Assembly (NCBI GenBank): GCA_950295325.1
Contig: OX485805.1
Span: 34,273,501-34,337,500, forward strand
DNA length: 64,000 bases
From: Polytrichum commune
Taxonomy: Eukaryota; Streptophyta; Polytrichopsida; Polytrichales; Polytrichaceae
Direction of reading: 5' to 3'
Shown: positions 1 through 64,000 of the stretch, piece by piece
Layout: every line of letters begins with the position of its first letter
Numbering within the stretch: position 1 is the stretch's first letter
The notes under the pieces: generated by a model
Seen by the model: the letters and a program-made list of their open reading frames with translations, nothing else
Told to the model about the DNA's origin: nothing
Databases searched by the model: none
Position numbers and translations under genes: made by a program

Positions 1-8
1 CTTATAAG

Positions 9-430
9 GTTTGGGTCGGTCGACCCAAACCCCTACCCCAGTGTGTTAGAGTTTCTTTCTGACCCTTATGAGGTTTGGGTCGGTCGACCCAAACCCTATC
101 CCAGGGTGTTAGGGTTTATGTCTGATCCTTATCAGGTTTGGGTCGACCGACCCAAACCCCTACCTGGTGTGGGTGGATTTACCCTGTGAAGGTTTGGGTC
201 GGTCGACCCAAACCCCTACCGCAGCTTGGGCGGCTGTAGGTTGACCATGAGAAGGTTTGGGTCGGTCGACCCAAACTTTTTCCCACACCGTGATCGAATT
301 CTGAATGGCCCTGAACCCATCATTGTGCAAGGTTTGAGTTGGTCGACCGAAACCCGACCCCATCCCATGGGCAAGCTGTGGATGACCCTCAATCCATGGT
401 GGCACAGGGTTTAGGTCGGTCGACCCAAAC
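9..430. repeat. Palindrome array (left edge)
   Basis: Seven copies of the palindrome with arms GTTTGGGTCG and CGACCCAAAC around a variable dinucleotide, roughly every 60-75 bp (for example 9-30, 73-94, 136-157, 192-213, 255-276). The copies near 330 and 408 are degenerate. Open frames here are by-products of the repeat. The same motif fills introns of the transposon at 32254-63196, so this may be the edge of a further copy of that family. Confidence 0.85.
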
Positions 431-1251
431 CCCCTACCAAAATTTTTTGTGGAATTTTTTTTGGTCTTCCGCACAGTATTGGGAGTTCACATTGTAGTTG
501 TGTTTCAATGTCTTTATCTTCGGTGTCCCTATTGATCATGATGTCTTGCATTTTCCAATATTTGATTCTTTTGGACCCTTACATTGTGTCCATGTGTGTT
601 GAGGTTTGATGTGCATGTGTGTAGGCGTCTGAGGCCAAACCCCCCACCCTTAAGCGTTCGTAGTCCGAGTAGTGGGTTTGGGCTCACATTCCTCCGTGGC
701 ATTGGCCTTAGGCTTGGATGTGTCATTTGATGACTCAAGTGTCCAATTCCTTGCCTTGTACGCGCAAGCCCAAGCGGATATTCCCTTCTTCCTTTTACCA
801 ATGGTTACCTTCACTTCTTTAGGGTCTTTGAGCTCCTCACTAGGTTTGGTTGTTGAGTCCATAGTGCAAGGATCAACTTTTTAACCTCTACTTAATAATT
901 CAATACACCATGCATGGTATGGAAGCATCCAAACACACAAATCTTTATTTGACAATCCAAGTGAATAGTATTAAGAAATATTTTTCTCCAAGGCTTATTG
1001 TCTCACAATCAAAGCATCAAGCCCAACGAGTCTACTCCTCAAGCTTCCTACCCTACCAATCACTTAAACACAACCACCCCAACCTCAAAAACTTAGGAAT
1101 GTGGCTCTTGGTCCATCACAATCACCAAATCCTCATTTTTCTATCTTCCTCCATTTTTTTCATTCAAGGTGAGTAGATTCCCCCATAGAAGAACCCCGGC
1201 AGTCTCCAACAAGACCCTTCCCGAGGTCTCAGTCTCAAATCTCCGGGTGTA
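431..1251. other. Non-coding flank of the copia element
   Basis: No convincing gene, RNA or repeat is visible here. The short open frames have no recognisable domain. The stretch ends at the target-site duplication ATTTT (1252-1256) of the copia element, so it is the left part of the DNA into which that element inserted; the right part resumes at 14107. Confidence 0.6.
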
Positions 1252-1256
1252 ATTTT

Positions 1257-1449
1257 TATTGGGAAATGAAAGGAAGAAGCAAAGAGATCAGCGTAGGAAG
1301 CAAGAACACAATACACAATGGTTGCATACAATGGAGAGAGTGAGTTAGCTCCTTCCCTTATGCCTTTATTTATATGTGTAGGTTAGGACCAGCATTGACA
1401 ACCCATATGGGACAATGTCACCAATGCAACCTAACACTACCTTCCAATA
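1257..1449 (-). repeat. Copia 3' LTR
   Basis: 193 bp, nearly identical to 13914-14106. It begins TATTGG and ends CCAATA, an inverted terminal pair that is not the canonical TG...CA. The last codons of pol run into it. Confidence 0.92.
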
Positions 1450-4400
1450 CTCCCACTTTGCGAGGTGGCATTGTACTCCAACCCCATTATTTCACTTAAC
1501 ATCTCATGCCTATCCCTCGCTAAAGCCTTTGTAAGAATATCCGCTACCATATATTGCGTTGGACAATATTCTAGTTCTACAACATTGTTTTCGATTTTCT
1601 CTCTAATAAAATGATGTTGCACATCTATATGTTTTGACCTATCATGGTTGGTTGGGTTCTTAGCTAATGCCATAGAACCTTGGTTGTCGCCTCCTCTTGT
1701 GCACAACCTACATCCTCCATTAGTTGCCTTAGCCAAATGGCCTCCCTCGTGCATCGGTTCATGGCCATGTACTCCGCCTCCATTGTGGATTGAGCCACCG
1801 TTTGTTGTCGTTTGCTATTCCACGTCACGGCCCCGTCTCCAACGAAGAAAACGTATCCGGAGGTAGACCTTCAGTTTTCCACATCGCCGGCCCAATCCGC
1901 ATCCGAATAACCTTTAAGGTTTATGTGTTGTCCTCCAATGCGCAACCTCATATCAATGGTGCCTTTCAAGTATCGCATAATTCGTTTCACGGCCATCCAA
2001 TGCATCGGACCCGGTTTCGACATAAACCGACTTACCACGCTTACCGCAAATGCGATGTCCGGTCTTGTGGCCACCATTGCGTACATCAACGACCCCACCG
2101 CCCTTTGGTACGGAATGTCCTTCATTTCGTGTGAATGCTCCTCGTATTCCTCCTCCGAAAGCTTCGCCAATGAGGTCTTGGTGTCGAGCGGGGTTGAGAT
2201 GGGCTTGCAATCACTCATGCCAAATCGCTCCAAAATGGTTTCGATGTAGCTTCGTTGATGCATGGTGATGGTGCGCGTCCTCCTATCCCGCTCGAAATGG
2301 ACTCCGAGGAAGAAATGCAACTCGCCGAGGTCGCTCATCTCGAACTCCTTCTCGAGGCTAGATTTCAACTCGTTGATCACGTCCACGTTGCTTGCCAAGA
2401 TGATGAGGTCGTCTACATATATGATTACAATCACAATGTAGTGGCAAGTTTGTAGAACATACAACGAGTGGTCCGCATGGCTCCTCGTAAAGCCTTTGTT
2501 CACAAAGAATATGTGAATGCACTCGTACCACGCTCGTCCGGATTGCTTTAATCCGTAGAGCGATTTCCCCAACTTGCATACGAGGTGCTCTCGGCCTTTT
2601 TGCACAAATCCCTCCGGTTGCTCCATGTAGATGACCACGTGCAATTCGCCGTTCAAGAATGCGGTCTTGACGTCCATTTGATGTATCTCCAAGCCCATGG
2701 CCGCCGCCATTGCGAGGATGACCCTAATGGTGTTGAATTTGGCCACGGGTGCGAAAGTCTCGCCGAAATCCACACCTTCCACTTGCGAGCACCCCTTGGC
2801 CACCAACCTCGCTTTGAAACGCACCACCACGCCGTTGGCATCCTTCTTCGTGCGAAACACCCACTTGCATTTCACGGCCTTGCGGCCCTTCGGCAATGGA
2901 ACCAACTCCCACGTGGCGTTGGCTATGAGAGATTCGTACTCCTCTTGCATAGCCGACTCCCACTCGCTCGCATCACTCGATTCAAATGCTTCTCTCAAGT
3001 TTCTAGGTTCCCCAACCATTGCCATGTTTGCGTGCTCATTGTCTTGGGGTTGCGGAATGTGGTTCTTCCACCATTCCCCAAGAGGTTTACGTGGCCTATC
3101 CGGATACCTAGAATTGCCTATGGTCTCATTGCCATATTGCGGTGGTGGAGGTGGTTTGGTTGCGGTTTTCTTACCGGCGTTAAGTTTCGATGCCTCCGCG
3201 CTACGAGTGGATTTCGCGGCCGATACTTCGGCCTCCGACTCGTCCTCAATGTTCGGCTCCTCTTCGTCCGGCTCCGAAACGTCGCTGCTCGCCTCCAACT
3301 CCTCCGCTTCCGATTTGGGAGATATGTCCACCTTCACCGTCGGTACTTCATCAACTCTCCCACTTGGACAATCCTCCAAATGCGTTTTGTCTTCGAAAAA
3401 CACCACGTCCGGACTCTTGATGATTTTCTTCGTCTCCAAGCACATGAGCCGATACGCCTTGGTGCCTTCGCAATATCCGAGGAACAAACACTTGACGCCC
3501 TTCGCATCCAACTTCGTTCGCCTTTGATCCGGCACCTTCGCGTAAGCCACACATCCGAACACCCGCATGTGCGACACGTGCGGCATCCTCCCGCTCCACG
3601 CCTCCTCGGGTGTCATTCCTTCAACCGCCTTGGTCGGACACCGGTTGCGTACGTACGCCGCATTGCACACCGCCTCCGCCCAAAATTCATGGCCGAGGCG
3701 TTGGGCATGAATCATGGACCGTGCCATCTCCACAATGGTCCGGTTGGCTCGCTCCGCCACGCCGTTTTGTTGCGGCGTGTAAGGTGAGGAGGTTTGCCGT
3801 GCAATGCCATGTTTGCTCAAGAAATCATCAAATGCCTTTGAAATGTATTCCCCCCCGTTATCCGACCTAAGAACCTTCACTACGTGCTCCGATTGCCTCT
3901 CCACCAAGGTTTTCCATTCTTTGAACCTTGCCAACACCTCCTTCTTGGACTTGAGCACGTACACCCAAATCTTGTGTGAGAAATCGTCAATGAAGGTGAG
4001 AAAATACCTTGCGCCTCCAATGGACGCCGTTTTCATAGGCCCGCACACGTCGGAATGCACGAGCTCCAAGATCTTGGTGGCGCGGGTGCCTCCGTCCGTG
4101 GGGAATGGTCGCCTCGCTTGTTTGCCCTCCACACATCCTTCGCATGCGAAGGAATGCACGTCGCCTTGCGCCGCTCCCACGTCCATCCCGCTCACCATGC
4201 TTTGGAGCATTTTCACGCTATTGGCGTTGAGATGCCCCAACCTCTTGTGCCAAAGTTCCAAAGGATGCGAGTTGGCCTCGGAATGCGCCAAAGAACTCAT
4301 TTCGGCCCCATTCAACACGTTGGTGTCCAATTGGTACAAATTGGACTCCAACGACGCCACGCCCAACATCTCGCCGTTGCTCGCCCTCACCACGCATCCC

Positions 4401-4874
4401 AACGAGTTGAAATGCACTTTCAAACCCCTCGAAATGAGCTTGCTCACCGAAAGCAAGTTGGAATGCATTTTCGGCACATGAAGCACGTCGTGCATTCTAA
4501 TGCTCCGCACACGGCCTTTCACGCGTGTTTCCACTAGTATGGAGCCTTTGCCTACGGCATCTACCATGCCGTTATCACCCATAAACACTTTGCGACCCGT
4601 GACGGGTTCGTAAGTGTCGAAAAAATGCTTATGTGGTGTCATGTGTTGCGAGGCCCCCGAATCCACGATCCATCTAGTGGCGGAGCTTTTAGACGCCCCA
4701 TCTCTCGCTACAAATGCAAAATCATCACTCGACCTTGCCATGTTTGAGTTCACCTTGCGTTTCATTCGACAATTACGAGCAATATGGCCCAACTTACCAC
4801 AATTGTACCACCTCGGGCCGTCGCCGCGCCTCTCGTTGTTGTCGAACGCTCGAGGTTGGCGGGACAACTTGGCC
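1437..4874 (-). pseudogene. Copia pol (zinc knuckle, protease, integrase, RT, RNase H)
   Basis: Remaining part of the gag-pol polyprotein after the G1 insertion. Domains in order: a zinc knuckle whose first cysteine is replaced by tryptophan (WYNCGKLGHIARNC); protease active site DSGASQHM; the GAG-pre-integrase H-H-C-C region; an integrase core with its three acids in HSDVCGP, RSDNGGEY and QNGVAERANRT; reverse transcriptase with YVDDL; and RNase H. A stop codon lies in RNase H near 1869, and a frameshift near 1710 separates the DNQGSMALAKNP segment and C-terminus. The open frame seen to 4981 starts inside the gypsy LTR, so its first 34 residues are not copia. Between the insertion and RNase H the frame is otherwise open for about 1000 codons. 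Confidence 0.93.
1450..1459 (-). other. Copia polypurine tract
   Basis: On the minus strand AAAGTGGGAG lies directly before the 3' LTR, the expected place and composition for the plus-strand primer of a copia element. Confidence 0.8.
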
Positions 4875-4879
4875 GCATC

Positions 4880-5852
4880 TGTCGCGCACCTCTCCATAAG
4901 GAGTGCCCGAAACACCATGGGCACAAGGGGGACCCCGGAGTGACACCCGGGACTTGTGGCGCCATTGGTGAGAGGGCCCAAGTGATCCTAGTGTGGGTGA
5001 GGGCCCCGGGCGTTGGGAACGCCTCCCACCCACAAAGACTAGGAGGCATGAGGGTGAGGCCATGAGTTATGCGTAGCTCATGGCGTGGTGATTCTAGAAA
5101 GCTCAAGAACACCTCAATCGGAGGTGTGAGCTAGGAGTTATGGCCATTTGAGTGGGGCGCTGTCCCGGGACAGCGCCCTGTTACAGCAGTGCCTGGGAGT
5201 GATTCCCGGGACTGCCAAGGTTCAAACAGGCATAACTTCCTCAATACTTGCCCGAATGGGGCAAGTGAGGAGTCCATCGGCATCTACGTGAAACGTAGAT
5301 GAAGATGGAGTGGTTGGTTGTTATGATCAGACATCATACAAGGAAGTTATGATGGTCTGAAGCTGCTGGGCGGTTCTAGGCCCAGCAGCTAAAGGAAAAT
5401 GTCCACTTGGCCCCAACTCTTGGTAGAGAGACAAGAGGTTGGTTGACGGTGGGGTAGGGGCCCCGCGTGAAGTCCTAGAGGCTTATAGGGGTGAGGTGGT
5501 GTGGCCTCACCCACCCGAGGCCGAACGGCACGGCCTCCATTGGCATTGGCCTAATGTGAGGCCATAGTTGCCTAGTATGGTTCGGGTTGTTGTAGTGTTG
5601 CTCCGGCAATGCGATGATCAACATAGGATTGGACTTCCATGGATGGAAGTCCACATCTAAGGAATGGTTACCGATTAAAGGGTGAGTCCCAAAAGCAAAG
5701 TAGGAGGGTTGGTTCCCTCCTATGAACTATAAGGTCCGGGGTAGGAGGAGCTAACCATTAGCATGGCGGAATGCAAATGGTTAGCGCTCGTAACCTTTGC
5801 TAAAATTGAAAATTGGCAAGATTGTCAAAGGGGCTTAGCAAGGGTTGCGACA
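4880..5852 (+). repeat. G1 5' LTR
   Basis: 973 bp. It contains several perfect or near-perfect palindromes, the strongest at 5155-5178: half-site GGGCGCTGTCCC followed directly by its reverse complement. It should hold the element's promoter and polyadenylation signals, which I could not pinpoint. Confidence 0.95.
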
Positions 5853-5854
5853 CT

Positions 5855-5866
5855 TGGTATCAGAGC
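5855..5866 (+). other. G1 primer-binding site (tRNA-iMet)
   Basis: TGGTATCAGAGC starts 2 bp after the 5' LTR. It is complementary to the 3' end of plant initiator methionine tRNA, the standard primer of plant gypsy elements. Confidence 0.92.
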
Positions 5867-5903
5867 AGGGTTCCAATATTTGAGCTAGCACTTTGAGGTA
5901 GAC

Positions 5904-8900
5904 ATGGCTATCAAAAATGCGGGTTATGATGGTGAGCCCGGGGTTTCCAAAAGGTTGTGAGGCTCAAATTGGAACAAAGATCATGTGTAAATGGAATTTG
6001 ACCATACCATTGGTTCTAATGACAATGGTGGGCATGAGGGTGGATTCGGTGAGGAAAATGGAGTGCTTTGAAAAGGCTCTCGCAAACCTCGAAAAGTATT
6101 CAGGGGCTAGAATACCGAAGCACCCAAAACCTTGGAGGGCATTAATGTTGGATTGAAATTCCAATTCGAAATGCTTAGAAGGTGGTGATGTTGAAATGAA
6201 CTTGGGGCACATGAGGCACGCGGGGTCTCTTAAGGCGTATATGTGCGAATTTCACACCCAAATGAATGGTACATCTAGGATGGACGAGCTTTCTAAGAAA
6301 TGCATCGTTCTAGGTGGGTTTCAAAAGCGGGTGGTGAAAACCATGTTCAAGACCCCAAAGCATCTTGAGGACGTAGTGCGAATCATAAAGATTTGAAGAG
6401 CATTGAAGCCGATGTTCCTAAGAAGAAGTTGGACGGCACATCACCACAAAGTGGGTTTAGCCGAAAGAGGCCCCAAGGAAATGAGCGCAAGTAGTTTGGC
6501 CCATTATACCAAGGCAAATCATGCTAGCTCGTGCCGTGGACGAAATGTGAGAAGGTGGTTTGGTGGTACCAAGCTAGATCATATTTGTGCCACGGACGGA
6601 GTGTTAAAAGTTGGCCTTGCGGACCAAGCCAAACTCATGGTGTTGCCGAGGACCCAATGTTAGACGATGGCTTTGTGGCCAAGGCTAGTAGCCTTAAGCC
6701 AAGGCCAACTATTTTATATCTTGAGGCTCAAATGAATGGGACAAACGTCTAATGGGTTGACAAAGAGGCAAGCCATGCCTTCTTGAGCCCAAAACTCATA
6801 AGGGAGTTGGGGCTTGCCGATTGGTAGAGCGGGCAAGCCCACCAAGGTGCGGTTTGGAAAGGGCAAACCGCATGAGACAAAGGAGGCCGCGATGCATGTA
6901 ACCTTTCAATGTGGGACATTGGATTTTTGTCAAAATTTCACACCAAGTGAAATAGATGAAATGCATGTCATTGTGAAGGCCGCCTTCTTTGAAACTCACA
7001 TGATAGATGTGAGGTGCAAGCCGGTGTGCTTGCGGTGCATTATGATGTGTCATAATGGCAAAGAATTGAAGTTCAAATTGACAAGGACTCCTATGGTAGG
7101 AGGATCTAAGTTGAATTTGGTCTTAATGGACCAAATGAAAAATAGAAAGCATAATGGTCGTGGTTCAATTGGAGCAACTCCAAGGAACGTATGGGGAGGC
7201 TAGGAAAGATGGGCCTCCTCCAAACAACATTGGTGTGATGTTGGTGAGATACAAGGATGTATTCACCAATGTGTTGCCTAAAAAGTTACCGCCAAGGAGT
7301 GGAAAATAACTTTGCTCAACGAGAGATTGAGTTCTTAAGGTATGTGGTGACAAAGGAAGTTGGTGGACGAACATGAAGAATGTCAAGGCAATCCAAAAGG
7401 ATAATTGGCCCTTCATTCAAAAATGGCTTAGGTCATTTGTTGGCCTAGCCAACTACTACCACCACTTCATTCGAGAGTTTTCTAAGATTGTTAGGACCTT
7501 ATTCAACTTATTGAGGAAAATGGCTATCCCAAGAGTGGGATGAGCCTTGTCACCAAGCCTTTGGGGAGCTCAAAAACAAGTTCTTTTCGCCACCCGTGCT
7601 TAAGTTCGCGGACTTTGACAAACCTTTTGAGGTGCATACGGGGGCGAGTGACTTTACCATTGGCGGATGTTGATCCACGATGGATGACCATTGCTTATGG
7701 GAGCATTAAGCTCCATGGTTGCCGAACCTTATGCGACTTGTGAAAGAAATGGCTATCCCAAGAGTGGGTTGAGCCGTGTCTCCAAGTCTTTGGAGAGCTT
7801 AAGACCAAGTTCTCTTCGCCGCCCGTACTCAAGTTTGCGAAATTTGTCAAACCTTTTGAGGTGCATACGGGGGCGAGTGACTTTACCATTGGCGGATGTT
7901 GATCCAAGATGGATGCCCATTGCATATGGGAGTATTAAGCTTAAAGGTTGTCAAACCTTGTGCGACCTATGAAAGAAATAGCTATCTCAAGAGTGGGATG
8001 AGCCTTGCCCCAAAGTCTTTGGGGAGCTTAATACAAAATTGTCTTTGCCACCCGTGTTCAAGTTCGCGGAGCTTGACAAACCTTTTGAGGTGCATACGGG
8101 GGAGGCGAGTGACTTTGCCATTGGCGGATGGTTAACGTAGGATGGATGGCCATTGCATATGAGAGCGTTAAGCTTGATGGTTATCCAACCTTATCCGACT
8201 TGTGGAAGAAATGACTATCCCAAGAGTGGGATGAGCCTTGCCACCAAGTCTTTGGAGAGCTTGAGAGCAAGTGTTTTTAGACGCCCGTGCTCAAGTTCGC
8301 GGAGCTTGACAAACCTTTTGAGGTGCATACGGGGGTGAGCGACTTTGCCAATGGTGGATTATGTGTAATTGGATGGCCATTGCATATGGGAGCATGAAGC
8401 TCGATGGTTGTCAAAGAAGACAACCAACTCATGACAAAGAATTTCTTTGCCGTAGTGCATTGCTTGAAGATGTGGCGACACTATTTGGGGTTGCACATAG
8501 CAAAGGTCTACATGGACAATATGTCCTAAAAGTATTTTGACATTCAAGCGTAAGTGAGCGCCAAGTCATTGCGGTGACATGATAGTTTGGCGCTTATGAA
8601 GGTGGATTTAATCCACAAACCGGACCGTGGAAATGTGGTGCCGGATGCGCTAAGTAGGCCGGAAGAGTTCCAAGCAATGAGAACCATCCAAACCTTGTGG
8701 CTAATGTGTGCTGGCGAAGGAAACTTGTGATGCAAGATACGGGAGGGGTAAATTAATTACCCCAAAGCACAAAAGCTTTTAGGTGAGCTTCGCAAGAGCA
8801 AGGTGCTCAAAGAGGTTAAGTTGGTGGACGGATTGTTCAAGTGCAAACAAAGTCGGGTATTTGTGCCACAAGGCAAGTTGAAGCTATCGGTTTTGAAGGA

Positions 8901-10220
8901 AAAATGTGATAGCCCTATTGCCGGCCATAGAGGAGAAAAAAAAAAAAAACCGCCATAGAATGGTGTCATGGAGGTACCATTGGCGGTTTGTAAAGGAAGA
9001 TATAGCCCACTTTGTGAAGGCTTGAATCAAGGTTCAAATGAACCGAGCCTCTTACCAAAAGCAAGGCGGTTTCTTGCAACCGTTGCCTATCCCGTCAGCG
9101 CCATGGCATAGTATGTGCATGGACTTGATCACAAGTTTGCCGGAGTCACATGGGTATGATGCCATCTTGTTGATGGTAGAGCGGTTTGCCAAGTTGGCAC
9201 ACATGGTGCCGATTGTGGGAGCCGCCACCGCGTTGGAGACCGCATAGCCTTTTCTCAAAGGATGGTTGAGGCACCACGGGTTGCCAAGAGTGATTGTGTG
9301 GGATCAAGATCCAAAGTTCACAAGTGCATTTTCAATGCATTTCTCTAAGGAGGTCGGAATGAAACTAAGGTTTAGCACGGCCTTGCATTCCCAAGTGGAT
9401 GGGAAAGCGGAGGATGTGAATGGAGTCTTGAAGCAATACTTGAGGAACTTGGTGGGGGCGGACCAAGGAGATTTGGCGGACTATGTGGGTCGAGCGGAGT
9501 GTAATTGCAATGTAGCCACGCACTTGGCTACCAATGGGTGGTCTTTGGTGGTGGCTTATGGAGTGGATGCGCTCCAACCTATTAACCTAGCTCTCGAGGG
9601 AGCACATTCAACACTAGAGTTCAACCAAGATGGTGAGGATTTGGCCAAGGATGGTGAACAAGACTTGGAGATGACCAAGTTGTTGGTGGAGAAAGCCCGA
9701 AGGTGCTACGGAGTGCAAGTCAATGCCGGAAGACGCGAAGTGGAGAATGAGGTGGACCAAAAGGTGTTGTTGAATGTGAACAACTTCACTTAGCCGGAAG
9801 GCCTCACTCCAAAGTTCATGTCCAAAATTGGAGCTTTGTTTTCCATTATGGAACAAGTGTTCAAGGACATGTATAGATTGGAATTACTGCCGGAGATCAA
9901 AGTGCATCCGACATTTCATGTCTCATTACGAAAGTCATTTTAGGACGACACCTTGTGTCCCGAACACAAGCAAGTGATTAGGCCACGTCCCGACCTTGTG
10001 GACGTCATTTGGAACATGAGGTAGGAGGGCATCCTCAAGTGTAGGAGGCCCAAGTGAAAAGGAAAGAAAATGTACAAAGGAGTAGTTGGTGAAATGGTGA
10101 GGATACCATGAGAAAGAAGCCGTTTGGGTAGCGGCAAGAGACATGATGAACGGCAAGGAATTGGTAAAGCACTTTGAAGAAACTAAGGCTAGACACTCCA
10201 ATGAAATGAAGCCTAGGCAT
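5904..10220 (+). pseudogene. G1 gag-pol remnants with chromodomain
   Basis: Broken coding region. From 5' to 3' it holds an unrecognised gag-like stretch from ATG 5904, and a retropepsin-like region (about 6700-7200) whose active-site motif is lost. A very short RT trace with no YVDD box comes next, then a tandemly repeated RNase H start (about 7505-8350). The integrase follows: HHCC region about 8800-9030, core 9038-9793. Last comes a chromodomain shadow (about 10018-10215, LVKW...KEAVW). The integrase acids are traceable in CMDLITSLP, VWDQDPKF and the DGKAE motif, where the usual following Arg is Asp in this copy. Many stops sit where tryptophan would be expected, suggesting TGG to TAG/TGA changes. 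Confidence 0.85.
7505..8350 (+). repeat. G1: four tandem copies of the RNase H start
   Basis: A unit of about 230 bp beginning at the GGCTATCCCAAGAGTGGGAT region starts near 7520, 7750, 7979 and 8211. Each unit encodes in one frame the same WDEPCHQ...FEVHTGASDF segment, the start of the gypsy RNase H domain. Equivalent arrays occur in G2, G3 and G4. Confidence 0.85.
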
Positions 10221-11025
10221 TGATGAGGACATCAATCTCCTTTAGTGGGGGAGAGACGCTAGTAGCACACTTAGCTTCGAGGTTAATTACTCCACAACAT
10301 GAACTTGTTCTTTGACTTGAGGGAATAAAGTCCAAACTTTAGTGGTGCAAAGAGAAAAGTATGAGATGAGGTCCTAGTCTTGTACTTGTGCTTGGTTAAT
10401 GGAAGAGGGGGAATAGACATGCCAAACTAGGTTGGGTAAGCCGAGTAATTGGGGGCCATGGCTAGGAGGGGCCTTGGATAAAACCAAGAAACTTCTTAGT
10501 TGTGGGCTTGTCCGGGCGGGGACAAGGTGATGGCGCGTGCTCATAAAAGTGCTACCCGCGAGCTAACGAGAGTTGGCGCATGGGAGTCATGAACCCATGT
10601 CTCGAAAGAGCAAAGTGGGAACCGAGTCGGGCGGGACTTGGCATCACCCCCGTGCGATCGAGGCGTGGCTTAACAATGGAAAGCCATCTCGGAGTTGCAA
10701 CCGAGACAACTTAGTGGAAGCGTTGAGGTCTCGCCTAGATGTGTCACGTTAGGCTAATGGAGCCTAACGGGGGAGGCCCCAAAGGAGGGGCAACCCAAGT
10801 GAGTCCCAAAGTAGGTGGGTCTACTATAGGTTAGGTCCTTGGATGAGAGATCCAAGGTCGCTAACGGACCACCTAGGAACGACACCTTTGGGACTATGCC
10901 AAATTTGAAGATGCATTGTGGGGGTCGCGCCCTAAGGTAAACACAATGCCGCACCATAGAGGATGGCAACTTGAGAATTGGTGTGCCGACTAAGAGTATA
11001 GTCGATGAGGGCATCGACTCCGTTT

Positions 11026-11037
11026 GGTGGGGGTGAG
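11026..11037 (+). other. G1 polypurine tract
   Basis: GGTGGGGGTGAG immediately precedes the 3' LTR. The same sequence borders the corresponding LTR in G2, G3 and G4. Confidence 0.85.
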
Positions 11038-12010
11038 TGTCGCGCACCTCTCCATAAGGAGTGCCCGAAACACGATGGGCACAAGGGGGACCCCGGAGTG
11101 ACACCCGGGACTTGTGGCGCCATTGGTGAGAGGGCCCAAGTGATCCTAGTGTGGGTGAGGGCCCCGGGCGTTGGGAACGCCTCCCACTCACAAAGACTAG
11201 GAGGCATGAGGGTGAGGCCATGAGTTATGCGTAGCTCATGGCGTGGTGATTCTAGAAAGCTCAAGAACACCTCAATCGGAGGTGTGAGCTAGGAGTTATG
11301 GCCATTTGAGTGGGGCGCTGTCCCGGGACAGCGCCCTGTTACAGCAGTGCCTGGGAGTGATTCCCGGGACTGCCAAGGTTCAAACAGGCATAACTTCCTC
11401 AATACTTGCCCGAATGGGGCAAGTGAGGAGTCCATCGGCATCTACGTGAAACGTAGATGAAGATGGAGTGGTTGGTTGTTATGATCAGACATCATACAAG
11501 GAAGTTATGATGGTCTGAAGCTGCTGGGCGGTTCTAGGCCCAGCAGCTAAAGGAAAATGTCCACTTGGCCCCAACTCTTGGTAGAGAGACAAGAGGTTGG
11601 TTGACGGTGGGGTAGGGGCCCCGCGTGAAGTCCTAGAGGCTTATAGGGGTGAGGTGGTGTGGCCTCACCCACCCGAGGCCGAACGGCACGGCCTCCATTG
11701 GCATTGGCCTAATGTGAGGCCATAGTTGCCTAGTATGGTTCGGGTTGTTGTAGTGTTGCTCCGGCAATGCGATGATCAACATAGGATTGGACTTCCATGG
11801 ATGGAAGTCCACATCTAAGGAATGGTTACCGATTAAAGGGTGAGTCCCAAAAGCAAAGTAGGAGGGTTGGTTCCCTCCTATGAACTATAAGGTCCGGGGT
11901 AGGAGGAGCTAACCATTAGCATGGCGGAATGCAAATGGTTAGCGCTCGTAACCTTTGCTAAAATTGAAAATTGGCAAGATTGTCAAAGGGGCTTAGCAAG
12001 GGTTGCGACA
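11038..12010 (+). repeat. G1 3' LTR
   Basis: 973 bp, differing from the 5' LTR at two positions found by eye (near 11073 and 11189). It ends GGGTTGCGACA, directly followed by the GCATC target duplication. Confidence 0.95.
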
Positions 12011-12015
12011 GCATC

Positions 12016-12621
12016 GTCGCCTTGAGGCTCCTTTTCCTTCCTCTTGGACACCTCGTGCATGAGACGTGCGGTGATGAAGTCCAACTTGAGCTCCGAAATG
12101 GGGCGCGTCTCCAATGCGGTGATCAAATGCTCGAACGAGGGTGGTAGGCTATCGAGCAAGGTCATGACCACGTCCTCGTCCTTCATGGGCACCTCCAAGC
12201 ACGTGAGTTGGTCCGCAAGAGATTTTACCTTGTTGATGTGCGTGAGGATGTCGTCGCCCTCGTCCATCTTGATGGTGAAGAACTTGTGCCTTATGAACAA
12301 GATGTTGGACAAGCTTTTGGTTTCGTGGATGTTGCACAAGGTCTTCCACGCTTCCGCGGGTCCCTTGCATCCTTTGATGTGCGCCAACTCCTTGTCCACC
12401 AAACTCATGGCAATGATGGCGAAGGCTTTCTTGCATCGTCGCTCGTACGCCTTCTTGACTTCGTCGCTCGCCGTAGAAGGCGGTGGCAACTCCGAACCAT
12501 CCACGATCTCCCAAAGATCTTTGGTGGACATGGCCATCTCCAATTTGAACTTATAGAGGTTGAAGTTCTCGCCACCGAACTTGTCAACCGATATAAGTCC
12601 ATCGTTTTCCCTAGAAGCCAT
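12016..12621 (-). pseudogene. Copia gag (UBN2-type), 5' part of gag-pol
   Basis: N-terminal capsid part of the copia polyprotein, about 200 codons. The likely start is MASRENDG at 12621; an in-frame upstream ATG exists at 12654. Typical copia gag features are FGGENFNLYKFKLEM near the start, the W of LWEIVDG, and the EAWKTLCNIHETKSLSN and LTHINKVKSLADQL segments of the UBN2 family. The frame is intact until the G1 insertion at 12015, after which it would continue at 4879. Gag forms the virus-like particle that packages the element RNA. Confidence 0.9.
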
Positions 12622-12737
12622 TTTCAAACCGAATGCAAGCTCCCACTCACTCAATGTAATACAAGGGCTTAGAAACCCTCAAGGAAGTTTAGAAAATGAT
12701 TTTAAACTTTGGAATTAATTCAAGGTTCTCACACACT

Positions 12738-13671
12738 CAAGTCAGCACCTTTCCACTCCAAAGCTAAGCCAAATAACTATATAACCATCAAAAAAGCCAC
12801 AACTAAGCCTTTTGGAACTCAAAACACCTCAAAGTAAGCATAGAATGGATGGATCTCTCAAGTCAGCACCTTTCCACTCCAAAACTAAGCTTAATAACTA
12901 TATAACCATCAAAAAGCCACAACTAAGCCTTTTGGAACTCAAAACACCTCAAAGTAAGCATAGAATGGATGGATCTCTCAAGTCAGCACCTTTCCACTCC
13001 AAAACTAAGCTTAATAACTATATAACCATCAAAAAGCCACAACTAAGCCTTTTGGAACTCAAAACACCTCAAAGTTAGTTTTGAATGGATGGATCTCTCA
13101 AGTCAGCACCTTTCCACTCCAAAACTAAGCTTAATAACTACATAGCCATCAAAAAGCCACACCTAAGCCTTTTGGAACTCAAAACACCTCAAAGTAAGCA
13201 TAGAATGGATGGATCTCTCAAGTCAGCACCTTTCCACTCCAAAACTAAGCTTAATAACTACATAACCATCAAAAAGCCATACTTAAGCCTTTTGGAACTC
13301 AAAACACCTCAAAGTAAGCATAGAATGGATGGATCTCTCAAGTCAGCACCTTTCCACTCCAAAACTAAGCTTAATAACTACATAACCATCAAAAAGCCAC
13401 ACCTAAGCCTTTTGGAACTCAAAACACCTCAAAGTAAGCATAGAATGGATGGATCTCTCAAGTTAGCACCTTTCCACTCCAAAACTAAGCTTAATAACTA
13501 CATAGCCATCAAAAAGCCACACCTAAGCCTTTTGGAACTCAAAACACCTCAAAGTAAGCATAGAATGGATGGATCTCTCAAGTCAGCACCTTTCCACTCC
13601 AAAACTAAGCTTAATAACTACATAACCGTCAAAAAGCCACACCTAAGCCTTTTGGAACTCAAAACACCTCA
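12738..13671. repeat. 120-bp tandem repeat in the copia leader (8 copies)
   Basis: Eight units with a period of exactly 120 bp; the segment TCAAGTCAGCACC recurs at 12738, 12858, 12978, 13098, 13218, 13338, 13458 and 13578. Because 120 is divisible by three, the plus strand shows a spurious 40-residue repeat open frame, antisense to the element. I regard it as non-coding leader sequence. Confidence 0.93.
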
Positions 13672-13899
13672 AACCCTCAAAATGCGAATCGATCTCACAT
13701 AAACACTCAAGATACAATGAACCTCAACCTAAGGTGTCCTCCACGCTGGTCCAAGTGTCCAAGAATGCTCCAAGGCGCTCCAAAAGTGCTCCAAAACTCC
13801 AAAACTCCACCAAAAGCTTGAAACACCTCCAAATCGCCTCCGATCAGATCCGGCTCTCTCCTACCTCTTCCTAAGTTGATCTCTAAGCTCTAAAGCAAA

Positions 13900-13913
13900 G
13901 TGGGCCCATAACC
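13900..13913 (-). other. Copia primer-binding site for a half-tRNA (iMet)
   Basis: The plus-strand sequence GTGGGCCCATAACC directly abuts the 5' LTR. It matches the anticodon arm of plant initiator tRNA-Met, not its 3' end. The primer would therefore be the 5' half of the tRNA, ending around nucleotide 39, as known for Drosophila copia and yeast Ty5. Confidence 0.82.
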
Positions 13914-14106
13914 TATTGGGAAATGAGAGGAAGAAACAAAGAGATCAGCGTAGGAAGCAAGAACACAATACACAATGGTTGCATACAATGGAGAGAGTGA
14001 GTTAGCTCCTCCCCTTATGCCTTTATTTATATGTGTAGGTTAGGACCAGCCTTGACAACCCATATGGGACAATGTCACCAATGCAACCTAACACTACCTT
14101 CCAATA
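13914..14106 (-). repeat. Copia 5' LTR
   Basis: 193 bp, nearly identical to 1257-1449, with the same TATTGG/CCAATA ends. It is followed by target duplication ATTTT at 14107-14111. Confidence 0.92.
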
Positions 14107-14111
14107 ATTTT

Positions 14112-15805
14112 GCGCTGTTCTCCAATTGTTCCGCCCGTCATCGCCCGTCACTTTCTTCCTTGAGGCACCTGTTCCCCGCAGACAGAGACCAGCTCCTTGT
14201 TAGCCCTCCTCTAGTTAGGCTAGCTTCGAATTAGCTAGCTCCTGCTTTGCTTGGCCCTTAATTAAGCTGCTCCTAAGTACGGTAGCTAGCTCCTGATTTG
14301 CTTGGCCTTGATTAGCCAGCTCCTACGTAGCTAGCTCCTCTCTGGCTTAACTTCAAATAGTCCGGCTTCTAATTTGCCAGCTCCTTAGTTAGCTCAACTC
14401 GCAATTAGCCTATCTCCTAATTAGCATGGCTCATGATTGGCCTAGATGTCCTTTAAACAATTTGTAACCAACTGCCGGTTCTCCCCGATCATAGCCACCT
14501 TCCCCTAATTAGCTACCATCTGGTGATTCCTTTGATCTCAGCTTGGTTAGTGCAGCTCCCTTGATTTAATTAATGCAGTTCCCAGTCTCGGCTTCAGTTG
14601 CCACCAACAGTCTCGGCTCAACATTACAAGGTCACGGCTCTTGGCTCATGTGTGAAGTGGCCCTGACCAGCAACTGCAGCTAACTAGGCCCAGCTACAGA
14701 GCTAATCCCAGCTTACAGCTTACCCAATCTCGGACTCCCAGCACCTTCTCCAAAAGTCTTGCTCCTTCTTCAACAATTCAGGCCTTTGGCCAAATATTAA
14801 CCATTCAAAATAAGTACCATCATCTAATACCAACTGAGTGTGCCAATTTAATGGTTCAAACTAAGCTCTATAAACTAAATGCTATGAGGTGAACACTATG
14901 AACTAAACACTATCACTAAATGCCTTAAGTCAAATACTATATCTAAGCAATGCAAAACCAATCTAAAAACTAGTTTGCCTCGGTTCTCTACCTAGAACCT
15001 TGCACCACACGTGCACCCTTCTTGCTCCACACACACCCACACACACCACATGAGGTGCCAAGAGGGCAAGAAGAAAAGAGAGCCAAGAGAGGGAGACTAA
15101 CTAACTACACTAATTCACCCCACTAATTTCCCACACATTGCCTCTAAGTACAAGAGTTTTTCCTACTAACTAAGTCACATCCTCCTCATGAGCTCTAAGA
15201 GCTTCACTTCCTAACATCAACAAGAGAGAGCGAGAATGAGAGCAATCCCCCACCTTACCTCGGACCCCCTTGGGAGTGCTCAACCCAAACTTAGCCTCCT
15301 CCACTTTCCGCCGCCATAACTTTCTCCCCTTACCTTCCCAAATTGTCACTCACCACTTTAATTCAAACCACGATGCTTAAATTGTAATTTGATTGGTGCT
15401 TTTAGAATTTGCTTATCCTCCATCTTGCATTCTTCCTTGGACCTTCCCCATTAAGTGGCCACGATGAGGTGGTCCACTTGTGCGCTCAATGTGATCCTCC
15501 ATTCATCCCAATTCGAATGCACTTGCTTCTTGAGTCACCTTGGTTGTCTCCATCCATTGTACTAGCCTACTCACTAACTATTTGATTTAAGCCTTTCCTA
15601 TCTACCCTACTTCACTCCAATCCTTTTCTAAGGTAAAAATACAATAACCACTCACATGCTAGCCTCTTACAACATTGTACTTCTAAGGCTAACATTTCAC
15701 TCTTTTTATATTTTTGTGAAGTGATACACCACTTCAACGCACACCAACTAATATTTTCTAACGCTAAGACTAAATGTGGGCACCGCTTTGGGCTCACAAG
15801 GCGCA
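14112..15805. other. Non-coding stretch
   Basis: No gene recognised. The first 350 bp are rich in degenerate TAGCTAGCTCC-like words and may be an old decayed repeat. The remainder is A/T-rich with no long open frame. It is the right-hand continuation of the copia insertion site and leads into the DUF7869-type fragment. Confidence 0.5.
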
Positions 15806-16803
15806 ATGGAGGGAGTTGGTGGAAGAGGGGATTCCTTCTCTGAAGACATGGGCAACACCCAATCTTCGTCTGGGGATGAGCTAGACATTGTCGGGAATGA
15901 TAGTTTTGATGACAATGCAAATGAAGGTCATTTGGGGAGTCCTTCGCCATCTGCCCCTTTTTGCCCCATTGTGGAATGTGCGGGGCTTTCACGAGCTTCA
16001 TGGGTGAATTTGGATGTGGTACTTGTTAATGACAATGGAGTTGCTGTGGCGGAGGGTATTTGTCGTAACACACATCCACAAGATTGCATTGATGAAAACT
16101 CCCTTGGCACCGAGGACATTGGAGTTGTTATATTGGAATCACTCGTACATTCCGAAGTGAATCCAACTCATAGGTTTTCGTTGCGAAGGTGGCCGTTGAG
16201 GAATGTGACAATTGATGGGGTTAGCTTGCGCGACCATGAGCGACGACACATCCAAATCCAATAGGAGCTCCAAGCAAACATTCGGCCACGCAAAGGCCTA
16301 TAGAAGTACGATACATTGGCACGTCCTACTCCGTCTGCAAATGAGTGTAAACGTCAAAGGTTGCTCTGTGAGGAGTCTATTAGAGAAGTTGCCACAAAGG
16401 ATTGTTGTGTACATCGTTGTTGCCAATTGTTCCCAAGGGATAAATTGAAGGCCATCCGCGAGGAAATATGGCTTGGAGATTTTCATCTAAGATCCACCAA
16501 AAAACATGATGTCCATAGGGCAATACATGAGAACGGAGCGGGTCGCAAGGTCATCACCCTTGAGAGCATAGACGTGTGTTGTACGGCATGGTACACCATT
16601 CACGGTGTGTCGAAAGCGGAATTTTATAGACAAGCCGCGTATGCCAAGGAAGGCCGTCGTTCCCGTCACCATGGGAACACGGGCTTAAAGAAACCAAGGG
16701 AAGCAACGAGACAAGTAACAGCCACTCTGGCAACCATTATTGTCCCCCTTGCCGATGCAATGCCGTACAAAACACGCACACTCGCAACCGGCGAAAAGGT
16801 TGT
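15806..16803 (+). pseudogene. Copy C: 5' half of a DUF7869-type transposase-like gene
   Basis: Starts at ATG 15806 and matches the N-terminal half of the copies at 59606 and 27882 (FCPIVECAGLSRASW, AEGICRNTHPQDCIDEN, VHSEVNPTHRFSLRRWPLRN, KDCCVHRCCQLFPRDKLK, DVCCTAWYTIHGVSK). It is visibly more diverged than they are from each other. A TAG stop at 16262 replaces a lysine codon. Homology ends within TGEKVV at 16803, exactly where the terminal inverted repeat of copy A begins, so copy A may have inserted into it. The rest of copy C is not found in the window. Confidence 0.85.
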
Positions 16804-16831
16804 AACATTATATTCATTAAATTGAAACTTT
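16802..16831 (-). repeat. Terminal inverted repeat of copy A
   Basis: Thirty bases starting GTAACATTATATTC match the termini of copy B (32254-32286, 63164-63196) with three differences. All three are G:C to A:T transitions. It marks the transposase-side end of copy A. Confidence 0.85.
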
Positions 16832-17333
16832 CTCCAGTCTCAAATTAATATATGGATCAAAGAACTTGAAGAGGCCCGAAACTATATTGTCAACAATCTC
16901 AATTATATTATATGTTATAATATCCCAAATCTATGATGTGCGGACATAAGCACATATGGTAGAGCACTCGACACCAACTTCATCAACAAAAACACATTGG
17001 GTAGAGCACTCCAAACAAGTTTCACCCACAAAACATATAAAATATTTTCTATTATTAGCATGCTCAATAGAATATAGACATTGCAACATACAAAGTGCAT
17101 GTAATAAATGCATATTTCTTCATTCGACAATATAGTCCCAAACATAATAATAAGATGAACTTCATTTTTTTTTGAAATATAGTAAATGGATATTCATCCA
17201 ACTCCAAACAATATAGTATTCGTAAGTTCTACCCAAACTCTGCCCCAATTTTGAAGAGCACACATATGTGTAATTTATATTGCTATAATTACGTATTAAA
17301 CTATAATCATGCTAACACAATCCTACCAACTTC
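16832..17333 (-). other. Copy A 3' flank between transposase-like gene and TIR
   Basis: A/T-rich, non-coding, and nearly identical in inverted orientation to 62659-63163 of copy B. It presumably holds the 3' UTR of the DUF7869-type gene. Confidence 0.7.
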
Positions 17334-20300
17334 TCATTCAACGTGGGTTGCTTCTTGTGCAATCCGAGTAAGGTTGTCTTTTGCAAAAGTTATGTACTTT
17401 TGAGGGATGGACACTGATCCACTATGGTTTTTCCGTGATTTCCATGCTATGAATATGGAATCTGTATCTACCCAAGATGGACCGTGCTCAGAATCCACCT
17501 TCCATCGAAAGTTAGGGTTTGTATCCCAGCCTGTATAATGCCGAATCACATCTTCATTCCTTGCTGTTGGTCGATAGTACTCCATTTGTATTTGTCGAAA
17601 ATGAGGGCTGGAAGTTACAAAATTGGGTTTGGACAAAGCTCTTGCCACCCACACTGGCTTCGCATATGTCTCGTCTCCAGGACGCAAAATGAGCATATAA
17701 CCTTCATGACAATCCACTGCAATGCAGAAAGATGGTGGGGGACGACTACTAGCAGGCCCCACGTAATGGTCGTCCACATCAAACTCCTCTCGAACCTCTC
17801 CATTTTCCAAAAGACTAGGCTCCGAAGCTTGTACATCGACTCGTGTTTGTGGCCAAAATCCATGCCTCAAAGTATGAGGGCTATCTTGGTGGAGGTCTGC
17901 CAAGGCGGCACGAACACGTGTCCAATAATGTATCCAACTCCCATAACGATGCCAACATGATCCGCCAACATCCGCTATTTTCAAATTCTCCCAATATTGT
18001 ATGAAGCCTGATATACCTTTCAAAATATCCTCCAAATTCTTCATGGCTATTGGCTTGCAAGGCCTAGGCTCCCCATCCGGTAACATGGTCTTTCCATCCG
18101 CATCCACGCGCCACACAAGAAGACCCTCCGGCGGGCTCCAGTCTTGTGTCGTGCACAACAGCTTGTATTGCATGGCCGGGACACCATCGTCACGCATATA
18201 GAAGCGGAATTGTTGTGCCTTCGTATGCCCGATCAATCGGTGAGCTCCACTTCGAATATAAGGTTCTATAAATGCCTTGAAGTCTGGCACCTCCTCAATC
18301 ATATGGGGGATGACAGGAACGTTATCCAAATCCATGTACGACTTCATCAATAACGGGATTGTAGGAAAATCCTCCTCCCGCAACTTCATACTCCACCGCC
18401 CAAAAGATGCATCAATATCATCGTGCGTGTGGCCTACCAATAGGAAGGACACAAAAACCTCCTTGAAAATGCCTTTCGCAACCAACAACGACCAATATGC
18501 AAATACATATCTACTTTTATTGTCCTTGGCACAATTGTCCAATTGGACACGCAAAGTGGGAGGCAACTTCTTGGCAATCACGGGTTCACTGGGTGGCTCT
18601 GGCAACGAATGGAAGCATACATCTTTTCCATCCAACACTGCTTCATATAGAGGTGTTGAACCCGTGTTTTCAAATAACAATCCTGAAGAATAGGCTGGCG
18701 GTTTCTCTAAATCACGTAAAAGCCTTGCAAATGATCCTATCGTGTGGTTTGAATCCACTGGATACAAATCAAGAGCATAATGAGCAAACTTGACATCACC
18801 GTGTCCATGTGCAATCATTCCTGCAATGCCAACCCAACGTGATTAGATATAACTAAACCATTTTGAGTGAATCCATGTTCTCAAGTACATCACGGAATAA
18901 AAAAAACCACAACATTTAGGATATGTCATGACATTGTTTCGAAGTTCACCTGTAACCGATACATGCAACTTAAAAAACCCATCCGTGGCCTTGATTCGAT
19001 TTGCAAAACATGGGGAGGCTATTTTGGCATGGTCCATTTTGTGATGAATGACTGTAAGAACCTTCAAGGGCCTGGAGATGGACAAAGCTCTATTTGTGCA
19101 GTAATCATTACGGTGTGCCTCTTGCATGTTTACGTGCTTGAAATAGTTCAATTGATGCGCTGCATATGACCACGGGTAGATCACTCCATTCTCAAGTTGA
19201 ACACCACGTGCGACCAAAAAAAATCTTCTTTTGGTAAGTTGCACCACCAAAATGGGTCAAAATTTTATCAAATTTTTTTCATGAGTAGATATATACAGTA
19301 CCTATGACATAGTCAAAAGAGGTAACTAAATTTGATGATTTGTTTTTTTCATAAAACATACCATTTCTAACTAGAATGACACAAAATTGAACTAAAACAA
19401 TTACTGAAAAAAATAAAGATGACTAAAAATTTCAAAAAAGTATAGAAAAGATACTATCAATGATTATGTATATGTAGAAAAAATATGATAAGTTTTAAAC
19501 TTATATATGGCATGTAATATAGGGGTAGCAAACTTTGTCCGCACGTGGTGTCAACTTGACAATGAAGTGACCTCCCCGTGCATATGACTCGGTACCCATC
19601 GTGTGTGCATCCCGGAGGCGCTTCAACTTCTCGCAATTAGAGCACCTGGCAAATTTGTCCCCTCGTCTTTTTGTAATGTATTCGCTAAAGTTTTGTTTCT
19701 TGATTGCACTCAATTTTGACAATGAAATTGGCTCCAACCCAATCTTCTCTCCAACTGCATTCACGTCCAATAATATGTCTTTCCATTTTGTGCCTATGGG
19801 AAGAACTTTCTCCACAACCTTTTCACCGGTTGTGAGTGTGCGTGTTTTGTGCGGCATTGCATCGGCAAGGGGGACAATGATGGTTGCTAGAGTGGCCGTT
19901 GCTTGCCTTGTTGCTTCCCTAGGCTTCTTTAAACCCACGTTACCATGGTGACGGGACCGGCGGCCTTCCTTGGTATAAGCAGCTTGTCTATAAAAGTCCG
20001 CTTTCGACACACCATGAATGGTGTACCATGCCTTACAACACACGTCTATGCTTTCAATGGTGATGACCTTGCGACCCGTCCCATTCACATGTATCGCCCT
20101 ATGAACATCAAGTTTTCTTGTGGATCTTAGACGGAAATCTCCAAGCCACATTTCTTCGCGGATGGCCTTCAATTTATCCCTTGGAAACAATTGGCAACAA
20201 CGATGCACACAACAATCCTTTGTGGCAACTTTTCTAATGGACTCCTCCCTGAGCAACCTTTGACGTTGACAATCAGTTGCAGACGGAGCATGACGTGCCA

Positions 20301-20659
20301 ATGTGTCGTACTTTCTTTGACCCTTGCGTGGCCGCATGTTTGATTGCAGCTCCTTTTCGATTTGCATGTGTCGTTGCTCATGTTCATGTAAGGTAACTCC
20401 ATCAATCGTGACATTCCTCAATGGCCACCTGCGGAGGGAGAACCTATGAGTGGGATCCACCTCGGAATGAACGAGCGACTCCAATATGACAACCCCGACG
20501 TCCTCGGTGCCAAGCGGGTTTCATCAATGCAATCTTGCGGATGGGTGTTACGGCAAATCCCCTCCGCCACAACAACTCCACTATCGTTAAGAAGTATCAC
20601 CTCCAAATTCACCCACGAAGCCCTTGAAAGTCCCGTACATTCAACAATGGGACACTGCG

Positions 20660-21635
20660 TGTCGCAACCCTTGCTAGCCCCCCCTTGACCATCTTGCCAA
20701 TTTTCAATTCTAGCAAAGGTTACAAGTGGCTAACCCTTCGCATACCGCCATGCTAATGGTTAGCTCCTCTAACCCCGGACCAATAGTTCATAGGAGGGAA
20801 CCAACCCTCCTACTTTGCTTTCGGGACTCACCCCTTAATCGGTAACCCATTTCCCCAATGTGGACTTCCATCCATGGAAGTCCAATCCTATGTTGATCAT
20901 CGCGTTGCCGGAGCAACACTACAACAACCCGAAGCATACTAGGCAACTATGGCCTCACAATAGGCCAAAGCCCATGGAGGCCTTGCCGTTCGGCCTCGGG
21001 TGGGTGAGGCCACACCACCTCACCCATATAAGCCTCTAGGACTCTACACGGAGCCCCTACCCCACCGCCAACCAACCTCTTGTCTCTCTACCAAGAGTTG
21101 GGGCCAAGTGGACATTTTCCCTTAGCTGCTGGGCCTAGAACCCCCCCAGCAGCTTCAGACCATCATAACTTCCTTGTATGATGTCTGATCATAACAACCA
21201 ACCACTCCATCCTCATGTACGCTTCACGTAGATGCCGATGGACTCCTCCCTTGCCCCATTCGGGCAAGGCTTGAGGAAGTTATGCCTGTTTGAACCTTGG
21301 CAGTCCCGGGAATCACTCCCAGGCACTGCTGTACCAGGGCGCTGTCCCGGGACAGCGCCCCACTCAAATGGCCATAACTCCTAGCTCTCACCTCCGATTG
21401 AGGTGATCTTGAGCATTCTAGAATCACCACGCCATGAGCTACGCATAGCTCATGGCCTCACCCTCATGCCTCCTAGTCTTTGTGGGTGGGAGGCGTTCCC
21501 AACCCCCGGGGCCCTCACCCACACTAGGATCACTTGGGCCCTCTCACCAATGGCGCCACAAGTCCCGGGTGTCACTCCGGGGTCCCCCTTGTGCCCATGG
21601 TGTTTCGGGCACTCCTTATGGAGAGGTGCGCGACA
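20660..21635 (-). repeat. G2 3' LTR
   Basis: 976 bp, reading TGTCGCAACCC to GTGCGCGACA on the plus strand. It is followed by the reverse complement of the family polypurine tract at 21636-21647. Confidence 0.94.
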
Positions 21636-22438
21636 CTCACCCCCACCAAACGGAGTCGATGCCCTCATCGACTATACTCGTAGTCGGCACACCAATTCTC
21701 AAGTTGCCATCCTCTATGGTGCCGCATTGTGTTTACCTTAGGGCGCGACCCCCACAATGCTTCTTCAAATTTGGCATAGTCCCAAAGGTGTCGTTCCTAG
21801 GTGGTCCGTTAGCGACCTTGGATCTCTCCTCCAAGGACCTAACCTATACTAGACCAACCTACTTTGGGACTCACTTGGGTTGCCCCTCCTTTTGGGGCCT
21901 CCCCCGTTAGGCTCCACTAGCCTAACATGACACATCTAGGCGAGACCTCAACGCTTCCACTAAGTTGTCTCGGTTGCAACTCCGAGATGACTTTCCATTG
22001 TTAAGCCACGCCTCGATCGCACGGGGGTGATGCCAAGTCCCGCCCGACTCGGTTCCCACTTTGCTCTTTCGAGACATGGGTTCATGACTCCCATGCGCCA
22101 ACTCTCGTTAGCTCGCGGGTAGCACTTTTATGAGCACGCGCCATCACCTTGTCCCCGCCCGGACAAGCCCACAACTAAGAAGTTTCTTGGTTTTATCCAA
22201 GGCCCCTCCAAGCCATGGCCCCCAATTACTCGGCTTACCCAACCTAGTTTTGCATGTCTATTCCCCCTCTTCCATTAACCAAACACAAGTACAAGACTAG
22301 GACCTCATCTCATACTTTTCTCTTTGCACCACTAAAGTTTGGACTTTATTCCCTCAAGCCAAAGAACAAGTGCATGTTGTGGAGGAATTAACCTCGAAGC
22401 TATGTTTGCTACTAGAGTCTCTCCCCCACTAAAGGAGA

Positions 22439-25400
22439 TTGATGTCCTCATCAATGCCTACGCTTCTTTTTATTGGAATGTCTAGCCTTAGTTTCTTCAA
22501 AGTGCTTCACCAATTCATTGGTGTTGACCATGTCTCTTGCCGCCACCCAAGCGGTTTCTTTCTCATGGTATCCTCACCATTTCACCAAGTATTCCTTTGT
22601 ACATTTTCTTTTCTTTTCACTTGGGCTTCCTACACTTGAGGATGCCCTCTTACCTCATGTTCCAAATGATGTCCACAAGGTCGGGAGGTGGCCTAATCAC
22701 TTGTTTGTGATCGGGCCACAAGGTGTCGTCCTAAAATGACTTTCGTAATGAGACATGAAATGTCGGATGCACTTTGATCTCCGGTGGTAATTCCAACTTA
22801 TATATGTCCTTGACCACTTGTTCCACAATGGGAAACGGAGCTCCAATTTTGGACATGAACTTTGGAGTGAGGCCTTCCGGCTAAGTGAAGTTGTTCACAT
22901 TCAACAACGCCTTTAGGCCCACCTCATTCTCCACTTCGCGTCTTCCGGCATTGACTTGCACTCCGTAGCACCTTCGGGCTTTCTCCACCAACAACTTGGT
23001 CATCTCCAAGACTTGTTTACCATCCTTGGCCAAGTCCTCACCATCTTGGTTGAACTCTAGTGTTGAATGTGCCCCCTCGAGAGCTAGGTTAATAGGTTGG
23101 AGCGCATCCACTCCATAAGCCACCACCAAAGACCACCCCTTGGTAGCCAAGTGCGTGGCTACATTGCAATTACACTCCGCTCGACCCACATAGTCCGCCC
23201 AATCTCTTTGGTCCGCCCCCACCAAGTTCCTCAAGTATTGCTTCAAGACTCCATTCACACGCTCCGCTTTCCCATCCATTTGGGAATGCAAGGCCGTGCT
23301 AAACCTTAGTTTCATTCCGACCTCCTTAGAGAAATGCATTGAAAATGCACTTGTGAACTTTGGATCTTGATCCCACACAATCACTCTTGGCAACCCGTGG
23401 TGCCTCAACCATCCTTTGAGAAAAGGCTATGCGGTCTCCAACGCGGTGGCGGTTCCCACAATCGGCACCATGTGTGCCAACTTGGCAAACCGCCCTACCA
23501 TCAACAAGATGGCATCATACCCATGTGACTCCGGCAAACTTGTAATCAAGTCCATACACATACTATGCCATGACTCCAACGGGATAGGCAACGGTTGCAA
23601 GAAGCCGCCTTGCTTTTGGTAAGAGGTTCGGTTCACTTGGCACTTTAATTCAAGCCTTCACAAAGTGGGTTATATCCTCCTTTATGCACCGCCAATGGTA
23701 CCTCTTTGACACCATTCTATGGCGGTTTTTTCTTTCTCCTCTATGGCCGGCAATAGGACAATCACATTCTTCGTTCTAAATGGATAGCCTCAACTTGCCT
23801 CGTGGCACATACACCCGACTTTGCTTGCACTTGAACAATCTGTCCACCAACTTAACCTCTTAGAGCACCTTGCTCTTGCGAAGCTTACCTAAAAGCATTT
23901 GTGCTTCGGGATAGTTAATTTACCCCTCCCGTATCTTGCATCACAAGTTTCCCTCACCGGCACACATTAGCCACAAGGTTTGGATGGTTCTCATTGCTTG
24001 GAACTCTTCCTGTCTACTTAGCGCATCCGGCACCACATTTCCACGGTCCGGTTTGTGGACCAAATCCACCTTCATAAGCGCCAAACTATATATCATGCCA
24101 CCGCAATGACTTGGCGCTCACTTGCGCTTGTATGTCAAAATACTTTTAGGACACATTGTCCATGTAGACCTTTGTTTTGTGCGACCTCAAATAATGTCGC
24201 CACATCTTCAAGCAATGCACTACGGCAAAGAAGTTCTTTGTCATGAGTTGGTTGTCTTCTTTGACAACCATCGAGCTTTATGCTCCCATATGCAATGGCC
24301 ATCCATCTTACACATAATCCACCATTGGCAAAGGCACTCACCCCCGTATGCACCTCGAAAGGTTTGTCAAGCTCCGCGAACTTGAGCACGGGCGGCGAAG
24401 AGAACTTGGTGTTAAGCTCCCCAAAGACTCGTGACAAACATCATCCCACTCTTGGGATAGCCATTTCTTCCACAAGTCGCACAAGGTGGGACAACCATCG
24501 AGCTTCATGCTCTCATATGCCATGGCCATCCATCTTGCCTCAACATCCGCCAATGGTAAAGTCACTCGCCCCCGTATGCACCTCAAAAGGTTTGTCAAAC
24601 TCCGCGAACTTGAGCACGGGCGGCGAAGAAAACTTGCTCTTAAGCTTCTCAAAGACTTGGTGGCAAGGCTCATCCCACTCTTGGGATAGCCATTTCTTTC
24701 ACAAGTCGCACAAGGTTTGACAACCTTTAAGCTTAATGCTCCCATATGCAATGGGCATCCATCTTGGATCAACATCCGCCAATGCTAAAGTCACTCGCCC
24801 CCGTATGCACCTCAAAAGGTTTGTCAAAGTCCGCGAACTTAAGCACGGGCGGCGAAGAGAACTTGTTTTTGAGCCCCCCAAAGGCTTGGTGACAAGGCTC
24901 ATCCCACTCTTGGGATAGCCATTTTCCTCAATAAGTTGAATAAGGTCCTAGCAACGTTAGAAAACTCTCGAATGAAGTTGTGGTACTAATTGGCTAGGCC
25001 AACAAATGACCTAAGCCCTTTTGAATCAAGGGCCAATTCTCCTTTTGGATTGCCTTGACATTCTTCATGTTCGTCCACCAACTTCCTTTGTCACCACATA
25101 CCTCAAGAACTCAATCTCTCGTTGAGCAAAGTTATTTTTCACTCTTTGGCGGTAATTTTTTTGGGCAACGCATTGGTGAATACATCCTTGTATTTCACCA
25201 ACATCACACCAATGTTGTTTGGGGGAGGCCCATCTTTCCTAGCCTCTCCATACGTTCCTTGGAGTTGCTCCAATTGAACCACGACCATTATGTTTTTTTT
25301 TTTTTTTCATTCGGTCCATTAAGACCAAATTCAACTTAGGTCCTCCTACCATAGGGAGTCATTGTTAATTTGAACTTCAATTCTTTGCCATTATGACACA

Positions 25401-26699
25401 TCATAATGCACCGCAAGCACACCGGCTTGCACCTCACATCTATCATGTGAGTTTCAAAGAAGGCGGCCTTCACAATGACATGTATTTCATCTATTTCACA
25501 TGGTGTGAAATTTTGACAAAAATCCAATGTCCCACATTGAAAGGTTACATGCATCGCGGCCTCCTTTGTCTCATGCGGTTCGCCCTTTCCAAACTTCACC
25601 TTGGTGGGCTTCACCACTCTACCAATCGGCAAACCCCAACTCCCTTGTGAGCTTTGGGGTCATGAAAGAATGCCTTAACTCTTTGTCAACCCATGAGACA
25701 AGCCTCCCATTCATTTGAGCCTCAAGGTACAAAATACTTGGCCTCGGCTTAAGGCTACTAGCCTTGGCCACAAAGCCATCGTCCAACATTTAGTCCTCGG
25801 CAACTTGGCTTGGCTTGGTCCGCAAAGCCAACTTTAAACATTTCGTCCGCGGGACAAATTGGTTTGGTGCCACAAAACCAATTTCTAATAATTTGTCCGC
25901 AAAACAAACATGTTTTGCCTTGGTAGCACAAAGCCACCTTCCCACACTCCGTCCGCGGCACGAACATGAATTGCCTTGGTAGGACAAACCCACCTCCCAA
26001 CATTCCGTCCGCGGCACAAGTATAATTTGCTTTGGAAGCATAAAGCCACCTTTCAACATTCCGTTAGCGGCACCAACATGTTTTGCCTAAGTAAAATGGA
26101 CCAAACAATTTGCACTCATTTCTTTGGGACCTACTTTGGCTAAAGCCACTTGTGGTGATGCGCCGCCGAACTTCTCTTTGGGACCATTGGCTTCAATGCT
26201 CTTGCAAACTTGATGGTCCCCACCGTGTCCTCAAGAAGCCTTGGGGACTTAAACAAGGCATCCACCACCCGCTTTTAAAACCCCACCTAAAATGATGCAT
26301 TTCTTAGAAAGCTCGTCCGTTTTAGGTGTATCCTTCATTTGTGCGTTTGAATAGCGCACATAGGCCTTAAGAGGCCCCGGGTGCCTCATTAGCACCAAAT
26401 TCATTCCAACATCAATACCTTCCAAGCATTTCGAATTGGAATTTCAATCCAACATTAATACCCTCCAAGGTTTTGGGTGCTTTCGGTATTCTAGGCCCCA
26501 AATGTTTTTTGAGGTTTGCGGGAGCCCTTTTCAAAGCACTCCTCCATTTTCCTTACCAAATCCACCCTCATGCCCACCATTGTCATTTGAACCAATGGTA
26601 TGGTCAAATTCCACTTGCACATGATCCTTGTTCCAATTTGAGCCTCACAACCTTTTAGAAACCCCGGGTCACCATCATAACCCGCTTATATGATAGCCA
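22439..26699 (-). pseudogene. G2 gag-pol remnants
   Basis: Same order as in G1, reversed: chromodomain shadow near 22480-22680, integrase core 22881-23636 (with DGKAERVN intact), three tandem RNase H-start units at about 24340-24920, retropepsin-like region about 25330-25800 without active site, and gag-like start near 26699. Stops and frameshifts occur throughout. Confidence 0.82.
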
Positions 26700-26737
26700 T
26701 GCTTCCCTCAAAGTGCTAGCTCAAGTATTGGAACCCT

Positions 26738-26749
26738 GCTCTGATACCA
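26738..26749 (-). other. G2 primer-binding site (tRNA-iMet)
   Basis: The minus strand reads TGGTATCAGAGC, 2 bp inside the 5' LTR. Confidence 0.92.
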
Positions 26750-26751
26750 AG

Positions 26752-27727
26752 TGTCGCAACCCTTGCTAGCCCCCCCTTGACCATCTTGCCAATTTTCAAT
26801 TCTAGCAAAGGTTACAAGTGGCTAACCCTTCGCATACCGCCATGCTAATGGTTAGCTCCTCTAACCCCGGACCAATAGTTCATAGGAGGGAACCAACCCT
26901 CCTACTTTGCTTTCGGGACTCACCCCTTAATCGGTAACCCATTTCCCCAATGTGGACTTCCATCCATGGAAGTCCAATCCTATGTTGATCATCGCGTTGC
27001 CGGAGCAACACTACAACAACCCGAAGCATACTAGGCAACTATGGCCTCACAATAGGCCAAAGCCCATGGAGGCCTTGCCGTTCGGCCTCGGGTGGGTGAG
27101 GCCACACCACCTCACCCATATAAGCCTCTAGGACTCTACACGGAGCCCCTACCCCACCGCCAACCAACCTCTTGTCTCTCTACCAAGAGTTGGGGCCAAG
27201 TGGACATTTTCCCTTAGCTGCTGGGCCTAGAACCCCCCCAGCAGCTTCAGACCATCATAACTTCCTTGTATGATGTCTGATCATAACAACCAACCACTCC
27301 ATCCTCATGTACGCTTCACGTAGATGCCGATGGACTCCTCACTTGCCCCATTCGGGCAAGGCTTGAGGAAGTTATGCCTGTTTGAACCTTGGCAGTCCTG
27401 GGAATCACTCCCAGGCACTGCTGTACCAGGGCGCTGTCCCGGGACAGCGCCCCACTCAAATGGCCATAACTCCTAGCTCTCACCTCCGATTGAGGTGATC
27501 TTGAGCATTCTAGAATCACCACGCCATGAGCTACGCATAGCTCATGGCCTCACCCTCATGCCTCCTAGTCTTTGTGGGTGGGAGGCGTTCCCAACGCCCG
27601 GGGCCCTCACCCACACTAGGATCACTTGGGCCCTCTCACCAATGGCGCCACAAGTCCCGGGTGTCACTCCGGGGTCCCCCTTGTGCCCATGGTGTTTCGG
27701 GCACTCCTTATGGAGAGGTGTGCGACA
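26752..27727 (-). repeat. G2 5' LTR
   Basis: 976 bp. It ends GTGTGCGACA, where other family members have GTGCGCGACA; the CTGCG target duplication follows. Confidence 0.94.
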
Positions 27728-28095
27728 CTGCGGTACGGAAGATGAAGGTAAATCCAAATGATCTTCATCCGCATTGTCAGCATAGCAGCCTCCCCGACAA
27801 TGTCTAGGTCATCATCAGATGCAGATGGCCAAGTGGCCATGTCATCAGATGACCAATCCCCTATTTCACTGAACCCATCCATTCTGCCTACACACATGAA
27901 CATTGAACATTGTCAAAAAACCACAAAAATTGTAGGTTCAAATCGAAGAACACAAAAACCATCTTATATAAACAAAATTGCAAATACTCAGTGCTCATAC
28001 AAGTTCATATGACTGCTATGCCACTGGGTTTGTAAAGGTTTCGGGTGGCCAGTGGACACACTGTCATCCAGATCCCATCCACACTTAGAGGCTGG

Positions 28096-28744
28096 GTTTG
28101 GGTCGAGCGACCCAAACCTTTTGGGAGGATGGGTTCAGGCTCAATACAGAGAGCACCCACACTTAGGTGTTGGGTTTAAGTCGAGCGACCCAAACCTTTT
28201 GGCAGGATGTGTTCAGGCTCACTACAGACAACATCCACACTTAGGGGCAAGGTTTGGGTCGGGCGACCCAAACCTTTTGGCAGGATGGGTTTAGGGTCAC
28301 TATAGAGAGCACCCACATTTAGGGGGCTGGGTTTGGGTCGAGCGACCCAAACCTTTTGGCAGGATGGGTTCAGGCTCACTACAGACAACATCTACACTTA
28401 GGGGCTGGGTTTGGGTCGAGCGACCCAAACCTTTTGGCAGGATGGGTTTAGGGTCACGACAGGGAGCACCCATACTTAGGGGGCTAGGTTTGGGTCGAGC
28501 GACCCAAACCTTTTGGCAGGATGGGTTTAGGGTCACTACAGAGAGCACCCAAACTTAGGGGGCTGGGTTTGGGTCGAGCGACCCAAACCTTTTGGCAGAA
28601 TGGGTTCAGGTTCACAACAGTGAGCACCCACACTGTAGGGCTGGGTTTGGGTCGATCGACCCAAACCTTGAGGCAGGATGGGTTCAGGCTCACAATAGAG
28701 AGCACCCACACTGTAAGGCTGGGTTTGGGTCGACCGACCCAAAC
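28096..28744. repeat. Copy A palindrome array (9 units)
   Basis: Nine units of about 78 bp, each with one palindrome (arms GTTTGGGTCG/CGACCCAAAC). Centre dinucleotides on the plus strand are mostly AG, with GG, AT and AC as exceptions. It lies between the promoter (about 29000) and the start codon (27882) of the transposase-like gene, probably inside its first intron. Copy B has about 14 units in the same place. Confidence 0.9.
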
Positions 28745-28970
28745 AATTCCGCAAAATCCGCCTATTTATTCGGGTGATTCTCTATTAATCTATATATAAC
28801 CTATTTGGGTTAACTGAACTCGTAGATGCTTGTTGTAATTAGCTGCTCATGAATGGAAGCGTACACAAACCGTGTATTACAGCTCCAACTTAGAGAGCTT
28901 GCAGCAATCTCAAGATTGGGACATGAAAGAAAGAACCAGCATTTGGGGGGAGTTGGGCTCTTTATACTAC

Positions 28971-29059
28971 CCGCCTCCGCTTTGGGCATCCTCTTTGGAT
29001 GCCTTTCCCGCCTGGTCTCCTTTGGACGTTAATTCAAACCTTCTGACTCAATTTCCCGC
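28971..29059 (-). promoter_or_regulatory. Copy A transposase-like gene promoter: TATA box and two E2F-like sites
   Basis: On the minus strand a TATAAA box (28971-28976) lies downstream of two GCGGGAAA motifs (29004-29011 and 29052-29059), which match the E2F consensus TTTCCCGC. The same three elements with the same spacing occur in copy B (58040-58138). Confidence 0.6.
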
Positions 29060-30884
29060 TTCTTGTCAATAATAGACAATTTATATTTAGTTTGGCTCTT
29101 CGTTGCCCCAACCATCAAATGAATAATTCAACATATATTTAAAGTTGTTACCACCTTAACTTGGTCAACACTATTCTTCAACTCTTTCATAATTAGTTTT
29201 ATACATGAATACACCACCACCTTCCCTATTGCCATCTCCTTTCTCCTTTTATCATTGTTGTATTTTTTTCTCACATCCTTACTAATACCAAATCCCTATA
29301 TGTAACTTCCATATATCACCATAGTGGATATTTAGTGTTTGAGTTTACATTTAATGTTACTTACTCTCATAGGGTTAGTAATAGGAAGTGTATGCGTTCG
29401 TTTTAAGTGTATCAAACACTAACTATCATATAACTAAAACGGATATAAAGATTTTGATACACTACATATGAACGCATACACTGAATACCAATAACCCTAT
29501 GACAATATGTAAGATTATATCTATTAAGGGGTTTTACTCTACTTGTAGTCAAACATTATGGTATATTTCAAACAATATATTGACAAAAGATGTGCCTGTA
29601 TTATAAAACTTCATATACTAAAAGTCACTAAATATAATAGTTAATGCAATTATTTAGACTCTCACATGAGGACTTATATTTTGAAAACAAATAATTAATG
29701 CCATGACAAACTTGAATAATTTGGCCAACTTTCAATTTCCGCTAATTAAAAGAACATATGTTGTGTTGTAATATGTGCACCCAATATTGCTTCATCCTCA
29801 AGGCTCCAAGTGTGACAATAACCTAGTACCTATGTGGAAGTCATTAATGGAACCATAAACCACAAATGACATTTGGCACGTTCAATCTTTCAAGGATGTT
29901 TGAACCTATCGTGAAGTCCCTTGAACTCTACCAATGTGTGTGAGCAAAACATGCAAAGTTCAAAAGGTATGTCCTCATATCATTCACAACATGAAATCTA
30001 CCTTAAATTAATATATAATATTTCACTATTCCAAATAACATGTTAACATGAACAACATCCTATCCATTATAATCTAGTTCTTATGCTTTTCTTACCAGGT
30101 GACAAGGTTATAGGTTAATATTGTATCACCTACTTGTGAGCACAATATCATTTATTTCCTTTAGTGCGTTCATTCATGAAAAACCACACATCCATCTTTC
30201 ACGTTTGTGAATTAGGATGTTGTGATGACAATATACATTTGTATTGGAAACTACAAACACCAAGGCCCATGTCATTTGACCTATGTGCCATCCAGTTATG
30301 GTTTGTGTTGTTTAGGGTTTAGGGTTTAGGGTTTAGGCATCATCAAACATCAAACTGAATGTTTAAATGACTTCATATGATATATGAACTCCATGGGGTT
30401 GCAGTAGATACATTTGTAATCATTTGTTTCTCCCATGTATTTCAAATGTGAACTTCTAAGTACATATATTATTGTTCACTCTAATGCTACTTGTTAGGGT
30501 ATCCATTATAGACTAGAGCATTGTCCTCTACCAACAACCATCATATAAATTACAATACATAATCCTAAACTGTTAACCATGTGAATGGTTACCATATTTA
30601 TATTATTGCACCGTGTAATTGCCTTTGTGGATTGCAATATAATAATTATGACTTACTCCTCTTAGACTTTGTAACACTCTCATATGATTCCATAAATTAC
30701 ATTATTCATACACCAAAACGATAATGGCTACATTCTACGATGTTATCAATTCCAATGGGTGATCATTCAATTGAACACCATTAAAATATGAGTTGGCGAT
30801 GGTGTTAATTTTGTGGAATACCTTAGTCCACGTAGGTTTTTGAGTGGTATTGAATTGCCGCTAATGAATAGCGGGTTAGAAGGC
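29060..30884. other. A/T-rich spacer of copy A
   Basis: No gene seen. Collinear in inverted orientation with 56216-58030 of copy B. It includes the telomere-like run listed separately. Confidence 0.65.
30311..30337. repeat. Interstitial plant-type telomeric repeat (copy A)
   Basis: Almost four consecutive TTTAGGG units, conserved in inverted orientation at 56747-56773 in copy B. It therefore belongs to the transposon and is not a chromosome end. Confidence 0.9.
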
Positions 30885-31350
30885 CAGGGCCGGGCGGCCA
30901 AGAGAGGCGCCGGCCCTCCTATGTCCCGCACCTAGGGGCAAGGACAACCAGGAAGGCAATCTCCCTAGGGTGGCAGGTGTCAACACCACAAGCCTCGCGG
31001 GCAACCACCTTCACCAAGGAGGTGTCGACACCTGGCAGGGTGTTGGCCCGCGAGGCTTCTGAGCCGTTGATGTGCCCGGCGCAATCTAATGGCCCGGATT
31101 CGAGGGTTTAGGGTGACCCCTTCCGCTCTCTCCTTCTCTCCCCTCCTCTTTTTTTCTTTATCTTTTTTTCTTCATCTCTTCCTCCGCGCCAAGCGCCGCT
31201 CTTGGAAACTCCGCCGCCGCTTTCCATAGCGCCGCGCCAAGCGCTTCCACTCCCACCTTTTTATTTTGTCTTGGACGCGCCGCTTCCTGCTTCTTTCTCT
31301 TCATTTCTCTCCTCCTCTCTGATGCTTATCCTCCTTGGCTCTTATTCTAT
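30885..31350 (+). promoter_or_regulatory. Copy A GC-rich island, probable promoter or leader of the lost cargo gene
   Basis: A GC-rich block within A/T-rich spacer. It includes an 11-bp inverted repeat (GCCTCGCGGGC ... GCCCGCGAGGC, about 30991-31054) and the perfect palindrome AGGTGTCGACACCT. A GAGGGTTTAGGG telobox-like motif and a pyrimidine-rich stretch follow. Its counterpart in copy B lies upstream of the cargo gene. Open frames through it differ between copies and look non-coding. Confidence 0.45.
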
Positions 31351-32015
31351 TCTATTTCTCTATTCTTGTTGTAGAATGCACGTATTGAGTGACTTCAGTT
31401 TGGTTTTGTTGTGTTGAAGTCCTTTCTTGTTGCAGAGTGCATGTAGTGAGTGACATCAGATTAGGGTGTGATAGAGAGGTAGTCTCCTCCTCTTCTCTGA
31501 TTCTATTTTGTTTCTCTCTTCTTGTTCTAGAATGCACGCATTGAGTGACTTCAGGTAGGTTTTGTTGTGTTGAACTTTTTTCTTGTTGTAGAGTGCATGC
31601 ATTGAGTGACATCAGATTTGGGTGTGATAGAGAGGCAAAGTTCTTTCAAATTAGGCCTCAGCTTGCAAGAATCAGGGTGTTTGTGAGAGGGTTTTAGTGT
31701 ACTTGTGAGAATCATAGTTCATCTCAGGTGTTTCTGAGTGTAGATTTTTAGTGATATCATAGAGATTCTGGGTTCCGGTTCTAAAAATCAGATTTGAAAG
31801 CAGCTTGAAAGACTATGATCAACAAGGTAAACAATTTCACTTGACCTAATTTGCTTCATTTATTTAGGGTCCTATTTCATATACAATGTATAAGCATTGT
31901 ATATCTTGTCTAAACATTAAACATGTTATGGAAATTCAACAGTTTCGGGAGACGACCCAAACCACAATTTAAAATCTAATAAAACATTGAAAACTGGCTT
32001 GAAAATTAAGTTAAA
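31351..32015. other. Copy A pyrimidine-rich leader and intron-like sequence
   Basis: No gene recognised. Sequences resembling TTGAGTGACATCAGATT repeat several times between 31380 and 31620. A palindrome ATACAATG...CATTGTAT near 31880-31905 is shared with copy B at about 55285. Confidence 0.5.
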
Positions 32016-32073
32016 GTTTGGATCGTTCGACCCAAACTCTTGCCTCATCATGTTTGGGTCGATCGACCCAAAC
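32016..32073. repeat. Two palindromes at the truncated end of copy A
   Basis: Copies at 32016-32037 (one mismatch, centre TT) and 32052-32073 (centre AT). Copy B has about 14 copies in the corresponding intron (54144-55174), so the array is contracted here or expanded there. Confidence 0.85.
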
Positions 32074-32091
32074 AGTCAGGGTTGTCTATTG

Positions 32092-32154
32092 TGTCGTGAC
32101 GGAGGGTAATCCCGACATAATGTCGTGCCGTCACGACACGTCTCCGTCACGACA
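32092..32154. repeat. Hairpin between copies A and B
   Basis: TGTCGTGACGGAG (32092-32104) and its exact reverse complement (32142-32154), with further CGTCACGACA copies between. It lies after copy A homology ends and before the TIR of copy B. It may be a remnant of another small element. Confidence 0.7.
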
Positions 32155-32253
32155 TTATGACGGATGATGTCTTTATCCTGCCGGACTTGAATTTTACCGA
32201 ATTTTTTGTGTATTTACATTACCCCATTGCGGACACGTAGGAGTTACGATGTC

Positions 32254-32286
32254 CACGTAACACTATATTCGTTAAATTGAGACTTT
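32254..32286 (+). repeat. Left terminal inverted repeat of copy B
   Basis: 33 bp, starting CACGTAACACTATATTCGTT, perfectly complementary to 63164-63196. The outermost CAC may belong to the flank, because copy A matches only from GTAAC. No clear target duplication was found; a 2-bp CG duplication is possible if the true terminus is TAACAC. Confidence 0.88.
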
Positions 32287-32417
32287 TTGGGCATTTTGAG
32301 ACATTCACATAAATAAGAACAAGGATAAATGGAACACGTATTGGAGAAAGTTGTAAGATGCGAACACTTTGAAGCAGGTGTTTAGACCAAGAACCCCATA
32401 AATAACTCATATTTGTG

Positions 32418-32640
32418 ATGGTTTAGGGTGGGCAATCCAAATCTTAGACCACATTTAAGGGGAAACCTTAAAACATTCATATTATTGAACACAAAATATT
32501 AGAGCTTGTATGAATATGGTTTGGGTAGGGCAATCCAAACCATAGATCTTATTGAAGGGTTAATATGTTAACCAATATAATATTGCATACAAAATATTCC
32601 AAACTCATATTTGTGATGGTTTAGGTAGGGCAATCCAAAC
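32418..32640. repeat. Degenerate subterminal palindrome copies at the left end
   Basis: Three related segments with GGTTTGGGT-like left arms and CAATCCAAACC-like right arms near 32420, 32518 and 32618, spaced about 100 bp. They look like decayed versions of the family palindrome and lie 130-390 bp from the left TIR. Confidence 0.6.
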
Positions 32641-32806
32641 CTTAGACCATATGGAAGGGGAAATCATGTCTAACTTGTATTATTGCAAAAAAAAACATAC
32701 AAAGTGTGGCATGTAAAATGCATATCATGCTAACACCACACATGCATTGGATAGTGCGACCCAAAATGTTCTTGCCTATGGCCCAAAACCCTACGCCTAC
32801 TATGGC

Positions 32807-33124
32807 CTATCTAGCCTCGGATACTACCTCTTTTTCTTTTGCTTCATTTTCTTTTGCTTTTTTTTCTTTTGCCTCTTTTTCTTTTGCTGCAGCTTCTTTT
32901 GCTCGCATTGCTTCAACATTCCTGAAAATCTCCGCCCCGCGACTATAGCCATTCTTGGGGTGAACGCCATCAATAACACATTTTGTATTCCGTCGGCCGC
33001 CCGAATTATACGACGAAGAATTCGAATACGATGAAGTGGACTGTCTTGCATTTCTGGTCATGGAGTAGAAACGCTCCAACTCGATGGACGCACTAGACCG
33101 CATAGGTTTACGGGTGGGAGCAAC
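32807..33124 (-). CDS. Last exon of an unknown element gene (Lys/Glu/Ala-rich tail)
   Basis: Opens after a good acceptor (GCGTTGCAG at 33125) in phase 0 and encodes 105 residues to a stop at 32807. The first half is Ser/Asn-rich (TRKPMRSSASIELERFYSM). The second half is a highly charged, probably helical run of Ala, Lys and Glu. No known domain recognised. Gypsy G3 lies 43 bp upstream, in the intron separating it from 40544-40897. It is the gene end nearest the left TIR. Confidence 0.55.
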   Translation of the reverse strand, partial: VAPTRKPMRSSASIELERFYSMTRNARQSTSSYSNSSSYNSGGRRNTKCVIDGVHPKNGYSRGAEIFRNVEAMRAKEAAAKEKEAKEKKAKENEAKEKEVVSEAR

Positions 33125-33167
33125 CTGCAACGCGTCAACGCAAGAACACATGTGTTAGTTTAGGGAG

Positions 33168-34140
33168 TGTCGCAACCCTTGCTAGGTCCCTTAACACTCT
33201 TGCCAATTTTCGTTTCTAGCAAAGGTTACGAGCGCTAACCATTCGCATTCCGCCATGCTAATGGATAGCTCCTCTTACCCCGGACCAATAGTTCATAGGA
33301 GGGAACCAACCCTCCTACTTTGCTTTCGGGACTCACCCCTTAATCGGTAACCCATTTCCCCAATGTGGACTTCCATCCATGGAAGTCCAATCCTATGTTG
33401 ATCATCGCGTTGCCGGAGCAACACTACAACAACCCGAAGCATACTAGGCAACTATGGCCTCACAATAGGCCAAAGCCCATGGAGGCCTTGCCGTTCGGCC
33501 TCGGGTGGGTGAGGCCACACCACCTCACCCATATAAGCCTCTAGGACTCAACGCGGGGCCCCTACCCCACCGTCAACCAACCTCTTGTCTCTCTACCAAG
33601 AGTTGGGGCTAAGTGGACATTTTCCCTTAGCTGCTGGGCCTAGAACCCCCCCTGCAGCTTCAGACCATCATAACTTCCTTGTATGATGTCTGATTCCAGC
33701 AACCAACCACTCCATCTTCATCTACGCTTCACGTAGATGCCGATGGACTCCTCGCTTGCCCCATTCGGGCAAGTGGTGAGGAAGTTATGCCTGTTTGAAC
33801 CTTGGCAGTCCCGGGAATCACTCCCAGGCACTGCTGTACCAGGGCGCTGTCCCGGGACAGCGCCCCACTCAAATGGCCATAACTCCTAGCTCACACCTCG
33901 GATTGAGGTGTTCTTGAGCATTCTAGAATCACCACGCCATGAGCTACGCATAGCTCATGGCCTTACCCTTGTGCCTCCTAGTCTTCGTGGATGGGAGGCG
34001 TTCCCAACGCCCGGGGACCTCATCCACACTAGGATCACTTGGGCCCTTTCACCAACGGCGCCACAAGTCCCGGGTGTCACTCCGGGGTCCCCCTTGTGCC
34101 CATGGTGTTTCGGGCACTCCTCATGGAGAGGTGCGCGACA
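33168..34140 (-). repeat. G3 3' LTR
   Basis: 973 bp, bordered internally by the reverse-complemented polypurine tract at 34141-34152. Confidence 0.94.
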
Positions 34141-34942
34141 CTCACCCCCACCAAACAGAGTCGATGCCCTCATCGACTATACTCGTAGTCGGCACACCAA
34201 TTCTCAAGTTGCCATCCTCTATGGTGCGGCATTGTGTTTACCTTAGGGCGCGATCCCCACAATGCATCTTCAAATTTGGCATAGTCCCAAAGGTGTCGTT
34301 ACTAGGTGGTCCGTTAGCGACCTTGGAACTCCTCCAAGCACCTAACCTACACTAGACCCACCTACTTTGAGACTCACTTGGGTTGCCCCTCTTTTGGGGC
34401 CTCCCCCGTTAGGCTCCACTAGCCTAACATGACACATCTAGGCGAGACCTCAACGCTTCCACTAAGTTGTCTCGGTTGCAACTCCGAGATGGCTTTCCAT
34501 TGTTAAGCCACGCCTCGATCGCACGGGGGTGATGCCAAGTCCCGCCCGACTCGGTTCCCACTTTGCTCTTTCGAGACATGGGTTCATGACTCCCATGCGC
34601 CAACTCTCGTTAGCTCGCGGGTAGCACTTTTATGAGCACGCGCCATCACCTTGTCCCCGCCCGGACAAGCCCACAACTAAGAAGTTTCTTGGTTTTATCC
34701 AAGGCCCCTCCAAGCCATGGCCCCCAATTACTCGGCTTACCCAACCTAGTTTGGCATATCTATTCCCCCTCTTCCATTAACCAAGCACAAGTACAAGACT
34801 AGGACCTCATCTCATACTTTTCTCTTTGCACCACTAAAGTTTGGACTTTATTCCCTCAAGCCAAAGATCAAGTTCGTGTTGTGGAATAATTAGCCTCGAA
34901 GTTACGTGTGCTACTAGCGTCTCTCCCCCTCACTAAAGGAGA

Positions 34943-37900
34943 TTGATGTCCTCATCAATGCCTACGCTTCATTTTATTGGAATGTCTAGCCTTAGTTTCT
35001 TCAAAGTGCTTTACCAATTCCTTGGCGTTCATCATGTCTCTTGCCGCTACCCAAACGGCTTCTTTCCATGGTATCCTCATCATTTCACCAACTACTCCTT
35101 TGTACATTTTCTTCCTTTTCACTTGGGATTCCTACACTTGAGGATGCCCTCCTACCTCATGTTCCAAATGACGTCCACAAGGTCTGGAGGTGGCCTAATC
35201 ACTTGCTTGTGATCGGGCCACAAGGTGTTGTCCTTAAATGGCTTTAGGAATGAGACATGAAATGTCGGATGCACTTTGATCTTGGGCGGTAATTCCAACT
35301 TATACATGTCCTTGAACATTTATTCCACAATGGGAAACGGAGTTCCAATTTTGGACATGAACTTTGGAGTGAGGCCTTTCGGCTAAGTGAAGTTGTTCAC
35401 ATTCAACAACACCTTTTGGCCCACCTCATTCTCCACTTCGCATCTTCCGGCATTGACTTGCACTCCGTAGCACCTTCGGGCTTTCTCCACCAACAACTTG
35501 GTCATCTCCAAGACTTGTTTACCATCCTTGGCCAAGTCCTCACCATCTAGGTTGAACTCTAGTGTTAAATGTGCCCCCTCGAGAGCTAGGTTAATAGGTT
35601 GGAGCGCATCCACTCCATAAGCCACCACGAAAGACCACCCATTGGTAGCCAAGTGCGTGGCTACATTGCAATTACACTCCGCTCGACCCACATAGTCCGC
35701 CCAATCTCCTTGGTCCGCCCCCACCAAGTTCCTCAAGTATTGCTTCAAGACTCCATTCACACGCTCCGCTTTCCCATCCATTTGGGAATGCAAGGCCGTG
35801 CTAAACCTTAGTTTCATTCCGACCTCCTTAGAGAAATGCATTGAAAATGCACTTGTGAACTTTGGATCTTGATCCCACACAATCACTCTTGGCAACCCGT
35901 GGTGCCTCAACCATCCTTTGAGAAAAGTCTATGCGGTCTTCAACGCGGTGGCAGTTCCCACAATCGGCACCATGTGTGCCAACTTGGCAAACCGCTCTAC
36001 CATCAACAAGATGGCATCATACCCATGTGACTCCGGCAAACTTGTGATCAAGTCCATGCACATACAATGCCATGGCGCCGACGGGATAGGCAACGGTTGC
36101 AAGAAACCGCCTTGCTTTTGGTAAGAGGCTCGGTTCACTTGGCACTTTATTCACGCCTTCACAAAGTGGGTTATATCCTCCTTTATGCACCACCAATGGT
36201 ACCTCTTTGACACCATTCTATGGCGGTTGTTTCTTTCTCCTTTATGGCCGGCAATAGGACTATCATATTCCTCCTTCAAAACCAATAGCCTCAACTTGCC
36301 TTGTGGCACATACACCCGACTTTGCTTGCATTTGAACAATCCGTCCACGAACTTAACCTCTTTGAGCACCTTGCTCTTGCGAAGCTCACCTAAAAGCTTT
36401 TGTGCTTTGGGGTAGTTAATTTACCCCTCCTGTATCTTGCATCACAAGTTTCCTTCGCCGGCACACATTAGCCACAAGGTTTGGATGGTTCTCATTGCTT
36501 GGAACTCTTCCGGTCTACTTCGCGCATCCGGCACCACATTTCCTTGGTCCGGTTTGTGGATCAAATCCACCTTCATAAGCGCCAAACTATCATGCCACTG
36601 CAATGACTTGGCGCTCACTTGCGCTTGAATGTCAAAATTCTTTTAGGACACATTGTCCATGTAGACCTTTGCTTTGTGCGACCCCAAATAGTGTCGCCAC
36701 ATCTTCAAGCAATGCACTACGCCAAAGATGTTCTTTGTCATGAGTTGGTTGTCTTCTTTGACAACCATCGAGCTTCATGCTCCCATATGCAATGGCCATC
36801 CAATTACACATAATCCACCATTGGCAAAGTCACTCACCCCCGTATGCACCTCAAAAGGTTTGTCAAGCTCCGCGAACTTGAGCACGGGCGGCGAAGAGAA
36901 CTTGGTGTTAAGCTCCCCAAAGACTCGTGACAAACATCATCCCACTCTTGGGATAGCCATTTCTTCCACAAGTCGGACAAGGTGGGACAACCATCGAGCT
37001 TCATGCTCTCATATGCAATGGCGATCCATCTTGCATCAACATCCGCCAATGGTAAAGTCAGTCGCCCCCGTATGCACCTCAAAAGGTTTTTCAAGCTCCG
37101 CGAACTTGAACACGGGTGGTAAAGAGGACTTTGTCTTAAGTTCCCCAAAGACTTTGGGACAAGGCTCATCCCACTCTTGAGATAGCCATTTCGTTCACAA
37201 GTCGCACAAGGTTCGACCACCTTTAAGCTTAATGGTCCCATATGCAATGGGCATCCATCTTGGATCAACATCCACCAATGGTAAAGTCACTCGCCCCCGT
37301 ATGCACCTCAAAAGGTTTGTCAAATTCCGCAAACTTGAGCACGGGCGGCGAAGAGAACTTGCTCTCAAGCTTCCCAAAGGCTTTGTGGCAAGGCTCATCC
37401 CACTTTTGGGATAACCTTTTCTTGCACAAGCCGGACAAGGTTCGACAACCATGGCGCTTAATGCTCCTATAAGCAATGGTCATCCATCTTGGATCAACAT
37501 CCGCCAATGGTAAAGTCCTTCGCCTCCATGTGCACCTCAAAATGCTTATGAAAACCCGGAAACTTAACCACATCTTGTGAAGAGAACTTGCTCTTGAGCT
37601 TCCCAAAGGCTTGGTGACAAGGCTCATCCCACTCTTGGGATAGCCATTTTCCTCAATAAGTTGAATAGGATCCTAGCATCCTTCAAAAACTCTCGAATGA
37701 AGTGGTGGTAGTAGTTGGCTAGGCCAACAAATGACCTAAGCCCTTTTTGAATGAAAGGCCAATTCTCCTTTTGGATTGCCTTGACATTCTTCATGTTCGT
37801 CCACCAACTTCCTTTGTCACCACATACCTCAAGAACTCAATTTCTTGTTGAGCAAAGTTATTTTTCACTCCTTGGCGGTAACTTTTGGGCAACACATTGG

Positions 37901-39415
37901 CGAATACATCATTGTATCTCACCAACATCCCACCAAAGTGGTTTAGGGGAAGGCCCATCTTTCCTAGCCTCCCCATACGTTCTTTGGAGTTGCTCCAATT
38001 GAACCACGACCATTATGCTTTCTATTTTTCATTTGGTCCATTAAGACCAAATTCAACTTAGATCCTCCTACCATAGGAGTCCTTGTCAATTTGAACTTCA
38101 ATTCTTTGCCATTATGACACATCATAATGCACCGCAAGCACACCGGCTTGCACCTCACATCTATCATGTGAGTTTCGAAGAAGGCGGCCTTCACAATGAC
38201 ATGTATTTCATCTATTTCACATGGTGTGAAATTTTGACAAAATTCTAATGTCCCACATTGAAAGGTTACATGCATCGCGGCCTCCTTTGTCTCATGCGGT
38301 TTGCCTTTTCCAAACCGCACCTTGGTGGGCTTCACCACTCTACCAATCGGCAAACCCCAACTCCCTTGTGAGCTTTGGGGTCATGAAAGAATGCCTTAAT
38401 TCTTTGTCAACCCATGAGACGAGTCTCCCATTCATTTGAGCCTCAAGGTACAAAACACTTGGCCTCGGCTTAAGGCTACTAGCCTTGGCCACAAAGCCAT
38501 CGTCCAACATTTGGTCCTCGGCAACTTGGCTTGGCTTGGTCCGCAAAGCCAACTTTAAACATTTCGTCCGCGGGACAAATTGGTTTGGTGCCACAAAACA
38601 AATTCCAATAATTTGTCCACAAAACAAACATGTTTTCCCTTGATAGCACAAAGCCACCTTCCCACACTCCGTATGCGGCACGAACATGAATTGCCTTGGT
38701 AGGACAAACCCACCTTCCAACATTCCGTCCGCGGCATGAGTATGATTTGCCTTGGAAGCATAAAGCCACCTTTCAACATTCCGTTAGCGGCACCAACATA
38801 TTTTGCCTAAGTAAAATGAACCAAACAATTTGCACTCATTTCTTTGGGACCAACTTTGGCTAAAGCCACTTGTGGTGATGCGCCGCCAAACTTTTCTTCG
38901 GGACCATCGGATTCAATGATCTTGCAAACTTGATGATCCCCACCATGTCCTCAAGAAGCCTTGGGGACTTAAACAAGGCATCCACCACCCGCTTTTAAAA
39001 CCCCACCTAAAACGATGCATTTCTTAGAAAGCTCGTCCGTTTTAGGTGTATCCTTCATTTGTGCGTTTGAATAGCGCACATAGGCCTTAAGAGGCCCCGG
39101 GTGCCTCATTAGCACCAAGTTCATTTCAACATCCGAACCTTCGAAGCATCTCGAATTGAAATTTCAATCCAACATTAATACCCTCCAAGGTTTTGGGTGC
39201 ATTCGGTATTCTAGCCCCCGAATACTTTTCGAGGTTTGCGGGAGCCTTTTCAAAACACTCCTCCATTTTCCTCACCGAATCCACCCTCATGCCCACCATT
39301 GTCATTAGAACCAATGGTATGGTCAAATTCCATTTACACATGATCTTTGTTCCAATTTGAGCCTCACAACCTTTTGGAAACCCCGGGTCACCATCATAAC
39401 CCGCTTATATGATAG
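34943..39415 (-). pseudogene. G3 gag-pol remnants
   Basis: Chromodomain shadow near 34980-35200, integrase core 35383-36138 with HHCC-region remnant 36151-36369 (TSP/AGH and C-terminal contexts visible), four tandem RNase H-start units at about 36830-37640, retropepsin-like region 37964-38440 without active-site Asp motif, gag-like start near 39415. It cannot encode a complete polyprotein. Confidence 0.82.
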
Positions 39416-39456
39416 CCATGCTTCCCTCAAAGTGCTAGCTCAAGTATTGGAACCCT

Positions 39457-39468
39457 GCTCTGATACCA
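39457..39468 (-). other. G3 primer-binding site (tRNA-iMet)
   Basis: GCTCTGATACCA on the plus strand, 2 bp inside the 5' LTR. Confidence 0.92.
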
Positions 39469-39470
39469 AG

Positions 39471-40443
39471 TGTCGCAACCCTTGCTAGGTCCCTTAACAC
39501 TCTTGCCAATTTTCGTTTCTAGCAAAGGTTACGAGCGCTAACCATTCGCATTCCGCCATGCTAATGGATAGCTCCTCTTACCCCGGACCAATAGTTCATA
39601 GGAGGGAACCAACCCTCCTACTTTGCTTTCGGGACTCACCCCTTAATCGGTAACCCATTTCCCCAATGTGGACTTCCATCCATGGAAGTCCAATCCTATG
39701 TTGATCATCGCGTTGCCGGAGCAACACTACAACAACCCGAAGCATACTAGGCAACTATGGCCTCACAATAGGCCAAAGCCCATGGAGGCCTTGCCGTTCG
39801 GCCTCGGGTGGGTGAGGCCACACCACCTCACCCATATAAGCCTCTAGGACTCAACGCGGGGCCCCTACCCCACCGTCAACCAACCTCTTGTCTCTCTACC
39901 AAGAGTTGGGGCTAAGTGGACATTTTCCCTTAGCTGCTGGGCCTAGAACCCCCCCTGCAGCTTCAGACCATCATAACTTCCTTGTATGATGTCTGATTCC
40001 AGCAACCAACCACTCCATCTTCATCTACGCTTCACGTAGATGCCGATGGACTCCTCCCTTGCCCCATTCGGGCAAGGCTTGAGGAAGTTATGCCTGTTTG
40101 AACCTTGGCAGTCCCGGGAATCACTCCCAGGCACTGCTGTACCAGGGCGCTGTCCCGGGACAGCGCCCCACTCAAATGGCCATAACTCCTAGCTCACACC
40201 TCGGATTGAGGTGTTCTTGAGCATTCTAGAATCACCACGCCATGAGCTACGCATAGCTCATGGCCTTACCCTTGTGCCTCCTAGTCTTCGTGGATGGGAG
40301 GCGTTCCCAACGCCCGGGGACCTCATCCACACTAGGATCACTTGGGCCCTTTCACCAACGGCGCCACAAGTCCCGGGTGTCACTCCGGGGTCCCCCTTGT
40401 GCCCATGGTGTTTCGGGCACTCCTCATGGAGAGGTGCGCGACA
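39471..40443 (-). repeat. G3 5' LTR
   Basis: 973 bp. It is followed by the target duplication GGGAG at 40444-40448. Confidence 0.94.
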
Positions 40444-40543
40444 GGGAGGAAGACCCAAATGTGTCACACGTTCATTTTTTAAGTGCAAAATGATTGTAAT
40501 GTGCGGATAACCATGTTTTTTGGGGGGGTTGGGGGGGGTTCAC

Positions 40544-40897
40544 CTTGTCACCGGGGGCGTTCCCGTCGGAGTTGGCGAGGAGGGGCAAGGCATCCCGCAA
40601 AGGAATAGGAAGGGTTCCACTCTTCGTAGGCCGAGCGTCCATCCGCAGCCGCCGTTGAGGTGTACTACTGCCGCCGGGCCGAGAGGGGGATGTCCGGACG
40701 CATATGCGATTTATGCCTTTGAGCGGTGACGGGGACGCAGATCGCCGGAAGATTTGCTTGGGTGGGGGGCTATCGACGACGCCGGCGTCAAGAGGCTCCT
40801 TGGAGTAGCCGATGGTTGACGCGGCGTCGTAAACGGTCTCGTAGAAGAAGCTCCCCAAGTCTGACTCGCTGACGACGTCAATCGAGGGCTCCAAACG
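40544..40897 (-). CDS. Internal exon of an unknown element gene
   Basis: 354 bp, phase 0 at both ends. Acceptor TTTTAGCTCCAG is at 40898 and donor GACAAG|GTGAAC at 40544/40543. It encodes 118 residues with an acidic N-terminal part (EPSIDVVSESDLGSFFYETV) and a Pro/Ser/Arg-rich C-terminal part; no domain recognised. No start codon precedes it, so an upstream exon is expected between here and the FCP1 exon (G4 lies 79 bp away), or it belongs to the same transcript as the fusion gene. The next exon is 32807-33124. Confidence 0.55.
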
Positions 40898-40975
40898 CTG
40901 GAGCTAAAATTGGAACAAAACAAAACCCAAGGAAAAGGGGGGAGATAGAGCGCGTGAAAATCAAGATACATATGA

Positions 40976-41951
40976 TGTCGCAACCCTTGCTAGCCCCCCC
41001 CTTGACCATCTTGCCAATTTTCAATTCTAGCAAAGGTTACGAGTGGCTAACCCTTCGCATACCGCCATGCTAATGGTTAGCTCCTCTAACCCCGGACCAA
41101 TAGTTCATAGGAGGGAACCAACCCTCCTACTTTGCTTTCGGAACTCACCCCTTAATCGGTAACCCATTTCCCCAATGTGGACTTCCATCCATGGAAGTCC
41201 ACTCCTATGTTGATCATCGCGTTGCCGGAGCAACACTACAACAACCCGAACCATACTAGGCAACTATGGCCTCACAATAGGCCAAAGCCCATGGAGGCCT
41301 TGCCATTCGGCCTCGGGTGGGTGAGGCCACACCACCTCACCCATATAAGCCTCTAGGACTTCACGCGGGGCCCCTACCCCACCGTCAACCAACCTCTTGT
41401 CTCTCTACCAAGAGTTGGGGCCAAGTGGACATTTTCCTTTAGCTGCTGGGCCTAGAACCCCCCAGCAGCTTCAGACCATCATAACTTCCTGGTATGATGT
41501 CTGATCATAACAACCAACCACGCCATCCTCATCTACGCTTCACGTAGATGCCGATGGACTCCTCACTTGCTCCATTTGAGCAAGTCTTGAGGAAGTTATG
41601 CCTGTTTGAACCTTGGCAGTCCCGGGAATCCCTCCCAGGCACTGCTGTACCAGGGCGCTGTCCCGGGACAGCGCCCCACTCAAATGGCCATAACTCCTAG
41701 CTCACACCTCCGATTGAGGTGATCTTGAGCATTCTAGAATCACCACGCCATGAGCTACGCATAGCTCATGGCCTTACCCTCATGCCTCCTAGTCTCCGTG
41801 GGTGGGAGGCGTTCCCAACGCCCGGGGCCCTCACCCACACTAGGATCACTTGGGCCCTCTCACCAACGGCGCCACAAGTCCCGGGTGTCACTCCGGGGTC
41901 CCCCTTGTGCCCATGGTGTTTCGGGCACTCCTCATGGAGAGGTGCGCGACA
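40976..41951 (-). repeat. G4 3' LTR
   Basis: 976 bp, same subtype as G2. The reverse-complemented polypurine tract follows at 41952-41963. Confidence 0.94.
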
Positions 41952-42751
41952 CTCACCCCCACCAAACGGAGTCGATGCCCTCATCGACTATACTCGTAGT
42001 CGGCACACCAATTCTCAAGTTGCCATCCTCTATGGTGCGGCATTGTGTTTACCTTAGGGCGCGACCCCCACAATGCATCTTCAAATTTGGCATAGTCCCA
42101 AAGGTGTCGTTACTAGGCGGTCCGTTAGCGACCTTGGAACTCCTCCAAGGACCTAACCTACAATAGACCCACCTACTTTGAGACTCACTTGGGTTGCCCC
42201 TCCTTTGGGGCCTCCCCCGTTAGGCTCCACTAGCCTAACATGACACATCTAGGCGAGACCTCAACGCTTCCACTAAGTTGTCTCGGTTGCAACTCCGAGA
42301 TGGCTTTCCATTGTTAAGCCACGCCTCGATCGCACGGGGGTGATGCCAAGTCCCGCCCGACTCGGTTCCCACTTTGCTCTTTCGAGACATGGGTTCATGA
42401 CTCCCATGCGCCAACTCTCGTTAGCTCGCGGGTAGCACTTTTATGAGCACGCGCCATCACCTTGTCCCCGCCCGGACAAGCCCACTGCTAAGAGGTTTCT
42501 TGGTTTTATCCAAGGCCCCTCCAAGCCATGGCCCCCAATTACTCGGCTTACCCAACCTAGTTTGGCATGTCTATTCCCCCTCTTCCATTAACCAAGCACA
42601 AGTACAAGACTAGGACCTCATCTCATACTTTTCTCTTTGCACCACTAAAGTTTGGACTTTATTCCCTCAAGCCAAAGAACAAGTTCATGTTGTGGAGCAA
42701 TTAACCTCGAAGCTAAGTGTGCTACTAGCGTCTCTCCCCCACTAAAGGAGA

Positions 42752-45700
42752 TTGATGTCCTCATCAATGCCTACGCTTCATTTTATTGGAATCCTTAGCC
42801 TTAGTTTCTTCAAAGTGCTTCACCAATTCATTGGTGTTCACCATGTCTCTTGCCGCTACCCAAACGGCTTCATTCTATCCTCACCATTTCACCAAGTAGT
42901 CCTTTGTACATTTTCTTTCATTTTTACTTGGGCTTCCTACACTTGAGGATGGCCTCCTACCTCATGTTCCAAATGACGTCCACAAGGTGGGGAGGTGGCC
43001 TAATCACTTGCTTGTGATCGGGCCACAAGGTGTCGTCCTTAAATGGTTTTAGGAATGAGACATGAAATGTCGGATGCACTTTGATCTTGGGCGGTAATTC
43101 CAACTTATACATGTCCTTGAACACTTGTTCCACCATGGAAAACGAAGCTCCAATTTTGGACATGAACTTTTGGAGTAATGCCTTTGGGCAAGGTGAAGTT
43201 GTCCACATTCAACAACACCTTATTGGCCCACCTCATACTCCACTTCGCGTCTTCCGGCATTGATTTGCACGCCGTAGCACCTTCGGGCTTTCTCCACCAA
43301 CAACTTGGTCATCTCCAAGACTTGTTTACCATCCTTGGCCAAGTCCTCACCATCTTGGTTGAACTCTAGTGTTGAATGTGCCCCCTCGAGAGCTAGGTTA
43401 ATAGGTTGGAGCGCATCCACTCCATAAGCCACCACGAAAGACCACCCCTTGGTAGCCAAGTGCGTGGCTACATTGCAATTACACTCCGCTCGACCCACAT
43501 AGTCCGCCCAATCTCCTTGGTCCGCCCCCACCAAGTTCCTCAAGTATTGCTTCAAGACTCCATTCACACGCTCCGTTTTCCCATCCATTTGGGAATGCAA
43601 GGCCGTGCTAAACCTTAGTTTCATTCCGACCTCCTTAGAGAAATGCATTGAAAATGCACTTGTGAACTTTGGATCTTGATCCCACACAATCACTCTTGGC
43701 AACCCGTGGTGCCTCAACCATCCTTTGAGAAAAGGCTATGCGGTCTCCAACGCGGTGGCGGTTCCCACAATCGGCACCATGTGTGCCAACTTGGCAAACC
43801 GCTCTACCATCAACAAGATGGCATCATATCCATGTGACTCCGGCAAACTTGTGATCAAATCCATGCACATAGTATGCCATGGCCCCGACGGGATAGGCAA
43901 CGGTTGCAAGAAACCGCCTTGCTTTTGATAAGAGGCTCGGTTCACTTGGCACTTTGTTCACGCCTTCACAAAGTGGGTTATATTCTCTTTTATGCACCGC
44001 CAATGGTACCTCTTTGACACCATTCTATGGCAGCTTTTTCTTTCTCCTCTATGGCCGGCAATAAGACTATCATATTCCTCCTTCAAAACCGATAGCCTCA
44101 ACTTGCCTTGTGTCACATACACCCAACTTTGCTTGCACTTGAACAATCCGTCCACCAACTTAACCTCTTTGAGCACCTTGCTCTTGCGAAGCTCACCTAA
44201 AAGCTTTTGTGCTTTGGGGTAGTTAATTTACCCCTCCCGTATCTTGCATCACAAGTTTCCTTCGCCGGCACACATTAGCCACAAGGTTTGGATGGTTCTC
44301 ATTGCTTGGAACTCTTCCGGTCTACTTCGCGCATCCGGCACCACATTTCCGCGGTCCGGTTTGTGGATCAAATCCACGTTCATAAGCGCCAAACTATCAT
44401 GCCACCGCAATGACTTGGCGCTCACTTGCGCTTGAATGTCAAAATTCTTTTAGGACCCATTGTCCATATAGACCTTTGCTTTGTGCGACCCCAAATAGTG
44501 TCGCCACATCTTCAAGTAATGCACTACGGCAAAGAAGTTGTTTGGCATGAGTTGGTTGTCTTCTTTGATAACCATCGAGCTTCATGCTCCCATATGCAAT
44601 GGCCATCCATCTTAAATCAACAATCCGCCATTGGCAAAGTCACTCACCCCCATATGCACCTCAAAAGGTTTGTCAAGCTCCGCGAACTTGAGCACGGGCG
44701 TCTAAGAGAACTTGCTCTCAAGCTCCCCAAAGACTTGGTGGCAAGGCTCCTCCCAGTCTTGGGATAGCCAATTCTTCCACAAGTCGGATAAGGTCGGATA
44801 ACCATCAAGCTTAACACTCTCATATGCAATGGCCATCCATCTTACGTTAACCATCCGCCAATGGCAAAGTCACTCGCCCCCCCCGTATGCACCTCAAAAG
44901 GTTTGTCAAGCTCCGCGAACTTGAACACGGGTGGCAAAGACAACTTTGTATTAAGCTCCCCAAAGACTTGGGGACAAGGCTCATCCCACTCTTGGGATAG
45001 CCCTTTCTTTCACAAATCGCACTAGGTTCGACAACCATTAAGCTTAATGCTCCCATATGCAATGGACATCCATCTCGGATCAACATCCGCCAATTGTAAA
45101 ATTACTCGCCCCCATATGCACCTCAAAAGGTTTGTTAAAGTCCGCGAACTTAAGCACGGGCGGCGAAGAGAACTTGTTTTTGAGCCCCCCAAAGGCTTGG
45201 TGACAAGGCTCATCCCACTCTTGGGATAGCCATTTTCCTCAATAAGTTGAATAAGATCCTAGGAACCTTAGAAAACTCTCGAATGAAGTTGTGGTACTAA
45301 TTGGCTAGGCCAACAAATGACCTAAGCCCTTTTGAATCAAGGGCCAATTCTCCTTTTGGATTGCCTTGACATTCTTCATGTTCGTCCACCAACTTCCTTT
45401 GTCACCACATACCTCTAGAACTCAATCTCTTGTTGAGCAAAGTTATTTTTCACTCCTTGGCGGCAATTTTTTTTTGGGCAACACATTGGTGAATACATCC
45501 TTGTATCTCACCAACATCACACCAATGTTGTTTGGGGGAGGCCCATCTTTCCTAGCCTCCCCATACGTTCCTTGGAGTTGCTCCAATTGAACCACGTCCA
45601 TTATGCTTTCTATTTTTCATTTGGTCCATTAAGACCAAATTCAACTTAGATCCTCCTACCATAGGAGTCCTTGTCAATTTGAACTTCAATTCTTTGTCAT

Positions 45701-47023
45701 TATAACACATCATAATGCACCGCAAGCACACCGGCTTGCACCTCACATCTATCAGGTGAGTTTCAAAGAAGGCGGCCTTCACAATGACATGCATTTCATC
45801 TATTTCACTTGGTGTGAAATTTTGACAAAAATCCAATGTCCCACATTGAAAGGTTACATGCATCGCCGCCTCCTTTGCTTCATGCGGTTCGCCCTTTGCA
45901 AACCGTACTTTGGTGGGCTTGCCGGCTCTACCCGTCCGCGAGCCCCAACCCCCTTGTGAGCTTTCGGCTCATGAAAGAGTCCGTTGCCTCTTTGACAACT
46001 CATGAGACATATCTCCCATTCATTTGAGCCTCAAGGTATACATGACTTGGCCTTGGCTTAAGGCTACTAGCCTTGGCCACAAAGCCACCATCTAATTCTC
46101 CCTCCACCGCAACAATATGTTTTGGCTCGGTCCGCAAAGCCAACTTTTAACATTTCGTCCGTGGGACGAGTTGGTTTAGTGCCACAAAAGCAATTTCCAA
46201 TAATTTGTCCACAAAACAAACATGTTTTCCCTTGATAGCACAAAGCCACCTTCCCACACTCCGTATGCGGCACGAACATGAATTGCCTTGGTAGGACAAA
46301 CCCACCTTCCAACATTCCGTCCGCGGCATGAGTATGATTTGCCTTGGAAGCATAAAGCCACCTTTCAACATTCTGTTAGCGGCACCAACATATTTTGCCT
46401 AAGTAAAATGAACCAAACAATTTGCACTCATTTCTTTGGGACCAACTTTGGCTAAAGCCACTTGTGGTGATGCGCCGCCAAACTTTTCTTCGGGACCATC
46501 GGATTCAATGATCTTGCAAACTTGATGATCCCCACCATGTCCTCAAGAAGCCTTGGGGACTTAAACAAGGCATCCACCACCCGCTTTTAAAACCCCACCT
46601 AAAACGATGCATTTCTTAGAAAGCTCGTCCGTTTTAGGTGTATCCTTCATTTGTGCGTTTGAATAGCGCACATAGGCCTTAAGAGGCCCCGGGTGCCTCA
46701 TTAGCACCAAGTTCATTTCAACATCCGAACCTTCGAAGCATTTCGAATTGAAATTTCAATCCAACATTAACACCCTCCAAGGTTTTGGGTGCATTCGGTA
46801 TTCTAGGCCCCAAATACTATTTGAGGTTTGCGGGAGCCCTTTCAAAGGACACCTCCATTTTCCTCACCGAATCCACCCTCATGCCCACCATTACCATTAA
46901 AATCAATGGTATGGTCAAACTCCATTTGCACATGATCCTTGTTCCAATTTGAGCCTCACAACCTTTTGGAAACCCCGGGCTCACCATCATAACCCGCATT
47001 TTTGATACCCATGTTTCCCTCAA
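42752..47023 (-). pseudogene. G4 gag-pol remnants
   Basis: The best-preserved integrase C-terminus of the four: 42957-43208 reads KIKVHPTFHVSFLKPF, typical of gypsy integrases just before the chromodomain. The integrase core spans 43220-43945 (DGKTERVN). Three tandem RNase H-start units lie at about 44640-45230, a retropepsin-like region at 45552-46020 and a gag-like start near 47020. Stops in several frames prevent full translation. Confidence 0.83.
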
Positions 47024-47049
47024 AGTGCGAGCTCAAAACTTGGAACCCT

Positions 47050-47061
47050 GCTCTGATACCA
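47050..47061 (-). other. G4 primer-binding site (tRNA-iMet)
   Basis: GCTCTGATACCA on the plus strand, 2 bp inside the 5' LTR. Confidence 0.92.
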
Positions 47062-47063
47062 AG

Positions 47064-48039
47064 TGTCGCAACCCTTGCTAGCCCCCCCCTTGACCATCTT
47101 GCCAATTTTCAATTCTAGCAAAGGTTACGAGTGGCTAACCCTTCGCATACCGCCATGCTAATGGTTAGCTCCTCTAACCCCGGACCAATAGTTCATAGGA
47201 GGGAACCAACCCTCCTACTTTGCTTTCGGAACTCACCCCTTAATCGGTAACCCATTTCCCCAATGTGGACTTCCATCCATGGAAGTCCACTCCTATGTTG
47301 ATCATCGCGTTGCCGGAGCAACACTACAACAACCCGAACCATACTAGGCAACTATGGCCTCACAATAGGCCAAAGCCCATGGAGGCCTTGCCATTCGGCC
47401 TCGGGTGGGTGAGGCCACACCACCTCACCCATATAAGCCTCTAGGACTTCACGCGGGGCCCCTACCCCACCGTCAACCAACCTCTTGTCTCTCTACCAAG
47501 AGTTGGGGCCAAGTGGACATTTTCCTTTAGCTGCTGGGCCTAGAACCCCCCAGCAGCTTCAGACCATCATAACTTCCTGGTATGATGTCTGATCATAACA
47601 ACCAACCACGCCATCCTCATCTACGCTTCACGTAGATGCCGATGGACTCCTCACTTGCTCCATTTGAGCAAGTCTTGAGGAAGTTATGCCTGTTTGAACC
47701 TTGGCAGTCCCGGGAATCCCTCCCAGGCACTGCTGTACCAGGGCGCTGTCCCGGGACAGCGCCCCACTCAAATGGCCATAACTCCTAGCTCACACCTCCG
47801 ATTGAGGTGATCTTGAGCATTCTAGAATCACCACGCCATGAGCTACGCATAGCTCATGGCCTTACCCTCATGCCTCCTAGTCTCCGTGGGTGGGAGGCGT
47901 TCCCAACGCCCGGGGCCCTCACCCACACTAGGATCACTTGGGCCCTCTCACCAACGGCGCCACAAGTCCCGGGTGTCACTCCGGGGTCCCCCTTGTGCCC
48001 ATGGTGTTTCGGGCACTCCTCATGGAGAGGTGCGCGACA
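47064..48039 (-). repeat. G4 5' LTR
   Basis: 976 bp. It ends GTGCGCGACA, then the TATGA duplication. Confidence 0.94.
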
Positions 48040-48109
48040 TATGAAGCGTAAATTACACAAAATGGGCAGGCGCATATACACACACACACATACAAACACA
48101 CGTACTGTC

Positions 48110-48922
48110 TCAAATGAGGTTGTTAAATTTCGCGTGAGATAACAACTCTCTGTACAAATGGTTTCGTGGATCCAAGTATCTCTTGCCTATGGGATTATTC
48201 CTAACAAAATTGTTTACGGGAAGTCCGCTTCCCCAGAGCGCCTGGAGGTATTTACTAAGGTCTAACAAAAATCGGTCCCGGACCTTCTCGACCGTCCACG
48301 TAGGGCACACTATGAAGTTGGCCGTCGGGTTCAACATGTTCTTTGCGGCGCTGTCGTCCACCATGAGCGTGTTCTCGCGGGTGGGGCGGACGTCGTAGGG
48401 GACGCCTATCAAGGACGGTCGCTGGTCCCAAAAAATGGGCTTCAAGACCTTGAGGTATTGGGGGGAAGCGGGGTTGTTTGGTTTTTTGACGACTTTGCCG
48501 TCCTGTGTGTACAATATTCTACAGGCTTCCTGTGCTAGGACCATGCAGGGGGGCTCGATGCCCTTGAAGATGAACTCCACGACCGCATTGGTGTTCTCGG
48601 CCGTCATGGAGCTCCACACGACCACCCACCATCGTTGTTGGGCGATCTGGAGGAAGGTCCGAAGCCACGGGCGGAGGTGAACTAGCTTGCTCTTTATGAA
48701 CGTGGGCGGCCCGTCGTAATTAGCGTCCTCGGGCTTGCAAAAGGGCACTGTGGGGGCCCTAGGGCAATGAACGCACTGCACGAGGACACCGTTCAGGTCT
48801 AACACCAGGAATCGTTTCTTCGGCAGCGGGGGCGGGGCGGGTAAAACCGGGGGGGCCGCCGTGCTGCCCTTTGCGCTCCTTGGAGAAGAGCGTCGGGGAG
48901 CCGCTACGCTATGCTCCGAGCC
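48110..48922 (-). CDS. Exon 4: FCP1/NLI-interacting-factor-like HAD phosphatase domain
   Basis: Opens after acceptor GTATCCGCAG in phase 0 and ends at TGA 48110, 270 codons. After a Ser/Pro-rich lead it shows the FCP1-type HAD motifs: KKRFLVLDLNGVLVQ (nucleophile motif, with the second Asp replaced by Asn as in many plant FCP1-like proteins), VVVWSSMT (motif II), and NTLMVDDSAAKN (motif III/IV acid pair). FCP1-type enzymes dephosphorylate proteins such as the RNA polymerase II C-terminal tail; the substrate here is unknown. A donor-like A|GTACGTG follows the stop codon, so a 3'-UTR intron or a continuing transcript is possible. Confidence 0.75.
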   Translation of the reverse strand, partial: GSEHSVAAPRRSSPRSAKGSTAAPPVLPAPPPLPKKRFLVLDLNGVLVQCVHCPRAPTVPFCKPEDANYDGPPTFIKSKLVHLRPWLRTFLQIAQQRWWVVVWSSMTAENTNAVVEFIFKGIEPPCMVLAQEACRILYTQDGKVVKKPNNPASPQYLKVLKPIFWDQRPSLIGVPYDVRPTRENTLMVDDSAAKNMLNPTANFIVCPTWTVEKVRDRFLLDLSKYLQALWGSGLPVNNFVRNNPIGKRYLDPRNHLYRELLSHAKFNNLI

Positions 48923-49433
48923 CTGCGGATACGATCGAGAGAAAACGGTGGGCGACTTATGTCATGCTATGTCCAAACGAAGCATTAAGGAAACGAGTGT
49001 TCTTGGTGCAAACACAAAACCAATTGATTCATTTTGGAGGGGGTGCAACAAGGGATACAAGAGAGACAAGAGCATACAAAATACATTCAAACACAATATA
49101 CAAGTATATAGGAGTCAAAAATGGTGATTGTATTGTATACAATGCTCTATGTACATTTTGATTGGGGGGAGCCGCGTTGAACAATGCGTTCAAACTAGCC
49201 TACTTCTAAATCTAAGAAAATTTGAAGAGACGGGCCGCCGTGATGAAGACTTCGTCGCAAGCCGGGGTAGGTGGACGAACGAATGGTCGGGGGGATGTGG
49301 CGAAGGGCGCGAGTGCCGGGGGGGCGACGTGTGTGTGAGTTTAGGGTAGCTAGGGGACACGACCAAGGCAAGAAGACAAAGACCCATGGAGTTTGGGTCG
49401 ACCGACCCAAACTGAGTGGGGTCAGTGCATTAC
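48923..49433 (-). other. Intron 3 of the cargo gene
   Basis: Donor GAG|GTAATG at 49434/49433, acceptor at 48923. One palindrome (49391-49412, centre AC) lies close to the donor. Confidence 0.6.
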
Positions 49434-50907
49434 CTCGCCTTGGTCGTGCCTTGACGACGTTGATGCTGGCATCGCCTGCGCTGCCCCACCTCTGTCACCG
49501 CCGCCTCCGACGACGATGTCAACCGCAACCTGCTCCTGCAAAGGCTGACTGTCAGGCCTTTGTCCCAACCCAACCTCCGCATGCGCATCATGCATTGGTT
49601 CATCGACTGGGTTAGGAGTAGAGGTATCACCAGGCCCTTGCGGGCCTTCAACGTCTAACATGGGCTCGTCCACCGGGGTCTGGTCGGGGACGGGGTTTGG
49701 GTCGGCCGACCCAAACCCTGCTGCTTGGCGAGCGTCGCTCTGGGACGCTGCAACGTCGGCACTGTTTGGGTCGGACGACCCAAACATGTGGGGGTCGTCC
49801 CGCTGGTGGTGTGGGGGCGAGAGGATGGGAGGCCGGAGCGGCGGGGGCGCCAACGAGCTGGACGCTCCGGGGACGCGCCAAAGGTTGGGGTCGTCCACCT
49901 GCTGGACGGGCGCGTAAGGACGGGCGTGCGGCTGCAGCAACTGTGCGAAGCTGAAGGAATGCTGCAGCGTGGGCCGCGGGGCGATATCCTGTGGCGGGAA
50001 GCCTGCGGGCAAGTGCGGGAATGAACTCGGGGGAGCCATCACCAATCCCTGCGCCAGCATGCCCTGGATCATTTGCGTGATGAGCTCCGCTTGGGACGGA
50101 GTTTGGGCGATCGCCCTTTGCCGCTCCTGCTCCAACAGGAGAGCCCTCAAGTCCGCGACTTCGTTGCGGACCGAGGGTTCCTCGGCGGCAGCCCTGTGCA
50201 GTCGCACACGCTGCTCCTCGTCTCGGAGCATTTTCGCGTTCGCCTCCTCCACGGTGAGGACCTCCGGTTTCACCCTCACATTCCCGGCGAACGCTCTGGG
50301 GGAGGCAGGATCCGACCTCAGCCTCTTGGCGAGTTCCATGTCGTCCTCGTCCTCTGAGCTTATTGCGATTGTCTCCTCCACCGCATAGTCCCCGTACAGC
50401 TTCTTCCCCTTCATCCTTCTCCGCTCCCTGAAGGTGGCCGTCGCGTCCCTCGAGTACATGTCCTTCGTGTCGTCCACCGTCAACGCGGGCACCAGCCTGC
50501 TTTGCGGCGTGGCAGGCCGCATGGCCTTCTTCCGCTGAGGGGCCTCGGATTCTTGAGTGAATCCTGTTGCCCCTTCCTCCACCTCCCCCTCCACTTTCTC
50601 TGCTTCCTCCTCCTCCTCCTCCTCCCCCCCCCTCCTCCCCAACCTCGCCACCTGCTCCCATCGACGGATTGCCCGGATGCAACCCGATGAGCGGCTCTGG
50701 CAATTGAACGGGGGCACGCATGGCGAATTCACCCGGGTTGATTCGCCTCGCCATATCCAAAGGATTCTCGCCCCCCTCGACTATCTCTTCAACGTAGGAT
50801 CCGGGTATCCAGTCAAGGATGTCCATTTTCTTGGCCAGTGCCTTCTGGGTCCTGTAAAATTGAACATCGGCATCCTCCACATAGGAGTAGATGTTCAACC
50901 CAGACAT
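49434..50907 (-). CDS. Exon 3: end of methyltransferase-like domain plus acidic/Pro-rich linker
   Basis: Starts MSGLNIYSYVEDADVQFYRT, which fits the segment after motif I of DNA methyltransferases (AA..GR...YE.D..). After a Gly/Glu-rich stretch the frame changes in a nine-C run (plus strand 50624-50632), an indel or sequencing artefact. The second part holds a poly-Glu tract, VEETIAISSEDEDDMELAKR, a probable coiled coil rich in Arg/Gln/Glu, then a Pro/Gln-rich tail. Two family palindromes lie in the coding sequence (49695-49716 and 49764-49785) and encode FGSADPN and FGSSDPN. Confidence 0.6.
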
Positions 50908-51223
50908 CTGCACAATCCAAATCAATAGTATTAGTATAAACTAATGAAGAGTAAGGAAAATGACATCCAAAATAAAATAAGAATAGTTAGTTTGGGTCGA
51001 GCGACCCAAACTAGGGCATGCACAGTTTGGGTTGAGCGATCCAAACTAGGGCATGCACAGTTTGGGTTGAGCGATCCAAACTATGTTTGCCCCTAGTTTG
51101 GGTCGCTCGACCCAAACTATGGGCATACCCAGTTTGGGTCGCTCGACCCAAACTAGGGGCAAACATAGTTTGGATCGCTCGACCCAAACCGTCCGTATAG
51201 GGCTTTCAGGGTTCTTTGCTTAC
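50908..51223 (-). other. Intron 2 of the cargo gene, with six palindromes
   Basis: Donor ATG|GTAAGC, acceptor TTGTGCAG. Palindromes lie at 50990, 51025, 51060, 51096, 51132 and 51168, spaced about 35 bp. Their centres are AG in the first three and CT in the last three, so the array is itself roughly mirror-symmetric. Confidence 0.7.
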
Positions 51224-52551
51224 CATTGCTGCAAAAATCGGTTTGGATCCCCCGAAAACGTTGAAGATGCAGTCCCCTCTCTTGGTGAGGGTCCTCATCA
51301 TCCGCAGGTAGAACTCCATGCGCAGCTCATCCGCGGGGTAGTTGGCGTACTTCGCCTCGTCATACAAGCTCCTGCTGGTACCCAACCCTTATTGGACTTG
51401 GAAGAGCTTTTCCATCCTGGCTATAGGATGGTTGGGCACCTTAAGTCAGCTTTGTACACGAAGTACAAGCACAACACGTTGACGATCTTCGTCTTCTTGT
51501 CTTTCAACGTGCTGTACGCCCCCTCCGCCGGTGCAGCAACGTAGTGAGATTTCGAGACGGCATACTCCGGCTGCAATTTGCGCACGATCTCGTAAACCTG
51601 CTCTGCCCTCCTGTCCTCGACAATCCAGAGCCAGACGTCGACCTCCCTGAATTTGGGGCTGGCGTAGTCCACGAACTTCGACAAGAAAGGATCGTAAAAA
51701 GGGGTGCTCATAGTCCCCTCGAATGAGGCTCCAGGGATATTCCTGAAATCTATCATTCCGAAGGGGAAGCGGTCCCCAGCTTTAGTCCTGATCGCCTTCC
51801 TGGACTCAGAGCCCGGCCAACCTTGGATCCTGAGAGGCTCGACGGTGACCATGTTGAATTGCGCATCGCCTTCGAAACTGACGATCTTCTTCTCCTTTAT
51901 GAAGTTGGAGAAGGCCCGCGCTGAGTGTTCGGGAAGCACCCGGTTCCTCCCCCCCTTCACGAGCTTGGATCTGAGGAAGTCGTCTCCCGCCTCCCTCATG
52001 AGTGCCGCCATGGACGCACTAGTGAACTTATATTCGGCTTTGAAGGCCCTCCAGTGCGCCTCGTCGACCTCTCCGTCCACGATGAGCTTCTTCTCTGGCA
52101 CAAGCTTGTGCAGCTCTTGGACGATGGTCGTCTTCTTCTTCCTGTTCTCCGTCCATTCCTTCATGGTGTAGCATGAAGGGACGAAGATCTTGGGTTTGGT
52201 GAAGACGATCTTGGGGTGGACCCAACATCTCTTCGCCGTCATCTCCACGTGTAGGATGTGGGACGCTGCTTTTCCCATCTCTGTCTCGGAAAGACCTTGA
52301 AGCGCTCTGAAGAACTCCCTCACCAGAGGCTTCATTTGCTTGAAGCGCGTAGTCTGGTTGAAGAGCATGCCGGTGTCGGGGTCCATAAGGTCCCCCGTCT
52401 CATGTTTTTCAAAAACACTCCTCCATTTTCCCCACACGGAGTCGGACGCGGTGATCAAATACATTTCTCCTCGCAACTCGTTATACTTTTTTTGCTTGTG
52501 GCTAGCATTGTCTATCGAGGAGAATTTATTGATCATCTGATATTTGAAGTC
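51224..52551 (-). pseudogene. Exon 2: methyltransferase-like domain (damaged)
   Basis: Opens after acceptor CGTGTGCAG in phase 0 (DFKYQMINKFSS). It is 1328 bp, one base short of phase 0. The frame shifts near 51441, and a TAA at 51389-51391 stops the resumed frame. Before that the exon is open for about 370 codons. Near its end GDCIFNVFGGSKPIFAAM resembles methyltransferase motif I (GD.VLD.F.GSGTT..AA) with its Gly-rich loop altered. I could not find a clean DPPY/NPPF catalytic motif; FGMIDFRNIPG is the closest candidate. The fold may be retained without catalysis. Confidence 0.55.
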
Positions 52552-52814
52552 CTGCACACGTAGCCAACAATTCATGTTAGACAACATCTCATGGAATAAC
52601 AAATGTAACAGCAGTTTGGGTCGATCGACCCAAACTATAAACCTGGTAAAGACAACAAAGCCATGGAAGAGTTTGGGTCGAGCGACCCAAACTATAAACC
52701 TGGTAAAGACAACAAAGCCATGCAAGAGTTTGGGTCGAGCGACCCAAACTATGAATTTGTTGAAGACACTAAAACAATGAAAGAGTTTGGGTCGGTCGAC
52801 CCAAACATACTCAC
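52552..52814 (-). other. Intron 1 of the cargo gene, with four palindromes
   Basis: Donor GAG|GTGAGT, acceptor GTGCAG. Palindromes lie at 52614, 52671, 52738 and 52784 (centres AT, AG, AG, GT). Three sit in short tandem units containing the word AACCTGGTAAAGACAAC. Confidence 0.7.
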
Positions 52815-54116
52815 CTCCCATTTGGGGTTCTTATCTTTAGCATTCTCCCTTTCCCTGGGAGGCCTGCCATAAAACTCCCACACCTCCCTCGAGGCCATGA
52901 TGTTTCTGATCCACGATGCCTGATAGGCCCTCTTTTTGTTTCCCATGTTGAAGAACCTGGAGATGTCGCTGAGGACCGTCTCGTTGTCCGACCAAACCAC
53001 CAAAGCCTTCCAAACTTTTAGTCTCTCCTTCTGGTTGTTCGGGTCGTTCCACTCGGTCATCAGCTGGATTTTTTTTGATGCCTCCACACTGTGCTGCCCG
53101 TCAATCAACCAGAAGTCTCCTTTGGAGATTGTCGGCCACATATCAGGCGTCGGCATTCTCTTCAACCCTTGTGGCATGACAACAATCGTCTGCCTGTCGT
53201 CCTTGAACTGCCCGCCCAAGATTTGAGCGACCATCCAGTCGACGTAGGCGTCCTCCTTGGCTCGGACACATTTCTCGGGTGGCGCAAGGTGGCACTGCGC
53301 AATGTTGACCTCGAACTTGAAGTCCCTGCCCATGAAGAAGCAGTGCAGGCATTTTGTTTCGAAGTTGGTGTTTATTTTTTGTATTTCGCCTGCATCCACC
53401 TCCTGGCCAGGCTTCGGCATCCGGAGCTCCGGGGAAACATGCTCGTCAGTCATCACCGATGACTCTCTTCCCCTTTTGGAAGGGGTCGTTTGACGGCTTG
53501 TTGATGGCGTTGTTGTAGTACTTGTCCGTCTCGACTCCACAGGGACCGCCCGCGGTTTCCTCACAGTTTGTGGTCTTGAGGACCCTGCGCCTTCTTCCGT
53601 CGTTGCCTTCCGCCTCACAGGCTGTTGTGTCTTGGGTTTGCTTTGCAGCGCCTTGTTTAGAACCGTGATGGCCTGTTTTAACTTTGTGAACCTGCTCGCA
53701 ACCTTCGTGTTGGTTACACTGCCATCTATGAATATGGCCTCCGGTTGTATGGTTTCAGGGTCGACGCAGGTCTCCTTGGCGTACAGGGGGTCGAAGGGCT
53801 CGGAGAACTGGTGCATGAACATGTGGACGTTCTGCACGGCGGAGTTCTCCAGTATGACGTCTACATAGTCCCCGAGAGACTGGACAGACGCAACCTCCCA
53901 TTCCGTCAGCGTTGCCCAGGTGTGCTGCTCGTGGGTCCCCACCTTCACCACGAATAGCAGCTTGAACATGGATGCCTTCACCACCTGAACGGACCATGCC
54001 AGAACGACGCCATCTTTTGGGACGTAAGAATCGTCCTGTGGAGTTTCATACTCCTGCCAAAGGTGGTCTGGCGCGAGCATGAACCACCTTTCACCTGGTC
54101 TCTTTTTAGGGGCCAT
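52815..54116 (-). CDS. Exon 1: ParB-like domain protein start
   Basis: 434 codons from ATG 54116 (MAPKKRPGERWF), which directly follows an acceptor-like TTGGGTTGCAG, so a leader intron lies upstream. The first 130 residues are unrecognised. A basic Ser/Thr-rich linker with KRGRE follows. A ParB/sulfiredoxin-like region then contains HLAPPEKCVRAKEDAYVDWM, IVVM, and FWLIDGQHSVEASKKIQ around residues 335-350. The last corresponds to the GxxR-type ParB box, with Ser at the usual Arg. Bacterial ParB domains bind DNA at palindromic parS sites and hydrolyse CTP; whether either activity is kept here is unknown. Confidence 0.68.
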
Positions 54117-54143
54117 CTGCAACCCAAGAAATCGAAACTGTGA

Positions 54144-55174
54144 GTTTCGGTCGATCGACCCAAAGTATTGCAATGTGCATTTAACATTTGGAGGATTGAC
54201 TCAAACATTACTTAATTTTCAAAGTCGTTTTAAAAGATCTTTTAGATTTTAAATTGTGGTTTAGGTGGTCACCCTGCAATGTTTGAGTCGAGCGACCCAA
54301 ACATGATGAGGCTGCAAATTTAGGTAGTTTAACCCATTCATTTCAGAGTGCAATGTTTGGGTCGAACGACCCAAGGTCCCAAACATTTACTTAATTTTCA
54401 AAGCTCTTTTATATTTTACAATGTGTTTTAGTTCTTCTCCGTGTAATGTTTGGGTCGACCGACCGAAACATGTTAGGCTGTAAATTTAGGTAGCTCAACC
54501 CAATCATTTCAGACTGCATTGTTTGGATCGCACGACCCAAACATTTACTTAATTTTGAATGTTCTTTTATATTTTATAATGTGGTTTGTTCTTCTCCCTG
54601 TAATGTTTGGGTCGAGCGACCCAAACATGATGAGGCTGCAAATTTAGGAAGCTCAACCCATTCATTTCAGACTGCAATGTTTGGGTCGAACGACCCAAAC
54701 ATTTACTTCATTTTCAAAGTTCTTTTATATTTTACTATGTGGTTTGTTCTTCTCCCTGTAATGTTTGGGTCGAACGACCCAAACATGATGAGGCTGCAAA
54801 TTTAGGTAGCTCAACCCATTCATTTCAGACTGCAATGTTTGGGTCGAACGACCCAAACATTTACTTAATTTTCAAAGTTCTTTTATATTTTACAATGTGG
54901 TTTGTTCTTCTCCCTGTAATGTTTGGGTCGAGCGACCCAAACATGATGAGGCTGCAAATTTAGGAAGCTCAACCCATTCATTTCAGACTGCAATGTTTGG
55001 GTCGAACGACCCAAACATTTATTTAATTTTCAAAGTTCTTTTATATTTTACAATGTGGTTTAGTTCTTCTCCCTGTAATGTTTGGGTCGAGCGACCCAAA
55101 TATAATGAGGCTCCAATGTTTGGGTCGCTCGACCCAAACAAGACGCTGCAATGTTTGGGTCGAACGACCCAAAC
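54144..55174. repeat. Palindrome array upstream of the cargo gene (about 14 copies)
   Basis: Units of 158 bp, clearest between about 54520 and 55080, each carry two palindromes, one with centre AA and one mostly AG. The array lies directly upstream of the acceptor before the cargo start codon, so it probably sits in the leader intron. Frames through it give artefactual repeats. Confidence 0.9.
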
Positions 55175-55789
55175 ATTTAGTTCATTTTAGGCTGCAATTC
55201 AAATATTTATTATATTTTAATATGAGTTTGGGTGGTCTCCCCAAACTACTGTGTTTCCAAATGCATGTTTAATGCTTGGGCAACATATACAATGCTTATG
55301 CATTGTATATGTAACAGGAACCTAAAGGGAATGATGCAAATTGTGTGCACTGATGCAAATTGCTTACCTTGTCTTTCAAACTCTTGAAAGCTGCTCTCAC
55401 AATCTGCTTCTTACAACCAGACTCAGAAACTCTGTTGTGGCACTAAAGAACAACTCTCACAAAGATCTCAGAAACACAATGAATCTCTCAAGCACCCTAA
55501 AACTTTCTCACAAACCCCCTGATTCTTGCAAACTCAGGCCTAATTTGAAAGACCTCTACCTTTCTATCACACTCGACCGTGCTCACTTCTACTCAACCTA
55601 AAATCACTCCATGCATGAAATTTACAAAACAAGTAAGGAATTCAATACAATAAACCGCTCCGAACTCACTCAAAGCTAACACTCTGGACCAAGAAGAGAG
55701 AATAACAAGAGGAAGACAATAACAAGAGGAATAGAATGAGAGAAGAGGAGGAGAAGCATCATAGAGGAGGACAGGAACGAAGGAGAAAG
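55175..55789. other. Leader region of the cargo gene in copy B
   Basis: No gene recognised. It includes the palindrome ATACAATGCTTATGCATTGTAT-like element near 55287-55308 and is collinear with 31350-31910 of copy A in inverted orientation. Confidence 0.5.
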
Positions 55790-56215
55790 AAGAATGAAAG
55801 GAAGCGGCGCGACCAAGACAAAAGCAAAAGGTGTGAAAGGAAGCGCTTGGCGCGGCGCTATGGAAAGCGGCGGCGGCGTTTCCAAGAGCGGCGCTTGGCG
55901 CGGAGGAAGAGAGGAAGAAAAAGAGAGAAAGAAAAAAGAGGAGGGGAGAGAAGGAGAGAGCGGAAGGGGTCACCCTAAACCCTCGAATCCGGGCCATTAG
56001 ATTGCGCCGGGCCCATCAACGGCTCAGAAGCCTCGCAGGCCAACACCCTGCCAGGTGTCGACACCTCCTTGGTTAAGGTGGTTGCCCGCGAGGCTTGTGG
56101 TGTTGACACCTGCCACCCTAGGCAGATTGCCTTCCTGGTTGTCCTTGCCCCTAGGTGCAGGACATAGGAGGGCCGGCGCCTCTCTTGGCCGCCCGGCCCC
56201 GGCCTTCTAACCCGC
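55790..56215 (-). promoter_or_regulatory. GC-rich island, probable cargo-gene promoter
   Basis: On the minus strand a GC-rich block is followed by GATGGGCCCGG (TGGGCC, site-II-like) and a GAGGGTTTAGGG telobox-like motif, then a long pyrimidine-rich stretch. Site II and telobox pairs are known in plant promoters of growth and cell-cycle genes. The block also holds the palindrome AGGTGTCGACACCT and a nearby inverted repeat. The role as promoter is inferred from position upstream of the leftward cargo gene. Confidence 0.42.
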
Positions 56216-58030
56216 TATTCATTAGCGGCAATTCAATACCACTCAAAAACCTACGTGGACTAAGGTATTCCACAAAATTAACACCATCGCCAACTCATAT
56301 TTTAATGGTGTTCAATTGAATGATCACCCGTTGGAATTGATAACATCGTAGAATGTAGCCATTATCGTTTTGGTGTATGAATAATGTAATTTATGGAATC
56401 ATATGAGAGTGTTACAAAGTCTAAGAGGAGTAAGTCATAATTATATTGCAATCCACAAAGGCAATTACACAGTGCAATAATATAAATATGGTAACCATTC
56501 ACATGGTTAACAGTTTAGGATTATGTATTGTAATTTATATGATGGTTGTTGGTAGAGGACAATGCTCTAGTCTATAATGGATACCCTAACAAGTAGCATT
56601 AGAGTGAACATTAATATATGTACTTAGAAGTTCACATTTGAAGTACATGGGAGAAACAAATGATTACAAATGTATCTACTGCAACCCCATGGAGTTCACA
56701 TATCATATGAAGTCATTTAAACATTCAATTTGATGTTTGATGATGCCTAAACCCTAAACCCTAAACCCTAAACAACACAAACCATAACTGGATGGCACAT
56801 AGGTCAAATGACATGGGCCTTGGTGTTTGTAGTTTCCAATACAAATGTATAATGTCATCACAACATCCTAATTCACAAACGTGAAAGATGGATGTGTGGT
56901 TTTTCGCGAATGAACGCACTAAAGGAAATAAATGATATTGTGCTCACAAGTAGGTGATACAATATTAACCTATAACCTTGTCACCTGGTAAGAAGAGCAT
57001 AAGAACTAGATTATAATATTAGATAGGATGTTGTTCATGTTAACATGTTATTATGGAATAGTGAAATATTATATATTAATTTAAGGTAGATTTCATGTTG
57101 TGAATGATATGAGGACATACCTTTTGAACTTTGCATGTTTTGCTCACACACATTGCTAGACTTCAAGGGACTTCACGATAGGTTCAAACATCATTGAAAC
57201 ATTGAATGTGCCAAATGTCATTTGTGGTTTATGGTTCCATTAATGACTTCCACATAGGTACTAGGTTATTGTCACACTTGGATCCTTGAGGATGAAGCAA
57301 TATTGGGTGCACACATTACAACACAACAGATGTTCTTTTAACTAGCGGAAATTGAAAGTTGGCCAAATTATTCAAGTTTGTCATGGCATTAATTATTTGT
57401 TTTCAAAATATAAGTCCTCATGTGAGAGTGTAAGTAATTGCATTAACTATTATATTTAGTGACTTTTAGTGACTTTTAGTATATGAAGTTTTGTAATACA
57501 TGCACATCTTTTGTCAATATATTGTTTGAAATATACCATAATGTTTGACTACAAGTAGAGTAAAACCCCTTAATAGATATAATCTTACATATTGTCACAG
57601 GGTTATTGGTATTCAGTGTATGCGTTCATATGTAGTGTATCAAAATCTTTATATCCTTTTTAGTTATATGATAGTTAGTGTTTGATACACTTAAAACGAA
57701 CGCATACACTTCCTATTACTAACCCTATGAGAGTAAGTAACATTAAATGTAAACTCAAACACTAAATATCCACTGTGGTGATATATGGAAGTTACATATA
57801 GGAATTTAGTATTAGTAAGGATGTGAGAAAAAAATACAACAATGATAAAAGGAGAAAGGAGATGGCAATAGGGAAGGTGGTGGTGTATTCATGTATAAAA
57901 CTAATTATGAAAGAGTTGAAGAATAGTGTTGACCAAGTTAGGGTGGTAACAACTTTAAATAATATATGTTGAATTATTCATTTCATGGTTGGGGCAACGA
58001 AGAGCCAAGCTAAATATACATTGTCTATTA
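56216..58030. other. A/T-rich spacer of copy B
   Basis: No gene seen; collinear with 29060-30884 of copy A in inverted orientation. It separates the two divergent genes. Confidence 0.65.
56747..56773. repeat. Interstitial plant-type telomeric repeat (copy B)
   Basis: Nearly four CCCTAAA units, the inverted counterpart of 30311-30337. Confidence 0.9.
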
Positions 58031-58039
58031 TTGACAGAA

Positions 58040-58138
58040 GCGGGAAATTGAGTCAAAAGGTTTGAATTAACGTCCAAAGGAGACCAGGCGGGAAAGGCAT
58101 CCAAAGAGGATGCCCAAAGCGGAGGCGGGTAGTATAAA
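58040..58138 (+). promoter_or_regulatory. Copy B transposase-like gene promoter: two E2F-like sites and TATA box
   Basis: GCGGGAAA at 58040-58047 and 58088-58095, then TATAAA at 58133-58138. Transcription would start about 30 bp later, placing the palindrome array (58354-59392) between the start and the first coding exon, whose acceptor is at 59600. The arrangement is conserved in copy A. E2F sites would suggest S-phase expression. Confidence 0.6.
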
Positions 58139-58353
58139 GAGCCCAACCCCCCCAAATGCTGGTTCTTTCTTTCATGTCCCAATCCTGAGATTGCTGCAAG
58201 CTCTCTAAGTTGGAGCTGTAATACACGGTTTGTGTACGTTTCCATTCATGAGCAGCTAATTACAACAAATATCTACGAGTTCAGTTGTTCCAAATAGGTT
58301 ATATATAGATTAATAGAGAATCACCCGAATAAATAGGCGGATTTTGCGGAATT

Positions 58354-59392
58354 GTTTGGGTCGGTCGACCCAAACCCAACCTTACAGTGTGGGTGCTCTC
58401 TGTTGTGAGCCTGAACCCATCCTACCTCAAGGTTTGGGTCGATCGACCCAAACCCAGCCCTATAGTGTGGGTGCTCACTGATGTGAGCCTGAACCCATCC
58501 TGCCTCAAGGTTTGGGTCGATCGACCCAAACCCAGCCCTACAGTGTGGGTGCTCACTGATGTGAGCCTGAACCCATCCTGCCTCAAGGTTTGGGTCGATC
58601 GACCCAAACCCAGCCCTACAGTGTGGGTGCTCACTGTTGTGAGCCTGAACCCATCCTGCCTCAAGGTTTGGGTCGATCGACCCAAACCCAGCCCTACAGT
58701 GTGGGTGCTCACTGTTGTGAGCATGAACCCATCCTGCCAAAAGGTTTGGGTCGGTCGACCCAAACCCAGCCCTACAGTGTGGGTGCTCACTGTTGTGAGC
58801 CTGAACCCATCCTGCCAAAAGGTTTGGGTTGGTCGACCCAAACCCAACCCTACAGTGTGGGTGCTCACTGTTGTGAGCCTGAACCCATCCTGCCAAAAGG
58901 TTTGGGTCGGTCGACCCAAACCCAGCCCCAAAGTGTGGATGTTGTGTGTAGTGAGCCTGAACTCATCCTGCCTCGAGGTTTGGGTCGCTCGACCCAAACC
59001 CAGCCCTCTAAGTGTGGGTGTTGTCTTTAGTGAGCCTGAACCCATCCTGCCAGAAGGTTTGGGTCGATCGACCCAAACCCAGCCCTCTAAGTGTGGGTGC
59101 TCTCTGGAGTGACTCTAAACCCATCCTGCCAAAAAGTTTGGGTCGCTCGACCCAAACCCAGCCCCCTAAGTATGGGTGCTCATTATCGTGACCTTAAACC
59201 CATCCTGCCAAAAGGTTTGGGTCGCTCGACCCAAACCCAGCCCCCTAAGTATGGGTGCTCCTTGTCGTGACCTTAAACCCATCCTCCCAAAAGGTTTGGG
59301 TCGCTCGATCCAAACCCAGCGCCTAAGTGTGGGTGCTCTCTGTATTGAGCCTGAAACCTCCTCCCAAAAGGTTTGGGTCGCTCGACCCAAAC
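58354..59392. repeat. Copy B palindrome array upstream of the transposase-like gene (about 14 copies)
   Basis: Units of about 78 bp, each with one palindrome and a shared TGTGGGTGCTC...GAGCCTGAACCCATCCTGCC spacer. Centre dinucleotides run GT, AT (four times), GT (three times), then mainly CT, showing local duplication of units. Arm mismatches are rare. The long open frames across it are artefacts of the repeat. Confidence 0.92.
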
Positions 59393-59605
59393 CCAGCCTC
59401 TAAGTGTGGATGGGATCTGGATGACAGTGTGGCCACTGGCCATCCAAAACCTTTACGAACCCAATGGCATATTAGTCATATGAACTTGTATGAACACTGA
59501 GTATTTGCAATTTTGTTTATATATGATGGTTTTTGTGGTCTTCGATTTGAACCTACAATTTTTGTGATTTTTTGACAATGTTCAATGTTCATGTGTGTAG
59601 GCAGA

Positions 59606-62600
59606 ATGGATGGGTTTAGTGAAATTGGGGATTGGTCATCTGATGACATGGCCACCTGGCCATCTGCATCTGATGATGACTTAGACATTGTCGGGGCTAC
59701 TATGGCTGACAGTGCGGATGAAGATCATTTGGATTTACCTTCGTCTTCCGTACCGCAGTGTCCCATTGTTGAATGTACGGGACTTTCAAGGGCTTCGTGG
59801 GTGAATTTGGAGGTGATACTTCTTAACGATAGTGGAGTTGTTGTGGCGGAGGGGATTTGCCGTAACACCCATCCGCAAGATTGCATTGATGAAAACCCGC
59901 TTGGCACCGAGGACGTTGGGGTTGTCATATTGGAGTCGGTCGTTCATTCCGAGGTGGATCCCACTCATAGGTTCTCCCTCCGTAGGTGGCCATTGAGGAA
60001 TGTCACAATTGATGGAGTTAGCTTGCGTGAACATGAGCAACGACACATGCAAATCGAAAAGGAGGTGCAATCAAACATGCGGCCGCGCAAGGGTCAAAGA
60101 AAGTACGATACATTGGCACGTCCTGCTCCGTCTGCAACTGATTGTAAACGTCAAAGGTTGCTCGGGGAGGAGTCCATTAGAGAAGTTGCCACAAAGGATT
60201 GTTGTGTGCATCGTTGTTGCCAATTGTTTCCAAGGGATAAATTGAAGGCCATCCGCGAAGAAATGTGGCTTGGAGATTTCCGTCTAAGATCCACAAAAAA
60301 ACTTGATGTCCATAGGGCGATACATGTGAATGGGATGGGTCGCAAGGTCATCACCATTGAAAGCATGGACGTGTGTTGTAAGGCATGGTACACCATTCAC
60401 GGTGTGTCGAAAGCGGACTTTATCGACAAGCTGCTTATGCCAAGGAAGGCCACCGGTCCCGTCACCATGGTAATGTGGGTTTAAAGAAGCCTAGGGAAGC
60501 AACAAGGCAAGCAACGGCCACTCTAGCAACCATCATTGTCCCCCTTGCCGATGCAATGCCGCACAAAACACGCACGCTCACAACCGGTGAAAAGGTTGTG
60601 GAGAAAGTTCTTCCCACAGGCACAAAATGGAAAGACATATTGTTGGACGTGAATGCAGTTGGCGAGAAGATTGGGTTGGAGCCAATTTCATTGTCAAAAT
60701 TGAGTGCAATTAAGAAACAAAACTTTAGCGAATACATTACAAAAAGACGAGGGGACAAATTTGCCAAGTGCTCTAATTGCGAGAAGTTGAAGCGCCTCCG
60801 GGATGCACACACGATGGGTACCGAGTCATATGCAGCGCATCAATTGAACTATTTCAAGCACGTAAACATGCAAGAGGCACACCGTAATGATTATTACACA
60901 AATAGAGCTTTGTCCATCTCCAGGCCCTTGGAGGTTCTTACGGTCATCCATGACAAAATGGACCATGCCAAAACAGCCTCCCCATGTTTTGCAAATCGAA
61001 TCAAGGCCACGGATGGGTTTTTCAAGTTGCATGTATCGGTTACAGGTGAACTTCGAAACAATGTCATGACATACCCTAAATGTTATGGTTTTTTATTCCG
61101 TGATGTACTTGAGAACATGGATTCACTCAAAATGGTTTAATTATATCTAATCACGTTGGGTTGGCATTGCAGGAATGATTGCACATGGACACGGTGATGT
61201 CAAGTTTGCTCATTATGCTCTTGATTTGTATCCAGCGGATTCAAACCACACAATAGGGTCATTTGCAAGGCTTTTACGTGATTTAGAGAAACCGCCAGCC
61301 TATTCTTCAGGATTGTTATTTGAAAACACGGGTTCAACACCTCTATATGAAGCGTTGTTGGATGGAAAAGATGTATGCTTTCATTCGTTGCCAGAGCCAC
61401 CCAGTGATCCCGTGATTGCCAAAAAGTTGCCTCCCACTTTGCGTGTCCAATTGGACAATTGTGCCAAGGACAATAAAAGTAGATATGTTTTTGCATATTG
61501 GTCGTTGTTGGTTGCAAAAGGCATTTTCAAGGAGGTTTTTGTGTCCTTCCTATTGGTAGGCCACACGCACGATGATATTGATGCATCTTTTGGGCGGTGG
61601 AGCATGAAGTTGCGGGAGGAGGATTTCCCTACAATCCTGTTATTGATGAAGTCGTACATGGATTTGGATAACGTTCCGGTTATCCCCCATATGATTGAGG
61701 AGGTGCCAGACTTCAAGGCATTTATAGAACCTTATATTCGAAGTGGAGCTCACCGATTGATCGGGCATACGAAGGCACAACAATTCCGCTTCTATATGCG
61801 TGACGATGGTGTCCCGGCCATGCAATACAAGTTGTTGTGCACGACACAAGACTGGAGCCCGCCGGAGGGTCTTCTTGTGTGGCGCGTGGATGCGGATGGA
61901 AAGACCATGTTACCGGATGGGGAGCCTAGGCCTTGCAAGCCAATAGCCATGAAGAATTTGGAGGATATTTTGAAAGGTATATCAGGCTTCATACAATATT
62001 GGGAGAGTTTGAAAATAGCGGATGTTGGCGGATCATGTTGGCATCGTTATGGGAGTTGGATACATTATTGGACACATGTTCGTGCCGCCTTGGCAGACCT
62101 CCACCAAGATAGCCCTCATACTTTGAGGCATGGATTTTGGCCACAAACACGAGTCGATGTACAAGCTTCGGAGCCTAGTCTTTTGGGAAATGGAGAGGTT
62201 CGACAGGAGTTTGATGTGGACGACCATTACGTGGGGCCGGCTAGTAGTCGTCCCCCACCATCTTTCCTCATTGCAGTGGATTATCATGAAGGTTATATGC
62301 TCATTTTACGTCCTGGAGACGAGACATATGCAAAGCCAGTGTGGGTGGCAAGAGCTTTGTCCAATCCCAATTTTGTAACTTCCAGCCCTCATTTTCGACA
62401 GATACAAGTGGAGTACTATCGACCGACAGCAAGGAATGAAGATGTGATTCGGCATTATACAGGCTGGGATACAAACCCTAACTCTCGGTGGAAGGTGGAT
62501 TTTTAGCACGGTCCATCTTGGGTAGATACAGATTCCATATTCATAGCATGGAAACCACGGAAACACCATAGTGGATCAGTGTCCATCCCTCAAAAGTACA

Positions 62601-62658
62601 TAACTTTTGCAAAAGACAACCTTGCTCGGATTGCACAAGAAGCAACCCACGTTGAATG
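59606..62658 (+). pseudogene. Copy B DUF7869-type putative transposase
   Basis: The first coding exon follows acceptor GTGTGTAG at 59600; ATG is at 59606. The intron before the last exon is 61046-61173 (G|GTGAAC ... TTGCAG). Family features: Cys-rich KDCCVHRCCQLFP, DVCCKAWYTIHGVSKADF, CSNCEKLKRL, VIHDKMDHAK, then in the last exon HGHGDVKFAHYALDLYP, LDNCAKDNKSRYVFAYW and FLLVGHTHDDIDASFGRW. Asp residues of DKMD, LDNC and HTHDDID could form a DDE/D-like triad. Damage relative to copy A: 1-bp loss near 60420, loss of 418 bp at 60826-60834, and a TAG at 62504 that removes about 50 C-terminal residues. Confidence 0.82.
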
Positions 62659-63163
62659 AGAAGTTGGTAGGATTGTGTTAGCATGATTATAGTTTAATAC
62701 GTAATTATAGCAATATAAATTACACATATGTGTGCTCTTCAAAATTGGGGCAGAGTTTGGGTAGAACTTACGAATACTATATTGTTTGGAGTTGGATGAA
62801 TATCCATTTACTATATTTCAAGCTGCAATTGAAGTTCATCTTATTATTATGCTTGGGACTATATTCTCGAATGAAGAAACATGCATTTATTACATGCACT
62901 TTGTATGTTGCAATGTCTATATTCTATTGAACATGCTAATAATAGAAATCATTTTATATATATTTTTGGGTGAAACTTGTTTGAAGTGCTCTACCCAATG
63001 TGTTTTTGTTGATGAAGTTGGTGTCGAGTGCTCTACCATATGTGCTTATGTCCGCACATCATAGATTTGGGATATTAGAACATATAATATAATTGAGATT
63101 GTTGACAATATAGTTTCGGGCCTCTTCAAGTTCTTTGATCCATATATTAATTTGAGACTAGAG
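62659..63163 (+). other. Copy B 3' flank between transposase-like gene and right TIR
   Basis: A/T-rich and non-coding; nearly identical to 16832-17333 inverted. Confidence 0.7.
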
Positions 63164-63196
63164 AAAGTCTCAATTTAACGAATATAGTGTTACGTG
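63164..63196 (-). repeat. Right terminal inverted repeat of copy B
   Basis: Exact reverse complement of 32254-32286 over 33 bp. Confidence 0.88.
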
Positions 63197-63243
63197 TGAT
63201 GACATGTCAGCAAAGTAGAGGTAAAGTGGGGAATAAAATTACT

Positions 63244-63955
63244 AGCGCCCGTCCGCCCCCGTTCCCCGTACCCTAACCCCGCTCCCTTAGCCCATTAACA
63301 TGTTCCCTAACCCGTTCCCTACGTTCCCTCCCGTCCGACCCCCCCGTCCAACCTTTTCCCGTCCTCCCTTTTCTCGTCCGACCCCCCGTCCTCCCTCCCG
63401 TTCCCCTCCCCCCTCCCCCGTTCCCCTAATCCCGTTCCCATCCATCCCGTCCTATCCAAACCTCCTAAACCCGCTCCCATCCCCCGCTCCCCACGTTCCC
63501 ACACGCTCCCCGCGTTCCCCCCCGTCCGCCCCCCCCGTTCCCACTTACCTTCCCGTCCTCCCTCCCCGTCCTCCCTCCCCGTCCTCCCCCCGTCCTCCCC
63601 GTCCTCCCCATCCCCCCCCCCCCCCGTCCGACCCTTCCCCCTGCCCGACCCTCACTCCCATCCGACCCCATGTTCCCCCGCGTTCCCACACGTCCGCCCG
63701 CACTCCCCACTCGTTCCCCCCGTCCGACCCTTCCCCCTGCCCGACCCTCACCCCCATCCGACCCCATGTTCCCCCGCGTTCCCACACGTCCGCCCGCGCT
63801 CCCCACCCGTTCCCCCCGTCCGACCCTTCCCCCTGCCCGACCCTCACCCCCATCCGACCCCATGTTCCCCTGCGTTCCCACACGTCCGCCCGCGCTCCCC
63901 ACCCGTTCCCCCCGTCCGACCCTCCCGTCCGACCCTCTCCCCCGTCCGACCTACA
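63244..63955. repeat. C-rich minisatellite
   Basis: Almost pure pyrimidine/C-rich plus strand built from CCCGTCCGACC and CCCGTTCCC words. Between about 63655 and 63925 a unit of about 95 bp (CATCCGACCCCATGTTCCC...) repeats three times. Reading frames through it encode low-complexity Pro/Arg or Gly/Arg and are not credible genes. The complementary strand is G-rich. Confidence 0.85.
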
Positions 63956-64000
63956 CCCTCCTTAGTAATATTTTATTACTTTGATTTTAACAAAATGGTA

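Follow-up and report, generated by a model that had tools for sequence, protein, structure and literature searches.

The repeats delimit an abundant 16.6-kb transposon

The inverted repeats enclosing two divergent genes in this window (the whole 64,000-nucleotide stretch that was analysed) raise the question whether they mark the ends of a real transposon and, if so, what its second gene might do. As described in an earlier note on this DNA, the focal element, copy B, is bounded by a perfect 33-bp inverted repeat (32254-32286 and 63164-63196), which we resolved into a true terminal inverted repeat (TIR) of 28 bp, the ACGT target-site duplication and one chance base; the outer 5 bp lie outside the transposon and the outermost C/G match is due to chance. 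The left TIR, AACACTATATTCGTTAAATTGAGACTTT, at 32259-32286 on the forward strand is a perfect inverted match to the right TIR at 63164-63191 on the reverse strand, the first bases of the element are AACACTATATTCG, and identical ACGT duplications flank it at 32255-32258 and 63192-63195. Copy B spans 32259-63191 (30,933 bp) and contains two nested LTR elements foreign to the transposon, which the earlier note had called gypsy, one at 33168-40443 with LTRs 99.6% identical and a 5-bp duplication, GGGAG, and one at 40976-48039 with LTRs 100% identical over 976 bp and a 5-bp duplication, TATGA. With both set aside the net length is 16,583 bp, which agrees with the 16.6-kb TIR transposon originally proposed.

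Searching the source genome with the TIR, allowing at most two mismatches, yielded 589 + 595 = 1,184 matches, while the reversed sequence used as control yielded none. The TIRs were frequently found in inverted pairs spaced 16-18 kb apart, and a perfect 4-bp target duplication was present in 14 of 15 distinct pairs examined. Full-size copies measure 16.0-17.4 kb, and all nine that we fetched, picked by TIR-to-TIR span, have one and the same pair of divergent genes, the DUF7869 gene and the multidomain second gene that the earlier note had read in copy B. That note had regarded inconsistent TIR-to-gene distances as evidence against an element; in the full-size copies these distances are consistent. 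A reading of the TIR as a chance or low-copy repeat, with the genes as ordinary flanking genes, is refuted by the TIR counts against the control, the duplications and the gene pair at consistent distances. The element is a real, abundant transposon of its moss host, probably present in hundreds of copies, whose halves are mosaic. The moss thus hosts a thriving giant transposon whose accessory protein is of bacterial type, and all six exons are open in two of the nine full-size copies examined.

The DUF7869 protein is very probably the transposase

The identification of a DUF7869-type protein held up, with PF25273 matching at E 1.4e-41 in copy B and 2.8e-42 in copy A. On the forward strand of copy B, exon 1 (59606-61047, mapped from E5 in two pieces) holds the first Asp motif and exon 2 (61172-62656, also mapped from E5) holds the QLDN and VGHTHDDID motifs together with the PF25273 match. 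This gene copy is defective, being frame-shifted in exon 1 near 60421 and interrupted by an early stop in exon 2 at about 62505. The motifs HDKMDH, QMDN and GHTHDDID, which are predicted to make up a DDD triad, are conserved in DUF7869 proteins. A first structure model (18 sequences, pLDDT 63) gave nothing useful with Foldseek, a better model gave no Foldseek match at E <= 0.001, and searching solved structures by sequence with DUF7869, exon 1 and exon 2 gave no credible match. Since the predicted core has an RNase H-like order of strands and helices, and DDE recombinases make up all 50 of the structural matches listed for it, the DUF7869 protein is very probably the element's transposase, an enzyme of the DDD type built on an RNase H-like core. 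The Pfam domain DUF7869, to which no function had been assigned, hence gains a likely one, that of forming a DDD transposase's catalytic core, and is now tied to elements with mapped TIRs and target duplications. We also observed a second DUF7869 family with the TIR ATGGGGATATTAACTAAAATGAGAC. A search of viral contigs found no relatives.

The second gene encodes a conserved multidomain protein

The accessory gene lies on the strand opposite to the transposase in all nine elements, and likewise in every one of the 35 neighbours that lie within 12 kb. In copy B its four exons are on the reverse strand, exons 2 to 4 being mapped from E5 (exons 2 and 3 in two pieces each). Exon 1 (52815-54116) encodes the N-terminal region and a ParB-like stretch, IDGQHSVEA, and has 42 relatives in contigs; exon 2 (51224-52551), with relatives P0163-P0165, encodes a part read from its motifs as beta-class methyltransferase-like; exon 3 (49434-50907) encodes the end of that part and then a long acidic region that is probably disordered; and exon 4 (48113-48922) encodes an FCP1/NIF-type HAD phosphatase domain. 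Exons 2 and 3 of copy B are frame-shifted, exon 2 near 51443; exon 3 is open in E1, E5, E7 and E8 (498-499 aa), and the protein spliced from E5 has 1,651 aa. Three relatives of full length were found, each an unspliced reading, a number that does not imply absence elsewhere.

The fusion of ParB, methyltransferase-like and FCP1 parts that the earlier note had proposed is borne out to different degrees. The FCP1 part is firmly matched (PF03031, E 4.4e-15; TIGR02251 at E 3.1e-8 is below that profile's cut-off). For the ParB-like part there are weak matches in relatives, to the PHROG 'ParB-like partition protein' (E 0.0075, one of six proteins) and to DUF6551 (E 0.024, two of 15), and no ParB-like profile match on copy B's own exon 1. 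The methyltransferase-like part had no match in Pfam (0 of 3) and NCBIfam gave no relevant match, only chance-level ones on exons 1-3; motif reading and precedent suggest its identity. The gene is under strong purifying selection, with synonymous divergence largely saturated. A hypervariable middle exon was considered and rejected: the identities of 43-92% (exon 2) and 85-90% (exon 3) came from wrong-frame queries, and in the correct frame exon 2 is 76-85% identical between subfamilies.

Palindromes accompany both genes

The full-size elements carry a 22-bp palindrome of the form GTTTGGGTCG-NN-CGACCCAAAC, with 22-31 perfect copies in each of the nine; the source genome contains 9,231, against none for the control. 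In copy B, 19 core matches at 49392-55175 fall in exon 3, in introns 1-3 and upstream of the accessory gene, and 12 more at 58355-59393 form an array of 78-bp tandem units upstream of the DUF7869 gene. Across the nine copies the palindromes are confined to the upstream regions of both genes, the accessory introns and one exon (16 of 229 sites being exonic). Those in introns are common to relatives at 66-89% identity. An initial statement that the palindrome arms are 100% conserved was dropped because those sites had been selected by perfect arms, and a loose count was used. Literature searches on neighbouring subjects, among them DUF7869 and Sola, brought up no report of 22-31 palindromes per element.

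FCP1/NIF domains are common in hosts, and the second gene could be a host-captured passenger, useless to the element. Giant elements do commonly carry genes of unknown use (PMC12477816); however, the presence of the gene in all nine full-size copies, its strong purifying selection and the intron palindromes shared with relatives make such an origin very improbable. The term 'cargo' undersells the second gene, because it is under this selection and is associated with the element's motif system.

The element is probably of the Sola-1 type

CACTA/EnSpm elements have CACTA ends and 2-3 bp duplications, whereas the element studied here ends in AACACTA and makes 4-bp duplications, which places it outside that group. 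Sola elements possess a DDD transposase, make 4-bp duplications, in some cases exceed 15 kb and occur in the moss Physcomitrella (PMC10741241; PMC9033089), their TIRs ranging from 11 to 1124 bp and their size reaching more than 15 kb (PMC10741241). The 4-bp duplications, the 28-bp TIR and the length of 16.0-17.4 kb all fall within this description, and the element resembles the Physcomitrella ones in its moss host, duplication length, predicted DDD transposase and size. A Physcomitrium DUF7869 protein of 939 aa is 49% identical to the one described here.

A close counterpart is Sola1-1_Ec32 of Ectocarpus, a 21.5-kb Sola-1 transposon in which a gene with ParB-like and DNA methyltransferase parts runs opposite to that of the transposase; the authors of that study proposed that its 1,104-aa product serves epigenetic self-modification (PMC12477816). 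The earlier note's view that these genes match no described superfamily is therefore probably wrong. Both elements are giant and carry the transposase on one strand and an accessory gene on the other, here with putative ParB-like and methyltransferase-like parts. The accessory protein here, however, is longer (1,651 versus 1,104 aa) and also comprises an extended acidic region plus a domain of the FCP1/NIF type, its methyltransferase catalytic motif looks altered, the host is a moss, and there are palindrome arrays, of which the consulted part of the Sola1-1_Ec32 description makes no mention. The Sola2-Fanzor elements of dictyostelids are likewise Sola elements that encode an additional protein and make 4-bp duplications (PMC3627910), but that protein is a TnpB relative and not ParB/FCP1, and the duplications are AT-rich.

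Because the DDD triad, the 4-bp duplications, the size, the moss host and the opposite-strand ParB/methyltransferase-like gene fit the Sola-1 giants, a new superfamily is unlikely, and the element, judged by published descriptions, is probably of the Sola-1 type. That the likeness to Sola comes from descriptions in reviews, and that a literature search for DUF7869 by name found no paper, would be in keeping with a separate superfamily sharing with Sola only the 4-bp duplications and the DDD triad; we regard this as improbable, given that size, host and the opposite-strand accessory gene agree as well. Relative to the published Sola-1 giants, the FCP1/NIF fusion and the palindrome arrays appear new: a ParB/methyltransferase-like protein fused to an FCP1/NIF phosphatase was not found in the published literature, and searching for Sola with an FCP1/CTD phosphatase and anti-silencing returned nothing relevant.

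The accessory protein may counteract silencing

We propose, with a probability of about 0.6, that the element is a giant Sola-1-type cut-and-paste transposon in which DUF7869 is the transposase and the accessory protein a palindrome-recognising regulator that, like VANC, keeps the element transcribed. The second gene would encode an element-specific regulator, whose ParB-like/methyltransferase-like part would recognise the palindromes that precede each of the two genes and those within the regulator gene's introns. The target of its FCP1-like phosphatase part at these sites would be the transcription machinery, namely the tail of RNA polymerase II, or chromatin factors. In this way transcription of the element's genes would continue in the face of host silencing, an effect that VANC proteins have for VANDAL elements. 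Genes and palindromes together look like a self-recognition system, which may protect the element from silencing.

VANDAL elements are Mutator-like. Since Mutator-type elements make duplications of 7-12 bp (PMC10741241) and those here are 4 bp, a VANC-like way of working is possible but membership of VANDAL is not. Arabidopsis VANDAL21, which encodes the anti-silencing protein VANC, resembles the moss element in encoding a protein other than the transposase, in the dense arrays of short motifs in non-coding parts and in tandem repeats that differ between relatives (PMC5735166; PMC10398659). It differs in its transposase, its duplication length and its motif, which is a 9-bp directional one and not a palindrome; the moss system, moreover, has some of its palindromes in an exon.

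Alternatively, the accessory protein could be an active N6-adenine or N4-cytosine DNA methyltransferase marking its own element. The domain make-up and opposite-strand position shared with Sola1-1_Ec32, for which self-modification was proposed (PMC12477816), speak for it, as does a motif-I-like stretch, GDCIFNVFGGSKP, that is conserved with small changes. Yet no methyltransferase profile matched, and motif IV is replaced in the six sequences compared by eye by DFRNIP (DFRSIP in E2), whereas D/N/S-P-P-Y/W/F is expected at this catalytic position. The replaced motif IV makes it probable that this part reads or holds DNA without methylating it, and an active enzyme is unlikely.

We hold it equally unlikely that the palindromes are transposase sites or transcript hairpins and the accessory protein is otherwise employed. 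Short repeated sites serve as transposase sites in CACTA-type elements, and a 22-bp palindrome, found here also in introns, is able to fold as a hairpin. Against this, the nine copies have no palindromes in 13.7 kb of left and 4.8 kb of right ends, each of the two genes has such sites upstream of it as well, and the deletion copy E10s retains both ends and a target duplication with zero palindromes, although the deletion possibly followed insertion. Returning to the regulator reading, a more specific version, in which the ParB-like/altered-methyltransferase-like/FCP1-like fusion is a palindrome-addressed anti-silencing factor that is independent of VANC and acts by dephosphorylating the RNA polymerase II tail, is put forward tentatively, at rather less than even odds. 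One protein and one palindrome recurring together offer a testable case for the escape of giant transposons from silencing.

Related copies in the window

DUF7869 sequences had also been noted in two further copies, A and C, and we confirmed both. Copy A (16802-32074, reverse strand), whose DUF7869 part is 97% identical to that of copy B, retains its right end and its DUF7869 gene and contains an LTR element at 20660-27727 as well as an insert of 408 bp; it was rejected as a complete element because its left end was not found within the 64-kb window. Copy C is a DUF7869 exon-1 fragment (15799-16803, forward strand) that is 84% identical to copy B. The end of copy A, AACATTATATTC, sits directly inside the copy C exon, so that the partial gene of copy C (15806-16804) is interrupted by the inserted copy A end, and the copy C protein is 92.5% identical to exon 1 of E5.

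Termini, target duplications and copy number of the element

The window copy of the giant transposon, element B (32259–63191, net 16,583 bp without its two nested LTR elements), is bounded by a perfect inverted repeat at 32254–32286 and 63164–63196. In the genome to which the window belongs (G000; 407.8 Mb, 64 contigs; window at C3:34273501–34337500), the 28-bp core of this repeat, AACACTATATTCGTTAAATTGAGACTTT, had 589 forward and 595 reverse matches with up to two mismatches, while a reversed control pattern had none. The inverted repeat reported in the earlier note was therefore real in its 28-bp core, but its length of 33 bp was not, as it included the target duplication of B, which is ACGT and, being a palindrome, had been taken for part of the repeat. 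A perfect 4-bp duplication was found directly outside AACAC in eight of nine terminal inverted repeat (TIR) pairs on contig C1, the exception being a 36.9-kb pair, and also in all 11 of a second set made up of ten fetched elements and B; with both sets pooled, five pairs being common to them, 14 of 15 distinct pairs had it. The element thus bears a cut-and-paste signature. As further support for these ends, the terminus of the related copy A (16802–32074, minus strand; AACATTATATTC) breaks the DUF7869 exon of copy C (15799–16803, plus strand) at a point where A and B read through.

Of neighbouring sites among the 90 perfect TIR sites listed for C1, 35 pairs were convergent, 34 of them less than 50 kb apart and 20 spaced at 14–18.5 kb, while neighbours closer than 50 kb were on the same strand in four cases and tail-to-tail in none. 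Since C1 alone, which is 19% of the genome, holds 34 convergent pairs of under 50 kb, extrapolation suggests hundreds of copies genome-wide.

Gene content, constraint and exchange between copies

The element carries two divergent genes. Nine full-size copies of 16.0–17.4 kb, picked by span (E1–E9), had an identical layout, with a four-exon accessory gene on the minus strand near the left end and the two-exon DUF7869 gene, very probably that of the transposase, on the plus strand near the right end, so that the divergent arrangement proposed from the window recurred in 9 of 9 copies. All six exon matches were open in two of them, E5 and E7, and splice sites were inspected in E5; in B the frames of both genes are broken. 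The 4.8-kb copy E10s is an internal deletion: its accessory gene is mostly gone and its DUF7869 gene lacks the start, but both ends and a target duplication remain.

A DUF7869 profile search of the genome yielded 1,491 first-look candidates, and all 150 that were scored passed the cut-off; none of 14 control genomes had a match. The nearest named relatives of the protein are from Physcomitrium and Ceratodon, and it is on these that the host is taken to be a moss. Searching with accessory exon 1 yielded 1,105 candidates, 88 of them scored, and 91 matches. Among the matches listed, a DUF7869 match lay within 40 kb of 39 of the 91 accessory matches and within 12 kb of 35, and the orientation was divergent in 35 of these 35 and in one of the four farther neighbours; random placement gave a mean of 0.8 neighbours within 12 kb and a maximum of 6 in 1,000 trials, compared with the 35 observed. 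On C1, perfect TIR pairs make up 1.0% of the contig but enclose 11 of the 15 accessory matches listed there, and a perfect TIR site was within 20 kb of all 15.

After splicing, the E5 accessory product is 1,651 aa long. Its uncharacterised N-terminal region is followed by a ParB-like stretch (LIDGQHSVEA) and by a methyltransferase-like part that runs from exon 2 into exon 3; next come a long region rich in acidic residues and proline and, last, a phosphatase domain of the NIF/FCP1 type, whose first motif is DLNGV. The ParB/methyltransferase-like/FCP1 fusion of the earlier note held best for the phosphatase (PF03031, E 4.4e-15 with the window's exon); profile support for ParB was weak, and the methyltransferase-like identity is a reading of motifs combined with published precedent, namely GDCIFNVFGGSKP, which we take to be motif I, and DFRNIP or DFRSIP, presumably motif IV. 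Other contigs contain 42 relatives of accessory exon 1, plus three longer, unspliced ones.

The accessory gene is under purifying selection. For ParB exon 1, dN/dS was 0.04–0.13 in the seven of 13 comparisons with defined dS, dS being saturated in the other six; between subfamilies it was 0.04–0.09 for exon 2, 0.07–0.18 for exon 3 and 0.09–0.22 for the phosphatase exon. The transposase exons gave 0.10–0.28, exon 1 reaching 0.38 for E1 and for B versus E6, and between nearly identical copies the ratio was unstable, up to 1.84 (exon 3). The halves of the element have probably been swapped between subfamilies, since E2 and E6 are 95.3% identical in the transposase half but just 73–80% in the accessory half, while E4 is 90% identical to E6 in the accessory half and its transposase exon 2 protein is closer to that of E5 (97.6%) than the E6 protein is (92.7%).

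A palindrome concentrated in introns and upstream regions

The genome contains 9,231 copies of the palindrome GTTTGGGTCG-NN-CGACCCAAAC and none of its control pattern. Full-size elements have 22–31 perfect cores each, and the deletion copy E10s has none. The 229 palindromes of nine elements lie in accessory introns 1 (29), 2 (42) and 3 (9), in accessory exon 3 (16), in the 1.2 kb before the accessory gene (38) and in the 2 kb before the transposase gene (95); the remaining classes, namely the ends of the element, its middle region, the transposase gene and accessory exons 1, 2 and 4, had none. A loose search of ten elements, allowing up to four mismatches in the 18 arm bases, returned 237 perfect sites and 69, 12, 14 and 35 with one, two, three and four mismatches, respectively. 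The conserved unit seems to be the palindrome itself rather than a longer repeat, because the G and C just outside the searched core are also retained in 94–100% of E5 and E6 sites, while the flanks agree at 28–77% there and the window arrays differ in period (35–158 bp) and consensus unit. In translated form the palindrome was present in 15 of the 42 accessory relatives, directly behind exon 1 in 14 of the 15, and in 0 of 120 DUF7869 relatives.

The genome also holds a second family of DUF7869 genes (692-aa class; L059, L060, L061). A common right end is present in three of three copies, and its TIR, ATGGGGATATTAACTAAAATGAGAC, is similar by eye to that of the first family, AACACTATATTCGTTAAATTGAGAC; three 3.1-kb pieces of this family contained no palindromes. 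Palindrome clusters also lie off perfect TIR pairs, at C1:462875–478028 and 2154319–2159887, with a spacing of 32 bp in places, and perhaps belong to a different element family or to mutated copies. At window 1–276, a 63-bp tandem array holds five copies of this palindrome and is perhaps the edge of another element.

Relation to known transposons and possible role of the accessory protein

Sola transposons have a DDD transposase and 4-bp duplications, some exceed 15 kb, and they are found in Physcomitrella (PMC10741241, PMC9033089). The 21.5-kb Sola-1 element of Ectocarpus encodes a ParB-like and methyltransferase protein on the opposite strand, of 1,104 aa compared with 1,651 aa here (E5), and similar elements are cited from green and red algae (PMC12477816). 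Judged by the available description, our element is most likely a moss variant of an already described giant Sola-1 kind, and the view that no described superfamily has such a gene set probably does not hold. The available portions of these descriptions (PMC10741241, PMC9033089, PMC12477816) mention neither an FCP1 fusion nor a palindrome system, and a literature search for Sola with an FCP1/CTD phosphatase gave nothing relevant.

The nearest working model for an accessory protein acting through its element's own motifs is provided by VANC, which is described as targeting arrays of a motif in the non-coding parts of the element that encodes it (PMC5735166, PMC10398659). By this analogy, the accessory protein would act on element transcription via the palindromes. 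Of the two main rivals to such transcriptional action, one makes the accessory protein an active enzyme that methylates its own element, and the other has the palindromes serving the transposase or the transcript.

Other features of the window

A 408-bp insert (19171–19578) sits in the DUF7869 exon of copy A. It has a duplication of 9 bp (GCATATGAC), its inverted ends (CACGGG...) are imperfect, and by eye it resembles a MITE of Mutator type. Adjoining element B, at 63219–64000, is a low-complexity array rich in C, with units resembling CCCGTCC/CCCGTTCC and periods of 17–96 bp. At 1871–4987 and 4880–12010, a frame that is copia-like by eye (minus strand) lies beside or under an LTR element with the duplication GCATC. 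Four related LTR elements each hold one 229–233-bp tandem repeat of 2.9–3.9 units (7518–8415, 24260–24924, 36760–37649 and 44570–45235), and a 120-bp tandem array at 12736–13673 (7.8 copies, 96% matches) has an open reading frame across much of its length.
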